Origin: Arthrobacter antibioticus
Lineage (GTDB): Bacteria > Actinomycetota > Actinomycetes > Actinomycetales > Micrococcaceae
Length of the DNA stretch: 64,000 nucleotides
NCBI RefSeq assembly: GCF_030063205.1
Contig: NZ_JASISQ010000003.1
Coordinates: 248,001-312,000, forward strand
Direction of reading: 5' to 3'
Both the position numbers and the translations under genes were made by a program. Positions 1 through 64,000 of this stretch are shown here, in pieces. The notes beneath the pieces are model-generated. The model saw only the letters and a program-made list of their open reading frames with translations. It was not told where the DNA came from and searched no databases. How positions within the stretch are numbered: the stretch's first letter is position 1; each line of letters opens with the position of its first letter.

Positions 1-865
<865 letters not shown>

Positions 866-1010
866 CTAAAAGTCAGCTTTGTAGTGTAAATGTCGACCAC
901 GCTGTCCCCTCAAGCCTAACCCGCCCGAGTGACCGGGCACTCATTGCTACGCTCAGAGCGCCAATATGGCGTGGCGAGATTGGCACCAGTTGAAGCAGCG
1001 GACGCTTGCC

Positions 1011-1850
1011 TTAGTGGTTGCGGCGCACATTGCGCAGCGTCTTGCGCTGTGTCTTGCGCAGCGTCTTGTGCACTGTCTTGCGCAGGGCCTGCTCGGCATC
1101 CAAGCCACGCTGTTGGGCAAGACGGACGACGTCGAACAGTACGTTCCCGAGCTCTTCTTCAGTGCCGATCCACTCACCGAGAGCGCCCACGCCCGTGGTG
1201 GGCTGGGCCACTCTGGGCTGGGCCACTCTGGGCTGGGCGCGCTCCAGATCAATGCCGGCGCGTTCCGCGCGCTCCACAACCTTTTGAGCCATGGCCAGCG
1301 CCGGCAGCGTGGCCGGAATCCCTGTGAAAGGACTGGACTGTGCAGGCGCTTTTTCCGAGCCCGTTTCTTCGATGCGTTTGGCACGTTCGGCGGCTTTAAC
1401 CCGTTCCCACGTCTCTTCGATTTCAGCGATGGAAGCAGGAAAGCTCTCCTGTAGGGTGCCGTCGGCGTGGAAGACGTGCGGACTGCGCCGAATCATTTTT
1501 TCCGAGAGCCCATGGGCCACATCGGCAAGCCCAAAGTGGCCCTGCTCCGCAGCCAGGTTGGCGTGGAGCACCACCTGCAGCAGAATATCGCCCAGCTCAT
1601 TAGCCATTTCGGCTGTGTGTTGTGTTTCAACGGCTTCAATGAACTCGTAGGATTCCTCCAACAGGTACTTAGTCAAGGATTCATGAGTCAGGGCGGCCGT
1701 CCACGGGCAGTGTTCACGAAGAGCCGCAATGACGCCAACAAGGCGGGCTATTTCCAGCTCACTGGAAGTAGCCCGCCCCTTGCAGTTGTGCTGCGTGTCA
1801 GCTTTCAAGCGTGGATTCGTCCTCGTCCATGAAATCGTCAGCAAAATCAT
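1011..1850 (-). CDS. mazG: MazG-type nucleoside triphosphate pyrophosphohydrolase
   Basis: A MazG protein hydrolyses (d)NTPs to NMP and pyrophosphate, usually as nucleotide-pool house cleaning. The metal-binding helix pattern is visible as E65-E66-x-x-E69 followed by E85-x-x-D88 (ELGDILLQVV), and HADGTLQESFPASIAEIEETWERVK is also typical of the family (given here only as a position guide, about 128-152). The only in-frame start seen is ATG at 1850, which overlaps the end of add by 53 bases, so translation is probably coupled. The C-terminus is odd: residues about 207-217 are AQPRVAQPRVAQP, made by a 15-bp tandem repeat, and the last ~25 residues are a basic repeat-like tail (KTLRK, KTQRK, KTLRN). 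The N-terminal catalytic domain looks intact. Confidence 0.9.
   Translation of the reverse strand: MILLTISWTRTNPRLKADTQHNCKGRATSSELEIARLVGVIAALREHCPWTAALTHESLTKYLLEESYEFIEAVETQHTAEMANELGDILLQVVLHANLAAEQGHFGLADVAHGLSEKMIRRSPHVFHADGTLQESFPASIAEIEETWERVKAAERAKRIEETGSEKAPAQSSPFTGIPATLPALAMAQKVVERAERAGIDLERAQPRVAQPRVAQPTTGVGALGEWIGTEEELGNVLFDVVRLAQQRGLDAEQALRKTVHKTLRKTQRKTLRNVRRNH
1201..1240. repeat. 15-bp tandem repeat inside mazG
   Basis: Two exact copies of GGCTGGGCCACTCTG (1201-1215 and 1216-1230) are followed by a partial third copy. On the minus strand they encode the AQPRV repeats in the linker of MazG. The unit is a multiple of three, so the frame is kept. Confidence 0.9.
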
Positions 1851-3045
1851 CCGCGCTGAAGGCTACAAATCCTTCGGAGTCTGCGAAATCATCCAATTCA
1901 TCCATTGCATTTTCATAATGCTCAACGATGAAATCTTCCAACTCTTCGCGCGCCTCAATGGGCAGGAACGTTGCATGCACCGCGTTCAAGGTCATTTCAA
2001 GGACAGTGTCCAGTCCGTAGCCAAAAGCTTCGATGAGCAAGCCAAATTCGCCGCTCAATGTGGTCCCGCTCATGAGCCGGTTGTCGGTGTTGACGGTGAC
2101 GTTGAAACCGAGCTGGTGCAACAGTTCAATCGGGTGTTCTGCAATGGTGGTGCCAAACGCGGCAATGGCGCCGGTTTGCAGGTTGGAGGATGGGCACAAC
2201 TCAAGGGGAATCTGGCGGTCCCGCACCCACTGTGCCAAATCGCCCAGGGTGAGCGTGCCGACGTCGTTCCCGTCTTCCTCCTGGACGTCCAAGTGGATGT
2301 CCTCTGCGATGCGCACGCCGTGGCCCAGGCGCAGGGCACGGCCATGAACAAGTGCGTCCTGGATGCTCTCAAGCCCGGCAGCCTCGCCGGCGTGAACGGT
2401 GACGGGGAAGTTATTTTCGGCAAGGTAGGTGAAGGCCTCGCTGAAGCGGGAGGGCAGAAAACCATCTTCGGCGCCGGCAATATCAAACCCGACAACACCG
2501 TTGTCCCGGTGGCGCACAGCAAGTTGGGCGATCTCGGAGCCGCGATCAGCATGACGCATGGCCGTGATGATCTGGCCAACTTCAATGTATCCGCCAGCTT
2601 CATCAACGGTGTCCATGCCCTCCTCAAGGCCCTCTTGGACCGCTTCAACGGCCTCATCAAGACTCAGCCCGGCTGTGAGGTGCTGCTCAGGCGCCCAGCG
2701 AACTTCGCCGTAAACCACCCCGTCCTCGGCCAGGTCTTCGACGAACTCACGGGCCACCCGGACAAGCGCATCGTGCGTTTGCATGACGGCAACAGTGTGT
2801 TCAAACGTTTCAAGATAGCGTTCAAGCGAACCTGAATCCGCCGACTGCAAAAACCACTCACGCAGCTCTTCCGGATCGGTAGAGGGCAGTAAATGACCTG
2901 TTGCACCCGCCAACTCAATGATGGTTTCAGGACGTAAACCGCCGTCCAAGTGGTCGTGCAGGGATACCTTTGGCAACGATTTCAGGTCCACAACGGGGGC
3001 GGACGTGGCAGCGTGCTCTGAAGTTGGGTTAGTCACAATCCCCAC
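1798..3045 (-). CDS. add: Adenosine deaminase
   Basis: Converts adenosine and deoxyadenosine to (deoxy)inosine in cytoplasmic purine salvage. Family motifs are plain: KVSLHDHLDGG with zinc ligands His30 and His32, VHAGEA with a zinc-binding His and a catalytic Glu, LGHGVRI, CPSSNLQTG and TVNTDNRLMSG with the last metal Asp. The 415 residues exceed the usual ~340-370 because of an acidic tail of about 50 residues rich in Asp/Glu and Phe (ADDFADDFMDEDEST). The start is GTG at 3045; a second in-frame GTG lies at 3036. It is 37 bp behind the DedA gene and overlaps mazG, in line with a nucleoside salvage operon that also holds deoA and cdd. The tail has no function I can name. Confidence 0.95.
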   Translation of the reverse strand: MGIVTNPTSEHAATSAPVVDLKSLPKVSLHDHLDGGLRPETIIELAGATGHLLPSTDPEELREWFLQSADSGSLERYLETFEHTVAVMQTHDALVRVAREFVEDLAEDGVVYGEVRWAPEQHLTAGLSLDEAVEAVQEGLEEGMDTVDEAGGYIEVGQIITAMRHADRGSEIAQLAVRHRDNGVVGFDIAGAEDGFLPSRFSEAFTYLAENNFPVTVHAGEAAGLESIQDALVHGRALRLGHGVRIAEDIHLDVQEEDGNDVGTLTLGDLAQWVRDRQIPLELCPSSNLQTGAIAAFGTTIAEHPIELLHQLGFNVTVNTDNRLMSGTTLSGEFGLLIEAFGYGLDTVLEMTLNAVHATFLPIEAREELEDFIVEHYENAMDELDDFADSEGFVAFSADDFADDFMDEDESTLES

Positions 3046-3082
3046 TCTAGGGTTGTGTTCCGCGCAGCGCTAGTTGGGCGCG

Positions 3083-4177
3083 CTACAGGGGCTGGCCGGT
3101 GGACTCCCCCGAGTGCGCAGTGATGGGAACCCGGCACTGCCCGGCAAGGTGCTTGGGCGGCTCCGTTGCCGGGTTTGCAGGGGAGGCATTTGCAGGGGAG
3201 TCAAAGAAACGTTCGACGCCGGCGCCTCCTCCACCCGCGTTTGTTCCGTTCGCCACGGGCGCAGTTTTTGCCCCAGTCCGGGCGGCAGCGTCCTGGCGGG
3301 TAGCTCCGGTCAGGCTGTCGCTGCCGTCGCTGCCCGTGGTTGCGTCTTGGGTTGCGTCTTGGGTTGCGTCTTGGGTTGCGTCTTGGGTTGCGTCTTGGGT
3401 TGGGTCTTGGGTTGGGTCTTGAGTCGTGTCAACGACGGCTGGGGCGTTTTCGGCTTCCAACTGCGCTCTTGCTATGCGCTCCGCCGCCTCAGCGTGGACA
3501 CGGGCTGCGTGCTGGGCTGCCATGAGCCCGGGCTCGGGGCGTGGCGCCACCCTGCCACGCTTCTCCAGAATATGATGCAGGTATTTGATGGCGTGATCCA
3601 CTATAAAGCCAATGGCAATGGCAAAGACAATAGCAATTCCCACACCCAACAGCGGGTTGTCATGGACCCAGCGGCCGGCAAAAGTTCCCACGGCCACTGA
3701 ATAGCAGGCCCACGTCACCACAGCGATGCCATCGAGCACAACAAAACGACGCCAAGGAAAATAGGTGGCCCCCGCCGTGAAGTTCACAGCAATTCTGCCC
3801 ACAGGAATATACCGGGCCGTGAAAATCAGGATGGCCCCGCGTTTTTCCAGTTCTCTGCCGGCCCAGGCGAAGGCTTTCGCTCCCCGAGGTTTCCGCATCC
3901 ACTTAAACCGTGTGGTGCCCAGGGTTCTGCCCAAGAGGTAGGCAATGTTATCCCCGATCATGGCCCCCATGGAGGCGCCGATGATCAGCAGCCAAATATT
4001 CGGCTGGCCGGTGCGTGCGGAGATGGAGGCCAAAGCAACAATGGCTGTCTCGCTGGGTAAGAACAAGAAGAAGCCATCAATCAGGCAAAAAAGGCTGACG
4101 ATGGGGATCACCCACCATTGTGAGGCGGAATGCTCGATCAGAACATTAATCTGATCGACTATGTGCAAAAAGTCCAC
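3083..4177 (-). CDS. DedA-family membrane protein with repeat-rich C-terminal tail
   Basis: DedA/SNARE-associated membrane proteins move lipids between bilayer leaflets and affect membrane homeostasis. The membrane part covers about the first 190 residues: hydrophobic stretches around WWVIPIVSLFCLIDGFFLFL, WLLIIGASMGAMIGDNIAYL and a last helix near IAIVFAIAIGFIVDHAI, plus the family signature ARYIPVGRIAVNFTAG. The C-terminal ~170 residues are hydrophilic and not part of the family core: an Ala/Glu-rich segment, then TQDP x2 and TQDA x5, then a Gly/Ala/Pro-rich end. The GTG at 4177 was chosen because it places the first helix about 20 residues from the N-terminus; an ATG at 4267 in the same frame would add 30 residues. 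It lies between deoA and add, with no obvious link to nucleosides. Confidence 0.85.
   Translation of the reverse strand: MDFLHIVDQINVLIEHSASQWWVIPIVSLFCLIDGFFLFLPSETAIVALASISARTGQPNIWLLIIGASMGAMIGDNIAYLLGRTLGTTRFKWMRKPRGAKAFAWAGRELEKRGAILIFTARYIPVGRIAVNFTAGATYFPWRRFVVLDGIAVVTWACYSVAVGTFAGRWVHDNPLLGVGIAIVFAIAIGFIVDHAIKYLHHILEKRGRVAPRPEPGLMAAQHAARVHAEAAERIARAQLEAENAPAVVDTTQDPTQDPTQDATQDATQDATQDATQDATTGSDGSDSLTGATRQDAAARTGAKTAPVANGTNAGGGGAGVERFFDSPANASPANPATEPPKHLAGQCRVPITAHSGESTGQPL
3338..3421. repeat. 12-bp minisatellite (7 units) in the DedA gene
   Basis: Five exact GGTTGCGTCTTG units (3338-3397) and two GGTTGGGTCTTG units (3398-3421) lie head to tail. They encode (TQDP)2(TQDA)5 on the minus strand. 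A 12-bp period preserves the frame, so copy number can change tail length without breaking the gene. Confidence 0.97.
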
Positions 4178-4351
4178 CTGGGACGGTTCCTCTCCAATGG
4201 GATTATCAGCTCTAAGCTTCCCACCACATTGTCCGGCTTGGTATCCATCCGAAGGAGGAGATTCCACCGTTTTTCTCAGCCTATGGGATTACTTAGGATA
4301 AATAACCCCTAGCTGCAGCAATTCTCGCTATTTCACTGAACGTTCACCCAC

Positions 4352-4415
4352 CTGCGTCGAAGTTGGAGATGATGACACCCCGGATGGGGTGTCATCATCT
4401 CCAACCTCGACGCAG
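4352..4415. terminator. Long palindrome 3' of deoA (TTGGAGATGATGACACCCC family)
   Basis: Arms 4352-4381 and 4386-4415 are complementary over 30 bp with a single mismatch and a 4-base loop (GGAT). It begins 6 bases beyond the deoA stop (minus strand), so it can act as a terminator or 3'-end stabiliser, though no strong T-run follows. The same core recurs at 18387-18450, 25789-25850 and 56333-56403. Confidence 0.85.
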
Positions 4416-4421
4416 GGCCGG

Positions 4422-5744
4422 TTAAGCGATACGGTCGATGATAAGTTTCGACGCTGGGCGAGAGCCCTCAGGTGCAATAGTCACGGCACCTTCGAGTGCT
4501 TCTTTGGCCCGGTCAAATTTCTCCGGAGTATCCGTCAGTAGCGTCATGAGTGGTTCGCCGGCGCGAACCATGGCGCCGGGTTTGGCATGCATCCGCACCC
4601 CGGCTCCTGCTTGGACAATATCTTCTCGCCGGGCCCGTCCGGCGCCCAGGCGCCATGCAGCGACTCCCACCGCCATGGCATCAAGGCCAACCAATACGCC
4701 GTCGGCCGGGGCATAGACAACCTCAGATTCACGAGCCACTGGCAGTGCCGCGTCAGGGTCTCCACCTTGGGCAGAAATCATGCGCCGCCACACATCCATG
4801 GCCCGTCCGTCCTTCAGCGCAGCAGCGGGATCAGCGTCGCGGATGCCGGCAGCTTCCAGCATTTCCTGCGCCAACCTCACGGTAAGTTCAACGACGTCCT
4901 CCGGTCCGCCACCGGCCAGCACCTCCACGGATTCCTGGACCTCAATGGCGTTTCCTGCCGTAAGTCCCAGCGGAGTGGACATGTCGGTCAGCAGCGCCAC
5001 GGTGTTCACCCCTGCGTCCTTGCCCAAGGCAACCATTGTTTGCGCCAGTTCCCGTGCCATGTCCACGCTCTTCATGAACGCCCCGGACCCAACCTTCACA
5101 TCAAGCACAAGCGCACCCGTACCTTCGGCAATCTTCTTGCTCATGATGGAGGAGGCGATCAGTGGAATCGCTTCAACCGTCCCGGTGACATCCCGGAGGG
5201 CATACAACTTCTTATCGGCAGGCGCCAGACCGGCCCCAGCGGCGCAAATGACCGCGCCCACATCGGCTAGCTGACGCATCATCTGATCATTGGTGAGATC
5301 CGCTCGCCAGCCCGGGATCGCCTCCAGCTTGTCCAATGTGCCACCGGTGTGGCCCAGTCCCCGACCCGAAAGCTGTGGCACAGCTGCGCCAAATACTGCG
5401 ACAAGGGGAGCAAGTGGCAACGTGATCTTATCGCCCACCCCACCCGTGGAGTGCTTGTCAGCCGTTGGCATCACCGCACCCTTTGCATTGCGCAGCGAAG
5501 AGAAATCAAGCGTATCTCCGGAGGCAATCATGGCGGCCGTCCACTGGGATATTTCCTGCCGGTTCATCCCGTTGAGCAAAATAGCCATGTTCAGTGCGGC
5601 CATTTGTTCCTCGGCGATGGTGCCTCGAGTGTAAGCATCAATGGTCCACTTGATTTGATCAGCGCTCAATATGCCCTTGTCACGCTTGGTCCGGATGATG
5701 TCAACAGCGTCAAACGCGGGGCCTGCATAAGATTCAGGGTTCAT
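4422..5744 (-). CDS. deoA: Thymidine phosphorylase
   Basis: Phosphorolyses thymidine (and deoxyuridine) to the base and deoxyribose-1-phosphate in the cytoplasm. The family signature is present in full as SGRGLGHTGGTLDKLEAI (about 130-147), together with KHSTGGVGDK (phosphate binding) and VGSGAFMKS. The length of 440 residues is usual for the pyrimidine nucleoside phosphorylase family. The ATG at 5744 was preferred over the one at 5759 because GGATGG lies about 7 bases upstream. It follows cdd by 88 bp and ends directly at a large palindrome. Its context, behind a nucleoside transporter and cdd, supports use of imported pyrimidine nucleosides. Whether uridine is also a substrate cannot be read from the sequence. 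Confidence 0.95.
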   Translation of the reverse strand: MNPESYAGPAFDAVDIIRTKRDKGILSADQIKWTIDAYTRGTIAEEQMAALNMAILLNGMNRQEISQWTAAMIASGDTLDFSSLRNAKGAVMPTADKHSTGGVGDKITLPLAPLVAVFGAAVPQLSGRGLGHTGGTLDKLEAIPGWRADLTNDQMMRQLADVGAVICAAGAGLAPADKKLYALRDVTGTVEAIPLIASSIMSKKIAEGTGALVLDVKVGSGAFMKSVDMARELAQTMVALGKDAGVNTVALLTDMSTPLGLTAGNAIEVQESVEVLAGGGPEDVVELTVRLAQEMLEAAGIRDADPAAALKDGRAMDVWRRMISAQGGDPDAALPVARESEVVYAPADGVLVGLDAMAVGVAAWRLGAGRARREDIVQAGAGVRMHAKPGAMVRAGEPLMTLLTDTPEKFDRAKEALEGAVTIAPEGSRPASKLIIDRIA

Positions 5745-5832
5745 AGTGTGTCCATCCAATTCTCAGTATTGAGTGTCTCTGCTGCGCTGACTGTCTGCGA
5801 TGACTGTCTCTTAGTTAAGCCTTGGCAGGGCG

Positions 5833-6258
5833 CTAATCTGCCGACGCACCCGCTGCTCGTTCCAAGTCCCTCGGGCCAAAGGCGTCGGGCAGGATTTGGG
5901 CCATGGTTTTTACCCCGGAGGAGGTCATCAGCCGCGTCTGCGCCGTGCTGAACTCGAACAGGATCTGCCGGCAGCGCCCGCACGGCATCAGAATTGCCCC
6001 GTCTCCGTCTACACAGTAGAACTCCGTGATGAGCCCTCCGCCGTTCATCTGTGCAGCGCCAATCATGGTGCACTCTGCACATAAAGTCAGTCCGTAGCTG
6101 GCATTCTCTACGTTGCATCCGGAGACAATGCTGCCATCAGCTAGTCTGGCCGCGGCCCCTACGGGGAACTTCGAATAAGGCACATAGGCGCGCCTCAGTG
6201 CTGCCGTTGCGGCCAGGCGGAGGGGTTCCCACTGCGCCTCGGACATGGTTGTGTTCAC
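5833..6258 (-). CDS. cdd: Cytidine deaminase
   Basis: Deaminates cytidine and deoxycytidine to (deoxy)uridine; small tetrameric zinc enzyme, 141 residues as expected. The motifs are GCNVENASYG, CAE with the zinc Cys and catalytic Glu, and PCGRCRQ with the two other zinc Cys residues. The GTG at 6258 follows AAGGAGTAAGC closely, a strong ribosome-binding site; an internal ATG four codons later is possible. It starts 3 bp after the permease gene, so it is almost certainly in the transporter operon. Its product feeds deoA. Confidence 0.96.
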   Translation of the reverse strand: MNTTMSEAQWEPLRLAATAALRRAYVPYSKFPVGAAARLADGSIVSGCNVENASYGLTLCAECTMIGAAQMNGGGLITEFYCVDGDGAILMPCGRCRQILFEFSTAQTRLMTSSGVKTMAQILPDAFGPRDLERAAGASAD

Positions 6259-6261
6259 CGC

Positions 6262-7557
6262 TTACTCCTTAATATATGGTTCGCCGTCGGCGGCTGGAGC
6301 CAGTGCTTTGCCAACAAAGCCGGACACAGCCAAAATTGTCAGGGCATAGGGCAACATGGCCAGGAACTGCCCGTCAATGGGAGTACCAGCGAGGGAAAGA
6401 ATGCTTTGTAAATTCCCTGCCACGCCAAACAACAAGGCGGCAAGGGCAGCACCAATCGGGTTCCACCGGCCAAAAATCAATGCGGCCAGAGCAATAAACC
6501 CAAGGCCACCGGTCATGTCCTTGCTGAAGCTGCTGACAGCCACAAGTGTGAAGTAGGCACCGCCTACCCCAGCCACTGCCCCACCGGCCAGCACGTTTAG
6601 CACACGGGTGCGGTTGACGTTGATGCCCACAGTATCTGCTGCTTTGGGGTGCTCCCCCACTGCACGCACACGCAGTCCCCAGCGGGTGCGGAAAAGCCCA
6701 AACCAAAGTGCCACTACAAGCACCAGCATGAAGTAACCAATGATCGACTGCCGGAACAGCGTGGGGCCGATGATCGGAATCTCAGACAGCAGCGGAATGG
6801 GGATGTTAGGCAGGTGTGCGGGCTGGTTGAAGATGGTCTCGCCGTTAACCTTTGTCTTCATGATCTTTTCAAACAGGAAACCCGTCAGACCCGAAACAAG
6901 CACGTTGAGCACCACACCAACAATGATCTGGTTGACCACGTACTTAATGCTGAAAACTGCCAAGAGAACAGAGACAAGCACCCCTGCCACAGCAGCCGCA
7001 AAGAGACCCGCGAACGCGTTATGCGTAATCGAGGCCACCAACGCGGCTGTGAACGCGCCCGCCAGCAACTGCCCCTCGATGGCGATGTTAACAACACCGG
7101 CGCGTTCCGAAAGTACTCCTGACAAGGAACCAAACACCAAAGGCGTAGTTATGAGCATGGCTCCGGTGAACAATCCAACGAGCGTGATGTTCTGGGTGGT
7201 GGTGCCACCGATCATCCACACCATCAGACCAATAACAAAGACCACGGCAAAGGACATAACAACCCATTTAGCGATTTTTCCGGTCACCTTGGTCTGGCTG
7301 TATGCCAGATAGGCCAGACCAACACAGAGCACCGAGACAATGATGCCCATAATCTTCGCTGGTAGGACCAAGTTGGGAACCTGCCAGGCATCGTTCTCTT
7401 GGGAGATGCGGAAGGTGGCTGTGCCGTCAGGGCCCAACACAATGAAGACGGCGACGGCGAACAGCGCCAATACGCCCAGGAGGATCGGAATTTTCCAGCT
7501 GCGAATGGCGACAGCGTCAACCACTTGACTTGGTTTGCTCTTGGCGGTGATGCTCAT
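6262..7557 (-). CDS. Nucleoside ABC transporter permease 2 (NupQ/YufQ-like)
   Basis: Inner-membrane permease of a BMP/PnrA-type ABC importer (BPD_transp_2 family). The 431-residue protein starts with a hydrophobic segment near residues 20-45 and has about ten predicted membrane helices. The conserved part runs from about residue 130 (FGSLSGVLSERAGVVNIAIE) through GVGGAYFTLVAVSSFSKDMTG to GFIALAALIFGRWNP, the usual pattern for this family. It overlaps the preceding permease gene by 4 bases and is followed 3 bp later by cdd. Purine or pyrimidine nucleosides are the inferred substrates, from cdd, deoA and add nearby; the exact specificity cannot be read here. Confidence 0.9.
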   Translation of the reverse strand: MSITAKSKPSQVVDAVAIRSWKIPILLGVLALFAVAVFIVLGPDGTATFRISQENDAWQVPNLVLPAKIMGIIVSVLCVGLAYLAYSQTKVTGKIAKWVVMSFAVVFVIGLMVWMIGGTTTQNITLVGLFTGAMLITTPLVFGSLSGVLSERAGVVNIAIEGQLLAGAFTAALVASITHNAFAGLFAAAVAGVLVSVLLAVFSIKYVVNQIIVGVVLNVLVSGLTGFLFEKIMKTKVNGETIFNQPAHLPNIPIPLLSEIPIIGPTLFRQSIIGYFMLVLVVALWFGLFRTRWGLRVRAVGEHPKAADTVGINVNRTRVLNVLAGGAVAGVGGAYFTLVAVSSFSKDMTGGLGFIALAALIFGRWNPIGAALAALLFGVAGNLQSILSLAGTPIDGQFLAMLPYALTILAVSGFVGKALAPAADGEPYIKE

Positions 7558-8783
7558 GCTGCAACTCCTTCATGGCGCACTGCCTTGATCCGGAACATGG
7601 AACGCACCAAGGGTGGCGCGGCAATGAACAGCACAATCAGGGACTGCACCACGGCAACAATGTCAATGGAAACGTCGGCGTTGATGGCCATTGAGGTGCC
7701 ACCTGCCTTGAACGCGCCAAAAAGGAGCGCGGCAAAGAACGTCCCCCAAGGTTTGGATCGGCCCAAAAGTGCCACTGTAATAGCATCAAATCCGATACTG
7801 CCGGCAATGTCAGAATCGAGAATTTTCTCTGTTCCAGCCAGCTGGGTGACGCCCGCAAGTCCGGCCAAGGCGCCGGAGATCAACATGACGGTGATGTAGC
7901 CGCGGGAGACCAGCATGCCAGCGGTCCGTGCTGCCCGCGGATTAGCACCTATTGCGCGGTACTCGAACCCCAGCGTGGAGCGGTTTAGCAGCCAAGAGAC
8001 AACAAAGACTGCCAGCACGGCCACGATCAGCCCTGCATGCACACGGTAGTTGGGGCCCAGCAGCAGCGGGAACATGGCACTCTCGTGCATGCGGGGGCTG
8101 ATGGGGTTGCTGCTATTGGGATCGCGCAGTTGGTTTTTGAGCAGGTACAGCACCAGCGAGACGGCGATGTAGTTGAGCATAATGGTCACGATCACTTCGT
8201 GAGCACCCGTGCGAGCCTTTAAGAACCCAGCAATGCCGCCCCACAGCGCACCACCAATGGCACCAGCGAGCACCACGGCTACCAAGTGGATGCCCGGAGG
8301 CAGCTCAATCATGAAACCAACGACGCCGGCAAAAGTGGCGCCGATGATCAGCTGACCCTTGGCACCAATGTTGAACAGCCCCACCCGAAACGCCAGTGTC
8401 ACGGCGAGTCCTGAAAGGATCAACGGTGTTGCGAAGGTCAGAGTTTCGAAAATACCCAATCTTCCCTGCCAGGTACGGGAACCTGGGTCATAGGTTGCAC
8501 CGCGCCACAGGGCACCATAGGCTTCCGAAATGGCAGCCCAGATGGCTTTGAACGTGGCACTTGGATCACCAAAGAAGTAGCCCAGTGCACTGGTTACCCG
8601 CGTATCGGTGAAAGCAATGAGTATCCCACCAATGACAAGTGCCACCAGCACCGCCAGAACGGAGATCATCGCGTTGCCGCTGACGATTTCACGCATCAAT
8701 TGGCTGCTGTTGCTTTCTTTCTGCGCTACAACTGGCGTCTTTGGGGACTCCGGTGCAGGCTTATTCACATCCACCCCACTCAT
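7554..8783 (-). CDS. Nucleoside ABC transporter permease 1 (NupP/YufP-like)
   Basis: Second integral-membrane subunit of the same importer, 409 residues. After a hydrophilic N-terminal ~30 residues a helix near MISVLAVLVALVIGGILIAF begins the membrane part. FETLTFATPLILSGLAVTLAFRVGLFNIGAKGQ (about 110-142, position guide) and GSIGFDAITVALLGRSKPWG are typical of the family. It overlaps the ATPase gene by 4 bases on one side and the other permease by 4 bases on the other, so the three subunits are translationally coupled. Confidence 0.9.
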   Translation of the reverse strand: MSGVDVNKPAPESPKTPVVAQKESNSSQLMREIVSGNAMISVLAVLVALVIGGILIAFTDTRVTSALGYFFGDPSATFKAIWAAISEAYGALWRGATYDPGSRTWQGRLGIFETLTFATPLILSGLAVTLAFRVGLFNIGAKGQLIIGATFAGVVGFMIELPPGIHLVAVVLAGAIGGALWGGIAGFLKARTGAHEVIVTIMLNYIAVSLVLYLLKNQLRDPNSSNPISPRMHESAMFPLLLGPNYRVHAGLIVAVLAVFVVSWLLNRSTLGFEYRAIGANPRAARTAGMLVSRGYITVMLISGALAGLAGVTQLAGTEKILDSDIAGSIGFDAITVALLGRSKPWGTFFAALLFGAFKAGGTSMAINADVSIDIVAVVQSLIVLFIAAPPLVRSMFRIKAVRHEGVAA

Positions 8784-10345
8784 TGCTGTTCACCTTCGTT
8801 GGTGGTGCTTTCTGTATTTTGTGTACTCATTTGTTCCTGTGCTTCTTCTGCGCTGAGGCCTGCCATCATCAAACCCAGCAATGCTCGGCTTGATTTTCCG
8901 GGGACAATACCCATGAGCCGGCCGGCAAAAAGTACTGCAATCCTGTCGGCAAGTTCCAGTACTTCATCTAGTTCCGTCGAGACGATGACTACGGGGGTAC
9001 CGGCGTCCCGTTCGGCGACGATCCGTTTGTGTAAGAATTCGATCGAGCCAACATCCACCCCTCGGGTGGGTTGAGATGCCATAAAAAGTTTCAACGGCCT
9101 GGAAAGCTCTCGGGCCAGCACCACTTTCTGCTGGTTTCCCCCGGATAGCGTGTCTGCCTCATCCTGTGCAGACTGTGCCCGAACATCGAATTCGGCCACC
9201 TTTTCCACGCCGTTCTGGGCAATAACGGACCGATTCAAGGTACCCCGACGGGAAAAGGGTGCGTTCTTGTACAGATCCAAGATCAGGTTTTCGGCAATGG
9301 ACATCTCGCCCACCAGCCCATCGTCTTGTCTGTCCTCGGGGACAAATCCAACTCCGGCATCAAGAATCTGGCGGACACTGCTTCCCAACAGCTCTTTGCC
9401 CTCCAAGGTGATGGAACCACTGACATGCTTGCGCAAACCCAGGACAGCCTCAGTAAGTTCCGTCTGCCCATTGCCCTGCACCCCAGCAATAGCCAGAATT
9501 TCTCCTTGGGCCACATCCAGGCTGACGTTATCTAGAAGTCTCAGTCCGGCGTCGTTGAAGACTGTCAGCTTGGAGATTTTCAAGGTGACCTCGCCGGGTT
9601 GCGCATCAGCCTTATCCAGGTTCAGGTTCACGGCGCGTCCCACCATCATGGCGGCCAATTCTGTGGTGGATGCTGATGGGAGCGCCGAGCCCACCACCTT
9701 GCCGCGGCGGATCACCGTGATGGTGTCCGCGACGGCTTTGATCTCGCGCAACTTGTGAGTGATGAACACGATCGAGGTGCCACCCTCTCTCAGCTGACCC
9801 ATGATCTCCATGAGCTCATCGGTTTCCTGAGGTGTGAGCACGGCGGTGGGCTCATCAAGGATCAGGATTTTAGAGTTCCTCACCAGAGCTTTGATGATTT
9901 CCACTCGCTGCTGCACACCCACTGGCAGATCTTCCACCAACGCGTCCGGATCAACATCGAACCCGAATTTATCCGATATCTCGCGGATCTTCTTTCGCGT
10001 TTCTTCAAGGTTCAACACGCCGCCGAAGCTGGTGGCTTCAGCACCGAGTGCCACATTTTCCGCGACAGTGAAAACGGGAACCAGCATAAAGTGCTGGTGC
10101 ACCATCCCTATTCCTGCAGCCATGGCATCTGAGGGCCCCGCAAACTTCACCGGTTTGTTATCGACAAGAATTTCGCCGGAGGTGGGCTCATAGAGGCCGT
10201 AAAGGACATTCATGAGAGTGGATTTTCCGGCGCCATTTTCACCGAGCAGGCCGTGAATCTCACCGGATTCCACCACCAGATCAATGTGGTCGTTCGCCAC
10301 CAAGGCACCAAAGCTCTTAGTGATGCCCCGAAGTTCTAATTTCAA
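8780..10345 (-). CDS. Nucleoside ABC transporter ATPase with two ATP-binding domains (NupO/YufO-like)
   Basis: Cytoplasmic ATPase that powers the importer. It is a tandem-domain protein of 521 residues, as in sugar and nucleoside importers of this class. The first domain has Walker A GENGAGKSTLMN (about 36-47), a signature region LPVGVQQRVEI and Walker B ILILDEPTAVLTP. The second domain is partly degenerate, as usual: Walker A-like GVQGNGQTEL, a full LSGGNQQK signature, and FMASQPTRGVD in place of a canonical Walker B. The C-terminus is a Thr/Glu/Gln-rich tail. ATG at 10345 begins MKLELRGITKSFG. A 156-bp gap with a large hairpin separates it from the upstream lipoprotein gene. Confidence 0.94.
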   Translation of the reverse strand: MKLELRGITKSFGALVANDHIDLVVESGEIHGLLGENGAGKSTLMNVLYGLYEPTSGEILVDNKPVKFAGPSDAMAAGIGMVHQHFMLVPVFTVAENVALGAEATSFGGVLNLEETRKKIREISDKFGFDVDPDALVEDLPVGVQQRVEIIKALVRNSKILILDEPTAVLTPQETDELMEIMGQLREGGTSIVFITHKLREIKAVADTITVIRRGKVVGSALPSASTTELAAMMVGRAVNLNLDKADAQPGEVTLKISKLTVFNDAGLRLLDNVSLDVAQGEILAIAGVQGNGQTELTEAVLGLRKHVSGSITLEGKELLGSSVRQILDAGVGFVPEDRQDDGLVGEMSIAENLILDLYKNAPFSRRGTLNRSVIAQNGVEKVAEFDVRAQSAQDEADTLSGGNQQKVVLARELSRPLKLFMASQPTRGVDVGSIEFLHKRIVAERDAGTPVVIVSTELDEVLELADRIAVLFAGRLMGIVPGKSSRALLGLMMAGLSAEEAQEQMSTQNTESTTNEGEQQ

Positions 10346-10415
10346 CGTTTTAACCCGTCTGCGGATAATTTTCTTCTAATAGGTGCGTGTTGCTCGGCGA
10401 CTCTTGGGTGCCATC

Positions 10416-10466
10416 GCCGCCGCTGCCACATCACCAAGCTGATGCTGGTGATGTGGCAGCGGCGGC
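10416..10466. terminator. Perfect 21-bp hairpin between BMP lipoprotein gene and transporter genes
   Basis: Arms 10416-10436 and 10446-10466 are exact reverse complements (21/21) with a 9-base loop. It begins 36 bp past the lipoprotein stop on the minus strand and precedes the ATPase gene. No U-tract follows on the minus strand. It may be a partial terminator or an RNA-stabilising structure that lets the binding protein be made in excess over the membrane subunits; that role is inferred. Confidence 0.85.
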
Positions 10467-10501
10467 ATTTCCGGCTTGCTCAGGGCAAGCCCGGATGGCG
10501 T

Positions 10502-11620
10502 CTACTTCGGGCTGGACTTCGACGCTACCTTGATGGATCCGTCGATGATGCCCTTCTTGATCTCATCCAGCTGAGTCTTGGTATCGGCATCAACAGCAGA
10601 TTCCAGATCGTGGAACGGGGCAAGGGACACACCGTCGTTCTCAAGGGTGCCAATGTAGGGAGCAGGATCAAACTTTCCACCCAGATCGTCCTTGACAATG
10701 GTTTCCACTGCCTCGCCCATGGTCTTGACAACCGAGGTCAACAGAATGGACTTGTAAGTAGGCGCCGTCAAGTAGCCGTCGGAGTCAACCCAAACAAGCT
10801 TGGCATCCTTGCCGCCCTTGTTTGCTGCCAAAATGGCGTCACCTGCACCCTTACCCAACGGGCCGGCAACGGGCATGATCACGTCTGCGCCTTCAGAGAG
10901 CAGGTTGTTCGTGATCTTTGTACCTTCCTGAATGATTTCGAAGGTGTTGGCAAAGGAGCCCTGCTGGGTTTCAGAATCCCAGCCCAAGAGCTGCACGGTT
11001 TTACCCTGCTTCTCGTTGAAGTACTTCACGCCTTCGGCAAAGCCATCCATGAAGATTGTCACCGTAGGGATGTTGATTCCACCGAACGTACCGACTTTGC
11101 CGGTTTTAGATACTGCTGCTGCGGCATAGCCGGCCATGAATGCGGCCTGAGCGGTGTCATACACAACAGGCTTGACGTTATCTGCCTTGATGCTGTTGTC
11201 ATCGATGATGGCGTAATGCAGATCCGGGTTGTCCTTGGCTGCTGTCGCTGTGGCTTCTGCAAGCAGGAAGCCAACGGTGACGGTCAGGTTACATCCGGCG
11301 CTGGCCATTGTGGCCAGGTTCGGGGCAAAGTCAGCAGTACTTGAGGACTGCGCTTCCTTCATTTTGATGCCGAGGTCCTTCTCAGCCTTCTTCATACCCT
11401 CATATGAGGACTGGTTGAAGGACTGGTCATCGAATCCACCGGAGTCCGAGACAATGCAGCCCAAGTAGTCGGCTGCGCCGGCATTTGCTGAGCCGCTCGC
11501 GTCTCCGCCGGGAGCAGGCGGTGCTTCTCCACAGCCCGTGAGCAACAGCGCCACGGCGCTAACAGCTACGGTTCCAACAATGGCTCCACGTTTGACTTTA
11601 TTGATGAGCAGGTTTTTCAA
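10502..11620 (-). CDS. BMP/PnrA-family nucleoside-binding lipoprotein
   Basis: Extracytoplasmic substrate-binding lipoprotein of the importer. A signal peptide with lipobox LLLTGC (Cys about residue 30) is followed by a Gly/Ala/Pro/Ser linker. The mature protein has the BMP family pattern: DSGGFDDQSFNQSSYEGMK, FLLAEATATAAKDNP, and MAGYAAAAVSKTGKVGTFGG. Length 372 is usual. It is the first gene of the block and has a 328-bp upstream region. Family members bind purine and pyrimidine nucleosides; the adjacent salvage enzymes support this, but some BMP proteins bind other ligands. Confidence 0.93.
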   Translation of the reverse strand: MKNLLINKVKRGAIVGTVAVSAVALLLTGCGEAPPAPGGDASGSANAGAADYLGCIVSDSGGFDDQSFNQSSYEGMKKAEKDLGIKMKEAQSSSTADFAPNLATMASAGCNLTVTVGFLLAEATATAAKDNPDLHYAIIDDNSIKADNVKPVVYDTAQAAFMAGYAAAAVSKTGKVGTFGGINIPTVTIFMDGFAEGVKYFNEKQGKTVQLLGWDSETQQGSFANTFEIIQEGTKITNNLLSEGADVIMPVAGPLGKGAGDAILAANKGGKDAKLVWVDSDGYLTAPTYKSILLTSVVKTMGEAVETIVKDDLGGKFDPAPYIGTLENDGVSLAPFHDLESAVDADTKTQLDEIKKGIIDGSIKVASKSSPK

Positions 11621-11948
11621 GGTTCCTCCATAAGGTGTGTGTACGCAGTGGAGGAGTGAGCCTCAAATGTGGTGACGGGTCAGCCTGATACAAAAGGAAC
11701 AACATTGTCCCGTTGTGAGAAGCAAACTCGACTACTTTGATGCACCCCCGCAATGCGGCGCTAACCAACACCATAGTGTCACTTTGCCGTGCGCAGGTAG
11801 GGAGTCAGGGGATGTGAGGTTCATCGTTGGGGAACCGTTACACAACGGTTGCAAGTAGCAGATAAAGTTTGCAAAAAAGTGCGCGCGTTAAGCGCTTCAA
11901 GCCACTGTTTGCGCTACACTCCAGCTCTTGCCACCTGCCGCTGAGAAG
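11621..11948 (-). promoter_or_regulatory. Upstream region of the nucleoside transport block
   Basis: 328 bp without a supportable gene. It should hold the promoter of the BMP gene. An AAGGTTCCTCC-complementary stretch just above the start gives GGAGGAACCTT as ribosome-binding site. Farther up is an inverted repeat AACCGT-TACACA-ACGGTT (11833-11850) that could bind a regulator; its distance (over 210 bp) from the gene makes this weak. Confidence 0.4.
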
Positions 11949-13157
11949 CTACTCCCAAGTGCTAGTACGCAGGGTGCGCAATGCGGCCGCGCAAAGCACT
12001 CTGATACCCACGGCCAACGCGCGTTCATCCACAATGTAATCACCACGGTGCAAATCATATTCTTCCCCGCCAGGAACATGGGTTCCCAGGCGCATCAACG
12101 ACCCGGGGATGCCTTGTAAAAACCAGGCGAAATCCTCAGCCCCCATGGACTGAGGCGCCAACACCACGGACTCTTCACCCAATTCAGCTCTGGCGGCGGC
12201 TTCAATGACAGCAGTTTCATGTTCTGAGTTCACCACTGGGGGCACGCCTCGGGTGTGTTCCAGATGCACATCCACACCGAAAGGTGCCGCAACTTGCTGC
12301 ACAACCGCGTCAAGGAGCTCTCCTGCCGCATGCCATGCTTCGCGATCAAGGCAACGCATGGTGCCACCCATGACACCGTGCCCAGGAATTGCATTCGGCG
12401 CAGAGCCGGCATGAATTTGCCCCCACACCACTGACACGCCGCTGCGGACGTCCACTCTGCGGGAGAGAACCGCAGGAACACTGATGGCAATCTCCGCCAA
12501 AGCGAAAACCAAATCCTCGGTCAGGTGAGGCCGGGAAGTGTGCCCTCCACGGCCCGAGAGCTCAATTTTAATGGTGTCCGAGGCGCTGGTGATGGGACCG
12601 ATCCGAGTCCCAATTTTGCCGACGTCAATGCGTGGATCACAGTGCAAGGCCATGATGCGTGGCACACCGTCAAGTGCGCCCTGGTCAATGCATGACAGGG
12701 CGCCACCTGGCATGGTTTCCTCTGCGGGCTGGAAAATGATTCTGATGGTCCCACCCAGCGGGGTGTGCTGATGCATCTTTGCCAGCACTAAGGCAATGCC
12801 AAGCATGCACGCCGTATGAAAGTCGTGGCCGCAGCCGTGGGTGACCCCGTGGTTGCGGGAGGCAAAGGCCAGCCCAGTCTCTTCCACGATGGGCAAGGCG
12901 TCAATGTCCCCACGCAACGCCGTCGTAATAGGACCTTCGCCTACATCAACTATGACCCCTGTGCCGTCCAGTCGGCGAGGCGAAAGACCGGCTTCAAGCA
13001 GGCGATCATAGATCTTTGCCGTGGTCCTGAACTCTTGGAACGACAACTCCGGGTGGGCGTGAAGGTCACGGCGGAAGTCAAGGACCTCTCCCAGCAAGGG
13101 TTCAAGCCAGGGGCCTACGAGCTCAGTCGGTTCTGTTTCCAGGGAGTAATTGCGCAC
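11949..13157 (-). CDS. M20-family metal-dependent amidohydrolase
   Basis: A 402-residue member of the M20D amidohydrolase/carboxypeptidase group (relatives: hippurate hydrolase, indole-acetyl-amino-acid hydrolases). It shows FRRDLHAHPELSFQEF, the metal-binding HGCGHDFHTA, FQPAEETMPGGA with the catalytic Glu pair, SGRGGHTSRPH in the dimerisation lid domain, and MGAEDFAWF near the C-terminus. It has no signal peptide and is probably cytoplasmic. The substrate, an N-acyl amino acid or similar amide, cannot be named. It stands alone, 120 bp from manC on one side and upstream of the BMP promoter region on the other. Confidence 0.88.
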   Translation of the reverse strand: MRNYSLETEPTELVGPWLEPLLGEVLDFRRDLHAHPELSFQEFRTTAKIYDRLLEAGLSPRRLDGTGVIVDVGEGPITTALRGDIDALPIVEETGLAFASRNHGVTHGCGHDFHTACMLGIALVLAKMHQHTPLGGTIRIIFQPAEETMPGGALSCIDQGALDGVPRIMALHCDPRIDVGKIGTRIGPITSASDTIKIELSGRGGHTSRPHLTEDLVFALAEIAISVPAVLSRRVDVRSGVSVVWGQIHAGSAPNAIPGHGVMGGTMRCLDREAWHAAGELLDAVVQQVAAPFGVDVHLEHTRGVPPVVNSEHETAVIEAAARAELGEESVVLAPQSMGAEDFAWFLQGIPGSLMRLGTHVPGGEEYDLHRGDYIVDERALAVGIRVLCAAALRTLRTSTWE

Positions 13158-13277
13158 ACAAGAAACTCTAGCCTCGTCCGTGCGTCGTGGCTGTATTCGC
13201 TTCTCTGCGTTACTTTGCCGCAGCCAACCATTTGCACTTGGACAGTTTCCGGGGCTAAGGGCTCCTTAGGTAAAGAG

Positions 13278-14423
13278 CTACAGGACGTCTATGTCGCCGT
13301 TGGCCTTGAGCCCATCAACAGCTCTCTTTACGAGCTGCGAATGAGCTCGCGTTGTCACAAGCAGCGCATCAGGAGTGTCAACCACCACCACATCTTGGAT
13401 GCCAATCAAGGCAATCACGCGCTTGGTGTCGGTAACAACAATGCCTGTGCTGTCCTCTGTGAAGACTCGTGCGCCTTCACCAATAACCTTGACGTTGTTG
13501 TTTTCTTTGGCGCTGCTCAGTCGCGCGATGGCCGCAAAGTCACCAACATCGTCCCAGCTAAAGTCCCCTGGAATGACTGCCACATCCCCAGCGTCTGCTG
13601 CAGGCTCGGCCACTGCATAGTCAATGGCAATTTTCGGCAGTGTGGGCCACACCCGATTTTTGACGGTGACTCGTTCGGGGGTGTCCCAGGCACGCGCAAT
13701 CTCCATCAAACCCTCATAAAGAAGAGGTTCATTAGCTTTGAGGTGGTGGAGCATCAAAGACACCGGCGCAACGAACATACCGGCGTTCCAGTTGTACTCT
13801 CCACTGGCGAGGTATTCTTCCGCGACCCCTTGGCTGGGTTTCTCAACAAACTTCACCACCGCGTGGGCGCTGGGCGCACCAGCAATGTTCAGCGGCTCCC
13901 CCGTGAGGATGTAGCCAAAACCTGTGGAGGCGTGAGTTGGCTTGATGCCAATGGTGACGATCTTCCCGGTAGCCGCTGTGTAGATTGCCTCGCGCACAGC
14001 ATCCTGGAACTTACCTACCGGGCTGATGACCTGATCGGCTGCGAAGGAACCCATGATGGTGTCTGGATCGCGGGTGAACAAGATGGCGGCAGCCAAACCG
14101 ATGGCGGCCCCTGAATCTTTTGGTTCCGTTTCAAGAACAAGATTCTCATCAGCAATCTCGGGCAGCTGGCGGCATACCGCTTCACGGTGGGCATCCCCGG
14201 TCACCAAGAGGACCCGCTCCCCGCTGAGTGGGACAAGCCGGTCATAAGTGGCGCGGATCAACGTACTTCCACTGCCTGTTAGGTCGTGGAGAAATTTTGG
14301 TGCCGCCGCTCGGGACAACGGCCACAGCCTTGTGCCAACACCGCCTGCAGGGATAACGGCGAAGAATTTATCTAAGGGCTCCGTTGCAGGGGGAACGTTC
14401 TCAACCAAATTTTTCGTATTCAT
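13278..14423 (-). CDS. Mannose-1-phosphate guanylyltransferase
   Basis: Makes GDP-mannose from mannose-1-phosphate and GTP, the donor for mannolipids, mannosylated proteins and polysaccharides. The nucleotide-binding signature is AVIPAGGVGTRLWPLSR with a following PKFLHDL. Further family segments are ETEPKDSGAAIGLAAAIL, GSFAADQVI and VEKPS with NWNAGMFV. The 381-residue length matches the short actinobacterial form without a fused isomerase domain. ATG at 14423 (MNTKN) is chosen; frames open further upstream to 14456. It diverges from sdhC across 336 bp. Confidence 0.88.
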   Translation of the reverse strand: MNTKNLVENVPPATEPLDKFFAVIPAGGVGTRLWPLSRAAAPKFLHDLTGSGSTLIRATYDRLVPLSGERVLLVTGDAHREAVCRQLPEIADENLVLETEPKDSGAAIGLAAAILFTRDPDTIMGSFAADQVISPVGKFQDAVREAIYTAATGKIVTIGIKPTHASTGFGYILTGEPLNIAGAPSAHAVVKFVEKPSQGVAEEYLASGEYNWNAGMFVAPVSLMLHHLKANEPLLYEGLMEIARAWDTPERVTVKNRVWPTLPKIAIDYAVAEPAADAGDVAVIPGDFSWDDVGDFAAIARLSSAKENNNVKVIGEGARVFTEDSTGIVVTDTKRVIALIGIQDVVVVDTPDALLVTTRAHSQLVKRAVDGLKANGDIDVL

Positions 14424-14759
14424 CAACACAACCATAAGCGATATCCGCACATCCAACGGTGCTAACTGCGGTCAGTGGCGTGAAACTTCCACCCAGGGTC
14501 GTAGGTCAGGGATACCGGCGTCGACGTTTAGGACAGGCAAGTGCGCCAACAGGCGAAAGAGCTGTAACTGCCGGGACACGGCCCTACAAAGCACCGATTT
14601 GAGACTGACTTGTGATTTGCTGCATAGAGCAAGGAGTGCCTAAGTTGAATATGCTGTTAGCTAAGCCTAAATTTAGGCTCAAGTATGAGTGCTCACGCCG
14701 TGTGCGTTTCCCCGCGTGGAACCACGCCAGCGCAACGGTGACGCAGGAAGGTTTATTCA
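14424..14759. promoter_or_regulatory. Divergent control region manC / sdhC
   Basis: 336 bp between divergent genes with no supportable ORF. It carries a perfect 16-bp palindrome AGCCTAAATTTAGGCT at 14664-14679, about 80 bp upstream of sdhC, with an AT-rich setting (TTAGCTAAGCC on its left). AGGAAGG at 14744-14750 is the sdhC ribosome-binding site. Confidence 0.6.
14664..14679. promoter_or_regulatory. 16-bp perfect palindrome upstream of sdhC (candidate operator)
   Basis: AGCCTAAATTTAGGCT reads the same on both strands. With its left flank (TTAGCTAAGCCTAA) it partly resembles DtxR/IdeR iron boxes, and sdh is an iron-rich enzyme, so iron control is conceivable. The match is only partial; another regulator could bind here. 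Confidence 0.45.
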
Positions 14760-15152
14760 GTGCCGACAAAACCAGCTGGCACTCTGTATCGCGGCCGAGA
14801 AGGCATGTGGTCCTGGGTGGGACACCGTATTACCGGTGTAGTTATTTTTATTTTCTTGTTGGTGCACGTTTTGGACACCTCTTTGGTGCGAGTGTCCCCA
14901 GAGGCGTACACAGCAGTCATCGGGGCGTACAAAAACCCCATCATGGGACTGGGCGAGGCCGGCCTCGTTGCAGCAATCGTGTTCCACGCTTTTAACGGCC
15001 TGCGCATCATTGCCATTGACTTTTGGAAAAAGGGTCCCAAGTACCAGCGTCAATTACTCTGGGGTGTTCTTGCCTTGTGGGCTGTGACAATGATTCCGTT
15101 CCTGATCCGTCACCTCACCATTGTCTTCTCCAATTTCTTCGGAGGGAACTAA
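14760..15152 (+). CDS. sdhC: Succinate dehydrogenase cytochrome b556 subunit
   Basis: Membrane anchor that, with SdhD, carries haem b and the quinone site of complex II. The 130-residue protein has three hydrophobic helices and the family motifs RGREGMWSWVGHRITGVVIF (Ser/His near the quinone site) and HAFNGLRIIAIDF (haem-ligand His region). The start is GTG at 14760, 9 bp after AGGAAGG. It is first in sdhCDAB, 1 bp from sdhD. Confidence 0.94.
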   Translation: MPTKPAGTLYRGREGMWSWVGHRITGVVIFIFLLVHVLDTSLVRVSPEAYTAVIGAYKNPIMGLGEAGLVAAIVFHAFNGLRIIAIDFWKKGPKYQRQLLWGVLALWAVTMIPFLIRHLTIVFSNFFGGN

Positions 15153-15153
15153 C

Positions 15154-15621
15154 ATGAGCTCCAACTCCATCGCAGCTCCGCGCTCCAACAGTGCACAGTC
15201 ACCTCAGTACAAGCGCAACAAAGCATCACACTCAAGTTTTGAGATGATCGCCTGGTTGTTCATGCGTCTCTCCGGCGTGGTTTTACTTGTGCTGATCTTT
15301 GGCCACTTATTCGTGAACCTGATGGTTGGCGAAGGTATCCACGCCATCGACTTTGGTTTTGTTGCTGGTAAATGGTCAGACCCGTTCTGGCAGATCTGGG
15401 ATCTGGCTATGCTGTGGCTCGCTATGCTCCACGGCAGCAACGGTGTCCGCACCATCATCAACGACTATGCCGAGCGGGACCGTACACGCATGACCCTTAA
15501 AGCGGTCCTCTACGTTTCTTCCGCTGTCATCATTGTGCTGGGTACCTTGGTCATCTTCACCTTTGACCCTTGCCCCGCCGGTGCTGTTATTGATCTTCCG
15601 TCCTTCTGCTCCGTTCCTTAA
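15154..15621 (+). CDS. sdhD: Succinate dehydrogenase hydrophobic membrane anchor subunit
   Basis: Second membrane anchor of complex II, 155 residues, three helices (around FEMIAWLFMRLSGVVLLVLI, PFWQIWDLAMLWLAMLHGSN, and AVLYVSSAVIIVLGTLVIFT). The HGSNGVRTIINDY segment matches the family. The ATG at 15154 directly follows GGAGGGAACTAAC, an excellent ribosome-binding site inside the end of sdhC. Ends 94 bp before sdhA. Confidence 0.93.
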   Translation: MSSNSIAAPRSNSAQSPQYKRNKASHSSFEMIAWLFMRLSGVVLLVLIFGHLFVNLMVGEGIHAIDFGFVAGKWSDPFWQIWDLAMLWLAMLHGSNGVRTIINDYAERDRTRMTLKAVLYVSSAVIIVLGTLVIFTFDPCPAGAVIDLPSFCSVP

Positions 15622-15715
15622 CTTTTAGTAGGGAACACCCCGTGCTTTTCACGCCGGGGGTTGTAAGAAGTGAACACCAGCTTTTAGCGCAGTAAAGAGA
15701 GAAAGAGCATCCAGT

Positions 15716-17515
15716 ATGCAGGTCCATAAATACGACGTCGTAATCGTCGGGGCCGGTGGCGCAGGAATGCGTGCCGCCATTGAATCCGGTCAGCGTGCTC
15801 ACACCGCCGTTCTGACCAAGTTGTACCCAACCCGTTCACACACCGGTGCCGCTCAGGGCGGCATGTGTGCAGCCCTTGCCAACGTCGAAGAAGACAACTG
15901 GGAGTGGCACACCTTTGACACCGTCAAGGGTGGCGATTATCTGGTGGATCAGGACGCCGCCGAAGTTATGGCCAAAGAGGCCATCGAAGCCGTTATTGAT
16001 CTGGAAAAGATGGGCCTGCCGTTTAACCGCACGCCCGAGGGCCGTATTGATCAGCGCCGCTTTGGTGGTCACACTCGTGACCACGGCAAGGCGCCCGTCC
16101 GCCGTTCTTGTTACGCGGCTGACCGAACCGGGCACATGATTTTGCAGACGTTGTACCAAAACTGCGTCAAGCACAACGTTGAGTTCTACAACGAGTACTA
16201 CGTGCTTGATCTGCTCACGGTTGATGAGGAAGCCACCCGCGAGGACGGCACCATCTACCTGCAGAAGAAGATTGCCGGTGTTGTCTCCTACGATCTAGCC
16301 ACTGGGGAACTGCACATCTTCCAGGCAAAATCCGTGATCTTGGCTACCGGCGGTGCCGGCAAGGTCTTCAAGACAACCTCAAACGCACATACCTTAACCG
16401 GTGATGGCATGGGCATCGCATTCCGCAAGGGCATCCCCCTGGAGGATATGGAGTTCTTCCAGTTCCATCCAACGGGTCTTGCAGGCCTGGGCATCCTCCT
16501 CTCCGAGGCCGCCCGCGGTGAAGGTGCAATCCTGCGTAACTCCGAAGGTGAGCGCTTCATGGAGCGCTATGCACCCACCATCAAGGACCTGGCCCCACGC
16601 GATATCGTGGCCCGCTCCATGGCCAACGAGGTGCGTGAGGGCCGCGGTTGTGGTCCAAACAAGGACTACGTCCTCCTTGACCTCACCCACTTGGAGCCGG
16701 CTCACATCGACGCCAAGCTCCCGGATATCACCGAGTTTGCCCGCACCTACCTAGGTGTTGAACCGTATACCGAGCCAGTGCCGGTCTTCCCCACGGCGCA
16801 CTACGCCATGGGCGGTGTTCCCACGAACATCACCACCGAGGTTCTGCAGGACAATGACACCATCATCCCGGGCCTGTATGCAGCAGGTGAAGTGGCGTGT
16901 GTATCCGTGCATGGTTCAAACCGTCTGGGCACCAACTCGCTGCTGGACATCAACGTGTTCGGCAAGCGCGCCGGTGTAGCCGCAGCAGAATACGCAAACG
17001 GCGCCGATTTCGTTGACTTGCCGGAGAACCCGGAAGCTGACACAGTTGCTTTGCTTGAGCATGTACGTGTGTCCGACGGCGGCGAAAAAGTTGCCATGAT
17101 CCGCAAGGAACTCCAGGACACCATGGATGCGAATATGCAGGTGTTCCGCACAGCCGAGTCAATTGACAAGGTGCTTGCAGACATTGCTACCTTCGAAGAG
17201 CGATACTCGCGCATCACAGTTCAGGACAAGGGCAAGCGTTTCAACCTGGATCTTCTTGAGGCTGTTGAGCTTGGTTTCTTGCTTGAACTGGCCAAGGTCA
17301 TGACGGTTGCTGCATTGCACCGCCAGGAGTCGCGCGGCGGCCACTACCGCGAAGACTTCCCGGACCGCGATGACGAGAATTTCATGAAGCACTCCATGGC
17401 TTACCTTGATGCAAACGTCACGGTGGAAAGTTCCGCAGAATCCATCGCCGGCATCCGGCTGGAAACTAAGCCTGTTGTTATCACGCGTTACCAGCCGATG
17501 GTGAGGAAGTACTAA
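15716..17515 (+). CDS. sdhA: Succinate dehydrogenase flavoprotein subunit
   Basis: Oxidises succinate to fumarate with covalently bound FAD on the cytoplasmic face of complex II. The N-terminus has the dinucleotide fold VVIVGAGGAGMRAA, then TRSHTGAAQGGM with the FAD-linking His. Further motifs are FQFHPTGL, the substrate-site RGEGAILRN and HGSNRLGTNSLLD. The 599 residues match the family. Start ATG at 15716 begins MQVHKYDVVIVG. The stop overlaps the sdhB start by one base. Confidence 0.98.
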   Translation: MQVHKYDVVIVGAGGAGMRAAIESGQRAHTAVLTKLYPTRSHTGAAQGGMCAALANVEEDNWEWHTFDTVKGGDYLVDQDAAEVMAKEAIEAVIDLEKMGLPFNRTPEGRIDQRRFGGHTRDHGKAPVRRSCYAADRTGHMILQTLYQNCVKHNVEFYNEYYVLDLLTVDEEATREDGTIYLQKKIAGVVSYDLATGELHIFQAKSVILATGGAGKVFKTTSNAHTLTGDGMGIAFRKGIPLEDMEFFQFHPTGLAGLGILLSEAARGEGAILRNSEGERFMERYAPTIKDLAPRDIVARSMANEVREGRGCGPNKDYVLLDLTHLEPAHIDAKLPDITEFARTYLGVEPYTEPVPVFPTAHYAMGGVPTNITTEVLQDNDTIIPGLYAAGEVACVSVHGSNRLGTNSLLDINVFGKRAGVAAAEYANGADFVDLPENPEADTVALLEHVRVSDGGEKVAMIRKELQDTMDANMQVFRTAESIDKVLADIATFEERYSRITVQDKGKRFNLDLLEAVELGFLLELAKVMTVAALHRQESRGGHYREDFPDRDDENFMKHSMAYLDANVTVESSAESIAGIRLETKPVVITRYQPMVRKY

Positions 17516-18306
17516 TGAGCACCGTAGAAGCTGAACTGCCGGAGCCGGCATCGAAGATTGAGCTGCCCGCACACCTTGGTGGCGGCGGTGAAATCCCCAC
17601 ATTCGACGTTACCTTGAAGGTGCGCCGCTACGACCCCGAATTCTCGGAAGAGTCCAAGTGGGAAGAATTCACCATGACCATGTACGGCACCGACCGCGTG
17701 CTGGATGCCCTGCACAAGGTCAAGTGGGAGCAGGACGGTTCGCTGTCTTTCCGCCGTTCGTGTGCGCACGGCGTATGCGGTTCCGATGCTATGCGCATCA
17801 ACGGCCGCAACCGCCTGGCCTGCAAGACCCTGTTGAAGGACCTGGATACTTCCAAGCCCATCACGGTTGAACCCATCAAGGGCCTGCCAGTGGAGAAAGA
17901 CCTCATTGTGGACATGGAGCCGTTCTTCCAGTCCTTCCGCGAGGTCATGCCTTTTCTGATCAACCGCGACCACGCCCCCACCAAGGAGCGTCTGCAGTCT
18001 GCCGAGGAACGCGAGCGTTTCGACGACACCACCAAGTGCATCCTCTGCGCCGCTTGCACGTCTTCATGCCCCGTATTCTGGACCGATGGCCAGTACTTTG
18101 GCCCGGCGGCCATTGTCAACGCACACCGCTTCATCTTTGATTCACGCGATGATGCCGGTGATATGCGGTTGGAAATCCTCAACGACAAGGAAGGCGTGTG
18201 GCGTTGCCGCACCACCTTCAACTGCACCGAAGCATGCCCCCGCGGCATTCAGATCACGCAGGCAATCGCAGAGGTCAAACAGGCTATTCTGTCCCGTCAG
18301 ATTTAA
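17515..18306 (+). CDS. sdhB: Succinate dehydrogenase iron-sulfur subunit
   Basis: Passes electrons from the flavoprotein to quinone through three Fe-S clusters. The [2Fe-2S] motif is RRSCAHGVCGSDAM; the [4Fe-4S] and [3Fe-4S] ligands are CILCAACTSSCPVFW and CTEACPRGI. 263 residues, typical. ATG at 17515 overlaps the sdhA stop by one base (TAATG). The gene is closed by a clear terminator at 18320-18362. Confidence 0.98.
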   Translation: MSTVEAELPEPASKIELPAHLGGGGEIPTFDVTLKVRRYDPEFSEESKWEEFTMTMYGTDRVLDALHKVKWEQDGSLSFRRSCAHGVCGSDAMRINGRNRLACKTLLKDLDTSKPITVEPIKGLPVEKDLIVDMEPFFQSFREVMPFLINRDHAPTKERLQSAEERERFDDTTKCILCAACTSSCPVFWTDGQYFGPAAIVNAHRFIFDSRDDAGDMRLEILNDKEGVWRCRTTFNCTEACPRGIQITQAIAEVKQAILSRQI

Positions 18307-18319
18307 GCTATTTGCCCCA

Positions 18320-18362
18320 AACTAAAGCGCCGCTCCCCGTTCGTGGGTGCGGCGCTTTAGTT
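18320..18362 (+). terminator. Rho-independent-type terminator after sdhB
   Basis: Arms 18320-18333 and 18349-18362 pair over 14 bp (AACTAAAGCGCCGC with its exact complement), 15-base loop. It lies 13 bp after the sdhB stop. Confidence 0.9.
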
Positions 18363-18386
18363 ATGTGCGGGGTTCCTTGCGGCCCG

Positions 18387-18450
18387 TAGAGGTGTCATTA
18401 TCTCCAACCTCAGCGGGGTAGAGGTGTCATTATCTCCAACCTCAGCGGGG
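18387..18450. repeat. Direct repeat, 2 x 32 bp, of the palindrome-family half site
   Basis: Two exact 32-bp copies (18387-18418, 18419-18450) contain GGTGTCATTATCTCCAACCT. This is one arm of the palindromes at 4352, 25789 and 56333, here in direct rather than inverted order. It lies between the convergent sdhB and YihY genes. Confidence 0.9.
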
Positions 18451-18455
18451 CGGGC

Positions 18456-19556
18456 TCAGTGGCGGGCTGTGTGGGACCTGTGAGGTCTTATGTCAGCCGC
18501 ATGGACTGCCGCGATGGCTGCCGAGATTAAGTACACCTGACTCAGGAGGAAGAACCAGACAAAAAGGCCCAAAATAACGGCAAAGGGGGCTAGCAGTGCA
18601 TTGTTGGTGACGCCGCTGAGCAGCATGGCGCTAAAGAACCGTAGGACGGTTGCGCCGGCACCGGAGAATAATGCGGCAAGGAGGAGCACCCGGCGCGGCA
18701 TGCGCACACGTGAGGCAATGCTGAACATGATCATGGCAACGGAGACGTCCAAAACAAACATCAAAACAACTGAACCTAGTTGAGCTGCCGCACCCGAGAG
18801 GAAGCTCCCCCAGCCCAGTGCATCACTGATGGTGTCAACGGCGGCTGTGCTGACCACCCCGAGCCCACTTGTCAGTACTAGCGCCACAGCCAGCACAATC
18901 AGGGTCACACCGTCTCGGACCTTGGAAAGCACAGGGTTGGTTCTATCCCGGGCGAGCCCCAAAATGGAGCGGATACCCTCCCGTAAGCCATTGATCCAGC
19001 TCATGGCAGTCACCGCCAAGGCCGCCAGAGAGATAATAAGGGTCTTCCCGAACGCGCCCGAGCCAAGGAGTTGTTCCGGTGTGAACAATCCGTTATTGCC
19101 TGTGTCAATCAATCCCGGGGTGGTGTCGGCAATGAGTTTAATGACTGCGTCTCGCAGCACATCGTTGCCGGCGGCGACAATACCAAAGATGGCGAACCCG
19201 GCGACAAGCATGGCACCAACAGAGAAAAACATGAGATAGGCGTTGCCTGCTGCCAGTAGCGGACCGCGACGTCGCGTGTAAAGGTACCAAACACGGGCCG
19301 GAAACTTTCCGCCCGCCCACGCAGTAAGCCACTGCATGAACGTGGACGCCTGCAAAAAGAAACTGCCAGTCTTTCGCGCCTCCACGTAGGCGCCGCGCTT
19401 CGACTCAACCCAGGTCGATAGGCCCTGGCGGTTCAGCGGGCTCGGCGGCGGTTTAGCCGGAGCGGCCATCGGATTCTTCGCACTCACCCCCGGAGCGGCA
19501 CTACCAGGGAAATAGGCCGGTTCGCGCTGAGTCTTAGGGTTTTGTTCCTCCGCCAA
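18456..19556 (-). CDS. YihY/virulence factor BrkB family membrane protein
   Basis: A 366-residue protein of the YihY/UPF0761 family, once mis-assigned as ribonuclease BN; molecular function is unknown. A hydrophilic Pro/Ala-rich N-terminus (about 60 residues) precedes six hydrophobic segments. Family features include QWLTAWAGGKFPARVWYLYT, AMSWINGLREGIRSILG and the C-terminal VWFFLLSQVYLISAAIAAVHA. The start is TTG at 19556, with GGAG upstream inside the ligT-like gene, which it overlaps by 23 bases. A direct repeat block follows its stop. Confidence 0.85.
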   Translation of the reverse strand: MAEEQNPKTQREPAYFPGSAAPGVSAKNPMAAPAKPPPSPLNRQGLSTWVESKRGAYVEARKTGSFFLQASTFMQWLTAWAGGKFPARVWYLYTRRRGPLLAAGNAYLMFFSVGAMLVAGFAIFGIVAAGNDVLRDAVIKLIADTTPGLIDTGNNGLFTPEQLLGSGAFGKTLIISLAALAVTAMSWINGLREGIRSILGLARDRTNPVLSKVRDGVTLIVLAVALVLTSGLGVVSTAAVDTISDALGWGSFLSGAAAQLGSVVLMFVLDVSVAMIMFSIASRVRMPRRVLLLAALFSGAGATVLRFFSAMLLSGVTNNALLAPFAVILGLFVWFFLLSQVYLISAAIAAVHAADIRPHRSHTARH

Positions 19557-20091
19557 GACTCAACTCCTCGCGCAAAAACCAACCACCGGCAAGATAGTCA
19601 AAAAGACCAATACTTGTGACCTCAAAATCCGCACAAAAATCGCTCATGTCAGACTTCGCCCGGGCCAGCGTGGCCTGGTCCAAATCGTGAGCGATCGTCA
19701 AATGCGGGTGGAACCCAAATTTCAGCAGGTGCTCCACCGGACCGGCCACCAATTGCTCGTGCAAGGCGGCACATTCCTGTGCCCCTTCCGCCACATTGAG
19801 GAACACAACAGGTGAGATCGGCTCAAAAGTGCCGGTACCGCGAAGCGAAAGCATAAACGGCGCCCCGTCCGCAGCAATCTTGCGCACGTGGGCTGCGGCG
19901 TCATCCCAAGAATCTGCGGCTTGCCCGGAAACCAGGGTTATATGAGCAGGAACGACAGCGGCATCCGCACCGGCGTAGAAAGCCCGCTTTTCGCCGAGCT
20001 CGGCCGCCAACGCCGGTGGCAGGGAGATGATTACTCCCAGACTATTGGCGGGCGGGGCCGGGCTTTCCTCGTCCTTACCAATGCCAGTCAC
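19534..20091 (-). CDS. 2'-5' RNA ligase family protein (2H phosphoesterase)
   Basis: 185 residues with the two His-x-Thr motifs of the 2H phosphoesterase superfamily: HITLVSG (about 51-57) and HLTIAHD (about 130-136). Members act as cyclic phosphodiesterases or RNA ligases on 2',3'-cyclic or 2'-5' ends; the real substrate here is unknown. GTG at 20091 starts 2 bp after the trpS stop, so it is cotranscribed with trpS, and it overlaps the YihY-like gene downstream. Confidence 0.85.
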   Translation of the reverse strand: MTGIGKDEESPAPPANSLGVIISLPPALAAELGEKRAFYAGADAAVVPAHITLVSGQAADSWDDAAAHVRKIAADGAPFMLSLRGTGTFEPISPVVFLNVAEGAQECAALHEQLVAGPVEHLLKFGFHPHLTIAHDLDQATLARAKSDMSDFCADFEVTSIGLFDYLAGGWFLREELSLGGGTKP

Positions 20092-20093
20092 AG

Positions 20094-21122
20094 TTATCCC
20101 ACCGAGCCGACAGGGGGCAGAAATCCAACCTTGGCATACACATCGGCCAGTGTCACGGAGGCGATTTCCCGGGCTTTAGCCGCACCAACTGCCAGTAGCG
20201 CATCAAGTTCGCCTGGGTCATCCAGGAGTTCAAGAGTGCGCGTCCGGATGGGCTCAAGCCGGGCCACTACCGCCTCCGCTACATCACCTTTCAGGTGCCC
20301 GTACATCTTGCCTTCATACTCGTTCACAAGAGTGTCTACGGGTTTTTGCGTCAGCGTGGAAAGGATCTCCAACAGGTTCGTGACACCCGGTTTACTCTCA
20401 CGGTCATGAGCAACAACCGTGTCATCATCTGTCACAGCTGACTTGATGCGTTTGGCCGTAACTTTAGGATCATCAAGAATATTGATCAGTCCATTGGGGC
20501 CGGAGGCGGACTTGGACATTTTCGAGGTCGGATTTTGCAAGTCATAAATCCTTGCACCCTCTTTTTGAATAAAGGCTTCGGGGACTACGAACGTCTCACC
20601 AAATCGGTGATTGAAACGTTTGGCCAAGTCGCGCGCCAATTCAACGTGCTGACGCTGATCGTCCCCCACGGGAACGCCAGCTGGGCGGTACAACAGGATG
20701 TCTGCCGCCATCAGCACCGGATACGTAAACAAGCCAACGCTGGCCATCTCTGCCCCGCTCTTGGCAGACTTGTCCTTAAACTGGGTCATCCGTGACGCTT
20801 CACCGAAGCCGGTAATGCAATTCAGAACCCATGCAAGCTGGGCGTGCTCAGGGACATGGGACTGGACAAAGAGCGTTGATTTCTCAACGTCAATGCCACC
20901 GGCGATGTACTGGGCAGCAGTCTTGCGGGTCCGGGCACGCAACTCGCCAGGATCCTGCGTCACCGTAATGGCATGCATATCCGGGATGAAGAACAACGTT
21001 TGGTAGTCATCTTGGCTTTTAACCCAGTTGACAAGAGCTCCCAGGTAATTGCCCAGGTGCAATGAGTCACCGGAGGGCTGCATGCCTGAGAGTACGCGTG
21101 GGCGGACGGAAATTTCACTCAT
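20094..21122 (-). CDS. trpS: Tryptophanyl-tRNA synthetase
   Basis: Charges tRNA-Trp. This class I enzyme shows [19 protein letters not shown] (the HIGH-type motif as HLGN, near residues 13-31) and [11 protein letters not shown]. 342 residues, normal. The ATG at 21122 follows AAAGGAACCCGG. It lies 14 bp behind xth. No T-box leader is visible, and none fits in the space. Confidence 0.97.
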
Positions 21123-21136
21123 GGTTCCGGGTTCCT

Positions 21137-21979
21137 TTAGAACTTGTAGTCAACGACCAGTGGGGCATGGTCTGAGAAACGGTTTTCGTAGGAATCTGCC
21201 CTGTCAACCACTGATGTCAGAGCCTTTTCCGCCAGGCCGGGTGTGGCCATCTGGTAGTCGATGCGCCAGCCGGTGTCGTTAGTGAAGGCCTGTCCCCGGT
21301 TTGACCACCACGTGTACGGGCCGTCAACTTCTCCGGCAAGTTCGCGAGCCACATCTTTCCAGCCGATTTCTTCGCCAAGGAACCTGTCAAAGTAAGCACG
21401 TTCTTCGGGCAGGAACCCTGATTTTTTGACGTTGCCTTTCCAGTTCTTAATATCTAAAGTCTTGTGCCCAACGTTCAGATCTCCCACCACCAGTGCATGG
21501 TCGCTGGTTGCGGCTAGCTGGGGCAGACGACCAATCATGGTGTCCAGGAAGCGGTATTTATCTACCTGCTTAGGCGTATCGACGGCGCCTGAGTGCACGT
21601 AGGCGCTGACAACGCTCAGCGTTGTGGGCGTGCCATCGGCACCCGTCAGAACGTAATCGGCCTCAACCCAACGTCCTGAGGTGGCGAAGTAGTCATCGCC
21701 AATGCCGATTCTTGTGGCTACTGGCTCGAGCACGTCTTTCCGGGTGGCGATCAAAACACCCGCCCGGCCCTTGGCTTCTGCTTCTGCGTGCAGCACGTGC
21801 CAATCTTCGCTAAGGAACTCGTCAACGATGGCGTCAGGGGCGCGTACTTCCTGCAGGCATAGGATGTCCACATCGCGTGCTGCCAGCCAGGGGCCCATGC
21901 CGTTCCTGTAGGCGGCACGGATGCCATTGACGTTTACACTTGCGATCCGCAATCGACCGTTTTCAATACCGTTGCTCAC
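21137..21979 (-). CDS. xth: Exodeoxyribonuclease III (AP endonuclease)
   Basis: Cuts abasic DNA and removes 3'-blocking groups in base excision repair. Motifs along the EEP fold: [24 protein letters not shown] with the metal Glu, VVGDLNVGH with the catalytic Asp/Asn and [10 protein letters not shown] with the catalytic His at the C-terminus. GTG at 21979 is chosen because AGGTGGAACAA lies just upstream and only 10 residues precede the conserved core; an ATG at 22036 would add 19 residues. Confidence 0.94.
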
Positions 21980-22071
21980 TTGTTCCACCTTACCTGCTTG
22001 GAACCCTGAATTCTTGGGCCCCTCATCCGTGTACATAGGTTGTGTTTTGCCTGCTTCATAACCGGCCCTGT

Positions 22072-22135
22072 GCTGGTTTAGCGCTGGGCTGGCTTGGCCC
22101 TGGGCTGGCTTGGCCCTGGGCTGGCTTAGCGCTGG
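22072..22135. repeat. 16-bp tandem array, 4 units
   Basis: Units at 22072-22087, 22088-22103, 22104-22119 and 22120-22135. The two middle units are identical (GCTGGCTTGGCCCTGG); the outer two differ at a few positions and carry TTAGCGC. It lies between xth and the small membrane protein gene. No coding role seen. Confidence 0.9.
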
Positions 22136-22165
22136 GCACCGCGCTCAAAGGCGGACGGTCCGGGG

Positions 22166-22768
22166 TTAATCAATAATCACACCGCTGACGGGGTCCTCAC
22201 CATCAGTGCCACCTTGGGCGGTTGCGGCCCGTTCGGCGTTCTTCTTATGCATGGCCGCATCCATCTTCGCTTCCTGGGCTTCCCAGTGTGGGTTGATCAT
22301 GCCACGGGCATTGGTGGCTGTGATCTCGATTGTTTCCAACGCCCGGGCCACCATCGCCGAGTCCTTACCAAGGTATTCGTTGACCACACCGATCTGGACG
22401 TTGATGATCTTAAAGGAGTGATCCAGCTTGAGTTCACGCGCCTTCTCGGCCGAGCGTGAACCAGCCTCTTGGGACACAAGCCGGGTGCCGCCGTCGGACT
22501 GGGCACTTTCACTGTTGTGCTGGGCCATCTGCGCCTGAGCCAATGCCACCTGTCGGGCACCAAAGGAGGCGGCTTTGTGCACACCAATGTAGACCACAGT
22601 GGACAAGGCTAGCCAGCCAAACGCGATGGCGGCGATGACCCAACCCAACACGGTGCTGTTGTTGGCGGCGAAGATAAGTGCCACCAAAAAAACGATCGCC
22701 AACACAATGGTGCCAACGCCAGTGAATTTGCCAGGTTTGGACATTTTGCCGGTTCCAAGAGAAGTCAT
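22166..22768 (-). CDS. Hypothetical membrane protein
   Basis: 200 residues, not recognised as a named family. Two adjacent hydrophobic segments (about 20-38 and 42-62) follow a short Lys-containing N-terminus. The rest is cytoplasmic-looking: a Gln/Ala/Ser-rich stretch, then a segment predicted to be helical (KARELKLDHSFKIINVQIG) with NARGMINPHWEAQEAKMDAA and a polar end. This could be a membrane-anchored helical protein. Start ATG at 22768 (a second ATG is 9 codons later). It lies in a minus-strand run with xth and trpS upstream in coordinate order. Confidence 0.7.
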   Translation of the reverse strand: MTSLGTGKMSKPGKFTGVGTIVLAIVFLVALIFAANNSTVLGWVIAAIAFGWLALSTVVYIGVHKAASFGARQVALAQAQMAQHNSESAQSDGGTRLVSQEAGSRSAEKARELKLDHSFKIINVQIGVVNEYLGKDSAMVARALETIEITATNARGMINPHWEAQEAKMDAAMHKKNAERAATAQGGTDGEDPVSGVIID

Positions 22769-22855
22769 GCATCCATTCTCTCAAATACCGGCGTGCCCGT
22801 GGACCGCCTTCCACCAGCGGCGAACGTGCCAGGTGAGCACCGGGCGCCAACTCCC

Positions 22856-23596
22856 CTATTTGAAGGGATTCCAGCTGGCCATCGGAGCCAATTCGGCCAG
22901 CCCAGCACGCAGTAGCAAGAACCCCACAATGCCCACCACCCACACAAGAGTTTCACTGGCGAACTTGCCCAGTTTGGGGCTGAGACGGCGAAGTCCCGCA
23001 TCCATATGGGAGCCAAGTGCCACCCGTAATGCCACTAACACCAGCGCCGGAATGAGCATGAGCACACAATAAATGCCAAGCACACCGAGCTCCGTGGGAA
23101 GCGGCAAATCAGAATTGGTGAGTAGTCCAATCGCCGCCAGGTAGGGCAACATAGTGGGCAGTTCAAGCAACCCTGCAATCAACGCCAGGGTCACCAACCC
23201 CCCTGGGCTCCGCAACGCTGTTGCTATTCGGCTCGCCCATTTGGTCTGGGCCACCGCTTCCTGAGATTTACTGCCCGTGCTTTTACTGCCCAGGTCTGAG
23301 AACAGCGCATAGGCCAGCATGGCGCCGCCACCTAGTGTGAGGGTCCACAAGATGGGTGGGATCGCCAGCAACGAATCGACATCCAACCCCTTGGCGAGCC
23401 AGCCTGCCCCAGCAAGCACGCCAATACCCACCAGCAAATAAAAGCCCGCCAAGGCACCAAGATATAGCAAGATCCGCGGGGCCATCCGGCGCGCATCCGG
23501 GCGCAGGAGTAGCCAGAATGGAATTAATAGGGTGCCAATGCTTGTGCTGTCAATGAGAGCCAAAACGGCGAGTTGGGCGAATAGTGCAATGGTCAT
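22856..23596 (-). CDS. GAP/Sap-family membrane protein
   Basis: Resembles the GAP (Sap, sulfolipid-1-addressing protein) family linked in mycobacteria to lipid export; that role need not hold here. Six hydrophobic segments fill 246 residues, starting MTIALFAQLAVLALIDSTS, with LLELPTMLPYLAAIGLL in the centre, a conserved-looking family segment. ATG at 23596 is chosen because it puts the first helix at the N-terminus. A start at 23638 is possible, and the frame stays open to 23749, overlapping the divergent kinase gene. Confidence 0.75.
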   Translation of the reverse strand: MTIALFAQLAVLALIDSTSIGTLLIPFWLLLRPDARRMAPRILLYLGALAGFYLLVGIGVLAGAGWLAKGLDVDSLLAIPPILWTLTLGGGAMLAYALFSDLGSKSTGSKSQEAVAQTKWASRIATALRSPGGLVTLALIAGLLELPTMLPYLAAIGLLTNSDLPLPTELGVLGIYCVLMLIPALVLVALRVALGSHMDAGLRRLSPKLGKFASETLVWVVGIVGFLLLRAGLAELAPMASWNPFK

Positions 23597-23721
23597 AGTT
23601 CCAGCGTGCCAAGTGAACCAGCTTCCGGAGTCCGCCATCGGAGGCACTACTGCGTCATCCCTTCGTATCATCATGGCGTGCCTGCCTTGCCCGGGCGGCG
23701 GGCTACGGACAGGATGGAAGT

Positions 23722-25047
23722 ATGAGCCAGCTTCCGCCCAAGTCCGCAACCCGCGTGTGGTTCAACACCCGCGTTCAGCCTTGGGCTTCGGGCATCCGCC
23801 GGGAAGATCTCGGGCTTGCCATCAGCTATTTCCTCGTGTTTTGGATTTTGAATGCTGTGAGCGGGGGTGGCGGGTTTAATTTCAATTTTCCGTGGTTGTC
23901 CCAGAACTGGGTGTTCTTTGCTGCCGTGGGATGTGCGGCAGTGGTGTTGCGCCGGAGCGCCACACCCTTGATGGCCATTCTTTGCGGATCTGCCACCGTG
24001 ATGCTGTTGCTGAGCAACCAGCCAACAGCCCTGATATTGGTGTTTGAACTGTTTTTCTCTCTGGTGTTGTTCGGCTCCCCCAAGGTTTCCGCGGCAGCCA
24101 GTAAAAGTGCTGTGGCTCTGTCAGTGCTGGTGACCCTGCTGGTCCTGGCCCTGACCGGTGAGGCAGAAGCCACGGTAGTAGCAGCGGTTGCAGCTGTCAT
24201 GACGCTGCTTATGCCGATGGAATGGGCTGGAAATCTTCGCAAAGCTCAGCATCTAACAGAAAGTGAGTCCGCCCGGGCGGAGGCTGTCCGGGCGTCAGCG
24301 GAGCATCGCTTTCTTGCTGACAGGACCACCCATGAACTGATCCTTGAGCGCGAGCGCCAACACATGGCACGCGAGCTCCACGATGTTCTTTCCGCGCGGC
24401 TCTCAGCCATTGCCCTCCAATCCGGTGCGGCATTGCACACAGGATTACTGCAGGAAAAGAGGCAGGCAACGAAAATCCTCTCCCAAATTCGCTCCGAAAG
24501 CGTGGCGGCTCTGGATGAACTCAATGGGATGATCCGGCTCCTGCATACAGGCGCACTGGATGAGACGGCCGGACGCGCAGCTGACGTGATTTCCCTGGTG
24601 GAGCAGCATCATTTATCCGGGACCATGATTTCCTATGAAAATTCCCTGCCCGACGGCGGAGATCACCTACCCCTGCAGCTTCAGACCATTCTCTACCGCG
24701 TGTGCGCCGAATCCCTGCGCAACGCCGCCCTGCACGCGCCCGGTACACCCGTCACGATCACATTGGCGTGCTCCACAGGGACAGCAGCGGAGGTAGGGGT
24801 TGTTTTGCTTGTGTCTAACCCTTTGCCACGCTGCCCTGTCCCTCCGGCGCAAACAGGTTCTGCAGAGGTGGAGTCTTCACATGCTGGAACAGGTACGGGT
24901 ATTCCCAGCATGCATTTCCGAGCCGCGCACGCTGGGGGAACCATCTCAACAGGTTTGCGTGCTGGGCATTGGGTGGTGGAACTGCGGTTGCCGATCGCAA
25001 GCTCCGCATCCGCAGAAGCCCACCTGTCATCGGGGGCCGCAGTATGA
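23722..25047 (+). CDS. Sensor histidine kinase, NarL/DesK type
   Basis: Membrane sensor kinase of 441 residues. About five hydrophobic helices (residues ~30-170) form a sensor region without a large outside domain. A coiled helix leads to the HisKA_3 box QHMARELHDVLSARLSAIALQ with phospho-acceptor His near residue 219. The ATPase domain is shortened: AESLRNAALHAPGTPVTI is the N-box and TGTGIPSMHFRAAHAGG the G-box. ATG at 23722 follows AGGATGGAAGT. Its stop overlaps the regulator start as ATGA. The signal is unknown. Confidence 0.9.
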   Translation: MSQLPPKSATRVWFNTRVQPWASGIRREDLGLAISYFLVFWILNAVSGGGGFNFNFPWLSQNWVFFAAVGCAAVVLRRSATPLMAILCGSATVMLLLSNQPTALILVFELFFSLVLFGSPKVSAAASKSAVALSVLVTLLVLALTGEAEATVVAAVAAVMTLLMPMEWAGNLRKAQHLTESESARAEAVRASAEHRFLADRTTHELILERERQHMARELHDVLSARLSAIALQSGAALHTGLLQEKRQATKILSQIRSESVAALDELNGMIRLLHTGALDETAGRAADVISLVEQHHLSGTMISYENSLPDGGDHLPLQLQTILYRVCAESLRNAALHAPGTPVTITLACSTGTAAEVGVVLLVSNPLPRCPVPPAQTGSAEVESSHAGTGTGIPSMHFRAAHAGGTISTGLRAGHWVVELRLPIASSASAEAHLSSGAAV

Positions 25048-25697
25048 GCCCGGCTCAGCCAGTCACTGTCCTCTTGGCGGATGACCATGCCGCCATCAGG
25101 TTGGGCATGCGCATGGTGGTGGACACCGCAACCGATATGGAAGTGGTGGGTGAAGCCGGCGACGGTGCCCTCACTGTGAGTATGGCGCGGGCGCTGCGAC
25201 CCGACGTTATCCTGATGGACTTGCGTATGCCGGTCATGGACGGTGTGGAAGCGACCCGGCACATTTGTGCCGAAGGTGTGTCCAAGGTGTTGGTGCTGAC
25301 AACTTTTGACCATGATTCTTACCTCTTTGGTGCGCTCGCCGCCGGTGCTTCGGGTTTTCTGCTCAAGACGGCCGAACCTGCAACTATCACCGAAGCGATT
25401 CGCCGTGTTCATGAGGGTGATCAGGTCATAGCCCCGGAAGTGACGGCACGAATTGTTGCTGCCGCCCTGTCTGCGAATAGTGGGCCCGTGCTTGCCTCAA
25501 CCGAGCCTCCGGCCTTGGATTTACTCACGGGACGGGAGCGAGAGGTCTTTGACTGCTTGGGCAGCGGACTAACAAATTATTGTATAGGCCGTCAGCTGGG
25601 CATCTCGGAAGCCACGGTGAAGACCCACGTTTCGCGCGTGCTGGCAAAGCTGGGCTTAGCGTCCCGGGTTCAGGCAGCACTGTTCCGACGAACCTGA
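25044..25697 (+). CDS. Response regulator, NarL/FixJ (LuxR-HTH) type
   Basis: 217 residues. The receiver domain has DDH near residue 14, the phospho-Asp near 59 in VILMDLRMPVMDG, Thr in LVLTTFD and Lys in LLKTAEP. The C-terminal LuxR-type helix-turn-helix is LLTGREREVFDCLGSGLTN to GISEATVKTHVSRVLAKLG. ATG at 25044 overlaps the kinase stop by 4 bases, so the two are coupled. Target genes are not evident; the neighbouring protease/inhibitor pair is 237 bp downstream, beyond a palindrome. Confidence 0.93.
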   Translation: MSPAQPVTVLLADDHAAIRLGMRMVVDTATDMEVVGEAGDGALTVSMARALRPDVILMDLRMPVMDGVEATRHICAEGVSKVLVLTTFDHDSYLFGALAAGASGFLLKTAEPATITEAIRRVHEGDQVIAPEVTARIVAAALSANSGPVLASTEPPALDLLTGREREVFDCLGSGLTNYCIGRQLGISEATVKTHVSRVLAKLGLASRVQAALFRRT

Positions 25698-25788
25698 ACT
25701 GTGCCACCCCCGCTGCCACGCCCCGCAGTCCTCGCACTCCCTCGTTGAAGCCCTGACCACCGAGCCCACCGTCCTTCCTCCTTTTCTC

Positions 25789-25850
25789 GTTGAGGTTGGA
25801 GGTGATGACACCCCGGAGACCGCTGGGGTGACATCATCTCCAACCTCAAC
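25789..25850. terminator. Long palindrome 3' of the response regulator (same family as 4352)
   Basis: Arms 25789-25814 and 25825-25850 pair over 26 bp with two mismatches, 10-base loop. The core is TTGGAGGTGATGACACCCC. It lies about 90 bp after the regulator stop and may close that operon. Confidence 0.85.
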
Positions 25851-25934
25851 CGTGGGATATGTGCGTGCCCTACCCTTGCCCCGCTTGATGATCGGGAGCA
25901 TCATGGTTGAACGGTGTTAAGAAGGGATATCAAC

Positions 25935-27014
25935 ATGTCAGGACTTCGTTCCAGAGCCCACTGCAGCATTGCTCCACCCGATATGTTGGGGAGGTTGGCT
26001 GTTGATGGGGATCCCGAACAACGAGAAGCCGCTGTCCGGGCGCTGGCCACCTCAGCTGCCATCCGTTCCCAGCGCGCCGTTATGGGGCGGCTGAACCGCC
26101 AGCTCAATCTAAACATTGGGCAGATGGTGGGCTTTGGCGTAATTCCCGAGCGCCGTTTGACCGTTTATGACAACAAAACGCTGGGCCGCACGTATCTACC
26201 CGGTGTCCGGGCGCGAGACTGGGGCCAGCCGCCCGTGGAGGATGCCGCTGTCAACCAGGCGTACGACGGCAGTAGCGCCACCTACGAATTTTACCGAGAC
26301 GTTTTCCAGCGCAACTCCCTGGATGGTGCAGGCCTGGAACTCATCTCATCCGTCCACTATGGAGTGGCGTTTGATAACGCTTTCTGGGACGGCGCCCAGA
26401 TGGTTTACGGTGACGGGAGCGGACGGATTTTCCAGATTGGTGGATTGACCCGGTCCCTGGATGTGATTGCCCATGAACTGACCCACGGGATCACCGAACT
26501 GACTGCGGGGCTGGTTTACAGCGAACAATCCGGTGCGTTGAACGAATCTTTCTCCGACATTTTTGGTTCGCTCGTTAAGCAATACAGCCTCAAGCAAACA
26601 GCCGCCGAAGCCGACTGGCTCATTGGCGAAGGTATTTTGGTCCCCGGGCTCGGAAAAGCCCTGCGTTCCATGATGCACCCCGGCACCGCGTACAAAGGAG
26701 ATCGCCAACCCGGTCATATGGATGATTACGTTGTACTGCCGGATAATAACGACCCCCGCAATGACAACGGTGGCGTCCATATTAATTCTGGTATCCCCAA
26801 CCACGCCTTTGCGTTGGCCGCCACGGCAATGGGTGGCCATGCGTGGGAGAAGGCAGGGAAGATCTGGTACGCCGTGCTGAACACCCGGCTGCGCGCCAAT
26901 TCCCAGTTCACAGAGGCAGCCCAAGCCACTGTTGACGTTGCAGGGGCATTGTTTAGTTCAACGGAGCGGGATGCTGTCCATGACGCATGGAAAGAAGTCG
27001 GTGTTTTGACGTGA
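25935..27014 (+). CDS. M4-family metalloprotease, protealysin-like
   Basis: Thermolysin-family zinc protease of 359 residues. The zinc and catalytic motif is IAHELTHGITE (about 178-188), the third zinc ligand is Glu in GALNESFSDIFG (about 204), and the active-site His is in GGVHINSGIPNHAF (about 281). There is no signal peptide. Instead of a long propeptide there is a short N-terminal region (about 50 residues) with CSIAPPDML, the short propeptide type of protealysin. The ATG at 25935 follows AAGGGATATCAAC. The next gene, 10 bp on, encodes an emfourin-like inhibitor. Protealysins act inside the cell or after release by lysis; the target is unknown. Confidence 0.92.
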   Translation: MSGLRSRAHCSIAPPDMLGRLAVDGDPEQREAAVRALATSAAIRSQRAVMGRLNRQLNLNIGQMVGFGVIPERRLTVYDNKTLGRTYLPGVRARDWGQPPVEDAAVNQAYDGSSATYEFYRDVFQRNSLDGAGLELISSVHYGVAFDNAFWDGAQMVYGDGSGRIFQIGGLTRSLDVIAHELTHGITELTAGLVYSEQSGALNESFSDIFGSLVKQYSLKQTAAEADWLIGEGILVPGLGKALRSMMHPGTAYKGDRQPGHMDDYVVLPDNNDPRNDNGGVHINSGIPNHAFALAATAMGGHAWEKAGKIWYAVLNTRLRANSQFTEAAQATVDVAGALFSSTERDAVHDAWKEVGVLT

Positions 27015-27024
27015 AAGTTCTAAC

Positions 27025-27333
27025 ATGAAACTGACAATCCGCAGGGGTGGGGGTATTGCCGGCATCGTGGCCCAGACCGAGTTGGACGCCCAAGTGTTGC
27101 CTGAACCAGCAGCGCAGGCCTTCGCTGGGGAGATTGCACGCGCCAATTTGCACGATCAGGTCGCCAAACCACCAGCCACGCAATGGCCAGATGGGCAGCT
27201 CTATGAAATCTCCTTGAAGGAGGCTGGACCGCCAGTAACGTGCTTTTACACCGATGAATCTCTACCGGAAAATGTCCGGCTGCTGTTGGCGTGGGTGGAT
27301 GGACGTCCCGAACGCATCGAGTCAATTGAATAA
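27025..27333 (+). CDS. Emfourin-like protealysin inhibitor
   Basis: 102 residues, no signal peptide. The beginning MKLTIRRGGGIAGI and the C-terminal part PPVTCFYTDESLPENVRLLLAWV match the pattern of emfourin, the protein inhibitor of protealysin, which is encoded next to its protease in other bacteria. Position 10 bp after an M4 protease gene supports this strongly. It would keep the protease inactive in the cytoplasm. The match is from memory of the family pattern, not from an alignment. A 20-bp hairpin at 27356 follows. Confidence 0.8.
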   Translation: MKLTIRRGGGIAGIVAQTELDAQVLPEPAAQAFAGEIARANLHDQVAKPPATQWPDGQLYEISLKEAGPPVTCFYTDESLPENVRLLLAWVDGRPERIESIE

Positions 27334-27355
27334 CTTCCAAGCCAGCCCACGCAAA

Positions 27356-27399
27356 AGGAGGACGACGCGCGGAACCTGAGTTCCGCGCGTCGTCCTCCT
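27356..27399. terminator. Perfect 20-bp hairpin between convergent inhibitor and folD genes
   Basis: Arms 27356-27375 and 27380-27399 are exact complements, 4-base loop (CTGA). It sits between the inhibitor stop (27333) and the folD stop (27461), so it can terminate from both sides. Confidence 0.9.
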
Positions 27400-27460
27400 C
27401 AGGCTTTAGCCACCCAGACAAGCTCACGATCAGGCTCGCGGTGGATGAGCCCAACGAAGC

Positions 27461-28336
27461 TTAGGACCGCTCCGCTGCCTCAACCACATTGGCCAAGAGC
27501 ATGGCACGAGTCATAGGGCCTACACCACCTGGGTTCGGGGAGATCCAGCTCGCCACTTCCGCGGCTGCAGGCTCCACATCCCCAGTGACCACGGCCTTGC
27601 CATTGCCATCATCGACGCGGCTAACACCTACATCCAGAACAATGGCACCGGGCTTCAAATCGGCGGCCTTGATCATGTGCGGGACACCGGCAGCGGCAAC
27701 CACCACGTCGGCGTCGCGCAGCTCGGCCGCCAGATCCTTGGTGCCAGTGTGCGCCAAAACCACTGTGGCGTTGATGTCTCGGCGGGTCAGCAGCAGACCC
27801 ATGGGCCTGCCAATCGTCACGCCGCGACCAACCACCAACACGCGCTTGCCACCGAGTGAAATACCGTGGCGTTCCAACAGCACAATGCAGCCCTTGGGCG
27901 TGCAAGGCAGCGGAGACGTCATGGGCCGGTTCACGTTCGCCACCAAACGGCCCAGGTTCATCGGATGCAAACCGTCCGCATCTTTGGCCGGGTCAATGGC
28001 TTCGAGCACCACGTCCTGGTCAATGTGCGTTGGCAGTGGAAGCTGGACAATATAGCCGGTGCACGTAGGGTCCTCGTTCAGCTGGTGGACAGCGGCGAGG
28101 ACTTCTTCCTGCGTGGCCGATTCCGGCAAGTCGATGCGGATGGACTTGATGCCAACCTGGGCACAGTCCTTGTGTTTTCCACCCACATACCATTGGGAGC
28201 CCGGATCCGAGCCAACTAAAATGGTGCCTAGGCCCGGGATGACGCCGCGGGCAGCCAGGGCTGCCACGCGTTCGGTCAACTCGGCTTTGATGGCAGCGGC
28301 GGTGGCCTTGCCGTCAAGGATTTGGGCAGTGGACAT
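27461..28336 (-). CDS. folD: Methylenetetrahydrofolate dehydrogenase / cyclohydrolase
   Basis: Bifunctional enzyme that interconverts 5,10-methylene-, methenyl- and 10-formyl-tetrahydrofolate. The YVGGKHKDC motif carries the catalytic Tyr and Lys. Other family segments are DVDGLHP-like [35 protein letters not shown] (NADP site) and the C-terminal [11 protein letters not shown]. 291 residues from ATG 28336 (MSTAQILDG), preferred because AGGAAG lies about 10 bases upstream; ATG 28345 is in frame too and would overlap glyA. It follows glyA at once, so the two are cotranscribed. Confidence 0.96.
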
Positions 28337-28338
28337 TC

Positions 28339-29625
28339 TTACCATTCTTCCTGACCGGGGTAGAGCGGGAAGTTGGCAGTCAGTGCCTTTACGCGGACCT
28401 TGAGTCCGTCAACATCTGCGCCACCCTTCAGCGCTGCCGCAATGATCTCGGCCACCTCGGTGAATTCCGGGGCGCCGAAGCCGCGTGTGGCCAAGGCCGG
28501 GGTGCCGATGCGCAGACCCGAAGTGACCATCGGGGGGCGGGGGTCGAACGGGACGGCGTTGCGGTTCACAGTGATGCCCACGCTGTCCAGAAGATCTTCG
28601 GCCTGCTGGCCATCCAGCACTGAGTTGCGCAGATCAACCAGGACCAAGTGCACATCGGTGCCACCGGTCAGTACGGACACGCCGGCTTCGGCGACGTCTG
28701 CGGCATTGAGGCGCTCGGCAATGATCTTTGCACCTTCCAAGACACGTGCCTGGCGCTCCTTGAACTCCTCGCCCGCTGCAACCTTGAAGGCCACAGCCTT
28801 GGCAGCGATGACGTGCATGAGCGGGCCGCCCTGCTGACCCGGGAACACGGCGGAGTTCAGTTTCTTGGCCCATTCCTTCTTGGCCAGGATCACCCCTGAT
28901 CGCGGGCCGGAGAGGGTCTTGTGAACTGTGGAGGTGACCACGTCGGAGTACGGCACCGGAGACGGGTGCAGACCTGCGGCCACCAAGCCTGCGAAGTGCG
29001 CCATGTCCGTCCAGAGCAGGGCTCCCACTTCATCGGCGATGGATCGGAATGCGGCAAAGTCCAGCTGGCGCGGGTATGCGGACCAGCCGGCGATGATGAC
29101 CTGAGGCTTCTCCACGATGGCCTGGGCGCGCAGCTTATCCATGTCGATGCGGAAGGTATCAGGCTCAACTTCGTAGGCTGCGACCTCGTACAGTTTGCCG
29201 GAAAAGTTCAGCTTCATACCGTGGGTCAGGTGGCCACCATGGGCCAGGGACAGGCCCATGATCTTATCGCCGGGTTTGATCATGGCTGCGAGCGCGGCCG
29301 CATTGGCCTGGGCACCCGAGTGCGGTTGGACGTTGGCGTACTCGGCACCAAAAAGGTCCTTTACACGCTCAATAGCCAGGGTTTCTGCCACATCAACATA
29401 TTCACAACCACCGTAGTAGCGGCGGCCCGGGTAACCTTCAGCGTATTTGTTGGTCAGCACTGAGCCCTGAGCTTCAAGGACGGCTCGGGGCGCGAAGTTT
29501 TCGGAGGCGATCATTTCCAACGTGTCCCGTTGACGGCCAAGCTCATCCTTCAGGACGGTGGCAATTTCCGGGTCAAGCTCGGAGAGCGGGGCGTTGGTCA
29601 CGGACTGGGTGGGGGTAAAAGACAC
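28339..29625 (-). CDS. glyA: Serine hydroxymethyltransferase
   Basis: PLP enzyme that moves a one-carbon unit from serine to tetrahydrofolate, giving glycine. Motifs include [51 protein letters not shown] and the PLP Lys in [15 protein letters not shown]. 428 residues, normal. GTG at 29625 follows AGGAGTCCGTA. It leads straight into folD (2 bp gap with the chosen start), a short one-carbon operon that diverges from purU. Confidence 0.98.
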
Positions 29626-29926
29626 TACGGACTCCTGGTGGCAGCACGGAAAAAAACTCTTCTAGAAAAAGATTATCGCCAATCCGTTCATGGCCGCATT
29701 TGAAGACATTAGTACGCAACATGGTCTGGAGTTTGCTCCGGGCGCCATGTCTGGCTTCAGGGTTTATTCACGGCCAATGCGCGCATTGGCAAACGTGACC
29801 TCTCGTCCCAGGCGTACGATCGTGAGGTCTTCGCTAGTGCTGCTCCCCGGTGGTGTCCCACCTCATCGCCAGTTGCAACTCCTCAATTGTAGTACAGAGC
29901 CTGAATTCGACGGTAACGTTGAGTGG
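29626..29926. promoter_or_regulatory. Divergent region glyA / purU
   Basis: 301 bp that must hold both promoters. AAGATTATCGCC near 29670 is AT-rich and could be part of the glyA promoter. Frames stay open into the region from purU, but they carry no family sequence. No riboswitch fold was recognised. Confidence 0.4.
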
Positions 29927-30811
29927 GTGAATGATCTGAATTCCGCCGCCGTGATCACCCCGGCAGCCATGCACGGATACGTCCTAACTCTCTCCTGCTC
30001 CGACCAGCCCGGCATTGTTCACGCCGTTTCCGGTTCGCTGCTTGAGGCTGGCTGCAACATCACTGACTCCCAGCAATACGGCAACCCGGACACTGGCACT
30101 TTCTTCATGCGCGTTGCTGTGGAAACTACGACGTCGTTCAGCCGCCTCCGCGAGCACCTTGAGTTAATCGCGGGGAAGTTCTCCTTCAACTGGGCCTTGC
30201 ACCGCGTGGGTGCGCCAGTACGCACGCTGATCATGGCGTCTAAGGCCGCCCATTGCCTGAACGACATTTTGTTCCTGCAGCGCTCAGGGACCTTGCCAGT
30301 AGACATCCCGGCGATCGTCTCCAACCATCGCGATCTTGAGCCCCTGGCCGAGTTCTACGGCATCCCCTTCTACTACATCCCCGTCACCGCCGAGACTAAG
30401 GCCAACGCCGAGCGCCAGCTCGTTGAGCTGGTTGCCGAGCTCGACGTTGAACTTGTTGTTCTAGCCCGCTACATGCAGGTACTTTCTGACGAGCTGTGCA
30501 ACCACTTGGCTGGTAAAGCCATCAACATTCATCACTCGTTCCTGCCCTCGTTCAAGGGCGCCAAGCCGTACCACCAGGCTCATGCGCGCGGGGTGAAGAT
30601 CATTGGCGCCACGGCCCACTACGTGACAGCCGCACTGGATGAGGGGCCCATCATTGAACAGGAAGTCATCCGGGTGGATCACGGCCATTCGGTGGAAAAA
30701 TTTGTGTCAATGGGCCGCGCAGTTGAGGCACGCACCCTAGCCCAAGCGGTGCAGTGGCATGCAGAGCATCGCGTGCTGCTCGACGGACACCGCACAGTGG
30801 TCTTTGACTAG
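29927..30811 (+). CDS. purU: Formyltetrahydrofolate deformylase
   Basis: Hydrolyses 10-formyl-tetrahydrofolate to formate and tetrahydrofolate, balancing the one-carbon pool. An N-terminal ACT domain (YVLTLSCSDQPGIVHAVSG) precedes a formyltransferase-type domain with VVLARYMQVLS, NIHHSFLPSFKGAKPYHQA (Asn and His of the active site) and GATAHYVTAALDEGPIIEQ. The frame is open for 79 more codons upstream, but the family begins only about 10-17 residues before YVLTLSC; GTG 29927, GTG 29951 or ATG 29969 are all possible. Diverges from glyA-folD, a related function. Confidence 0.93.
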   Translation: MNDLNSAAVITPAAMHGYVLTLSCSDQPGIVHAVSGSLLEAGCNITDSQQYGNPDTGTFFMRVAVETTTSFSRLREHLELIAGKFSFNWALHRVGAPVRTLIMASKAAHCLNDILFLQRSGTLPVDIPAIVSNHRDLEPLAEFYGIPFYYIPVTAETKANAERQLVELVAELDVELVVLARYMQVLSDELCNHLAGKAINIHHSFLPSFKGAKPYHQAHARGVKIIGATAHYVTAALDEGPIIEQEVIRVDHGHSVEKFVSMGRAVEARTLAQAVQWHAEHRVLLDGHRTVVFD

Positions 30812-30833
30812 TCCCCACGTCCTCCCCCTGCTC

Positions 30834-30957
30834 GCAAGCTCACAGCGGGGCCCTCGGACGCGTGGGCCCAACCACGACCACCCTTTGCCCGCAAGCTCAC
30901 AGCGGGGCCCTCGGACGCGTGGGCCCAACCACGACCACCCTTTGCCCGCAAGCTCAC
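30834..30957. repeat. 57-bp tandem repeat (2.2 copies) after purU
   Basis: Units 30834-30890 and 30891-30947 are essentially identical, and a third copy breaks off after 10 bases (30948-30957). Each unit contains GGGGCCC...GTGGGCCC and can fold on itself. The 302-bp gap between purU and the next gene otherwise shows nothing but an AT-rich stretch near 30965-31080. Confidence 0.92.
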
Positions 30958-31113
30958 CTCTAGCAAGCTGAGCTATTTTAGATAGGCTGAGGGAATGCCA
31001 GCTAACCTCTTGGGAAAAACAATCCTCACGGGTTGAGAAGCGCTGAGCTATCCAACGGCCAAAAAACTCACTAAAGTACTTCCGCAACCACCCGTCCCAC
31101 GATTGGATCCGCC

Positions 31114-31632
31114 ATGAATTCGCTAATCACTTTTGACGGCAATACCCCTATGGTTCACGAGAGCGCATTCGTGGCCCACACCGCAGTGATCATCGGCAAG
31201 GCAAGTCTTGGCACTGATTCCAGCGCCTTCTACGGTGTTGTGATGCGTGCTGACACAAATTCGATCACTGTGGGCGACGGTAGCAATTTACAAGACAATG
31301 TTGTGCTGCACGCTGATCCAGGTTTCCCCACCCGAGTGGGCAGTGGCGTCAGCGTTGGCCACAGTGCAGTTATTCATGGCTGCACCATTGAAGATGACTG
31401 CTTAATTGGCATGAGTGCCACCATCATGAACGGTGCCGTGATTGGCGCTGGCTCCTTAATAGCTGGCGGAGCGGTTGTCCTAGAAGGTGCCATCATTCCT
31501 CCCGGTTCACTGGTCGCCGGGGTGCCAGCGAAGGTGCGACGTGAACTCAACGCTGAAGAGTTGGAGAGTGTCCGCGTCAACGCCACAAACTATGTGGCGT
31601 TGGCTCGTAAACATAAAGGCCTCCAGTTTTAG
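31114..31632 (+). CDS. Gamma-carbonic-anhydrase-like hexapeptide protein
   Basis: 172 residues of left-handed beta-helix repeats (for example AVIIGKASLGTDSSAFYGVV, VGSGVSVGHSAVIHGC) with a C-terminal helix. The three zinc-ligand positions look present: His in NVVLHAD, and HSAVIHG. The family includes gamma-carbonic anhydrases, YrdA and PaaY-type proteins; true carbonic anhydrase activity cannot be inferred. The ATG at 31114 begins MNSLITFDGNTP. It stands alone between the repeat block and a decayed gene. Confidence 0.88.
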   Translation: MNSLITFDGNTPMVHESAFVAHTAVIIGKASLGTDSSAFYGVVMRADTNSITVGDGSNLQDNVVLHADPGFPTRVGSGVSVGHSAVIHGCTIEDDCLIGMSATIMNGAVIGAGSLIAGGAVVLEGAIIPPGSLVAGVPAKVRRELNAEELESVRVNATNYVALARKHKGLQF

Positions 31633-31698
31633 CCTGCAATAGCGACTGCGGGATTGCCGCAGCAGCAATCGGCAGTGGGGGGCTGATATTTCGGCGCT

Positions 31699-32091
31699 TT
31701 AGACCCGGTCATGGAGGGTGATGTGGTAGCCATCAGGGTCGGCGAAAGTGAATGTGCAACCGAATGGGCCCTCGATCGGTGCTGAGACTATTGTGTGACC
31801 GCTGGCTACAAGAGCATCGTGAATGCCCTGGACACAGGTGACATGGAGGGACACCGGTGGCATGGAGCCAGATAGCGGCGTCTATGCCGGGTTGGGCAGC
31901 CGAGGCAAGATCGGTACCGGGAACTATTTCCCGCAGAGCGAAGACGATCGGCGTGGTCTCAAAAACGAAAGCATGATGCGGGACTACCAAGTTTTCAATG
32001 GGAGCATTGGCCTGCCGCGGACACGATCGATGGCAAGGATCGCCCCACGGTCAGCGCTATCGGCGGCTCTGACCTCGGATTGGACGTGCAT
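31699..32091 (-). pseudogene. VOC/glyoxalase-family gene, frameshifted
   Basis: On the minus strand the C-terminal part reads GSMPPVSLHVTCVQGI... to FADPDGYHITLHDRV and stops at 31699. This is a typical VOC (glyoxalase/bleomycin resistance) end. The stretch before it (HHAFVFETTPIVFALREI, PGTDLASAAQPGIDAAI) is in another frame, and the join lies near 31866-31872, where one base is extra or missing. Further up a third frame is needed between about 31985 and 32030 to reach the ATG at 32091, which has GGAGGTGA 14 bases upstream. No continuous protein exists, so it is probably dead, unless sequencing error is to blame. Confidence 0.7.
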
Positions 32092-32544
32092 CTTCTTGAC
32101 AGGCTCACCTCCTGTGAACTGCCCCGTCTCCACCCCTTGCCATGCAGGCAGTCAATCGGGCTCTTCTTGGATGCGAGATCCGTCCCTTGTTGGCCCCTTA
32201 CTCCTGTTCTAGTGCTCCTAGATGGGGAACACTAGTAATTATCAGAGATTTAACGCGGCCCTCGCTGTTGCCACAGCGTTCATTTTAGTCATGATGACTT
32301 CGCTGTGAACGCTAGCGGGGATGCTCAAAAGAATGAAGATTGGCGGCTCTACCCTGGCGGCTTCTGGATCAAGGAACCACAATGAGTTCCACTCGTCATA
32401 ACCACAGACCAAGAGAGCAAAACAATCTACATTCCCATTGGGAAAACTTGCCAGCGATACGCACAAGCAGCCACGGGGCTCTGGTCAGCTACTCATGAGG
32501 AGAGCACCTAGCGTTCAACCGTTCAACAAGGCGCAAACCTGCAC
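32092..32544. other. Gene-poor stretch
   Basis: No gene can be supported. A 74-codon frame on the minus strand (32242-32466) has no known motif or ribosome-binding site, and base composition is more AT-rich than in the flanking operons. It may be the remains of lost genes. Confidence 0.5.
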
Positions 32545-32748
32545 TTAGATATTTCTATAGCGGCGCAAGACAACGATTAAAACAATTCCGGCCACCAATG
32601 AAATCACACCGGGTATCACCTGAGAGAACGCCATCGCAACTACTGGCAAGAGGATGGCCAACCATATACCGATTAATATAAGAACCGAGGCTGCTAACCA
32701 CGTAACTGCACGAAGTGGATTGTTGCTGACTTTTAGTGTGTCCGACAT
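32545..32748 (-). CDS. Small two-helix membrane protein
   Basis: 67 residues starting MSDTLKVSNNP with two hydrophobic helices (about residues 12-35 and 40-60) and a basic end RRYRNI. ATG at 32748 follows TTGGGGATAAA at a suitable distance; an ATG 12 bases upstream is less likely. Function unknown. It lies alone within the accessory stretch. Confidence 0.6.
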   Translation of the reverse strand: MSDTLKVSNNPLRAVTWLAASVLILIGIWLAILLPVVAMAFSQVIPGVISLVAGIVLIVVLRRYRNI

Positions 32749-32936
32749 TTTTATCCCCAATGTATTAGCTTGCTCCTAGAGGTCAGCCAGATTCCTAGGC
32801 CCCAGAGCATGTCAGCTCATCGTCCCTAGTAGTAGGAGTCAAAGTCAAGCGATGCAGAGCAGAATCGGGGAGCTACTTTGATTCAGTCCATCTACATCAA
32901 ACACCAGAAGTAGCTGCCAGCCGAGGCCGGAACATC

Positions 32937-33515
32937 TTGGTTCTTGAGTACCTTGACGGGCTACTGGTTGAAGGCACCGAAGAAGAGCTCGCCGATTACC
33001 GACCGGGCCAGTCGCTGTTGTTCCAACTCACGGGGATTGGCAGCCGCGGAACTGGCTCAGTGACCATAGTGGGCTCAAGGACACCACCTGCTGAGCTAAT
33101 GCCTTCAGCGCTTCTGAACGAGAGCATGCACGCCCGGGCTCCGGTCCTAGGTGATAATTGCAGTATCGGAAGCTGCGGGGCGAAAGAAATCAATGACTGG
33201 TTCTCCTTCGTGCTCGCCCATGGCAGGATTCATCAGGTGAACAAGATTGTTTTGACTGGGCAATTGGTCTGCCAAAGTGACGATGAAATTGCAGTCGTTA
33301 TCGAATTTCTACCACAACACATTGAACTGACCCTTGCAGAATCAGGGTGCATCTCCTTCAAGGTGGAACAAAGTGAGAATCCATGGGTGTGGGATGTTTC
33401 CGAACGTTTCACGGATGCTGATTCTTTTAGGCTGCACCAGGAGCGTGTCAGGGACAGCCAGTGGGGACACGTAACAGCCAATATCAAGCGCAGTTATTCC
33501 GTGTCCGGCCTGTAA
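32937..33515 (+). CDS. Hypothetical protein (unrecognised)
   Basis: Up to 192 residues from TTG 32937. It is soluble-looking, with no signal peptide or membrane segment. The middle part (IHQVNKIVLTGQLVCQSDDEIAVVIEFL, position guide about 99-126) and several Trp residues (WVWDVSERF, SQWGHVT) suggest a folded domain. Composition is somewhat more AT-rich than in the housekeeping genes. No family is recognised, and the start is uncertain because no good ribosome-binding site is visible. Confidence 0.5.
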   Translation: MVLEYLDGLLVEGTEEELADYRPGQSLLFQLTGIGSRGTGSVTIVGSRTPPAELMPSALLNESMHARAPVLGDNCSIGSCGAKEINDWFSFVLAHGRIHQVNKIVLTGQLVCQSDDEIAVVIEFLPQHIELTLAESGCISFKVEQSENPWVWDVSERFTDADSFRLHQERVRDSQWGHVTANIKRSYSVSGL

Positions 33516-33621
33516 AAAACGAAGCGTCGTGCGTGCTCCAGGATCCCAATGCAGCGTTGAGTTGTGTTGATCATCCTAGAAATACTGGGCGCGAAGATAC
33601 TCCAACAATGAAGGAGAGCTA

Positions 33622-34035
33622 ATGCCATCGGGAGAACCCTACGAATCTGCTCCTGCTGAAACAGAATTCGGTTTAGGACTTCACCATGTTCAGCTAGCCC
33701 TGCCATTGGGAGGGGAGGATGCCTGCAGGGAATTCTATGTAGGAGTTCTTGGGCTTACAGAGGTCCAGAAACCTCTAGTCCTAGCAGCCCGCGGAGGTCT
33801 CTGGGTCCGGGCCGATAATCTAGAAATCCATCTGGGTGTAGAAGAAGATTTTCGTCCACAAAAGAAAGCGCACCCCGGTATTCTGGTCGCTAACATCGAC
33901 GCTCTCTCTCATCGGCTCGAGGCTCACGGGCACGCTCTCGAATGGGACGCTAATTTCCCTGGCATGCGTCGGTTCTATGTTTGGGATAACAACGGCAACA
34001 GGCTTGAATTCTTATCCCCACAAGCCCGCAACTAA
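33622..34035 (+). CDS. VOC (glyoxalase) family protein
   Basis: 137 residues with one VOC domain: LGLHHVQLALPLGGEDACREFY (the usual His-containing first strand and helix), LVLAARGGLWVR, LEIHLGVEEDF and a C-terminal WDNNGNRLEFL with the Glu ligand position. ATG at 33622 follows AAGGAGAGCTA, a strong site. It could be a glyoxalase I-like isomerase, a dioxygenase-like or a small-molecule-binding resistance protein; the substrate is unknown. An unrelated-looking VOC remnant lies 1.6 kb to the left. Confidence 0.85.
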   Translation: MPSGEPYESAPAETEFGLGLHHVQLALPLGGEDACREFYVGVLGLTEVQKPLVLAARGGLWVRADNLEIHLGVEEDFRPQKKAHPGILVANIDALSHRLEAHGHALEWDANFPGMRRFYVWDNNGNRLEFLSPQARN

Positions 34036-34466
34036 AAGTCATCTCTAGCGGGTGGGGCCGGGCCGGCTGGTCCTCCCCACGGCGAACATGACGAGCGTAC
34101 AGCCCTGCTTACCCATCCCAGCAGCGCCAGACTTCGACATCAGTCTCTGGCGCCAGGCTGGCCAATCCCAATGACGTCCATCTTTCTTGCGTCCAAGCCG
34201 TGAACTTCACGGCCTATGCATGGCAGCTTCTCCACCCGCAGTGCCAGGCAGCATAAAAACGCACAATAAACTAACAAATTCAACAAATAATTGACATATT
34301 TGACGTCCACATACTCCGCGTTGTGCCAAAAATTGGGATTTCAGACTCACTAACGAATCGACAATCATGCGTTTTTAGCTATTTGCGTTAACCCAAAAAA
34401 CGAAGAAAAGCGTTTTTTGTGTTCATATCTTGACTGCAAGGCTCCTTGTGATGCACGCTACTAGGT
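34036..34466 (+). promoter_or_regulatory. Upstream region of the ROK regulator gene
   Basis: 431 bp. The first ~220 bp hold nothing recognised, possibly a gene remnant. From 34255 it is very AT-rich. TTGACA near 34284 and TTGCGTTAA (34383-34391) plus TTGACTGCAAG (34430-34440) stand out; the last two recur in front of the sugar-binding protein gene. Confidence 0.5.
34383..34440 (+). promoter_or_regulatory. Shared motifs TTGCGTTAA and TTGACTGCAAG, copy 1
   Basis: TTGCGTTAA at 34383-34391 and TTGACTGCAAG at 34430-34440, just upstream of the ROK gene start (34467). The same two words, in the same order, occur at 35823-35846. Could be operator plus -35 element for the ROK regulator acting on itself and the transporter. 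Confidence 0.45.
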
Positions 34467-35654
34467 ATGCCCGAAAACGTCTCCCCACTTGCAGCCCATG
34501 GCCCCAAGCCAGGTTCACAGTCAGCGCTTCGCCAACGCAATGAACAGCTCATCGTCGCAACGTTGCGGGAACAAGGAGCCTTGCCTCAGGCAGCGCTGGC
34601 CCGTTCCACCGGACTGTCCACAGCCACGATCTCCAACATCGTCAAAGCCATGTGCGCCAGCGGATTAGCCGCAACCCATCCCACTACCAGCTCTGGGCGC
34701 CGCGCACTGGCAGTGTCCTTACTCGAAACCACCGATGTTGCAGCTGGAATCGATTTTGGCCGCAGCCACGTCCGCATGGTGCTGGCCAGCCCCGGCTTCA
34801 AGGTCAGGGCAGAAAAGTTCGCCCCGCTTCCTGTTGGCCACCTGGCAGCAGAGAGCATCACTGCTGCGGCCACCATGATGAACGAACTACTGAAAGAATC
34901 GGGCATCGACCGCAGTCAGATCATTGGCGCTGGAGTGGGTGTTCCCGGCCCCATAGACCATGGCACTGGCACCGTAATCCGTGGCGCCATCCTGCCAGAA
35001 TGGGTGGGAGTCAATATTGTTTCGCAGCTGGAAGAAGCACTTAGGATGCCCATCTTTGCTGACAATGACGCCAACCTTGGCGCGCTGGCGCAGGTAACGT
35101 GGGGCGAGCACCGGGGGGTGAAAGACCTGGTATTTCTAAAGATAGGCAGCGGCATCGGCGCTGGCCTGATTTTGAATGGTTCGCCATACTACGGACACAC
35201 CGGTGTCACGGGTGAAATTGGCCATGCAACCATTTTTGATCAAGGTCTTGTATGCCGGTGCGGAAATCGCGGTTGCCTGGAAACCGTGGCCTCAACAGCT
35301 GTAATGATCGAACTTCTTAGCCGCGGCGAGTCTTACACCCTTACCGTTCCGGAAATCATCAAAAAAGCCAATGCGGGCGATGCTGCCACACTGCGTGTTA
35401 TTGACGACGCCGGCATGGCCGTTGGCAAGGCGATGGCCAATGTTGTCAATATGATCAACCCTGAAATCATCGTGGTGGGCGGCCCGCTCGCTCCGCTGGG
35501 GGACACGTTGCTGAATCCCATTCGACGCGGCCTGATCCGGCATGCGGTCCCCGCCATAGGTGAGGGCACTACGGTTGTCATGTCCTCGCTGGGCGACAGG
35601 GCCGAGGCGCTGGGAGCCATTGCACTTGCCTTGAGCCACAGTCATCACCAGTAG
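34467..35654 (+). CDS. ROK-family transcriptional regulator
   Basis: 395 residues: an N-terminal winged helix-turn-helix (about 20-75; LPQAALARSTGLSTATISNI) followed by a ROK sugar-kinase-like domain with DFGRSHVR, GVGVPGPIDH, FADNDAN, GVTGEIGHAT and the zinc motif CRCGNRGCLE. Family members such as NagC and XylR sense sugars or sugar phosphates. It lies directly upstream of a sugar ABC transporter on the same strand and is probably its regulator. The start ATG at 34467 is the only one in front of the HTH. Confidence 0.92.
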   Translation: MPENVSPLAAHGPKPGSQSALRQRNEQLIVATLREQGALPQAALARSTGLSTATISNIVKAMCASGLAATHPTTSSGRRALAVSLLETTDVAAGIDFGRSHVRMVLASPGFKVRAEKFAPLPVGHLAAESITAAATMMNELLKESGIDRSQIIGAGVGVPGPIDHGTGTVIRGAILPEWVGVNIVSQLEEALRMPIFADNDANLGALAQVTWGEHRGVKDLVFLKIGSGIGAGLILNGSPYYGHTGVTGEIGHATIFDQGLVCRCGNRGCLETVASTAVMIELLSRGESYTLTVPEIIKKANAGDAATLRVIDDAGMAVGKAMANVVNMINPEIIVVGGPLAPLGDTLLNPIRRGLIRHAVPAIGEGTTVVMSSLGDRAEALGAIALALSHSHHQ

Positions 35655-35933
35655 GACTGGGGCCCCGCCACCGAGGCCCTGCCACCGAGGCCCTGCCACC
35701 GCGACACTGCCACAGTGCCCCTTGCCGCAGCCCTGCGCAACTCCGCGTCAACTGAGTTAAGTCCAGGTAAGCCCGGGTCAGCCCATGAAATTCCGGCCAT
35801 AATCCGGACTGTTACCATTCTGTTGCGTTAAATAGTTGACTGCAAGTAGTGATAAAGGTAACTTTTGGGGAGAGAGTAATCCATACGCTTTCCGAGATCA
35901 TCATTTTCGAACATTTATTCATGGAGGAAACAC
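35655..35933 (+). promoter_or_regulatory. Promoter region of the sugar transporter operon
   Basis: 279 bp. It opens with CCGCCACCGAGGCCCTG-type short repeats (35665-35705). Near the end are TTGCGTTAA (35823-35831) and TTGACTGCAAG (35836-35846), followed by GATAAAGG about 6 bp on. GGAGGAAA precedes the start of the lipoprotein gene. Confidence 0.5.
35823..35846 (+). promoter_or_regulatory. Shared motifs TTGCGTTAA and TTGACTGCAAG, copy 2
   Basis: Both words from 34383-34440 recur here, now only 4 bp apart, about 90 bp upstream of the sugar-binding lipoprotein gene. Candidate ROK-regulator site overlapping a -35 box (TTGACT). Confidence 0.45.
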
Positions 35934-37223
35934 ATGCGACGTCGTCTATCGTTGCTTGCCGGAGTTGCAGCGCTGGGTCTGACCCTGGCGGCCTGTGGCG
36001 GCGGCGGCGACACACCCACCGACAGCTCCAACGCCAAAGATGCCACCGGAAAAGTTGGTGTATTTACTTGGTGGGCCGACGGTTCCGAAAAGGCCGGCCT
36101 TGACGCACTCGTCAAGGTATTTGGCACGGATTACCCGAACGTCACCTTTGACAACCTTGCCGTCGCCGGCGGGGCAGGTTCACAGGCCAAGAGCGTCCTG
36201 GCTGCCCAGCTGAAAGCTGGCAACCCGCCTGATTCTTTTCAGGCCCATGCAGGAGCTGAGCTGCAGGATTACATCGATGCTGACCAGCTTGAAGATCTGA
36301 GCGGCTTCTACAAGGACAACGACCTCGCCGCACAGTTCCCCAAGGATCTGGTTGACCGCCTGACGGTTGATGGCAAGATCTACTCCGTCCCCTCCAACAT
36401 CCACCGTGCCAACGTGGTCTGGGCCAACGTTGAGGTCTTGAAGAAAGCCGGCGTGGATCCGGAAAAGCCTGCTGCCGATCTTGATGGTTGGTTCGCTGAC
36501 ATGGACAAGATCAAGGCTTCAGGAACCATCCCCTTGGCAGTGGCAGGTTCCTGGACACAGGTCCAGCTGTTCGAGAACATTCTCCTCTCAAGCTTGGGCA
36601 CCGACGGTTACAACGGTCTCTGGGATGGCAAGACTGACTGGAAGAGCGCCGAAGTTTCCACAGCTATCAAGGCTTACGAGAAGGCTCTCACCTACACCAA
36701 CACCGACCGCGACTCCCTCAGCGACTGGGCTCCGGCCACACAGCTGGTTCAGGATGGTGCAGCTGCCTACAACGTCATGGGCGACTGGGCTGAAGCTAAG
36801 TTTGCACAGGACGGCGACAAGCCTGGCGTTGACTACGTCTACTTCCCCACACCGGGAACAGCAGGAGTCTTCGACTTCCTAGCGGACTCCTTCACCCTCC
36901 CCAAGGGTGCTCCGAACCCCGCCGGCGCCAAGGCCTGGTTGAGCACCATTGGCTCGGCCGAGGGCCAGACCGCTTTCAACAAGGTCAAGGGTTCCATCCC
37001 GGCCAACACCACGGCAAAGACCGATGACTTCTCTGAATACCAGAAAAGCGCCATCAAGGACTTTAGCCAGGACAAGATCGTTTCATCCCTGGCCCACGGC
37101 GCAGCAGTGCCGGTTGCCTGGTTGAACGATCTGAGCACCGCCGTCAGCAAATTCGGTGGCGATAAGAACGTTGAAGGACTTCAGAACTCCGCTGCGTCCA
37201 TCGCAGAGAAGTTCGCCAAGTAA
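35934..37223 (+). CDS. Sugar ABC transporter substrate-binding lipoprotein (family 1)
   Basis: Extracytoplasmic solute-binding protein of 429 residues. Signal peptide with lipobox LTLAAC (Cys about 22). The mature part has GVFTWWADGSEKAGLDALVK and YSVPSNIHRANVVWANVEVL, as in family 1 (MalE-like) proteins binding mono- or oligosaccharides. ATG at 35934 follows GGAGGAAACAC. It starts the transporter operon, with two permease genes next. The sugar is unknown. Confidence 0.93.
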   Translation: MRRRLSLLAGVAALGLTLAACGGGGDTPTDSSNAKDATGKVGVFTWWADGSEKAGLDALVKVFGTDYPNVTFDNLAVAGGAGSQAKSVLAAQLKAGNPPDSFQAHAGAELQDYIDADQLEDLSGFYKDNDLAAQFPKDLVDRLTVDGKIYSVPSNIHRANVVWANVEVLKKAGVDPEKPAADLDGWFADMDKIKASGTIPLAVAGSWTQVQLFENILLSSLGTDGYNGLWDGKTDWKSAEVSTAIKAYEKALTYTNTDRDSLSDWAPATQLVQDGAAAYNVMGDWAEAKFAQDGDKPGVDYVYFPTPGTAGVFDFLADSFTLPKGAPNPAGAKAWLSTIGSAEGQTAFNKVKGSIPANTTAKTDDFSEYQKSAIKDFSQDKIVSSLAHGAAVPVAWLNDLSTAVSKFGGDKNVEGLQNSAASIAEKFAK

Positions 37224-37314
37224 CAACCGCAATTAGGTCGGGGGCGGCTGCGACAAACATGTCGTGCCGCCCCCAACCCATGCGGTACCGATTTTCTTCG
37301 GAAGGAGGCAAATT

Positions 37315-38220
37315 ATGTTAAAACGTGCAAAAACATGGGGCCCAGGCGTATTGCTACTCGCCCCCACCCTGATTCTGGTTGGCGTATTCGTCTATTGGCT
37401 TATCATTGAGAATTTCCGTGTCAGCCTGACTAACCAGCACACGGCGAAGCCCAGCAGCAAATATGTTGGTTTTCAGAACTACACCAATCTTTTGGCAGAC
37501 CCGAACTTCCAGCACTCATTGTGGAATCTGCTGATCCTGACCATCGTCTTCCTTGGTGGCACACTAATCTTCGGCTTCCTCTGGGCCTGGATTTTGGAAC
37601 AACCAGCCAAGGGTGAAGGCTTCTTCCGCTCGGTTTACCTCTTCCCCATGTCAGTGTCTTTCATCGCCTCCGGTGTTGTTTGGCGTTGGCTGCTTTCGAG
37701 TTTGCAAACCTCCCAGCCCGGTGGTGAACGCACCACTGGTTTGAACCGGCTACTTGATAGCGTTGGCTTGGGTGCCTTGCAAAACGACTGGTGGTCCAAT
37801 CCGACGTGGGGTATTGCCGCCATCGCCGTCCCTGCCATCTGGCAGCTTTCCGGCTACGTCATGGCCCTGTTCCTTGCTGGTTTCCGCGGTATCCCCGATG
37901 AGCTGCGCGAAGCGGCCCGGATTGACGGTTGCACCGAATGGAAGCTGTACCGGCACGTGATTTTCCCGCAGCTGAGCCCGGTCATGCTCTCAGCGGTGAT
38001 CATCATCGGTCACATGTCCTTGAAGCTCTTCGACCTCATCCGAGCGATAGTCCCCGACGCCAATACTTATGACGTCCAGGTTCCTGCCACGATGATGTGG
38101 GTCAAGTACATCGGCAGTGACTACGCCGATGCTGCTGCGATCGGAACTATCTTGCTGGTTCTGGTGGCACTGGTTGTCATCCCCTACCTCTGGTACACCT
38201 CACGAGCGGAGAAGCGCTAA
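37315..38220 (+). CDS. Sugar ABC transporter permease (MalF type)
   Basis: 301 residues, six membrane helices. The EAA loop that docks with the ATPase reads ELREAARIDGCTEWKLYRHV. ATG at 37315 (MLKRAKTWGPG) follows GGAAGGAGGCAAATT, a very good site; frames open further up to 37264 are unlikely to be used. The stop overlaps the next permease start by one base (TAATG). No ATPase gene is nearby, so a shared MsiK-like ATPase elsewhere is likely. Confidence 0.93.
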   Translation: MLKRAKTWGPGVLLLAPTLILVGVFVYWLIIENFRVSLTNQHTAKPSSKYVGFQNYTNLLADPNFQHSLWNLLILTIVFLGGTLIFGFLWAWILEQPAKGEGFFRSVYLFPMSVSFIASGVVWRWLLSSLQTSQPGGERTTGLNRLLDSVGLGALQNDWWSNPTWGIAAIAVPAIWQLSGYVMALFLAGFRGIPDELREAARIDGCTEWKLYRHVIFPQLSPVMLSAVIIIGHMSLKLFDLIRAIVPDANTYDVQVPATMMWVKYIGSDYADAAAIGTILLVLVALVVIPYLWYTSRAEKR

Positions 38221-39113
38221 TGTCCACCGCCACAGTGAACAACAAGAACCGTCTGCGTTCGGCGCAGGACATGAAGTCTGACTCTAAGCGCAATACCAAG
38301 CGCCGCATTAACCGCACGTTGAAGTACGCTCTGCTGCTTTTCTTCGTCGTGATGGTTATGTTGCCGGCCTACGTTTTGTTCATTACCAGCTTCAAGGGAA
38401 CGGCCGACGCCGACCCCTCCCGCGCATGGTACCTCCCCCAGGTTTGGGAAACCGGCGGCTGGGTGAAAGCCTGGACTACGCTGGCTCCCTCCCTGGGACG
38501 CACCGTCATGTTGGTGGTCCCCTCCGCACTGGTTTCCGCATTCCTGGGCTCCATCAATGGCTACGTGCTTTCAAAGTGGAAGTTCCCCGGCTCGAATATT
38601 GTATTCACGTTGATCTTGTTCGGTATGTTCATCCCTTACCAGGCCGTGATGATCCCGCTGACGCAGCTAGTTAGCGATTTGGGCGTACCTCAGGGTGTCC
38701 CCTCTTTGATGCTGCTGCACATTGTTTATGGCCTGCCGATCTGTACGCTGATCTTCCGCAACTACTACACCTCCATACCCGATGAACTCATCGAGGCAGC
38801 ACGAATGGATGGTGCAGGAATCCTGCGCACTTACGGCTCCGTCATCCTGCCAGTGTCAGCACCTGGCTTCGTCGTGGTGTTGATCTGGCAGTTCACTTCA
38901 GCATGGAACGATTACCTCTTTGCCGCGTTCTTCTCCTCAGGCCGCAACGGCCCTGTGACGATCGCGCTCTCGTTCCTCGCTGGTGGCCAGCTCACCGATT
39001 ACGCCGCCTCGATGGCAGGGGCACTGATCGCTTCTGTGCCAACACTCATTGTCTACATTTTGTTGGGCAAGTACTTTGTGGGCGGTTTGATGAGTGGATC
39101 AGTGAAGGGCTAA
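38220..39113 (+). CDS. Sugar ABC transporter permease (MalG type)
   Basis: 297 residues, with a hydrophilic basic N-terminus (~35 residues) and six membrane helices. The EAA loop is ELIEAARMDGAGILRTYGSV, and the C-terminus GKYFVGGLMSGSVKG is typical. Its ATG at 38220 overlaps the previous stop. It ends 44 bp before a strong terminator hairpin. Confidence 0.93.
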   Translation: MSTATVNNKNRLRSAQDMKSDSKRNTKRRINRTLKYALLLFFVVMVMLPAYVLFITSFKGTADADPSRAWYLPQVWETGGWVKAWTTLAPSLGRTVMLVVPSALVSAFLGSINGYVLSKWKFPGSNIVFTLILFGMFIPYQAVMIPLTQLVSDLGVPQGVPSLMLLHIVYGLPICTLIFRNYYTSIPDELIEAARMDGAGILRTYGSVILPVSAPGFVVVLIWQFTSAWNDYLFAAFFSSGRNGPVTIALSFLAGGQLTDYAASMAGALIASVPTLIVYILLGKYFVGGLMSGSVKG

Positions 39114-39156
39114 ACCCCGCTCCTGAGAACCTCCTGCTGCAAAGTAGCACAAATCC

Positions 39157-39200
39157 AAAGGCCCCATCCGCCGTCGAATTTATTGACGGATGGGGCCTTT
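39157..39200 (+). terminator. Terminator after the sugar permeases
   Basis: Arms 39157-39170 and 39187-39200 pair over 14 bp (AAAGGCCCCATCCG and its exact complement) with a 16-base loop, ending in CTTT. It separates the transporter from the oxidoreductase gene 45 bp on. Confidence 0.88.
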
Positions 39201-39244
39201 GTCATGTTCACTCCCCTTTGGTGCGTAGCTGGGAGAATATCTTC

Positions 39245-40342
39245 ATGAGCAACCCACGATTCGTCGGCCGTCCCGACTGGTACACCACGTTCAATCCCGA
39301 AACGCTTGCGGCCACTGGCAGGGCCCTGCGCTGGGGCGTGATTGCTACGGGAAATATCGCCAAGACCGTCACAGCCGATCTTGTGCTTCTGGAGGACGCG
39401 GTGCTGCAAGCTGTCAGTTCGCGCAACGAAGGCAGTGCAACTCAGTTTGCAACGAGGTTTGGCTTTACCTCCCACTACTACGACGGCGGACCTGACGGCT
39501 TAGGTGCTGCCGGTCATCTTCAATTGGTGGCGGATCCCGACGTTGATGTTGTCTACATTGCCACTCCGCACGGCCAACATTACGATGTAGCCAAGTCAGC
39601 ACTTGAGCATGGCAAGCATGTTCTGTGTGAGAAGGCGTTGGCCATCACAGCAGCCGAGGCGCGGAACTTGATCGCACTGGCACGGGCCAAGGGCTTGTTC
39701 CTCATGGAAGCGGTCTGGGCCCGCTTTGTGCCAGGCTTTCAGAGGGCGTTGGAGATCATTGCCGCAGGAGAAATCGGTGAGGTTAAATGGGTTCAAGCCA
39801 ATCTGGGTTTCGTGGCCCCAGGCGATGAATCACTACGGATTTGGGCTCCGGCCGACGGCGGCGGGGCGCTTCTGGATCTGACCGTTTACCCCCTGCTGTG
39901 GGCATGGGCCACGCTTGGCCGCCCGGAGGCTGTGGCCGCCTCGGGCGAGCTCACAGCGTTGGGCGTTGACAGCCAGAACACCATTTCACTGAGCTTTCCC
40001 AGTGGGGCTCAAGCCCAGCTGCTCAGTTATCTCACCTCGCAGGGGCCCAGCCGGGCGACAATTTCTGGCACTTTGGGCTATTTGGAAACGGTGGACTCGC
40101 TTAACAACCCCACGCAGATCCTTATTTCAGGGCCCGGGAGTGCTAAGCGAACCGAAAAATTTGAGCACCCGGGCCGGGGCTACACGTACCAGCTGCGCGA
40201 GGTGACACGCTGCATACAGGCAGGATTGACGGAGAGCACCACCATGCCGCTGGATGATTCGCTGGCCATCATGGAGCTATTTGATGAGGTAAGACGCCAA
40301 TTGGGTGTCAGCTACCCAAACGATGACAGAACCGATCTCTAA
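39245..40342 (+). CDS. Gfo/Idh/MocA family oxidoreductase
   Basis: 365 residues. NAD(P)-binding Rossmann fold at the N-terminus (RWGVIATGNIAKTVTADL, about 27-44), VDVVYIATPHGQHYDVAK, and CEKAL in place of the usual CEKP, then the C-terminal alpha/beta domain with GGALLDLTVYPL. Such enzymes oxidise sugars or related polyols. The context beside a sugar ABC operon suggests catabolism of the imported sugar, but a terminator lies between, so it may be separate. The ATG at 39245 lacks a strong ribosome-binding site. The frame extends much further up but carries no family sequence there. Confidence 0.9.
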   Translation: MSNPRFVGRPDWYTTFNPETLAATGRALRWGVIATGNIAKTVTADLVLLEDAVLQAVSSRNEGSATQFATRFGFTSHYYDGGPDGLGAAGHLQLVADPDVDVVYIATPHGQHYDVAKSALEHGKHVLCEKALAITAAEARNLIALARAKGLFLMEAVWARFVPGFQRALEIIAAGEIGEVKWVQANLGFVAPGDESLRIWAPADGGGALLDLTVYPLLWAWATLGRPEAVAASGELTALGVDSQNTISLSFPSGAQAQLLSYLTSQGPSRATISGTLGYLETVDSLNNPTQILISGPGSAKRTEKFEHPGRGYTYQLREVTRCIQAGLTESTTMPLDDSLAIMELFDEVRRQLGVSYPNDDRTDL

Positions 40343-40350
40343 CCCCCACC

Positions 40351-40474
40351 CGACGCTCGCTCACTCCACGTCGACTTTCCTTCGACGCTCGCTCACTCCA
40401 CGTCGAGAAATGAAGATCGCTCCTTCACTAGGTGAAGGAGCGATCTTCGATATACAACATCAAGTGAGCGAGCG
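40351..40474. repeat. Nested direct and inverted repeats between convergent genes
   Basis: CGACGCTCGCTCACTCCACG recurs exactly at 40351-40374 and 40383-40406 (24-bp identity each). The reverse complement of CGCTCGCTCAC is at 40464-40474. Between them is a perfect 17-bp hairpin (40412-40428 with 40432-40448, 3-base loop). The whole forms a hairpin inside a larger imperfect hairpin between the oxidoreductase and livF stops. Confidence 0.9.
40412..40448. terminator. Bidirectional terminator-like hairpin
   Basis: Perfect 17-bp stem GAAGATCGCTCCTTCAC with its complement, 3-base loop. It lies between convergent genes (stops 40342 and 40487). Confidence 0.85.
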
Positions 40475-40486
40475 TTGGGGTAGGGG

Positions 40487-41200
40487 TTAGCCGACGCCCA
40501 GGTATGCTTCCTTGATGGCCGGGTTGGCCAGGAGCTCCTTACCCGTACCACTGTGGGTGATCTCCCCCGTCTCCAGCACAAACGCCCGATGCGCCCGGGC
40601 CAGAGCCTGGTTGGCGTTTTGTTCCACCAGCAGCACGGTGGTGCCCTGGCTGTTGATCTCCGTGATGATCTTGAAGATCTGGCGGATGAACTGTGGCGCA
40701 AGACCCATCGAAGGCTCATCCAGCAGCAGCAGTTTGGGCCGGGACATCAACGCCCTGCCAATGGCGAGCATCTGCTGCTCACCACCACTCATGGTTCCAC
40801 CAAACTGCTTCTGCCGTTCCTGCAACCGTGGAAACAACGTAAAGACCCGCTCAAGGTCCTTGCTCACACCGCTTCTGTCCTTGCGGCCAAAGGTACCCAT
40901 ATCAAGATTTTCAAGCACAGTCATGGCCGGGAAAATACCCCTGCCTTCGGGTGCTTGGGAAATACCCTGGACCACTCTGATGTGCGCTTTCATCTTGGTG
41001 ATGTCCTCGCCCATGAACTTAATGGAGCCACCGGATGGATTCAGCAGCCCTGAAATAGTCTTCATGGTGGTTGTTTTTCCGGCACCATTGGCACCGATCA
41101 ACGAGACAATCTCCCCCTCATCTACTGTGAAAGACATGTTGTGGATTGCCTGAATCCGTCCATAGTGGACTGAGACGTCGTTCAGCTCAAGCAAAGTCAT
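40487..41200 (-). CDS. livF: Branched-chain amino-acid-type ABC ATPase LivF
   Basis: 237 residues. Walker A GANGAGKTTTMKT, signature MSGGEQQMLAIGRAL, Walker B LLLLDEPSMGLAP, then the switch His absent-like loop VLLVEQNAN that is normal for LivF. Start ATG overlaps livG by 14 bases. Last gene in the livKHMGF operon, followed by the repeat/hairpin block. Confidence 0.95.
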   Translation of the reverse strand: MTLLELNDVSVHYGRIQAIHNMSFTVDEGEIVSLIGANGAGKTTTMKTISGLLNPSGGSIKFMGEDITKMKAHIRVVQGISQAPEGRGIFPAMTVLENLDMGTFGRKDRSGVSKDLERVFTLFPRLQERQKQFGGTMSGGEQQMLAIGRALMSRPKLLLLDEPSMGLAPQFIRQIFKIITEINSQGTTVLLVEQNANQALARAHRAFVLETGEITHSGTGKELLANPAIKEAYLGVG

Positions 41201-42080
41201 CTTCAGGCTCCCCTAGGTAGGCGGAAATAACACGTGGGTCTTCGCGGATGTCATGCGGTTTGCCGTCGGCAATCTTCTTGCCAAATTCCAAAACAACAAT
41301 CCTGTCCGTGACACCCATGACCAGTTTCATATCATGCTCAATCAGAAGTACCGTGTAGCCATCATCGCGGATGGTGCGGATGAGGGCCATCAGCTCTTCT
41401 TTTTCAGCAGGGTTGAAGCCGGCTGCTGGTTCATCCAAACACAACACTTTGGGGTCCGTGGCCAGTGCCCTAGCAATTTCTAGGCGACGCTGGCTGCCAT
41501 AGGGCAAGTGCTTGGACAGTGTGGCGGCTTGGTGTTCGATACCAACAAATGCCAACAGGGCCAGGCCGCGCTCTATGGCGCTTTTTTCCTCGCGGATGTG
41601 CCTTGGTAAACGCAATAGCGCCCCAACAACGCTTGTTTTGTGCCGGGCGTCCAAACCCACCACAACGTTCTCCAGAGCTGTCATCTCACCAAAAAGGCGA
41701 ATGTTCTGGAAGGTACGAGCCAAGCCGGCCCGGGTGATTTTATGCTGCTTCATGCCGTTGAGCATCTTGCCTTCAAGCAGTACTTGCCCACTTGTGGGTT
41801 TATACACCCCTGTCATGGCATTGAAGCACGTGGTCTTTCCGGCACCATTGGGGCCGATCAAACCAAGGATTTCACCACGTTTGATGGTGAAACTGACATC
41901 ATCCATGGCCACCAGGCCACCAAATTTCATTGTCAGGTTCTTTACTTCCACCAGGTCTTCACCGATGGCAACATCAAAGCTTCGATCAGGAGCAATGGCC
42001 GCCGCAACATCGAGGTCAACTCCTCCTGCTCCTACATCTGCTGCAGAGTCACCGGTTGATTCTTGCGCCGCATGGCTCAT
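41187..42080 (-). CDS. livG: Branched-chain amino-acid-type ABC ATPase LivG
   Basis: 297 residues. An acidic N-terminal extension of about 45 residues (rich in Ala, Asp and Gly) precedes VKNLTMKFGGLVAMDDVSF. Walker A GPNGAGKTTCFN, signature LPYGSQRRLEIARAL, Walker B VLCLDEPAAGFNP, switch IEHDMKLVMGV. Overlaps livM by 4 bases and livF by 14. Confidence 0.95.
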   Translation of the reverse strand: MSHAAQESTGDSAADVGAGGVDLDVAAAIAPDRSFDVAIGEDLVEVKNLTMKFGGLVAMDDVSFTIKRGEILGLIGPNGAGKTTCFNAMTGVYKPTSGQVLLEGKMLNGMKQHKITRAGLARTFQNIRLFGEMTALENVVVGLDARHKTSVVGALLRLPRHIREEKSAIERGLALLAFVGIEHQAATLSKHLPYGSQRRLEIARALATDPKVLCLDEPAAGFNPAEKEELMALIRTIRDDGYTVLLIEHDMKLVMGVTDRIVVLEFGKKIADGKPHDIREDPRVISAYLGEPEDDFA

Positions 42081-43342
42081 GGTGTCATCCCTTCAGCATT
42101 GGGTTGGGCTGTGGCCGGAGGTGTGCCTACTATGCCTGTGCCACCTGGACCGCCATTTTTCTTTGTCGGTTTGGCATACCGCTCCCTGACGGAAGCGTAC
42201 GCTTTGGTGCCATAGGCCAACAGCCTCTGACGAGCCGGGATAAGGCCCTGCGAGCGGTAAATCATGATCAGTACCAGCGCCAAGCCGAAGATCAGGAACT
42301 TGTATTCGGCAATAGCTGTGAACCTCAGTGGAATATACGCAACCAGCGCACCGCCAAGGATGGCCCCGACCTTGTTTCCTGATCCACCCAAGACTACTGC
42401 CGCGACAAACAAAATTGACGTCACGACGTCGAACTTCTGGTTATTCACAAAGCCAACCTGGCCGCCCATCAGCGCACCTGCAAGGCCGCCAACACCGGCA
42501 CCCAGTGCAAACGCCCACACCTTGTACTTGAACGTTGGTACGCCCATGGTCTCTGCGGCATCCTCATCTTCACGGATGGCGATCCATGCCCGGCCCACGC
42601 GGCTACGCTCCATATTGCCCACAAGGAAGAGAATTATTATCAGGATGACAAGCGTCATCCAATACCACGGCGTGCCGTTCGAGTTGGCGAAAATTGGGAT
42701 TCCGTCATCACCAACACCCGGCGGGTGACCTACGTTCTGGAAACCGGGCTGGCCCTTCATGGCAGGAATGATGGTGGCCAAAATTCGGACAATCTCGCCA
42801 AATCCAAGCGTCACAATAGCCAAATAATCGCCACGCAGGCGCAGGGTGGGCAAGCCCAACAGGACACCCACAAACATGGAAACGGCAATGGCAACCGGGA
42901 TGGTCCACAGGTAGGGAATCTTAATGAATGCGGAATCGGGGCTTGTCAGCATTGCTGCCGTATAGGAACCAACAGCGAAGAAAGCAATGTAGCCCAGATC
43001 AAGTAAACCTGCGTAACCAATGACAATGTTTAGCCCTACGGCCACCAGCGCATAAATAGCCATAAGCTGGCAGGCTAGTGGCCAGTCGTTGCCTGGTTCG
43101 GTAGTTATGAACGGTGGGTTTAACACTGGAAGAGCAAAGGCTAGGAGCACCACAGGGATCAAGATGAGCCATTGTTTTTGACGAGGCATTTCTCGCCATC
43201 TATCGCTCCATGAACCAAATTTACGGTTCGGACGTGGCACAGCGGCACTGGATCCTGGAGGTACCCCCGCAGACTCCATATCGGCAGTGCTTTGGCCGGA
43301 CTTAGCGGTTTTTAGCGGCTTGGGACCGTCAACCATACTCAT
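42077..43342 (-). CDS. livM: Branched-chain amino-acid-type ABC permease LivM
   Basis: 421 residues, about ten hydrophobic helices after a ~70-residue hydrophilic N-terminus (Pro, Ser, Arg and Lys-rich). Family segments are GLNIVIGYAGLLDLGYIAFFA, LRLRGDYLAIVTLGFGEI and the cytoplasmic loop AWIAIREDEDAAETMGV. The C-terminal ~50 residues are hydrophilic (KKNGGPGGTGIVG). ATG at 43342 is chosen because GGAGCAAAGC precedes it and it overlaps the livH stop as ATGA; the frame opens further to 43435. Confidence 0.93.
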   Translation of the reverse strand: MSMVDGPKPLKTAKSGQSTADMESAGVPPGSSAAVPRPNRKFGSWSDRWREMPRQKQWLILIPVVLLAFALPVLNPPFITTEPGNDWPLACQLMAIYALVAVGLNIVIGYAGLLDLGYIAFFAVGSYTAAMLTSPDSAFIKIPYLWTIPVAIAVSMFVGVLLGLPTLRLRGDYLAIVTLGFGEIVRILATIIPAMKGQPGFQNVGHPPGVGDDGIPIFANSNGTPWYWMTLVILIIILFLVGNMERSRVGRAWIAIREDEDAAETMGVPTFKYKVWAFALGAGVGGLAGALMGGQVGFVNNQKFDVVTSILFVAAVVLGGSGNKVGAILGGALVAYIPLRFTAIAEYKFLIFGLALVLIMIYRSQGLIPARQRLLAYGTKAYASVRERYAKPTKKNGGPGGTGIVGTPPATAQPNAEGMTP

Positions 43343-44346
43343 GCTTTGCTCCTTCCCAACGATGTGCCGAGGATGCCTTCTGGGCGGAACAGCAGCACCA
43401 GAACCAGCACCAAGAACGCCACGACATCTGTCCATTGCGAGTTGCCCAACAGGATCTGGCCGTAGTTACCGATCAAGCCAAGGAGAAGCCCGCCAAGCAG
43501 GGCCCCCCGGACGTTGCCGATACCACCGAGAACGGCCGCGGCAAAAGCCTTGATGCCCAAAATAAAGCCACCGTTGTAAACAACTCCGGAGGGGATCTTC
43601 ATGACATAGAACAGTGCGGCAGCACCGGCCAAAATACCGCCGATAATGAACGTAGTAATGATGATCTTTTCTTTGTTCACTCCCATCAGCGTGGCAGTGT
43701 CCGGATCCTGGGCTACGGCACGAATACCACGCCCTGTCCGTGACTTACTGATGAAGCGCTCGGTGACAACCATCATGATGACGGCAGCCGTGACAATCAA
43801 AATCTGATCCGAGTAGATGATAGTTCCAAAGACTTCGAAAATCGGTTTGGTCTGGAACATAGTCAAAGCCTGCTCAGGAACCGGGCCACGCCACAGGAAG
43901 ATCAGGTACTGGATGGTGAATGAAGCACCGATGGCTGTGATCAAAAAAACCAGACGTGGCGCATTGCGTTTCCGCAACGGTCTGTACGCGAGCCGTTCAA
44001 GCAGAAACGCTGTAAGCGCCGAGGCCACAATGGCGGCTATTAGCGCCAGCAATAGGTTCAAGACAATCTGTCCAATGCCCAGATTGGGTGCAGAGGGGCC
44101 AAATCCTAAGAAACTTAGGGTGAAGAAGACTGCATAGCAGCCCATGATGAATACTTCAGAGTGAGCAAAGTTAATCAGGTTCAACACGCCGTAAACAAGC
44201 GTGTAACCAAGTGCCACGAGGGCATAAATGGAACCAAATGTCAGGCCGTCAAAAGTGGCTGACCAAAAGTTTTGTCCCAGGGAAACAAAGTCGAGTGTAA
44301 TCCAGTCGTTGGCCACTGGTGCGGCCATAAGGATGGTTGGAAGCAT
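43339..44346 (-). CDS. livH: Branched-chain amino-acid-type ABC permease LivH
   Basis: 335 residues, about eight helices. Family segments: GLTFGSIYALVALGYTLVYG, NLINFAHSEVFIMG and the loop GRGIRAVAQDPDTATLMGV. ATG at 44346 (MLPTILMAAP) is the likely start; ATG 44328 is an alternative. 140 bp separate it from the binding-protein gene. Confidence 0.92.
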   Translation of the reverse strand: MLPTILMAAPVANDWITLDFVSLGQNFWSATFDGLTFGSIYALVALGYTLVYGVLNLINFAHSEVFIMGCYAVFFTLSFLGFGPSAPNLGIGQIVLNLLLALIAAIVASALTAFLLERLAYRPLRKRNAPRLVFLITAIGASFTIQYLIFLWRGPVPEQALTMFQTKPIFEVFGTIIYSDQILIVTAAVIMMVVTERFISKSRTGRGIRAVAQDPDTATLMGVNKEKIIITTFIIGGILAGAAALFYVMKIPSGVVYNGGFILGIKAFAAAVLGGIGNVRGALLGGLLLGLIGNYGQILLGNSQWTDVVAFLVLVLVLLFRPEGILGTSLGRSKA

Positions 44347-44486
44347 AGGAATGTCCGTTTCTTGCGGGGCGCCGGGGCAGGTTATGTCCGTGGCCGCTAA
44401 GATCCTGCGGAATGGGCTAGGAGGTCTGTGCATGGAAACGCTGTGGGACGGGTTCTCCCCACCCCACAGCGTGACCACAAGCGGGA

Positions 44487-45725
44487 TTACTCCCCGATGG
44501 CACCGATGGGAACAATCTTGCCGTTCTCAACCTTGTAGCCGTAAACAGTCGGGGCCTGCAGTTCACCCTTGTCATTCCATTTGTAGTGCTTGCTCAAGCC
44601 GTCGGCGTCGTAGTTCTTGACCCACTCCATCAGCTTTGCGCGGTCCTGGTTGCCTGCGTCAATACCAGCCAAGAGAACCGTTGCCGCGTCATATCCTTCG
44701 ATGGAGTATGTGCCTGGATCCATATTTGCCAATGCCTTGTAGGCCTTAGCGAAGTCAGGAATCAATTCACCGGGGATGCAGGGACAGGTGAAGTATGAGT
44801 TCTTCGAAGCATCGCCTGCCTGCTTGATGAACTGGTCATCCTTCAAGCCATCCGGGCCAATGAACGTTCCGGTGTAACCCTTGGCTACGAGCTGCTGGTC
44901 AAATGGTGCACCTTCAGCGTAGTAACCGGAGTAGAACACCGCGTCAGCTTTGGAGTTCATGATCTTGGAGATCGTCGCTGAGAAGTCCTTCTGGCCTTGA
45001 GTAACCTTGTCGGTGCCGATCAGGGCATCTCCCAAGCCCTCAGTTGTGGTTTGTGCCAAACCGATTCCGTATTCGGAGTCGTCCTGGACGATGTAGACCT
45101 TCTTGGCGCCAAGCTTGCCCGTCATGAACTTAGCCGCGGCCGGACCCTGAACTGCGTCATTACCCAGTCCGCGGAAGAACGTCTTCCAGCCATTTTCCGT
45201 CAACCCGGGGTTGGTGGCAGCTGGGGTGATGTGCACCATCTTCACCTGTTCGAAGATGTTGCCGGTTGCTTTGGACTCACCGGAGAACGGCAGCCCGACA
45301 ACACCAATAATATTCTCTTCTTTAGTTGCCTGGGTGACGGGACCAGTTGCCTTGTTGGGGTCACCTTCCGTATCAAACTTCTTGAATGCCACCTGGCATT
45401 CGGCGTTCGCCGCATTGTGCTCATTAATGGCTAGCTGAATACCTTGGAAAATATTGATACCCAGCTGAGCATTGGCACCAGTTTGTGCACCAATGTAAGC
45501 CAACGTGGTGGTATCAGGGCAGACTGCTTTGCCATCGCCTGCAGGCAGAACAGCATCCTTTGGCGTTTCAATGGATGTCAAAGCTGGGATGTCTACAGCC
45601 GATTGGCTGCCACCAGCGGCGGAAGAGCTTCCACCCTCGGGGGCTGCTTGGTTTGCACAGCCTCCCAGCAGCATCCCAAAAGTGGCCGCAGCAGCCAGCG
45701 TGGTCATAACTCTCTTGCGGTTCAT
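44487..45725 (-). CDS. Branched-chain amino-acid-type ABC binding lipoprotein
   Basis: 412 residues. Signal peptide with lipobox MLLGGC (Cys about 23), Ser/Gly-rich linker, then the Peripla_BP_6 fold: TLAYIGAQTGANAQLG, GVVGLPFSGESKA, VYIVQDDSEYGIG, AVFYSGYYAEGAPF. ATG at 45725 follows GGAAGGCGCATTT. It heads the liv operon. Ligand is probably a branched-chain amino acid, but amides and urea are bound by relatives too. Confidence 0.92.
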   Translation of the reverse strand: MNRKRVMTTLAAAATFGMLLGGCANQAAPEGGSSSAAGGSQSAVDIPALTSIETPKDAVLPAGDGKAVCPDTTTLAYIGAQTGANAQLGINIFQGIQLAINEHNAANAECQVAFKKFDTEGDPNKATGPVTQATKEENIIGVVGLPFSGESKATGNIFEQVKMVHITPAATNPGLTENGWKTFFRGLGNDAVQGPAAAKFMTGKLGAKKVYIVQDDSEYGIGLAQTTTEGLGDALIGTDKVTQGQKDFSATISKIMNSKADAVFYSGYYAEGAPFDQQLVAKGYTGTFIGPDGLKDDQFIKQAGDASKNSYFTCPCIPGELIPDFAKAYKALANMDPGTYSIEGYDAATVLLAGIDAGNQDRAKLMEWVKNYDADGLSKHYKWNDKGELQAPTVYGYKVENGKIVPIGAIGE

Positions 45726-45895
45726 AAATGCGCCTTCCGAAGTTAGCATCAAGGCCCGTGGAACGTCGTCGTTCTACGTAACCGTTGGCTTCACGTGACT
45801 TGACCTTACACTCGAGAATGTGAAGTACAGCACACTATTGCGTAAAGATCTGATAACAGATGATGTACAACTGGGTACCTCTGCATAAATAGGGC

Positions 45896-45923
45896 ATTGC
45901 GTGGCTGGTATTGCGTGGCTGGT
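45896..45923. repeat. 14-bp tandem duplication
   Basis: ATTGCGTGGCTGGT occurs twice head to tail (45896-45909, 45910-45923), between the icd terminator and the liv binding-protein promoter. The region 45780-45895 is AT-rich and should hold that promoter. Confidence 0.9.
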
Positions 45924-45932
45924 ATTGAGCGC

Positions 45933-45967
45933 AAAAAAGCCCGCCCCAGAGTGGGACGGGCGTTTTT
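45933..45967 (-). terminator. Terminator of icd
   Basis: AAAAAAGCCCGCCCCA and TGGGACGGGCGTTTTT pair around a 3-base loop with one mismatch, with A- and T-runs at the ends. It lies 45 bp after the icd stop on the minus strand and reads as a classic intrinsic terminator. Confidence 0.9.
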
Positions 45968-46011
45968 GTTACTTGTACTCGCCGGAGGGCTTCCAAGAAG
46001 CCTGGCGGGTC

Positions 46012-48413
<2,402 letters not shown>

Positions 48414-48917
48414 ATGGAACTTAAAGGAAAGCTCGCAGAAGCCATTAACGATCAAATTACGTTGGAGATTCAGGCCGCGATAGTTTATCGCCAGCTGGCC
48501 ATTGAAATGGATGTCCAGGACCTGCCCGGGATCTCCGGATGGTTCCTGGCCCAGTCTGACGAGGAACTGGTGCACGCACAGAAGTTCACGGATCATATGA
48601 CAGACCGCAATGCCTCGCCCAAGATCGGCACCATCACGGCCCCGAACGTCACAATCACCACGGTTCTTGAGGCTTTCGAGGCCTCCCTGGCGCACGAGCA
48701 GAAGGTCTCGGAGTCCATCCGCAACCTCTACCGCATGGCCCAGCAGGAGGGCGATATTGACTCCATTCCGCTGCTGAACTGGTTTGTGGAGGAGCAGCTG
48801 GAAGAGGAAGCCACAGTAGGGGAAATCATTGGCCGCGTGCGCCTCATTGGCGCCGACGGCAATGGTCTGCTGCGTTTGGATGCTGAACTGGGCTCCCGCA
48901 AGGAATCAGGACAGTAA
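48414..48917 (+). CDS. Ferritin
   Basis: 167 residues, non-haem ferritin of the bacterial Ftn type. It stores iron in a 24-mer shell. The ferroxidase residues are seen in TLEIQAAIVYRQLAIEMD (Glu, Tyr), DEELVHAQKF (Glu, His) and WFVEEQLEEEATV (Glu). ATG at 48414 follows TTGGAGTT. No neighbour in iron uptake is present; sdh and icd are the only linked genes. Confidence 0.95.
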   Translation: MELKGKLAEAINDQITLEIQAAIVYRQLAIEMDVQDLPGISGWFLAQSDEELVHAQKFTDHMTDRNASPKIGTITAPNVTITTVLEAFEASLAHEQKVSESIRNLYRMAQQEGDIDSIPLLNWFVEEQLEEEATVGEIIGRVRLIGADGNGLLRLDAELGSRKESGQ

Positions 48918-49112
48918 AGTGCGCGGCCGCGAGTTCACTCATGGCCGGCTAAGCCCGTGCCATGAGCGGTGGCGGCGCTGATGTCGGAGCAGATGGACAA
49001 GGTGCCCATCTGATCTGGCATCTAGCGCCATCAAGAAGGCGGGATGGCTTCAGCGTGCGTAGGAGCAACCGGCTTCTCACATGGCGTCTCCAGCTCCTTC
49101 ATTCTGGCTGTT

Positions 49113-49172
49113 AAAGTACGACGCCGGGGTGTCACCTTTCGCACGAAAGGTGACACCCCGGCGTCGTACTTT
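49113..49172. terminator. Perfect 28-bp hairpin
   Basis: Arms 49113-49140 and 49145-49172 are exact complements (28/28), 4-base loop (GCAC), T-run after it on the plus strand and TTTAAC on the minus strand. It lies between ferritin and the small minus-strand gene and can terminate both. Confidence 0.95.
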
Positions 49173-49193
49173 TTTATGCTCAGATCTTCGTTT

Positions 49194-49316
49194 TCAGCGC
49201 TTGCGCATCTGCACCACAATGCCCACCAACAGCGCCACAAACGCTGTGGCCACGATGCTCGTGATGAGTGTGGCCGCAACATAAGGTGCCAGCAACCACT
49301 CAAACAAATCAGTCAC
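49194..49316 (-). CDS. Small single-helix membrane protein (40 aa)
   Basis: GTG at 49316 opens a 40-residue frame: start MTDLFEWLLAPYVAATLI, a hydrophobic helix up to LLVGIVV, and a basic end QMRKR. The charge pattern (acidic start, basic end) is that of a real bitopic or peripheral membrane peptide. An in-frame stop just upstream makes GTG the only start; its ribosome-binding site is weak. It lies between two hairpins (49388-49423 and 49113-49172), which frame it like a one-gene unit behind purH. No family known to me. Confidence 0.6.
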   Translation of the reverse strand: MTDLFEWLLAPYVAATLITSIVATAFVALLVGIVVQMRKR

Positions 49317-49387
49317 ACTGCACGCTCATCTAAGGAGGAAGTGGGTGGGCCCACAGTCGAAACTATGGGGCCCCCGCTTCCGAGGGG

Positions 49388-49423
49388 CCCCAATTTCAGG
49401 TCGCTTGCGACCTGAAATTGGGG
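49388..49423 (-). terminator. Hairpin after purH
   Basis: CCCCAATTTCAGGTCGC (49388-49404) and its exact complement (49407-49423) are 2 bases apart; the real loop will be a little larger. It starts 12 bp past the purH stop. Confidence 0.85.
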
Positions 49424-49435
49424 AGGAAGTGGGGA

Positions 49436-51106
49436 CTAGTGGAAGAAGTGGCGGGCACCGGTGAAGTACATGGTGATCCCGGCAGCATTGGCCGCTGCAA
49501 TCACTTCTTCATCGCGTACTGAGCCACCTGGCTGAACAACTGCGCGCACTCCGGCGTCGAGCAGGATCTGCAGACCGTCGGCAAAGGGGAAAAACGCGTC
49601 GGAGGAAGCCACGGCGCCGATTGAGCGCTGCTCGAAAGCGGCCTCGGAGGACGCCGAGGCACCACCGGCACCGTCAACGTCGGAGGAGACAAGCACACCT
49701 AGGGTGTTGGCCCGTTCAACGGCCAGTTTGCAGGAGTCCACCCGGTTGACCTGCCCCATGCCGATCCCTACCGCTGCACCGTTTTTGGCGAGCAGGATGG
49801 CGTTGGATTTAGCAGCGCGGACTGCGGTCCAGGCGAAGGCCAGGTCAGCCAACGTGGCGTCATCGGCCGGCGCTCCTGCGGCGAGGGTCCAGTTGGCGGG
49901 GTTGTCGCCGTCGGCGTCGACCCTATCGCTCATCTGCACCAGCATGCCGCCGGAAACCTGGCGTACTTCCGCCGGGTAGCGGCCGTAGCCTTCCGGCAGC
50001 GCAAGCAGTCGGATGTTCTTCTTTTTGGAGAGGATTTCAACCGCTTCGGGCTCAAAGTCCGGTGCTATGACTACTTCGGTGAAGATCCGCGCCACAGTGC
50101 GGGCCATGCCAGCGGTGACGGTGCGGTTCGCGGCAATGACGCCACCAAAGGCGGAGAGTGGATCGCAGGCGTGAGCCTTAACGTGGGCGTCGGCAATGGG
50201 GTCCGCTGCGTCCACGGAGGCCACGGCTACACCACACGGGTTGGCGTGTTTGATGACGGCCACTGCCGGGACGTCAAAGTCGAATGCTGCACGTAAGGCA
50301 GCATCGGCATCGACGAAGTTGTTGTAGCTCATGGCCTTGCCGTGGAGCTGGTCTGCTTGGGCGATCCCCGAAGGTGCACCCTTGTCCACGTAAAGCGCTG
50401 CCTGCTGGTGCGGGTTTTCCCCGTAACGCAGTACTTCGGAGCGTTCAAGGGAGTAGCCGGCGTAGGAGGGCCAGTCGATGATGCCGTCGCCGTCCTCGTC
50501 CAGGAACTGGGCTGAGGTCCAGGCGGCTACGGCGTTGTCATAGGCGGCCGTGTGCGCGAATGCTGCGGCGGCCAGGCGCTGCCGGGCAATGAGTTCAAAG
50601 CCGCCGGACTGGGCCGCTGACAGTACTTCGCCGTATTTGGTGGGGTCAACAACAACGGCTACTGAGGGGTGGTTCTTGGCTGCGGCGCGGACCATGGAGG
50701 GACCGCCAATGTCGATCTGTTCTACAACTGCGTCCTGCCCGGCCCCTGATTTTACTGTGTCAACAAACGGGTACAGGTTAACCACAACAAGGTCGAACGG
50801 CTGAACGTTCATGTCTTCAAGCTGACGGACGTGATCCGGGAGGCGGCGGTCGGCGAGGATTCCGGCGTGAACCAACGGGTGCAGGGTTTTGACCCGGCCG
50901 TCCAAGGCTTCGGGGAAGCCTGTCACTTCGGATACTTCGGTCACGGGAATTCCGGCGGCAGCAATTTTGGCTGCCGTTGAACCGGTGGAAACAATCGCAA
51001 CTCCGGCAGCGTGGAGGCCGGCGGCTAGTTCCTCAAGCCCGGTTTTGTCGTAGACCGAGATCAATGCCCGGCGGATAGGAACTCGGTTATGCACAACGCT
51101 GGTCAC
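49436..51106 (-). CDS. purH: Bifunctional AICAR transformylase / IMP cyclohydrolase
   Basis: Performs the last two steps of IMP synthesis. The N-terminal methylglyoxal-synthase-like domain ([44 protein letters not shown]) is the cyclohydrolase. The C-terminal part is the transformylase, with [11 protein letters not shown] (catalytic Lys-His) and [12 protein letters not shown]. 556 residues from GTG 51106, which follows GGAGATTACCT; the frame opens to 51721 but only as antisense of nagZ. purN usually adjoins purH in relatives; here 6.3 kb of other genes lie between. Confidence 0.96.
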
Positions 51107-51182
51107 AGGTAATCTCCAGAGGTTCATTGATGATGGCGACACATAAAGTTTAGGCCACTTCGGCGCCGGTAGGATTTGCGGT

Positions 51183-52844
51183 ATGACTTCACGTGAGCTC
51201 AACCACACGCCGTCCTCCATAGACTCTGCATCCGCTGACCTCCCAGCAGATTTGTCCCGCCTGATTAACTCGGTGATTCTCCCCGGTTTTGTTGGCACCA
51301 CTGCACCAGGCTGGTTGGTGACTGCTCTTGAAAACGGGCTGGCCGGCGTCGTATATTTCAGCCAAAATATTGATCCCGACGCCCCTGGACAGGTGGCAGC
51401 TCTCTCTGCTTCTATCCGGGCCGCCAACCCGCAAGCTGTTATCGGTGTGGACGAAGAGGGCGGAAACGTCACCCGTTTGCAGTCCCGTGACGGCTCGGCC
51501 ATTCCGGGCGCGGCAGTGCTGGGTGCGGTAAATGAGCCGGCCCTGACGGAAGCTGCGGGGCGCGCAATCGCCCGGCTGTGCCGCAATGCCGGCATCAACT
51601 TGGCGATCGCCCCGGTGGCTGATGTCAATACCAACCCGCGCAATCCCGTCATTGGTGTGCGCGCGTTTGGTTCGGATACTGCATTGGTGGGCGTCCATAC
51701 TGCGGCTGCCGTCTCTGGCATTCAAAGTCTGCGCGTTGCCGCCTGCGCCAAGCACTTCCCCGGGCATGGTGACACTGTGGCTGATTCACACATGGACACG
51801 GCCCGCGTTGAGCTGACCTTGGCGCAGATGACGGCATCCCATCTGCCCCCGTTCAAGGCCGCCACGGATGCCGGGGTTGCTGCGATGATGAGCGCACACA
51901 TCATCATCCCCGAGCTGGGTGAGGCCCCGGCCACCCTGAACCCGGCGGCGAGCGCACTGCTGCGCACGATGGGCTTTGAGGGCGTGCTGATTACTGATGC
52001 ATTGGACATGGCCGCCGTTCGAGCAACCGTTGGCCCCGGGGAGGGTGGCGTGCTGGCATTGCTGGCGGGCAACGACCTGTTGTGTGTGGGCAACCCGATG
52101 AACGCCTACACCACAGGCCGTGATGACGAGTCCTGCTACACCGAGGTTTACGACGCCCTGTTTGCTGCGGCTTCCTCCGGGCGGTTGCCTGTGGAAACCT
52201 TGCGCCGGGCTGCTGCCCGTGTGCAGGGGCTGGCGCAGTGGTCTGCCGCGGAGGTTTCCCTTGAAGCGGACGACGACGTCGATTGGGTTTGCGTTGCTGC
52301 CCACGCCTGCCGTGTTGACTCGCCAGGTACACCAGCACTGGCAGGCTCCGGTGCGGTGACGCTGTTGGATGCGCGCACCGGGCACAATATGGCCGCAGGT
52401 CCCACCGCGAATTTCATGGCAACAGCCTTGAGTGATTATGCGGTGACTGCCATCAGCGTGGCAGGGCTCTCCACAGCGGAACTGGACACTGCCTTGGGCC
52501 AAACACCTTCCGGTACAGGGGACACGATGCAAGGAACCGTCCTTGTCATGGTTGACTCGTTGGAGTCTCCGGCGCAGCAAGAAACTCTGCAACTGGTTCT
52601 TGCCCGGGCACCCCGGGCAATCTGCATCAATGTGGGTCTCGCTACTTCGGAACCAACAAGTTTTATGACAATCCATGCCTATGGTTTCAGCCGAGTCAGT
52701 GCTCTTGGCGTGGTCAGCATATTAGAATCCCTCTCCTCCGTATCGTCCTCCCGTTCCCTCTCTCCCTCTCCCACCCTCTCCCCCTCTCCAACCTCAACGA
52801 GAACCCACGAAAATCTGAGCCCACAGTTCTGCAAGGAAGAGTGA
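51183..52844 (+). CDS. nagZ: Beta-N-acetylhexosaminidase, GH3 (NagZ type)
   Basis: Cuts GlcNAc from muropeptides or MurNAc-containing fragments. GH3 features: [36 protein letters not shown], the acid/base loop [16 protein letters not shown] and the nucleophile Asp in [11 protein letters not shown]. No signal peptide is seen, so it is probably cytoplasmic. The C-terminal ~200 residues are a further domain. The last ~40 residues are low-complexity ([19 protein letters not shown]) and come from a pyrimidine-rich tract that ends in a half palindrome. First of nagZ-murQ-hydrolase-MFS; its stop is 3 bp from murQ. Confidence 0.92.
52725..52803. repeat. Pyrimidine tract plus palindrome-family half site in the nagZ 3' end
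   Basis: 52725-52789 is almost only C and T. CTCCAACCTCAACGAGAA at 52786-52803 is the exact reverse complement of 25784-25801 in the palindrome there. The tract codes for the Ser/Pro-rich NagZ tail. Confidence 0.85.
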
Positions 52845-52847
52845 CCC

Positions 52848-53792
52848 GTGACCATCCACGAAAAGTCGATCCACAGTGAAACAGTTCGATCCGAGATTGG
52901 AACGCTGACAACAGAAGCTTCCAATCCCCGCTACCCGGATCTAGCCGCACTTTCAACAGCAGAGCTTGTTGCTGGAATGAACAGTGAGGATGCTTTAGTC
53001 CCTAAGGCCATTGAGAAGCAGCTTCCCGTACTTGCCACAATCATCGATGAGGTTGCAGCTCGCATGGGCCGGGGCGGCAGATTAATTTATGTGGGGGCCG
53101 GAACGCCAGGTCGCATGGGGATCCTGGACGCTAGTGAATGCCCGCCTACCTTCGGAACTGATCCGGAGCTGGTGGTGGGCATCATCGCCGGGGGTCAGGC
53201 GGCCGTTAAACAGGCCGTTGAAAATGCCGAGGACAGCGCCGAAGCGGGGACTGCTGACATGGCGGCATTGCAACTGGGCCCCCACGATTCAGTGGTGGGG
53301 ATAGCCGCATCCGGACGTACTCCTTATGTCATTGCCGCCATTGAAGCCGCCCGGACGCAGGGTTGCTATACAGTCGGATTTGCCTGCAACAATAACTCTC
53401 CGCTGGGAGCTGCGGCCCAGAGTGCTCTGGAAATTGAAGTGGGCCCAGAGTTCCTGACTGGTTCCACCCGGCTGAAATCCGGTACCTGTCAAAAGATGGT
53501 GTTGAACATGATCAGCACCATCACCATGGTGCGACTGGGGAAAACCTACAAAAACGTCATGGTTGATCTTCGCGCCACGAACGCCAAACTCCATGCCCGC
53601 AGCGAACGTACTCTCATGCAGGTCACCGGGTGCGACGCCGAAGCAGCGACGGCAGCCTTGGCCGCAACCAATGGCCACGTGAAAGCGGCGATCCTCTCGA
53701 TCATGACAGGTTTCTCTGCAGCACAGGCGGCAACGCTATTGGCTCAAAAGGATGGGTTCCTGACGGCCGCGATCGACGCCGGGAGGCACTAA
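52848..53792 (+). CDS. murQ: N-acetylmuramic acid 6-phosphate etherase
   Basis: Cleaves the lactyl ether of MurNAc-6-phosphate to GlcNAc-6-phosphate and lactate. SIS-domain protein of 314 residues: YVGAGTPGRMGILDASECPP (near 82-101), GIAASGRTPYVIAAI, SPLGAAAQSALEIEVGPEF and LKSGTCQKMVLNMIST with the catalytic Glu regions usual for MurQ. GTG at 52848 follows AAGGAAGAGTGACC. Cotranscribed with nagZ. No MurNAc PTS or kinase gene is in the window, so the source of its phosphorylated substrate is open. Confidence 0.96.
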   Translation: MTIHEKSIHSETVRSEIGTLTTEASNPRYPDLAALSTAELVAGMNSEDALVPKAIEKQLPVLATIIDEVAARMGRGGRLIYVGAGTPGRMGILDASECPPTFGTDPELVVGIIAGGQAAVKQAVENAEDSAEAGTADMAALQLGPHDSVVGIAASGRTPYVIAAIEAARTQGCYTVGFACNNNSPLGAAAQSALEIEVGPEFLTGSTRLKSGTCQKMVLNMISTITMVRLGKTYKNVMVDLRATNAKLHARSERTLMQVTGCDAEAATAALAATNGHVKAAILSIMTGFSAAQAATLLAQKDGFLTAAIDAGRH

Positions 53793-54868
53793 TGCCTGCC
53801 ACTCACCGAATACTTGAAACCAAAATACAAAAACTGCTGAATCAGTGCGTGCAGGACCGCATAGCACCAGCGGCGAGCTGCGCCGTTGTGCTGCACCATG
53901 ATTGGCTACCGGAACTCATCGCCGGAGAAGCGTCACCACAGACATTTTTTGACTTAGCTTCCGTGACAAAACTATTCACCACCGTCACAGCACTTTCGCT
54001 AGTTGACAGTAAAGCTCTGGAACTCGATGCACCCATCGGGCGAATCTTGCCCACCTACCGGCAAGGCCAGAAAGCTACAGTGACGTTGCGGCAGCTGCTG
54101 ACGCACACCTCGGGGCTCCCATCACAGTGGCGGGGATGGGAGCGCTCCCTGAATGAGGGGCGGGGATTTGAACGTGCGCGGCTAGTTCAAGACTTGTTGG
54201 ACACTGCCCTGGAAGCACCTCCAGGAACACGTTTTGAGTACTCCTGCGCAGGATTTAACACCATCATGGTTTTGGCTGAACATGCGACGGGGCAACCGTG
54301 GGCCGCCCTTGTCCATGACAGGGTTTTGGCGAAGCTTCCCACTTCAGGCCTCACCGGTACCCCCCGGGTGGAGCACTGTGCACCCACGGAATACCAGCAC
54401 GCATTGGGCCGTGGACTTATTCAAGGCATAGTCCACGACGAGGCGGCTTGGTCCCTGGGCGGACTCAGCGGCAATGCCGGTATGTTCGCCACGTCGGGTG
54501 GACTTGTAGCATTTGGCGAGTCCCTGGGCCGAGGGCTGCCCGGCATCCTCTCCCCCGGACTCGCTGAGGAAATGTGGCGCAGCCAGCTGCCCGAGATATT
54601 GGGTAACAATTTCAATCCAGAGGATCCCGCCTCCGGGCACAGTCTAGGCATGCGCATCAATGCGCAGACGTGGATGGGCTCACACGCCCAAGAAGCCCGA
54701 GGACACGGTGGATTTACCGGCACCTCACTGCTGATCGATCGCGAGCACAGTCTCTCGATCGCATTGCTGACCAACCGTGTAAGCCCCAGCCGGGACGGGG
54801 ATGACGCAACCAACCTGCGCAAGGCTGTGTCCGACGTCGTCTATTCTGGTGAAAATAACCCTCGCTGA
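53792..54868 (+). CDS. Serine hydrolase, beta-lactamase / D-Ala peptidase family
   Basis: 358 residues, class C beta-lactamase fold. SxxK is in ASVTKLFTTVT (Ser about residue 58), the second motif appears as YSCAGFNTI where Tyr-x-Asn is usual, and the third is GHGGFTGTSLLID (HxG). No signal peptide, so it should be cytoplasmic, in contrast with penicillin-binding proteins. It is coupled to murQ (overlap TAATG at 53792) and so probably trims peptides from recycled muropeptides or acts as an esterase; substrate unknown. Confidence 0.87.
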   Translation: MPATHRILETKIQKLLNQCVQDRIAPAASCAVVLHHDWLPELIAGEASPQTFFDLASVTKLFTTVTALSLVDSKALELDAPIGRILPTYRQGQKATVTLRQLLTHTSGLPSQWRGWERSLNEGRGFERARLVQDLLDTALEAPPGTRFEYSCAGFNTIMVLAEHATGQPWAALVHDRVLAKLPTSGLTGTPRVEHCAPTEYQHALGRGLIQGIVHDEAAWSLGGLSGNAGMFATSGGLVAFGESLGRGLPGILSPGLAEEMWRSQLPEILGNNFNPEDPASGHSLGMRINAQTWMGSHAQEARGHGGFTGTSLLIDREHSLSIALLTNRVSPSRDGDDATNLRKAVSDVVYSGENNPR

Positions 54869-54883
54869 TCAGGACACAGGAAC

Positions 54884-56236
54884 ATGAGCAACCCAACGCC
54901 CCTACTCACCGGCGACCGCGTAGTGCAGGAACTCCCTTGGCGTTGGCGCGTGCAAGGCAGTATCTTCCTGATCGGCGGGCTCGGCTTCATGTTCGATGCC
55001 TGGGATGTCACCCTCAATGGCTTCCTGATTCCGCTGCTGTCCAAAGAGTGGGGGCTCAGCACCGGGCAAGCGGCATGGATCGGCACAGCCAACCTGATTG
55101 GCATGGCAGTTGGTGCTTTCGCTTGGGGATCTATCGCGGACATTATTGGGCGCAAAAAGGCGTTCACACTCACCCTGCTCATTTTCTCCATTTTCACGGT
55201 TCTTGGTGCCGTCTCCAACGAGATCGTTCTCTTTTGTGTGTTCCGTTTTCTGGCAGGTTTTGGCCTGGGCGGGTGCATTCCCGTGGACTATGCGTTGGTG
55301 GGTGAGTTCACTCCCCGCAAACTCCGCGGCAGGGTATTGACGGCCATGGATGCGTGGTGGCCAATCGGGGCGTCCCTGTGTGGGGTGGTTTCAGCTGTGC
55401 TGATGGCATCATTTGGGAACTGGCGGTACCTGATGCTGGTTATGGTGCTCCCGGCTCTGCTCGTTTTTTGGGTTCGTGTGGGTGTGCCAGAATCACCACT
55501 GTATTTGGTGCGGGCCGGCCGTCCAGCGGAGGCTAAAGCTGTCATTGAACGCCTCATTGAAAGAACCGGGGCCACAGTGGGTCCCTGGACACTGCCAGAC
55601 GCGGCAACTGCACCAAAACTATCTCTGGGCAAGATCACCGACCAGTTGGCGGGACTGTGGCGTTTCAACTGGCGTGTCACAGGGGTGGCCTGGTCACTGT
55701 TTCTAACAATTTTGCTGGTGTACTACGGCGCTCTGACGTGGATGCCCTCCATTTTGGTCGCCACTGGCTACGCCGAAAATAAAGCGTTCATGGCCACCGC
55801 GTCAATGACAGCCATTGGATTACTGGGGGTGGTTGCTGCTGCACTGCTTGTAGAGCGGCTGGGACGCAAATGGATTCTGGCCGTTACCGGTCCCTTGGCA
55901 GCGTTGTCATTGGTGATTTTTGCGCTGGTGTTGGATGCCCCTGTGGCCGCTCAAATCTGGTTGCTCGTGTTTGGTTTTGTCATACAAGTTGCCATTCCTG
56001 TGCTCTACACCTATGTGTCAGAGCTTTATCCCACGCACCTGCGCGCCACCGGTTTTGGCTGGGCTTCTACTGTTTCGCGGGTGGGTGCCGGGCTGGTTCC
56101 ACTAATTTTCGGCTCCCTCCTATGGCCCGTATTGGGCTTACCTCTCACCTTCGCACTGACCGGTGGGCTTGTGGTGGCGGCAGTTATCTGGATGGCGATC
56201 TCCGCCCCGGAAACCAAGGGCACCGTCCTGGACTGA
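54884..56236 (+). CDS. MFS transporter, sugar-porter-like
   Basis: 450 residues, 12 hydrophobic helices. Loop 2-3 motif GSIADIIGRKKAFTL and the loop 8-9 ERLGRKWIL are typical of the major facilitator superfamily, MHS/sugar-porter side. The first helix has FMFDAWDVTLNGFLIPLL with Asp residues, as in aromatic acid/H+ and sugar symporters. The ATG at 54884 follows CACAGGAAC, 15 bp after the hydrolase stop. The operon context makes a cell-wall sugar or muropeptide its likely substrate; that is an inference. Confidence 0.88.
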   Translation: MSNPTPLLTGDRVVQELPWRWRVQGSIFLIGGLGFMFDAWDVTLNGFLIPLLSKEWGLSTGQAAWIGTANLIGMAVGAFAWGSIADIIGRKKAFTLTLLIFSIFTVLGAVSNEIVLFCVFRFLAGFGLGGCIPVDYALVGEFTPRKLRGRVLTAMDAWWPIGASLCGVVSAVLMASFGNWRYLMLVMVLPALLVFWVRVGVPESPLYLVRAGRPAEAKAVIERLIERTGATVGPWTLPDAATAPKLSLGKITDQLAGLWRFNWRVTGVAWSLFLTILLVYYGALTWMPSILVATGYAENKAFMATASMTAIGLLGVVAAALLVERLGRKWILAVTGPLAALSLVIFALVLDAPVAAQIWLLVFGFVIQVAIPVLYTYVSELYPTHLRATGFGWASTVSRVGAGLVPLIFGSLLWPVLGLPLTFALTGGLVVAAVIWMAISAPETKGTVLD

Positions 56237-56332
56237 GCGCACTGCCGATATTCCACCCAACCGCATCCACCCCACGCCCCACGCCCGAACCACGGTCCTG
56301 GCCCACGTCCACGCCTCGACCCACTCCCCACG

Positions 56333-56403
56333 CCCCGGTGAGATTGGAGATCATGACACCCCGGCCGAAGAACGGGGTGCCATGATCTCCAATCTCACCG
56401 GGG
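56333..56403. terminator. Long palindrome 3' of the MFS gene (same family as 4352)
   Basis: Arms 56333-56362 and 56374-56403 pair over 30 bp with one mismatch, 11-base loop. Core ATTGGAGATCATGACACCCC. About 95 bp after the MFS stop, it probably ends the nagZ operon. The stretch 56255-56335 before it is rich in CCCAC and CCACGCC words. Confidence 0.87.
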
Positions 56404-56447
56404 TAGTCTGTTGCAGACCTTGAATTCTCCACACCTAAGGATCTTCC

Positions 56448-56750
56448 ATGAACGTTCTACTTCCCACCGTCTCTTCCACCGTCGGTTTGCTTGGCGGATA
56501 CCAAACGGCCCGGGTCACCAAGAACCGCCAGTTAGGTGGTGCCGTGTTGGCCGCCGCAGGCACCGCCGCATTTTGGGGCTGGAAGAAGAACGCCGGAGCC
56601 GGAGTTGCAACCGCATTGACCGCCACCTATGTACTGGCATTTGGCGCCTCACATCCTTTGGCTAAGAAGATGGGTGCTTGGCCTGCCGTCTACACAGTGA
56701 CAGCCGCCACCGCCGTTGCTTCGCTCATTTTTGGCCGCACCAGGAAATAG
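56448..56750 (+). CDS. Small membrane protein, unknown function
   Basis: 100 residues with about three short hydrophobic segments rich in Ala, Thr and Gly (LGGAVLAAAGTAAFWGW, ATALTATYVLAFGASH, AVYTVTAATAVASLIFG) and basic ends. ATG at 56448 follows AAGGATCTTCC. 82 bp before the next gene. I recall such short proteins in other actinobacteria as hypothetical; no function is known. Confidence 0.75.
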   Translation: MNVLLPTVSSTVGLLGGYQTARVTKNRQLGGAVLAAAGTAAFWGWKKNAGAGVATALTATYVLAFGASHPLAKKMGAWPAVYTVTAATAVASLIFGRTRK

Positions 56751-56832
56751 CACCACTAAACTAGTAGTGCATCAGCACTGCTTCAGCACGGCCGGGCCAA
56801 CATCCAAAACAAGCACCAAAGAAAAGGGCAAT

Positions 56833-57456
56833 ATGGATCTCGCAGCCGACACCACCGGCTTCCTTGCGAGCATTTGGATCTACCTGATTGGTGGGTTTTT
56901 TGTGATGGTCTCCGCCATCCTGCCGCCAGTTCCTAGCACTACCGTGTTCGTGGGCCTGGGCGCTTTGGCGGGGCTCGACGGCGGACCGAAAGCCCTGCCT
57001 CTTGTCTTAGCCATGATGGTAGGCGCCGTGGCCGGGGATCTCTTGACGTATTGGATCATCAAATTGTTCGGCCATACCCGGTGGGGTGCTACCCGCGGCC
57101 CCCGCCGCCAACGCGCGGTTGATGCCGCCACACGCAGGCTGAAGCAGCGACCCTACATGTTCATGCTGACCTCGAGATTCATCCCAATAGGCCGGCTGTC
57201 CTCCAATATTGCGGCCACAATGGCAGGGTATCCGCTGCGGGCATTTAGTGTGTTTTCCCTTGTATCCGCTAGCGTTTGGTCCATCTACGCCGTTGGTATT
57301 GGAATTTTGACGAGGTATTGGCCCGGTATCTCAACACAGGTTGCCGTCATTATTGCCATTGTCTTTTCCATCATCCTGGGCTGGCTCGTTGGGAGAGTCT
57401 CAGCCTGGGTACTTGACCGGAAGAACTCTAAGCCAAGCTCCGGCGTCGCACCTTAG
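56833..57456 (+). CDS. DedA-family membrane protein
   Basis: 207 residues, the normal compact form, in contrast with the longer one at 3083. Features: AILPPVPSTTVFVGLGALAG, GAVAGDLLTYWIIKLFG and SRFIPIGRLSSNIAATMAGY (the DedA Arg-x-x-Pro-x-x-Arg motif). ATG at 56833 follows AAAGGGCAAT. The stop overlaps the stop of the convergent purN gene by 4 bases, so no terminator separates them. Confidence 0.88.
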   Translation: MDLAADTTGFLASIWIYLIGGFFVMVSAILPPVPSTTVFVGLGALAGLDGGPKALPLVLAMMVGAVAGDLLTYWIIKLFGHTRWGATRGPRRQRAVDAATRRLKQRPYMFMLTSRFIPIGRLSSNIAATMAGYPLRAFSVFSLVSASVWSIYAVGIGILTRYWPGISTQVAVIIAIVFSIILGWLVGRVSAWVLDRKNSKPSSGVAP

Positions 57457-58037
57457 ATTTTTTTCTGAGAATTCCAGGCCGAAGCTAGGTCACCCAACAC
57501 TTTGATCAGGAGTGCACGCTCTGCCACTTTGATGCGTTCGTGCAAGGATTCCTCGGTGTCTTCGGGCAACACTGTCACAGGTGTTTGGGCGATGATGGGC
57601 CCTGTGTCAACACCTGCATCTGCAAAATGCACTGTGCAGCCGGTGACTTTCACCCCGTATGCCATCGCGTCGCGGACACCGTGCGCACCAGGGAACGACG
57701 GCAAGAGCGCCGGATGAGTATTGACGTACCGACCCTCAAAAGCATCAATGAATGCTGGCGCTACAATCCGCATGAAACCACTTGAAAGAACGTAGTCCGG
57801 TTTGTACGCGGCAACTGCTTCCAGGAGCGCCGCATCCCAGTCGGTACGCGTTGTGTAATCCTTGAAATTGACCACGAAGGTTTCCAGTCCGGCCGCGGCA
57901 GAACGTTCAATACCGAACGTACCAGCTCGGTCCGCCCCGACGGCAACAATTTCAAGGGGCAGACTGTCGGCGGCATCAATCACGGCCTGCAGATTTGAAC
58001 CGGTTCCGGAGACTAAAACAACTATGCGCATGCCCAC
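57453..58037 (-). CDS. purN: Phosphoribosylglycinamide formyltransferase
   Basis: Adds a formyl group from 10-formyl-tetrahydrofolate to GAR in purine synthesis. Motifs: VVLVSGTGSNLQAV (start), NTHPALLPSFPGAHGV with catalytic Asn and His, and HFADAGVDTGPII with catalytic Asp. 194 residues. Start is GTG 58037 or ATG 58031. Cofactor genes folD, glyA and purU are 27 kb away. It follows the DUF6350 gene by 28 bp. Confidence 0.96.
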   Translation of the reverse strand: MGMRIVVLVSGTGSNLQAVIDAADSLPLEIVAVGADRAGTFGIERSAAAGLETFVVNFKDYTTRTDWDAALLEAVAAYKPDYVLSSGFMRIVAPAFIDAFEGRYVNTHPALLPSFPGAHGVRDAMAYGVKVTGCTVHFADAGVDTGPIIAQTPVTVLPEDTEESLHERIKVAERALLIKVLGDLASAWNSQKKI

Positions 58038-58065
58038 AATTTTAGGGGCAAGGGGCGCCCCTGCC

Positions 58066-59391
58066 CTATTCGGCTACTTCTTCATTGCGTCGCATCAGGG
58101 GTAAGCCATTGTGTTCGCCTTCAAGCCACGGTGCCAGCAGCGAACCAAGCATGACTCCTAGTGCCACTTCGGCTCCAATCCATAGTGCTGCCGTGAGCGG
58201 ATCGGGTCCCAAATGGGTGAGTCTGCCAATACCCAGAGAGCCCTGCGAAAGCCAGAACAGCACCCAGCTCATGGCCATGGCGGAGACGCCGATGACGGTA
58301 CCCAGAAAAAGCGTTGATCCAGGTAGTGAGAGCCAGCGTTGGCGCACCTTAAGTGAAAGCCACTCGTCAAAGTGATTCTCGCCGGCCCGAACAAACCACC
58401 AACCGGCCAAAAGGCCAGCTATAACGGGGATTAAGAGTGCTGCAAATCCCCACGTCATAGCCCCTGTGGGCAATGCAGCAAGGAGCGGGATGGGTGGCAC
58501 GGGAGCCACAGCAGTTCCCAAGGGTGAGACCGTGGAACCGACACCAAGATCAAAGCCTGCACCGCCAGCCCATGCCAACGACCAGATGGCCAGATTCGGC
58601 ATGAACGCCATCTGCGCAAGTGTCAGCGTTGCCCCACCCACTGCTCCTGGCCGCAACGCTTGGTAAACGGCAGCGATGTCTGACCAACGCCCCGCCAAGT
58701 TAACCGCCAGCAGTAATGCTGAAAGCGAGAGTGCGCTCATGAGCGCAATAAACCCTGAGCGCAATACCGTCCAAACATAGGAACCAGCCCAACGCTGATC
58801 CTGACTGGTTTTAGCGATCCAATCGGCAGCATTCATTCCAATCAGTCGGCTCCACGAGCCAGCTTCCAAACGAGAGCCAATGATCAGTCCTACACCGGCA
58901 GGAATCACCGGAATCAGTGTGCTGGCAAGCAGAGGAGCCGAGATACTGGGGATGCTGCACACAAAACCAGTTGCAAGACCGGCCGCCGCATAGACAGCAA
59001 CAGCACTCAAGAGGGGCTGCCACAGCTGGTCGGTATAGGAGGCCCGTGCCAATCGCCGGCCAGCACGCCACGAGAGAAGAAAGGGAATCAGCGCCAAGCC
59101 TATCGGCAGCAAACTAAGTGTTCCCATTTGCAGGGATGCCGAACTGGGCCCGCTGCCAACTGTCACGTTCAGCGGAACACCATGGCCAAGTAACCAAATA
59201 TGGCCGGCCAATCTGGCAACAATCGAGGCATCTTTCTCAGCAAAGCCGCCTGTAAACCAAGTAGCCGTCAACGGTATCGCCACGACCAAAGCCGAAATGA
59301 CGAACATTTGAGCAGCCTCAAAGGCCCCCTGCAGCCACAGCGGCATGGGGATCCCGTCGCGTGCCCGCTTGGAGTTATTGGTGTTCATCGT
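58066..59391 (-). CDS. DUF6350-type polytopic membrane protein
   Basis: About 441 residues with ten or so hydrophobic helices and very few charged residues, function unknown. GIPMPLWLQGAFEAAQMFVI near the N-terminus and the position directly upstream of purN are as in other actinobacteria. ATG at 59391 is preferred because it lies 15 codons before that segment and has GGAAACG in front; GTG 59463 and ATG 59445 are alternatives. Confidence 0.78.
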   Translation of the reverse strand, partial: TMNTNNSKRARDGIPMPLWLQGAFEAAQMFVISALVVAIPLTATWFTGGFAEKDASIVARLAGHIWLLGHGVPLNVTVGSGPSSASLQMGTLSLLPIGLALIPFLLSWRAGRRLARASYTDQLWQPLLSAVAVYAAAGLATGFVCSIPSISAPLLASTLIPVIPAGVGLIIGSRLEAGSWSRLIGMNAADWIAKTSQDQRWAGSYVWTVLRSGFIALMSALSLSALLLAVNLAGRWSDIAAVYQALRPGAVGGATLTLAQMAFMPNLAIWSLAWAGGAGFDLGVGSTVSPLGTAVAPVPPIPLLAALPTGAMTWGFAALLIPVIAGLLAGWWFVRAGENHFDEWLSLKVRQRWLSLPGSTLFLGTVIGVSAMAMSWVLFWLSQGSLGIGRLTHLGPDPLTAALWIGAEVALGVMLGSLLAPWLEGEHNGLPLMRRNEEVAE

Positions 59392-59599
59392 TTCCAATGG
59401 TGCCACATGGCGGGCTTCACTGCCGTGAACAGCGCCGTTAGACATTGCCGTTTTATTGCTCACTGATGCTCTGCAAGTTTCGGTAATCCATCTCACAACG
59501 CGTTTGCGCCCGGCAAGCGAGTAATTCACGCACAGCCTGTCCGTTCTCGCCAGCCTGGAAGGGAACATCTAGCTGGCAACATAAAGGTGGATTAAACAC

Positions 59600-59631
59600 A
59601 AATAAGGCCCGGGAAAACCCGGACCTTATTT
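59600..59631 (-). terminator. Terminator of the cold-shock gene
   Basis: AAATAAGGCCCGGG and CCCGGACCTTATTT pair over 14 bp with one mismatch around AAAA. It lies 55 bp after the csp stop on the minus strand. Confidence 0.88.
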
Positions 59632-59685
59632 GTTCAAGCCCTAAGGACTAAAGAATGCGCGGTTACCCGCACGTTTTCTTTAGAA

Positions 59686-59889
59686 TTAGATAGCCTGGAT
59701 GTTGACTGCCTGAGGACCCTTGGGACCCTGCTCAACATCAAAGGAAACCTTCTGGTTCTCTTCGAGGGAGCGGTAGCCGGAGGAGTTGATCGCGGAGTAG
59801 TGCGCGAAAACATCCTGGCTCTGATCATCGGGTGAGATGAAGCCGAAGCCTTTTTCAGCGTTGAACCACTTGACGGTACCTGTTGCCAT
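59686..59889 (-). CDS. Cold-shock protein (CspA family)
   Basis: 67 residues, single cold-shock domain, binds single-stranded RNA/DNA. RNP1 appears as KGFGFISPD and RNP2 as [11 protein letters not shown] at 59889 with GAAGGAAATAG upstream. The gene has a long upstream space, as expected for the long 5' leader of csp mRNAs, and a clear terminator. Confidence 0.97.
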
Positions 59890-60399
59890 TATTTCTATTT
59901 CCTTCTGAAGTTGGAGATTCCGCCCGACCTTCGGGCCTCCGTATACGGTGTAAGTCCGCTTCTCCAGAAAAGCGACGTCTCCCTAACGGGCGGCATCGCT
60001 TCAACTACAAAAAACGCAACACTACAACTACGTCCAAGTATACATATCTATTTCCACAAAGCCACTATGCACTGAGAGTAACGTCACTTGACTCCGCATG
60101 AGAATGCCAGGGTCGAGAAAAATCCTTGAATCTGTGCGGATTTGTAATCTCAGGCCAGTGACACGACACTCAGTATTCATCTTTTGTTTACTGAACATGA
60201 CGCTCGGTCTGGCCCAACATGGGCGGATCCCGGATCGGGCACTTCGGGCGAGGCCCAGATTCCCGCAGACCAGATTCCCGCAGACCAGGAAACAAACACC
60301 CCCCCGCCCGCCTCCCATATAGCTGACGTATAGTGGTGAAAATATGCCGAGAATCGGCCTAGCCAAGCCCCACGATGCTCCGTGATGAAAGGACCATGC
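59890..60399. promoter_or_regulatory. Divergent region csp / redox cluster
   Basis: 510 bp without a supportable gene. The left part (59890-60090) should be the csp leader and promoter; it is AT-rich around 60010-60060. At 60256-60285 CAGATTCCCGCAGAC is tandemly duplicated (2 x 15 bp), followed by a C-run at 60298-60310. GAAAGGACC precedes the next gene. Confidence 0.6.
60256..60285. repeat. 15-bp tandem duplication
   Basis: CAGATTCCCGCAGAC twice, exact (60256-60270, 60271-60285), in the upstream region of the lipoprotein gene. Confidence 0.9.
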
Positions 60400-60876
60400 A
60401 TGCCAAAGCCTGCCTCACTGCTCAGCTTTGTCACCCATGCGGTTCTTTTGGCCCTCACCGGGTTGATGCTTGTGATCGTGGGATGCACCGGCGCTCAGGC
60501 CTCTTCGGGAAATCCGGCAGCCTCCGGCAGCACCTACGAACTCACTTCCACTGCTTTGGATATACACGCGGTAGCGGTACCTGTTTTAGCCGTAACCACG
60601 GGGCTCTCCTTACCCAGCACCGCTCAGTTACCCAACACCGTACTGTCACCCGGCACTGATGCACGCCCGGCGTGGACCACTTGTGTACCGGGGCGAGACA
60701 AAGTACGGCTGGAACAAAACGCTCTCACTCCTGTCTCGGCACATCTACAACGCCCGCCTTCAGCCCTGGAGTCCGATCTTCTGACGCCTGCGCGTGCTGA
60801 CGGTGGTGCTGACCAGTTCGCTGATAGGGTTCCAGCGGCGTTGACGCACCTAGATCTTGGGATTGTGCGGACTTAG
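60400..60876 (+). CDS. Putative lipoprotein, unknown function
   Basis: About 158 residues from ATG 60400 (AAAGGACC upstream). A hydrophobic signal segment (HAVLLALTGLMLVIVGC) ends in a lipobox-like IVGC near residue 29. The rest is Ala/Ser/Thr/Pro-rich with one later Cys (TTCVPGRDK) and has no recognised domain. It precedes the DsbA-like gene by 155 bp. It may be a thin accessory of the redox cluster or an unrelated gene with relaxed sequence. Confidence 0.55.
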   Translation: MPKPASLLSFVTHAVLLALTGLMLVIVGCTGAQASSGNPAASGSTYELTSTALDIHAVAVPVLAVTTGLSLPSTAQLPNTVLSPGTDARPAWTTCVPGRDKVRLEQNALTPVSAHLQRPPSALESDLLTPARADGGADQFADRVPAALTHLDLGIVRT

Positions 60877-61031
60877 ACCTGAGGCAAGCCGCTTTACCCT
60901 GCCCAGAAACTACGGGCGAACAAGCGGCATCCAAGGTGTCCTCTATATATACGAATATATGCAAGTGCTCTGCCGCCGGTTTGTCTACTGCCGCGGAAGT
61001 GCTGCCCTTGCACAAGCTTGAAAGATTATTG

Positions 61032-61754
61032 ATGAAGACGAAGAAGACCAGAAATATCATTTTGCTGCTGGCACTGGGTGTTGTCATTGTTCTAGCCATA
61101 GTCTTTGTGGGCGCCGCTGCAGGGAAAGACCGTCTAAAGTCCGCGGAAAACCCTGCCAGTCAGAACTCGTCCTCCTCCGGTGGCGCAGCGCCCGCCCCGG
61201 AACTGAACCTGGAGCGACGCACACCTTCGGATCCGCAAGCTCTAGGAGACGTGGATGCTGATGTTGTTCTAATCGAGTACTCCGATTTCCGGTGCCCCTT
61301 CTGCGGGGTTTACTCCCGCAATACCCAACCGGAAATCATCAAAAAATATGTTGACTCCGGTCAGCTGCGCATTGAATGGCGTGACCTGCCCCTGTTCGGC
61401 GAAGGGTCAATAAACGCTGCCGTGGCAGCACGTGCTGCAGGAGTGCAGGGTTTATTTTGGGAGTTCAATGAGACGCTCTACGCTGCCGCCCCAGAAAAAG
61501 GCAAAGCAGAGCTCTCCGAAGCGGAATTATTGAAGTTCGCTGAGCAGGCAGGGGTGCCTGACATGAAAAAATTTGCTGCGGATATGAAAAGTCCGGAGCT
61601 TTTAGCCCTGGTGAAAGCGGATGTGGCCGAGGCAACGGCGCTGGGACTAAACAGCACGCCCACTTTTGTCATCAATAATCAAGCGATCCCGGGCGCTCAG
61701 CCACTGGAGGTCTTTACCCAGATTATTGATGGCGAACTGGCCAAGGTGAAATAG
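61032..61754 (+). CDS. DsbA-like membrane-anchored thiol oxidoreductase
   Basis: About 240 residues. A basic start and one N-terminal helix (IILLLALGVVIVLAIVFVGA) anchor it outside the membrane. After a Ser/Gly/Ala/Pro linker comes the thioredoxin fold with DFRCPFCGVY, active CPFC near 87-90, and the cis-Pro loop STPTFVINNQ. This is the DsbA/Thioredoxin_4 type seen in actinobacteria. ATG at 61032 is chosen, as MKTKKTR precedes the helix; the frame is open to 60936. It is 3 bp from the CcdA-like gene, so the pair is cotranscribed. It should form or reduce disulfides in secreted proteins. Confidence 0.9.
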   Translation: MKTKKTRNIILLLALGVVIVLAIVFVGAAAGKDRLKSAENPASQNSSSSGGAAPAPELNLERRTPSDPQALGDVDADVVLIEYSDFRCPFCGVYSRNTQPEIIKKYVDSGQLRIEWRDLPLFGEGSINAAVAARAAGVQGLFWEFNETLYAAAPEKGKAELSEAELLKFAEQAGVPDMKKFAADMKSPELLALVKADVAEATALGLNSTPTFVINNQAIPGAQPLEVFTQIIDGELAKVK

Positions 61755-61757
61755 CCC

Positions 61758-62660
61758 ATGGACATCGGATACACCGGGGCCTTCCTGGGCGGGATACTGA
61801 CGCTTCTCAGCCCCTGTTCGGTGATGCTGCTACCGGCATTTTTTGCCTACGCGTTCGCCAGCCCTACTAAACTCTTGGGCCGTACGGCCCTGTTTTATGC
61901 CGGCCTATTGACAACGCTTGTACCTCTTGGACTGTTGGCCGGGCTGGTTGGTTCCCTGATCACACAAAACCGGTCAGTGCTGATCAATATTGCTGCAGCC
62001 GTGGTCATTGTCATTGGAATTTTACAAATCAGTGGAGTGGAGTTCCCTGGTCTGAGCCGCCGCGGAGGCACTGACGGGACCTCAGCAATATCGGTTTTTG
62101 TTCTCGGCTCCGTGTATGGAGTGGCCGGGGTATGTGCCGGTCCCATTCTTGGATCGGTGTTGGCCGTGGCTGCCGCTGGCGGTAATCCACTGTATGGCGG
62201 GATCATGCTGGCAATTTTTGCGCTCGGCATGGCGCTGCCGTTGGGAATTTTATCCCTGTTCTGGACACACTTGCGGTTGGGTCAGCGTGGTTGGTTGAAA
62301 CCACGCCGTTTCCGGCTGGGACCGTGGGAGAACTCGGTGTGGATGGTGGTCTCCGGGGTGCTTTCCATCGGTATTGGTGTCCTACTGCTACTGACTCAGG
62401 GCACGGCTTCCTTGGGCGGTCTGCTGACTATTGATGCTCAGTACGAGGCGGAATCCTGGGTTGTTGGGATCTCATCAAAGATCTCCAACGTAGGCTTCGG
62501 TGTCGCCGCGCTGCTGGTTCTTCTTCTTGCGGGCGGACTCTATTTGTGGCGTTCACGTCGCGCAGAGCAGGCTTCCCGAACCGTCGATTCCACACCGTCA
62601 GATTCCACACCGCCAGATTCCACACCGTCAGATTCCACACCGTCTTCAGAGAGTAGCTAG
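61758..62660 (+). CDS. CcdA/DsbD-like transmembrane electron carrier
   Basis: 300 residues, six to seven helices. The two redox Cys are in LTLLSPCSVMLLP (about residue 20) and VYGVAGVCAGPILGSVLA (about 125), as in CcdA proteins that carry reducing power across the membrane to extracytoplasmic thioredoxins. The C-terminus is a hydrophilic tail with DSTPS repeats (four 15-bp units). ATG at 61758 is 3 bp after the DsbA-like stop. One base separates it from the next gene. Confidence 0.9.
   Translation: MDIGYTGAFLGGILTLLSPCSVMLLPAFFAYAFASPTKLLGRTALFYAGLLTTLVPLGLLAGLVGSLITQNRSVLINIAAAVVIVIGILQISGVEFPGLSRRGGTDGTSAISVFVLGSVYGVAGVCAGPILGSVLAVAAAGGNPLYGGIMLAIFALGMALPLGILSLFWTHLRLGQRGWLKPRRFRLGPWENSVWMVVSGVLSIGIGVLLLLTQGTASLGGLLTIDAQYEAESWVVGISSKISNVGFGVAALLVLLLAGGLYLWRSRRAEQASRTVDSTPSDSTPPDSTPSDSTPSSESS
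62586..62645. repeat. 15-bp tandem repeat (4 units) at the ccdA-like 3' end
   Basis: GATTCCACACCGTCA repeated four times (62586-62600, 62601-62615, 62616-62630, 62631-62645), with one or two changes in units 2 and 4. Codes DSTPS-type repeats at the protein C-terminus and keeps the frame. Confidence 0.95.
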
Positions 62661-62661
62661 C

Positions 62662-63126
62662 GTGTTTGCCACTATTGCCTCTAATTTGCGTCTGTGGCCG
62701 CTGCGGCGCTGGGCGGCAGGTGCCGCCACGGCGCTGCTGGTCTACGTATTGGTCGCCATTCCCACGGTCCTCATTCCGAACACCTTCTTTAGCCGTGAGA
62801 TCCCGCCAATGTGGTGGTCTTATGCCGCGCTGGGCATCAGCTCGCTACTGACGGGGCTGCTGGTAGCCACCTATGTGGCCTCACCGATCACCCGCGCGGG
62901 AGCAACCAATAAAACGGGCGTCTTCGCCTCATTTTTGACCTTCTTTGCCGTGGGCTGCCCTGTCTGCAACAAAATTGTGCTGTTGGTGTTGGGTTCGGCA
63001 GGCGCGATGAAGTTTTTTGAGCCCGTGCAGCCTATTCTGGCGGTGCTCTCCATCGCACTGCTGGTGTGGGCTTTGCTGCGCAGAATCTCTCAAGAGAATT
63101 CGTGCAAGGTACCTGCCGCGGTTTAG
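62662..63126 (+). CDS. Membrane protein with CPVC motif
   Basis: 154 residues, about four helices: ATALLVYVLVAIPTVLI, WWSYAALGISSLLTGLLVAT, FASFLTFFAVGCPVCNKIVL and PILAVLSIALLVWALL. A CPVC motif (about 98-101) lies at the border of the third helix, near the membrane face. GTG at 62662 is 1 bp after the CcdA-like stop, so it is translated with the DsbA/CcdA pair. A redox partner or metal-handling role is possible; I do not recognise a named family. Confidence 0.8.
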   Translation: MFATIASNLRLWPLRRWAAGAATALLVYVLVAIPTVLIPNTFFSREIPPMWWSYAALGISSLLTGLLVATYVASPITRAGATNKTGVFASFLTFFAVGCPVCNKIVLLVLGSAGAMKFFEPVQPILAVLSIALLVWALLRRISQENSCKVPAAV

Positions 63127-63457
63127 GCTCGCGTGAGTATCCCCCGCTAAATCGGACGACGGCGAGAGGTTGCCTTAGTTGAACGAGCGGTCCGGTCCCA
63201 GCCGGGAGAGAACAAACGCATCGGATACTGCGGCTGGGGCGAACCTCAGCAGCAGCGAGGCTTGCAAGGCAAGCGCCAACTTTTCCACCACGTTGCGGGC
63301 CTGCCCGGCAAAATCCTGTGGCGCCGAGTGCATAGGAGCCACCTCTTCCCTGAGCCGGGCAGTGAAGTCATCAAAAATCGGGTGCGTGCTTGACGCTAGC
63401 CGCAGCTCCTGGAAAAACGCATCCACAGATTCGGGTTCGGTGGCCATCGCTCGCAGC

Positions 63458-63485
63458 ACATCCAGGACAATACATCCAGGGCAAT
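63458..63485. repeat. 14-bp tandem duplication causing a frameshift
   Basis: ACATCCAGGACAAT and ACATCCAGGGCAAT head to tail inside the aidB-like gene; the second copy breaks the reading frame at the conserved ALDVLRA. Confidence 0.92.
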
Positions 63486-63745
63486 CACATTGCACGTACC
63501 CTCCCAGATCGCCATGACCGGTTGTTCCCGGGAGCGCATAGCCAAAGGGAAGTCCTCAATATAGCCGTTGCCGGCCAAGTATTCCATGGCTTCGTAGGCA
63601 GGATTGGGACCTCGCTTGCACACCCAGTATTTGGTCAGTGCAGTCCCAAGGCGCCGGAAGGCGCGTTCGGCATCTCCGGCGTCGTCATCACAAGCAGAGG
63701 AAAGGCGCATGCTCACTGCGGTAGCGGGCATGCCATACGGCCTCG

Positions 63746-63779
63746 GCCACCGATTGGGGTATGCCACCGATTGGCGTAC
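63746..63779. repeat. 17-bp tandem duplication in the aidB-like gene
   Basis: GCCACCGATTGGGGTAT and GCCACCGATTGGCGTAC head to tail (15 of 17 identical). It repeats the codons for RQSVA and is next to an apparent deletion. Confidence 0.9.
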
Positions 63780-64000
63780 GCCGCCGGCCGTGCCGAGAAT
63801 ACAGTCAAAGCGGGTTTGGCCCACCATTGTCAGGATGGCGCGCACCCCGCGGCCCGGCTCGCCCACCCGCCACCCGACGGTGTTGGCAAATTCAAGCTCG
63901 GCGGAAGCGTTGGATCTGTTGCCCAGCTTGTCCTTCAGGCGCTGGATCAAGAACGTGTTCCTGCTCGCATCCGGCAGTACTCTGGGCACCAGAAAGCAGC

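Follow-up and report, generated by a model that had tools for sequence, protein, structure and literature searches.

Repeats at gene ends are commonly taken to be either RAYT-driven REPs or terminators. In REPINs, two inverted units form a hairpin-forming doublet, and the eukaryotic TTF-I/Sal-box and Reb1 terminator sites are repeats of a polar box, placed shortly after the end of a gene. In the accessible text of PMC1525189, a REP unit is a palindrome of 21 to 65 nt, and IS1397, ISKpn1 and other REP-targeting insertion sequences (ISs) insert into repeated palindromes. The REP/BIME sequences and the GTAG- or CGTC-tagged REPs, in the part of PMC3733652 that was available, follow genes and frequently pair in opposite orientations; most copies lie between genes that converge or run in the same direction, some provide a neighboring gene with its stop codon, and CGTC REPs are said there to have no dedicated transposase. 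The accessible part of the RepRanger paper (PMC12306157) has a table row for Arthrobacter livingstonensis that gives no detail. Searches of the open-licence literature by subject and by unit sequence (that of the present family and those of genomes G005 and G019) found no description of the family reported here.

Here, we describe repeats found in the window, the whole 64,000-nt stretch of Arthrobacter antibioticus DNA that was analyzed, and followed through its genome (G000), a strain of the same species (G058) and another species (G021). The family lacks a RAYT, is polar to stop codons, is constrained at the same unit positions in two species and has relatives with other spellings in sister lineages, in some cases at shared gene ends. 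In the reading that we favor, with about even confidence, these are genome-wide, polar gene-end boxes of ~24 nt that resemble REP/BIME sequences, were not made by a RAYT, probably act as transcript-end or mRNA-protecting hairpins and serve as a landing site for an IS. Whether such repeats are parasites, RNA signals or protein sites is a long-standing question that can be tested in culturable soil bacteria, and the polarity, constraint and lineage dialects of this family make the nature of the repeats directly testable here.

Like the tagged REPs, as far as the available text of PMC3733652 describes them, the family is placed at gene ends, forms opposite-orientation pairs and in some cases gives a neighboring gene its stop codon, here by a TGA within GTTGAGG. 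Unlike the REP/BIME sequences of E. coli and Pseudomonas, the unit alone forms no stem-loop, its single copies have a polarity relative to the stop codon, direct arrays run at 31-nt or 41-nt steps, and there is no RAYT. The one 24-nt unit that was folded gave no structure (-0.2 kcal/mol, z of +1.07) and is not a palindrome of the REP kind; because it fails the stem-loop test that defines REPs, we set it apart as a variant. In contrast to the tagged REPs, the G000 consensus, inspected by eye, has neither GTAG nor CGTC on either strand, but in G021, units that contain GACG read CGTC on the opposite strand, and the absence of tags is therefore clear for G000 only. Facing units make a hairpin, as in REPINs, but unlike in REPINs with a RAYT, there is no such enzyme here, the loops are very short, and there is no sign of recent movement. 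The analogy with the TTF-I/Sal-box and Reb1 sites is one of layout only.

Copies of the unit in the window

The first-pass annotation of the window had reported three near-perfect palindromes and half copies in direct order. Both were recovered, the palindromes with arms of 26 to 31 nt that are 92 to 97% complementary, as listed below.

4351-4416, no strand: facing pair (long palindrome), 31-nt arms, 97% complementary, 4-nt gap (the loop between the arms); units at 4356-4379 (+) and 4388-4411 (-)
18391-18414 and 18423-18446, minus strand: two direct units, 32-nt period, sense-oriented
25789-25850, no strand: facing pair, 26-nt arms, 92% complementary, 10-nt gap; units at 25789-25812 (+) and 25827-25850 (-)
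52785-52798, minus strand: 14-nt piece of the unit, GTTGAGGTTGGAGA, in the 3' end of a GH3-family ('nagZ') ORF
56333-56403, no strand: facing pair, 31-nt arms, 97% complementary, 9-nt gap; units at 56337-56360 (+) and 56376-56399 (-)

The nagZ fragment had been placed at 52786-52803; the piece itself is present, at the coordinates given here. Gene ends were taken from our own codon-usage gene caller, not from annotation, and clusters of units occupy only 4 of the 58 gene junctions in the window. The first pair lies 10 nt past the stop of a pyrimidine nucleoside phosphorylase-like gene (4422-5759, minus strand). The direct units follow the stop of a BrkB-domain gene (18456-19556, minus strand) by 9 nt and face the end of a plus-strand iron-sulfur (Fer2_3) gene. 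The pair at 25789-25850 separates a thermolysin-like protease gene from a response-regulator gene, whose stop is 91 nt upstream, and the pair at 56333-56403 follows an MFS transporter gene with its stop 100 nt upstream. The copies are thus mostly at gene ends, as had been claimed, but at these distances not all are just 3' of the coding region.

A further palindrome at 49113-49172 was rejected as a member of the family, its arm being unique to that site at up to 3 mismatches. A known RNA family was rejected as the identity of the palindromes, which have no Rfam match at gathering level; the only such match in the window is a ZTP riboswitch located elsewhere.

A genome-wide family of polar units

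The half-unit is a polar box of ~24 nt, GA-N2-TTSGAGATNAYSAC. With up to 3 mismatches allowed, 83 half-units were found across the whole Arthrobacter-like genome of the window and 81 in G058, with 0 for the reversed-pattern control. At the same threshold, TTGGAGATGATGACACCCC gave 40 + 40 matches in the whole genome versus 0 for the reversed pattern, and 8 matches within the window versus 0 in 100 shuffles. The copies far outnumber those of the window and their similarity extends outside the core, so the proposal of a dispersed, REP/BIME-like family, most of it at gene ends, stands.

These numbers bear on two other explanations. Gene-end placement and strong hairpins would be expected of unrelated intrinsic terminators that are alike by chance or convergence, but shuffled sequence and the reversed pattern gave no matches, and the common 24-nt sequence, the recurring loop core and the existence of unpaired single units likewise argue against them. 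An intrinsic terminator requires a GC-rich hairpin and then a T-run; the hairpins of the three window palindromes are strong, but by eye no T-run follows them, and 56333-56403 is not among the sites called by a terminator scan of 46000-64000. The number of copies and the sequence that they share refute this explanation, which is barely credible, and the first-pass annotation had likewise decided against independent terminators. DNA uptake sequences as in Neisseria, some forming inverted pairs at gene ends, would share with the family a short asymmetric unit, inverted gene-end pairs and species dialects. Known uptake sequences, however, are far denser and are common in coding DNA too, whereas only 83 units (up to 3 mismatches) were found in 3.8 Mb, with 48 of 52 clusters intergenic; an uptake function is therefore very improbable.

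The half-units of G000 group into 52 clusters in the stretches read; L059 and L063, 19-mer matches with 3 mismatches, were excluded since the 24-nt unit was not reached at 4 mismatches. Units occur singly, as direct repeats with a step of mostly 31 to 33 nt, and as facing pairs with hairpins of ~27 bp. Spacings between same-direction units are mostly 30 to 33, 41 to 45, 52, 62 and 82 to 83. In the GTDB contig set, from which the genome itself may have been omitted, wide occurrence of the exact 21-mer pattern in other bacteria was not found: it matched five stretches, one of them from Arthrobacter wenxiniae, and the other four, single and in unrelated taxa, look like chance. A looser pattern gave 12 single matches in viral contigs.

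Placement and polarity relative to genes

Units mostly follow stop codons and point away from them. When the G000 copies were mapped to gene ends, 48 of the 52 clusters were intergenic and 4 lay within predicted ORFs; 31 clusters are paired, all in '+ then -' order and none between two starts, giving many extragenic, opposite-orientation copies downstream of genes, as in REP/BIME. G021 has 24 clusters, 1 of them within an ORF, and its pairs (18/18) show the same order, again with none between two starts. Overall, 0 of 51 paired clusters belonging to the family of the window lie between two gene starts.

Same-direction clusters have a stop codon on their 5' side in 16 of 17 cases in G000, the exception being L050, which follows a start, and in 5 of 5 cases in G021. 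Where such a cluster in G000 or G021 is flanked by a stop on one side and a start on the other, it points away from the stop in 11/11 cases (p = 0.001). Same-direction clusters follow a stop in 4 of 5 cases in G003 but in only 2 of 4 in G018, and in the dialect of G019, G007 and G008, two predicted starts flank 3 of 11 clusters (one of them a pair), and 1 cluster is within an ORF. The polarity of the half-unit relative to the gene and its per-species spellings go beyond the first-pass annotation.

Hairpins, arms and loops

The three window pairs fold as RNA at -50 to -62 kcal/mol with z of -10.5 to -13.9 (-60.4 kcal/mol and z of -13.9 for 4351-4416, -50.5 kcal/mol for 25789-25850 and -62.1 kcal/mol for 56333-56403). 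A stable fold is absent in the tandem pair at 18391-18446 (z of -0.45). The arms of G000 are 96.8% alike within a pair versus 87.9% when dealt anew (maximum, 90.8%), and complementarity runs 1.69 nt past the unit versus 0.70 nt in shuffles, a value reached by 0 of 2,000 shuffles; among 696 cells, 39 are double-changed and 22 are not Watson-Crick. Arm matching in G021 is weak (87.0% versus 83.2%, with shuffles up to 88.0%), and its outer extension of complementarity was reached by 330 of 2,000 shuffles. The outer length of facing pairs is bimodal and not clearly helically phased. It had been claimed that the loops differ while the arms are kept; the loops are not wholly free, as GAGGRACGA recurs in them in either orientation (11/29 in G000 and 4/17 in G021, counted by eye).

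Judged from sequence, a facing pair is probably a bidirectional transcript-end or mRNA-protecting hairpin, and a terminator or mRNA-end role is plausible for the family. Facing pairs would form strong transcript hairpins that act from either direction to terminate or trim transcripts and to protect mRNA 3' ends, and because such hairpins would act on transcripts, the pairs may be tolerated or kept only at gene ends. Direct repeats could arise by slippage, and the arms could be kept matched by fold-back (template-switch) correction and also by recombination between dispersed copies. Since single units and the tandem pair are unfolded, a hairpin role leaves the singles, the direct arrays and their polarity unexplained. 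The missing T-runs, the weak arm matching in G021, the few occupied junctions in the window, the placement exceptions in other genomes and the element divergence within the species, which is not below that of genic flanks, also count against this reading.

Polarity to stop codons even in unfolded singles would fit a DNA-binding protein that reads GA-N2-TTSGAGATNAYSAC in one direction only and serves at gene ends as a roadblock or transcription-end factor. A facing pair would then provide one box per gene where two genes converge, and the specificity of the protein would drift between lineages. Consistent with such boxes, variability by unit position agrees between the two species (Spearman 0.58, p = 0.003; 94 and 66 units), G005 and G019 show a similar layout with different unit sequences, and same-direction spacings are mostly near whole helix turns (for 22 distinct spacings, a mean vector of 0.71 at the best-fitting of six periods, with multiples within an array not independent). 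However, spacings of 23 and 68 are off the helical pattern, recent common ancestry of the copies would also yield common invariant positions, and the G000 loop core and the arm matching past the unit point to hairpins. We consider protein boxes unlikely. By analogy with Sal-box/TTF-I termination, these might even be bacterial polar terminator boxes, in which a putative protein would recognize by sequence an oriented box set after stops in phase with the helix, and Arthrobacter lineages would have changed the spelling with the protein while keeping the layout; this version is more doubtful still.

Comparison of strains and species

Within the species the units keep their positions, some of which are also common to different species, and spelling differs by lineage. 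G058 has units at 48 of the 48 sites with a fetched counterpart, and thus no recent movement was seen. Substitutions between G000 and G058 number 46/2231 in the elements (40 of the 48 clusters), or 23/2066 without the rearranged L051, and 161/23527 in genic flanks; at 25789-25850, 6 of 62 aligned bases differ. The rate in the elements is not below that in the flanks, and therefore no purifying selection was seen within the species. Of 20 loci fetched from G021, 7 have a family locus of G000 as their ortholog, with the core spelling changed, and the junction orthologous to that of 56333-56403 also has units. Other unit sequences in a similar layout occur in G005 and in the lineage of G019, G007 and G008. 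Junction 2 has units in G000, G058 and G021 and remnants in G018; in G002, G015, G005 and G013, the 200 nt after the stop contain no hairpin arm of at least 9. Units have thus been gained or lost.

Such turnover at junction 2, the near-neutral look of divergence within the species and the occurrence of the loop core in both orientations would be expected of a selfish or neutral miniature element, spread by some transposase or by recombination and surviving at harmless gene ends. In contrast, occupancy of 48/48 sites in both strains shows no recent movement, tolerance alone does not predict the polarity of single units (11/11), no matching transposase ends were seen, and G000, G058, G021 and G005 have no Y1 transposase. 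We regard such an element as unlikely.

Transposases and the IS3-family element

The first-pass annotation had also suggested a mobile element that needs a transposase from elsewhere, which found no support. A Y1/RAYT transposase (PF01797) is absent from G000, G058, G021 and G005, which rejects a RAYT/REPIN identity, and no IS with ends matching the units was noticed among the elements looked at. PF01797 is present in 2 of 23 genomes (G016 and G019), each time adjoining an ORF that by eye resembles TnpB, as in IS605.

The linked IS3-family element uses the loops. In G058, facing units ~1.48 kb apart are insertions of this element into the loop, and its full copies (3/3) sit in the hairpin loops of three palindromes. 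Nine IS3-family copies were examined; both ends were found in 6, and 6/6 of these lie in a hairpin loop. The element was rejected as the source of the palindromes, as its ends are unrelated to the units and G000 has the same palindromes without the IS. Like IS1397 and ISKpn1, as the accessible text of PMC1525189 presents them, it inserts into repeated palindromes; unlike them, it is also found in the loops of other hairpins, as in the copies read in G002 and G005, and so it seems to target a wider range of hairpin loops. These copies go most of the way to showing that an IS3-family insertion sequence uses the hairpin loop as a landing site, and the family suggests a way for an IS to reach safe places to land.

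A family of polar units at gene ends

The first-pass annotation had placed three long palindromes, a direct pair of half-units and a 14-nt fragment correctly to within a few bases, and its view of them as one dispersed family held. With up to 3 mismatches allowed, the core matched 8 places in the window and none in 100 shuffles, and the genome-wide search that the annotation had proposed returned 80 matches in G000, the genome of the window, and none for the reversed pattern.

G000:C15:248001-312000, strand +: the window

The repeating unit, one half of a palindrome, has the consensus GA-N2-TTSGAGATNAYSAC, built from 94 units at G000 loci and 66 at loci of G021, another species, with all positions weighted equally and at most 6 mismatches to the species consensus. 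Positions 4, 5, 8, 9, 11-13, 15, 17, 20 and 21 are near-invariant in both genomes, which is not an artefact of the locus-selecting pattern. Position 16 is unconstrained in both, a freedom that is partly built in because the pattern that selected most loci left this position open. Variability by position is correlated between the two genomes (Spearman 0.58, p 0.003).

A unit may stand alone, recur in direct orientation (in G000 with a step of 32-33 nt, sometimes 43-45) or face a second unit; such facing pairs make the long palindromes. The 52 clusters of G000 comprise 31 paired, 17 same-direction and 4 within predicted ORFs. All 31 paired clusters have the order "+ then -"; 15 are flanked by two stop codons, 16 by a stop and a start and none by two starts. 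Measured against the 37 window junctions of at least 60 nt, 6 divergent and 4 convergent, the lack of divergent placements has a Fisher p of 0.02 and the convergent excess a p of 0.0007. A stop codon lies 5' of the same-direction clusters in 16/17 cases in G000, 5/5 in G021, 4/5 in G003 and 2/4 in G018 (20 G021 loci, with 4 match places left out, and a subset of the places matched in G003 and G018), and those flanked by a stop and a start in G000 and G021 are oriented away from the stop in 11 of 11. Gene ends came from a purpose-written codon-usage caller trained on the window, so single calls may be wrong. The safest statement is that this repeat population is biased, functionally or by tolerance, toward transcript ends. 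At L054:1466-1534, two units lie near a predicted ORF start; their 45-nt spacing is a multiple of three, and therefore both may be translated.

Facing pairs as probable RNA hairpins

The facing pairs most likely function as RNA hairpins in both directions. The three in the window have predicted folds of -50 to -62 kcal/mol. Among 29 adjacent facing pairs of G000, arms are more similar within than between pairs, and complementarity past the unit ends exceeds expectation; across 696 compared cells, 39 were double-changed and 22 non-Watson-Crick. The arms match less well in G021 (17 pairs, 87.0% vs 83.2%, with a shuffle maximum of 88.0%), where the outer extension of complementarity was not beyond chance, being equalled by 330 of 2000 shuffles; matching is thus clear-cut for G000 alone. 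By eye, the motif GAGGRACGA was counted in 11/29 loops of G000 and 4/17 of G021. Within the DNA examined, 17 of its 28 distinct occurrences lie in such hairpin loops, in both orientations, whereas none of the 13 occurrences of the reversed motif does.

Neither a tandem pair nor a single unit, one of each having been folded, showed folding beyond chance. The RNA-hairpin model does not explain why single units, which do not fold, are polar and constrained by position, and we therefore retain an alternative that we consider unlikely, in which the unit is a polar box read by a putative DNA-binding protein. The suggested likeness to REP/BIME sequences was borne out for gene-end placement and pairing. 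However, the unit forms no stem-loop by itself and no RAYT, the Y1 transposase tied to REPs, was found in G000, G058, G021 or G005, so we class the family as a gene-end repeat variant and not as REP.

Comparison within the species

Flanks in G058, a strain of the same species, are mostly 98-99% identical to those of G000. Counterparts among the G058 loci compared were available for 48 of the 52 G000 clusters, and all 48 contain units; the other four (L055, L062, L064 and L068) are not scored as empty because they lay outside the 3-mismatch list that guided locus choice. The only G058 clusters lacking a G000 match are the far halves of three palindromes split by an insertion sequence (IS). Substitution in the elements was not reduced relative to the flanks (40 of the 48 clusters used). 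Other differences are in the number of direct units (G000 L048 one, G058 L166 three; L070 two, L204 one), a rearrangement (L051/L214), a deletion of one arm (L169) and three IS insertions in G058.

All three insertions are complete copies of a 1.44-kb element of the IS3 family, and each occupies a palindrome loop whose G000 counterpart is intact; the copy at L167 has the direct repeat GAA. L150 and L151 are 99.87% identical across 1508 bp, loop remnants included, and the G000 counterpart of L151 has a different loop; copying between palindromes by recombination would therefore account for this near-identity. Nine of 15 strong matches to the element were examined (G058 3, G002 2, G005 2, G001 1 and G014 1). 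Three could not be judged and were excluded from the loop count; the six two-ended copies (G058 3, G002 2, G005 1) all lie in hairpin loops, as a raw count.

Distribution in the genus

With up to 3 mismatches allowed, 6 of the 23 genomes of the genus, which is Arthrobacter sensu lato, contain the unit (G000 83, G058 81, G021 40, G018 10, G003 9, G020 1) and the other 17 have none. Seven of the 20 G021 loci have an orthologous family locus in G000, identified by at least two genes in six cases and by one gene for L056/L188; the G021 units there have the G021 spelling, and L056 and L188 have a locus-specific GTTGAC in common.

Two gene ends were followed across orthologues. At that of L045 (22 orthologues), units are present in G000, G058 and G021, and G003 has a single unit, which lies on the other strand. 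A unit peculiar to G005 occurs there in that genome, G019 has a different one, and G011, G014, G009, G018 and G010 have different hairpins; the remaining orthologues have a weak hairpin or none in a test blind to loops >23 nt. GGTCGAGCYTGTCGAGACC-type gene-end repeats, which are common in Actinobacteria, occur at this end in G018 (L265) and G010 (L270); we found no description of these strings in the literature. At the L041 gene end (18 orthologues), G000, G058 and G021 have units and G018 a degenerate pair. Different hairpins occur in G011, G006, G016, G012, G014 and G019 and weak ones in G017, G001, G007 and G008, and hairpin arms of at least 9 are absent from G005, G013, G002 and G015.

Differently spelled units of similar layout characterize other lineages. 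GTTGAGAGCCCAGATAATCCC has 58 matches in G005, at most one in each other of the 23 genomes and none when reversed; CATACTGCAGCTCCTGCGAGT has 69 in G019, 20 in G007 and 13 in G008, with no other genome exceeding 2, its reversed control giving one each in G017 and G019. In G005 and G019, direct steps are mostly 31 and 41 nt, facing pairs occur, and no neighbouring units have the order "- then +". A stop codon lies outside a unit in all 8 G005 clusters read, and none is between two starts; of 11 clusters in G019, G007 and G008, three lie between two predicted starts and one within an ORF. The G005 and G000 units may be related, judging by their common GTTGAG-N5-AGATAAT; the G019 unit has no comparable likeness to that of G000.

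Other features

29799-29886, minus strand: ZTP riboswitch

A perfect 29-bp palindrome followed by a T-run (49113-49172) looks like a strong intrinsic terminator, and a genome-wide search allowing 3 mismatches gave no further copy of its arm. A separate repeat at 40351-40475 consists of direct 24-nt copies with GACGCTCGCTCACTCCACGTCG, with a GTGAAGGAGCG motif inside a 44-nt inverted repeat. Short, MITE-like palindromes that resemble the two ends of the IS3-family element joined together occur at L249 and L246, in G000/G058 and G014; at L249 (G000:C1:30948-31005 and flanks), strings like those of the 40351-40475 repeat border the small palindrome. A direct duplication of 57 bp with 91% identity (30815-30928) lies 3' of an ORF that ends at 30811.
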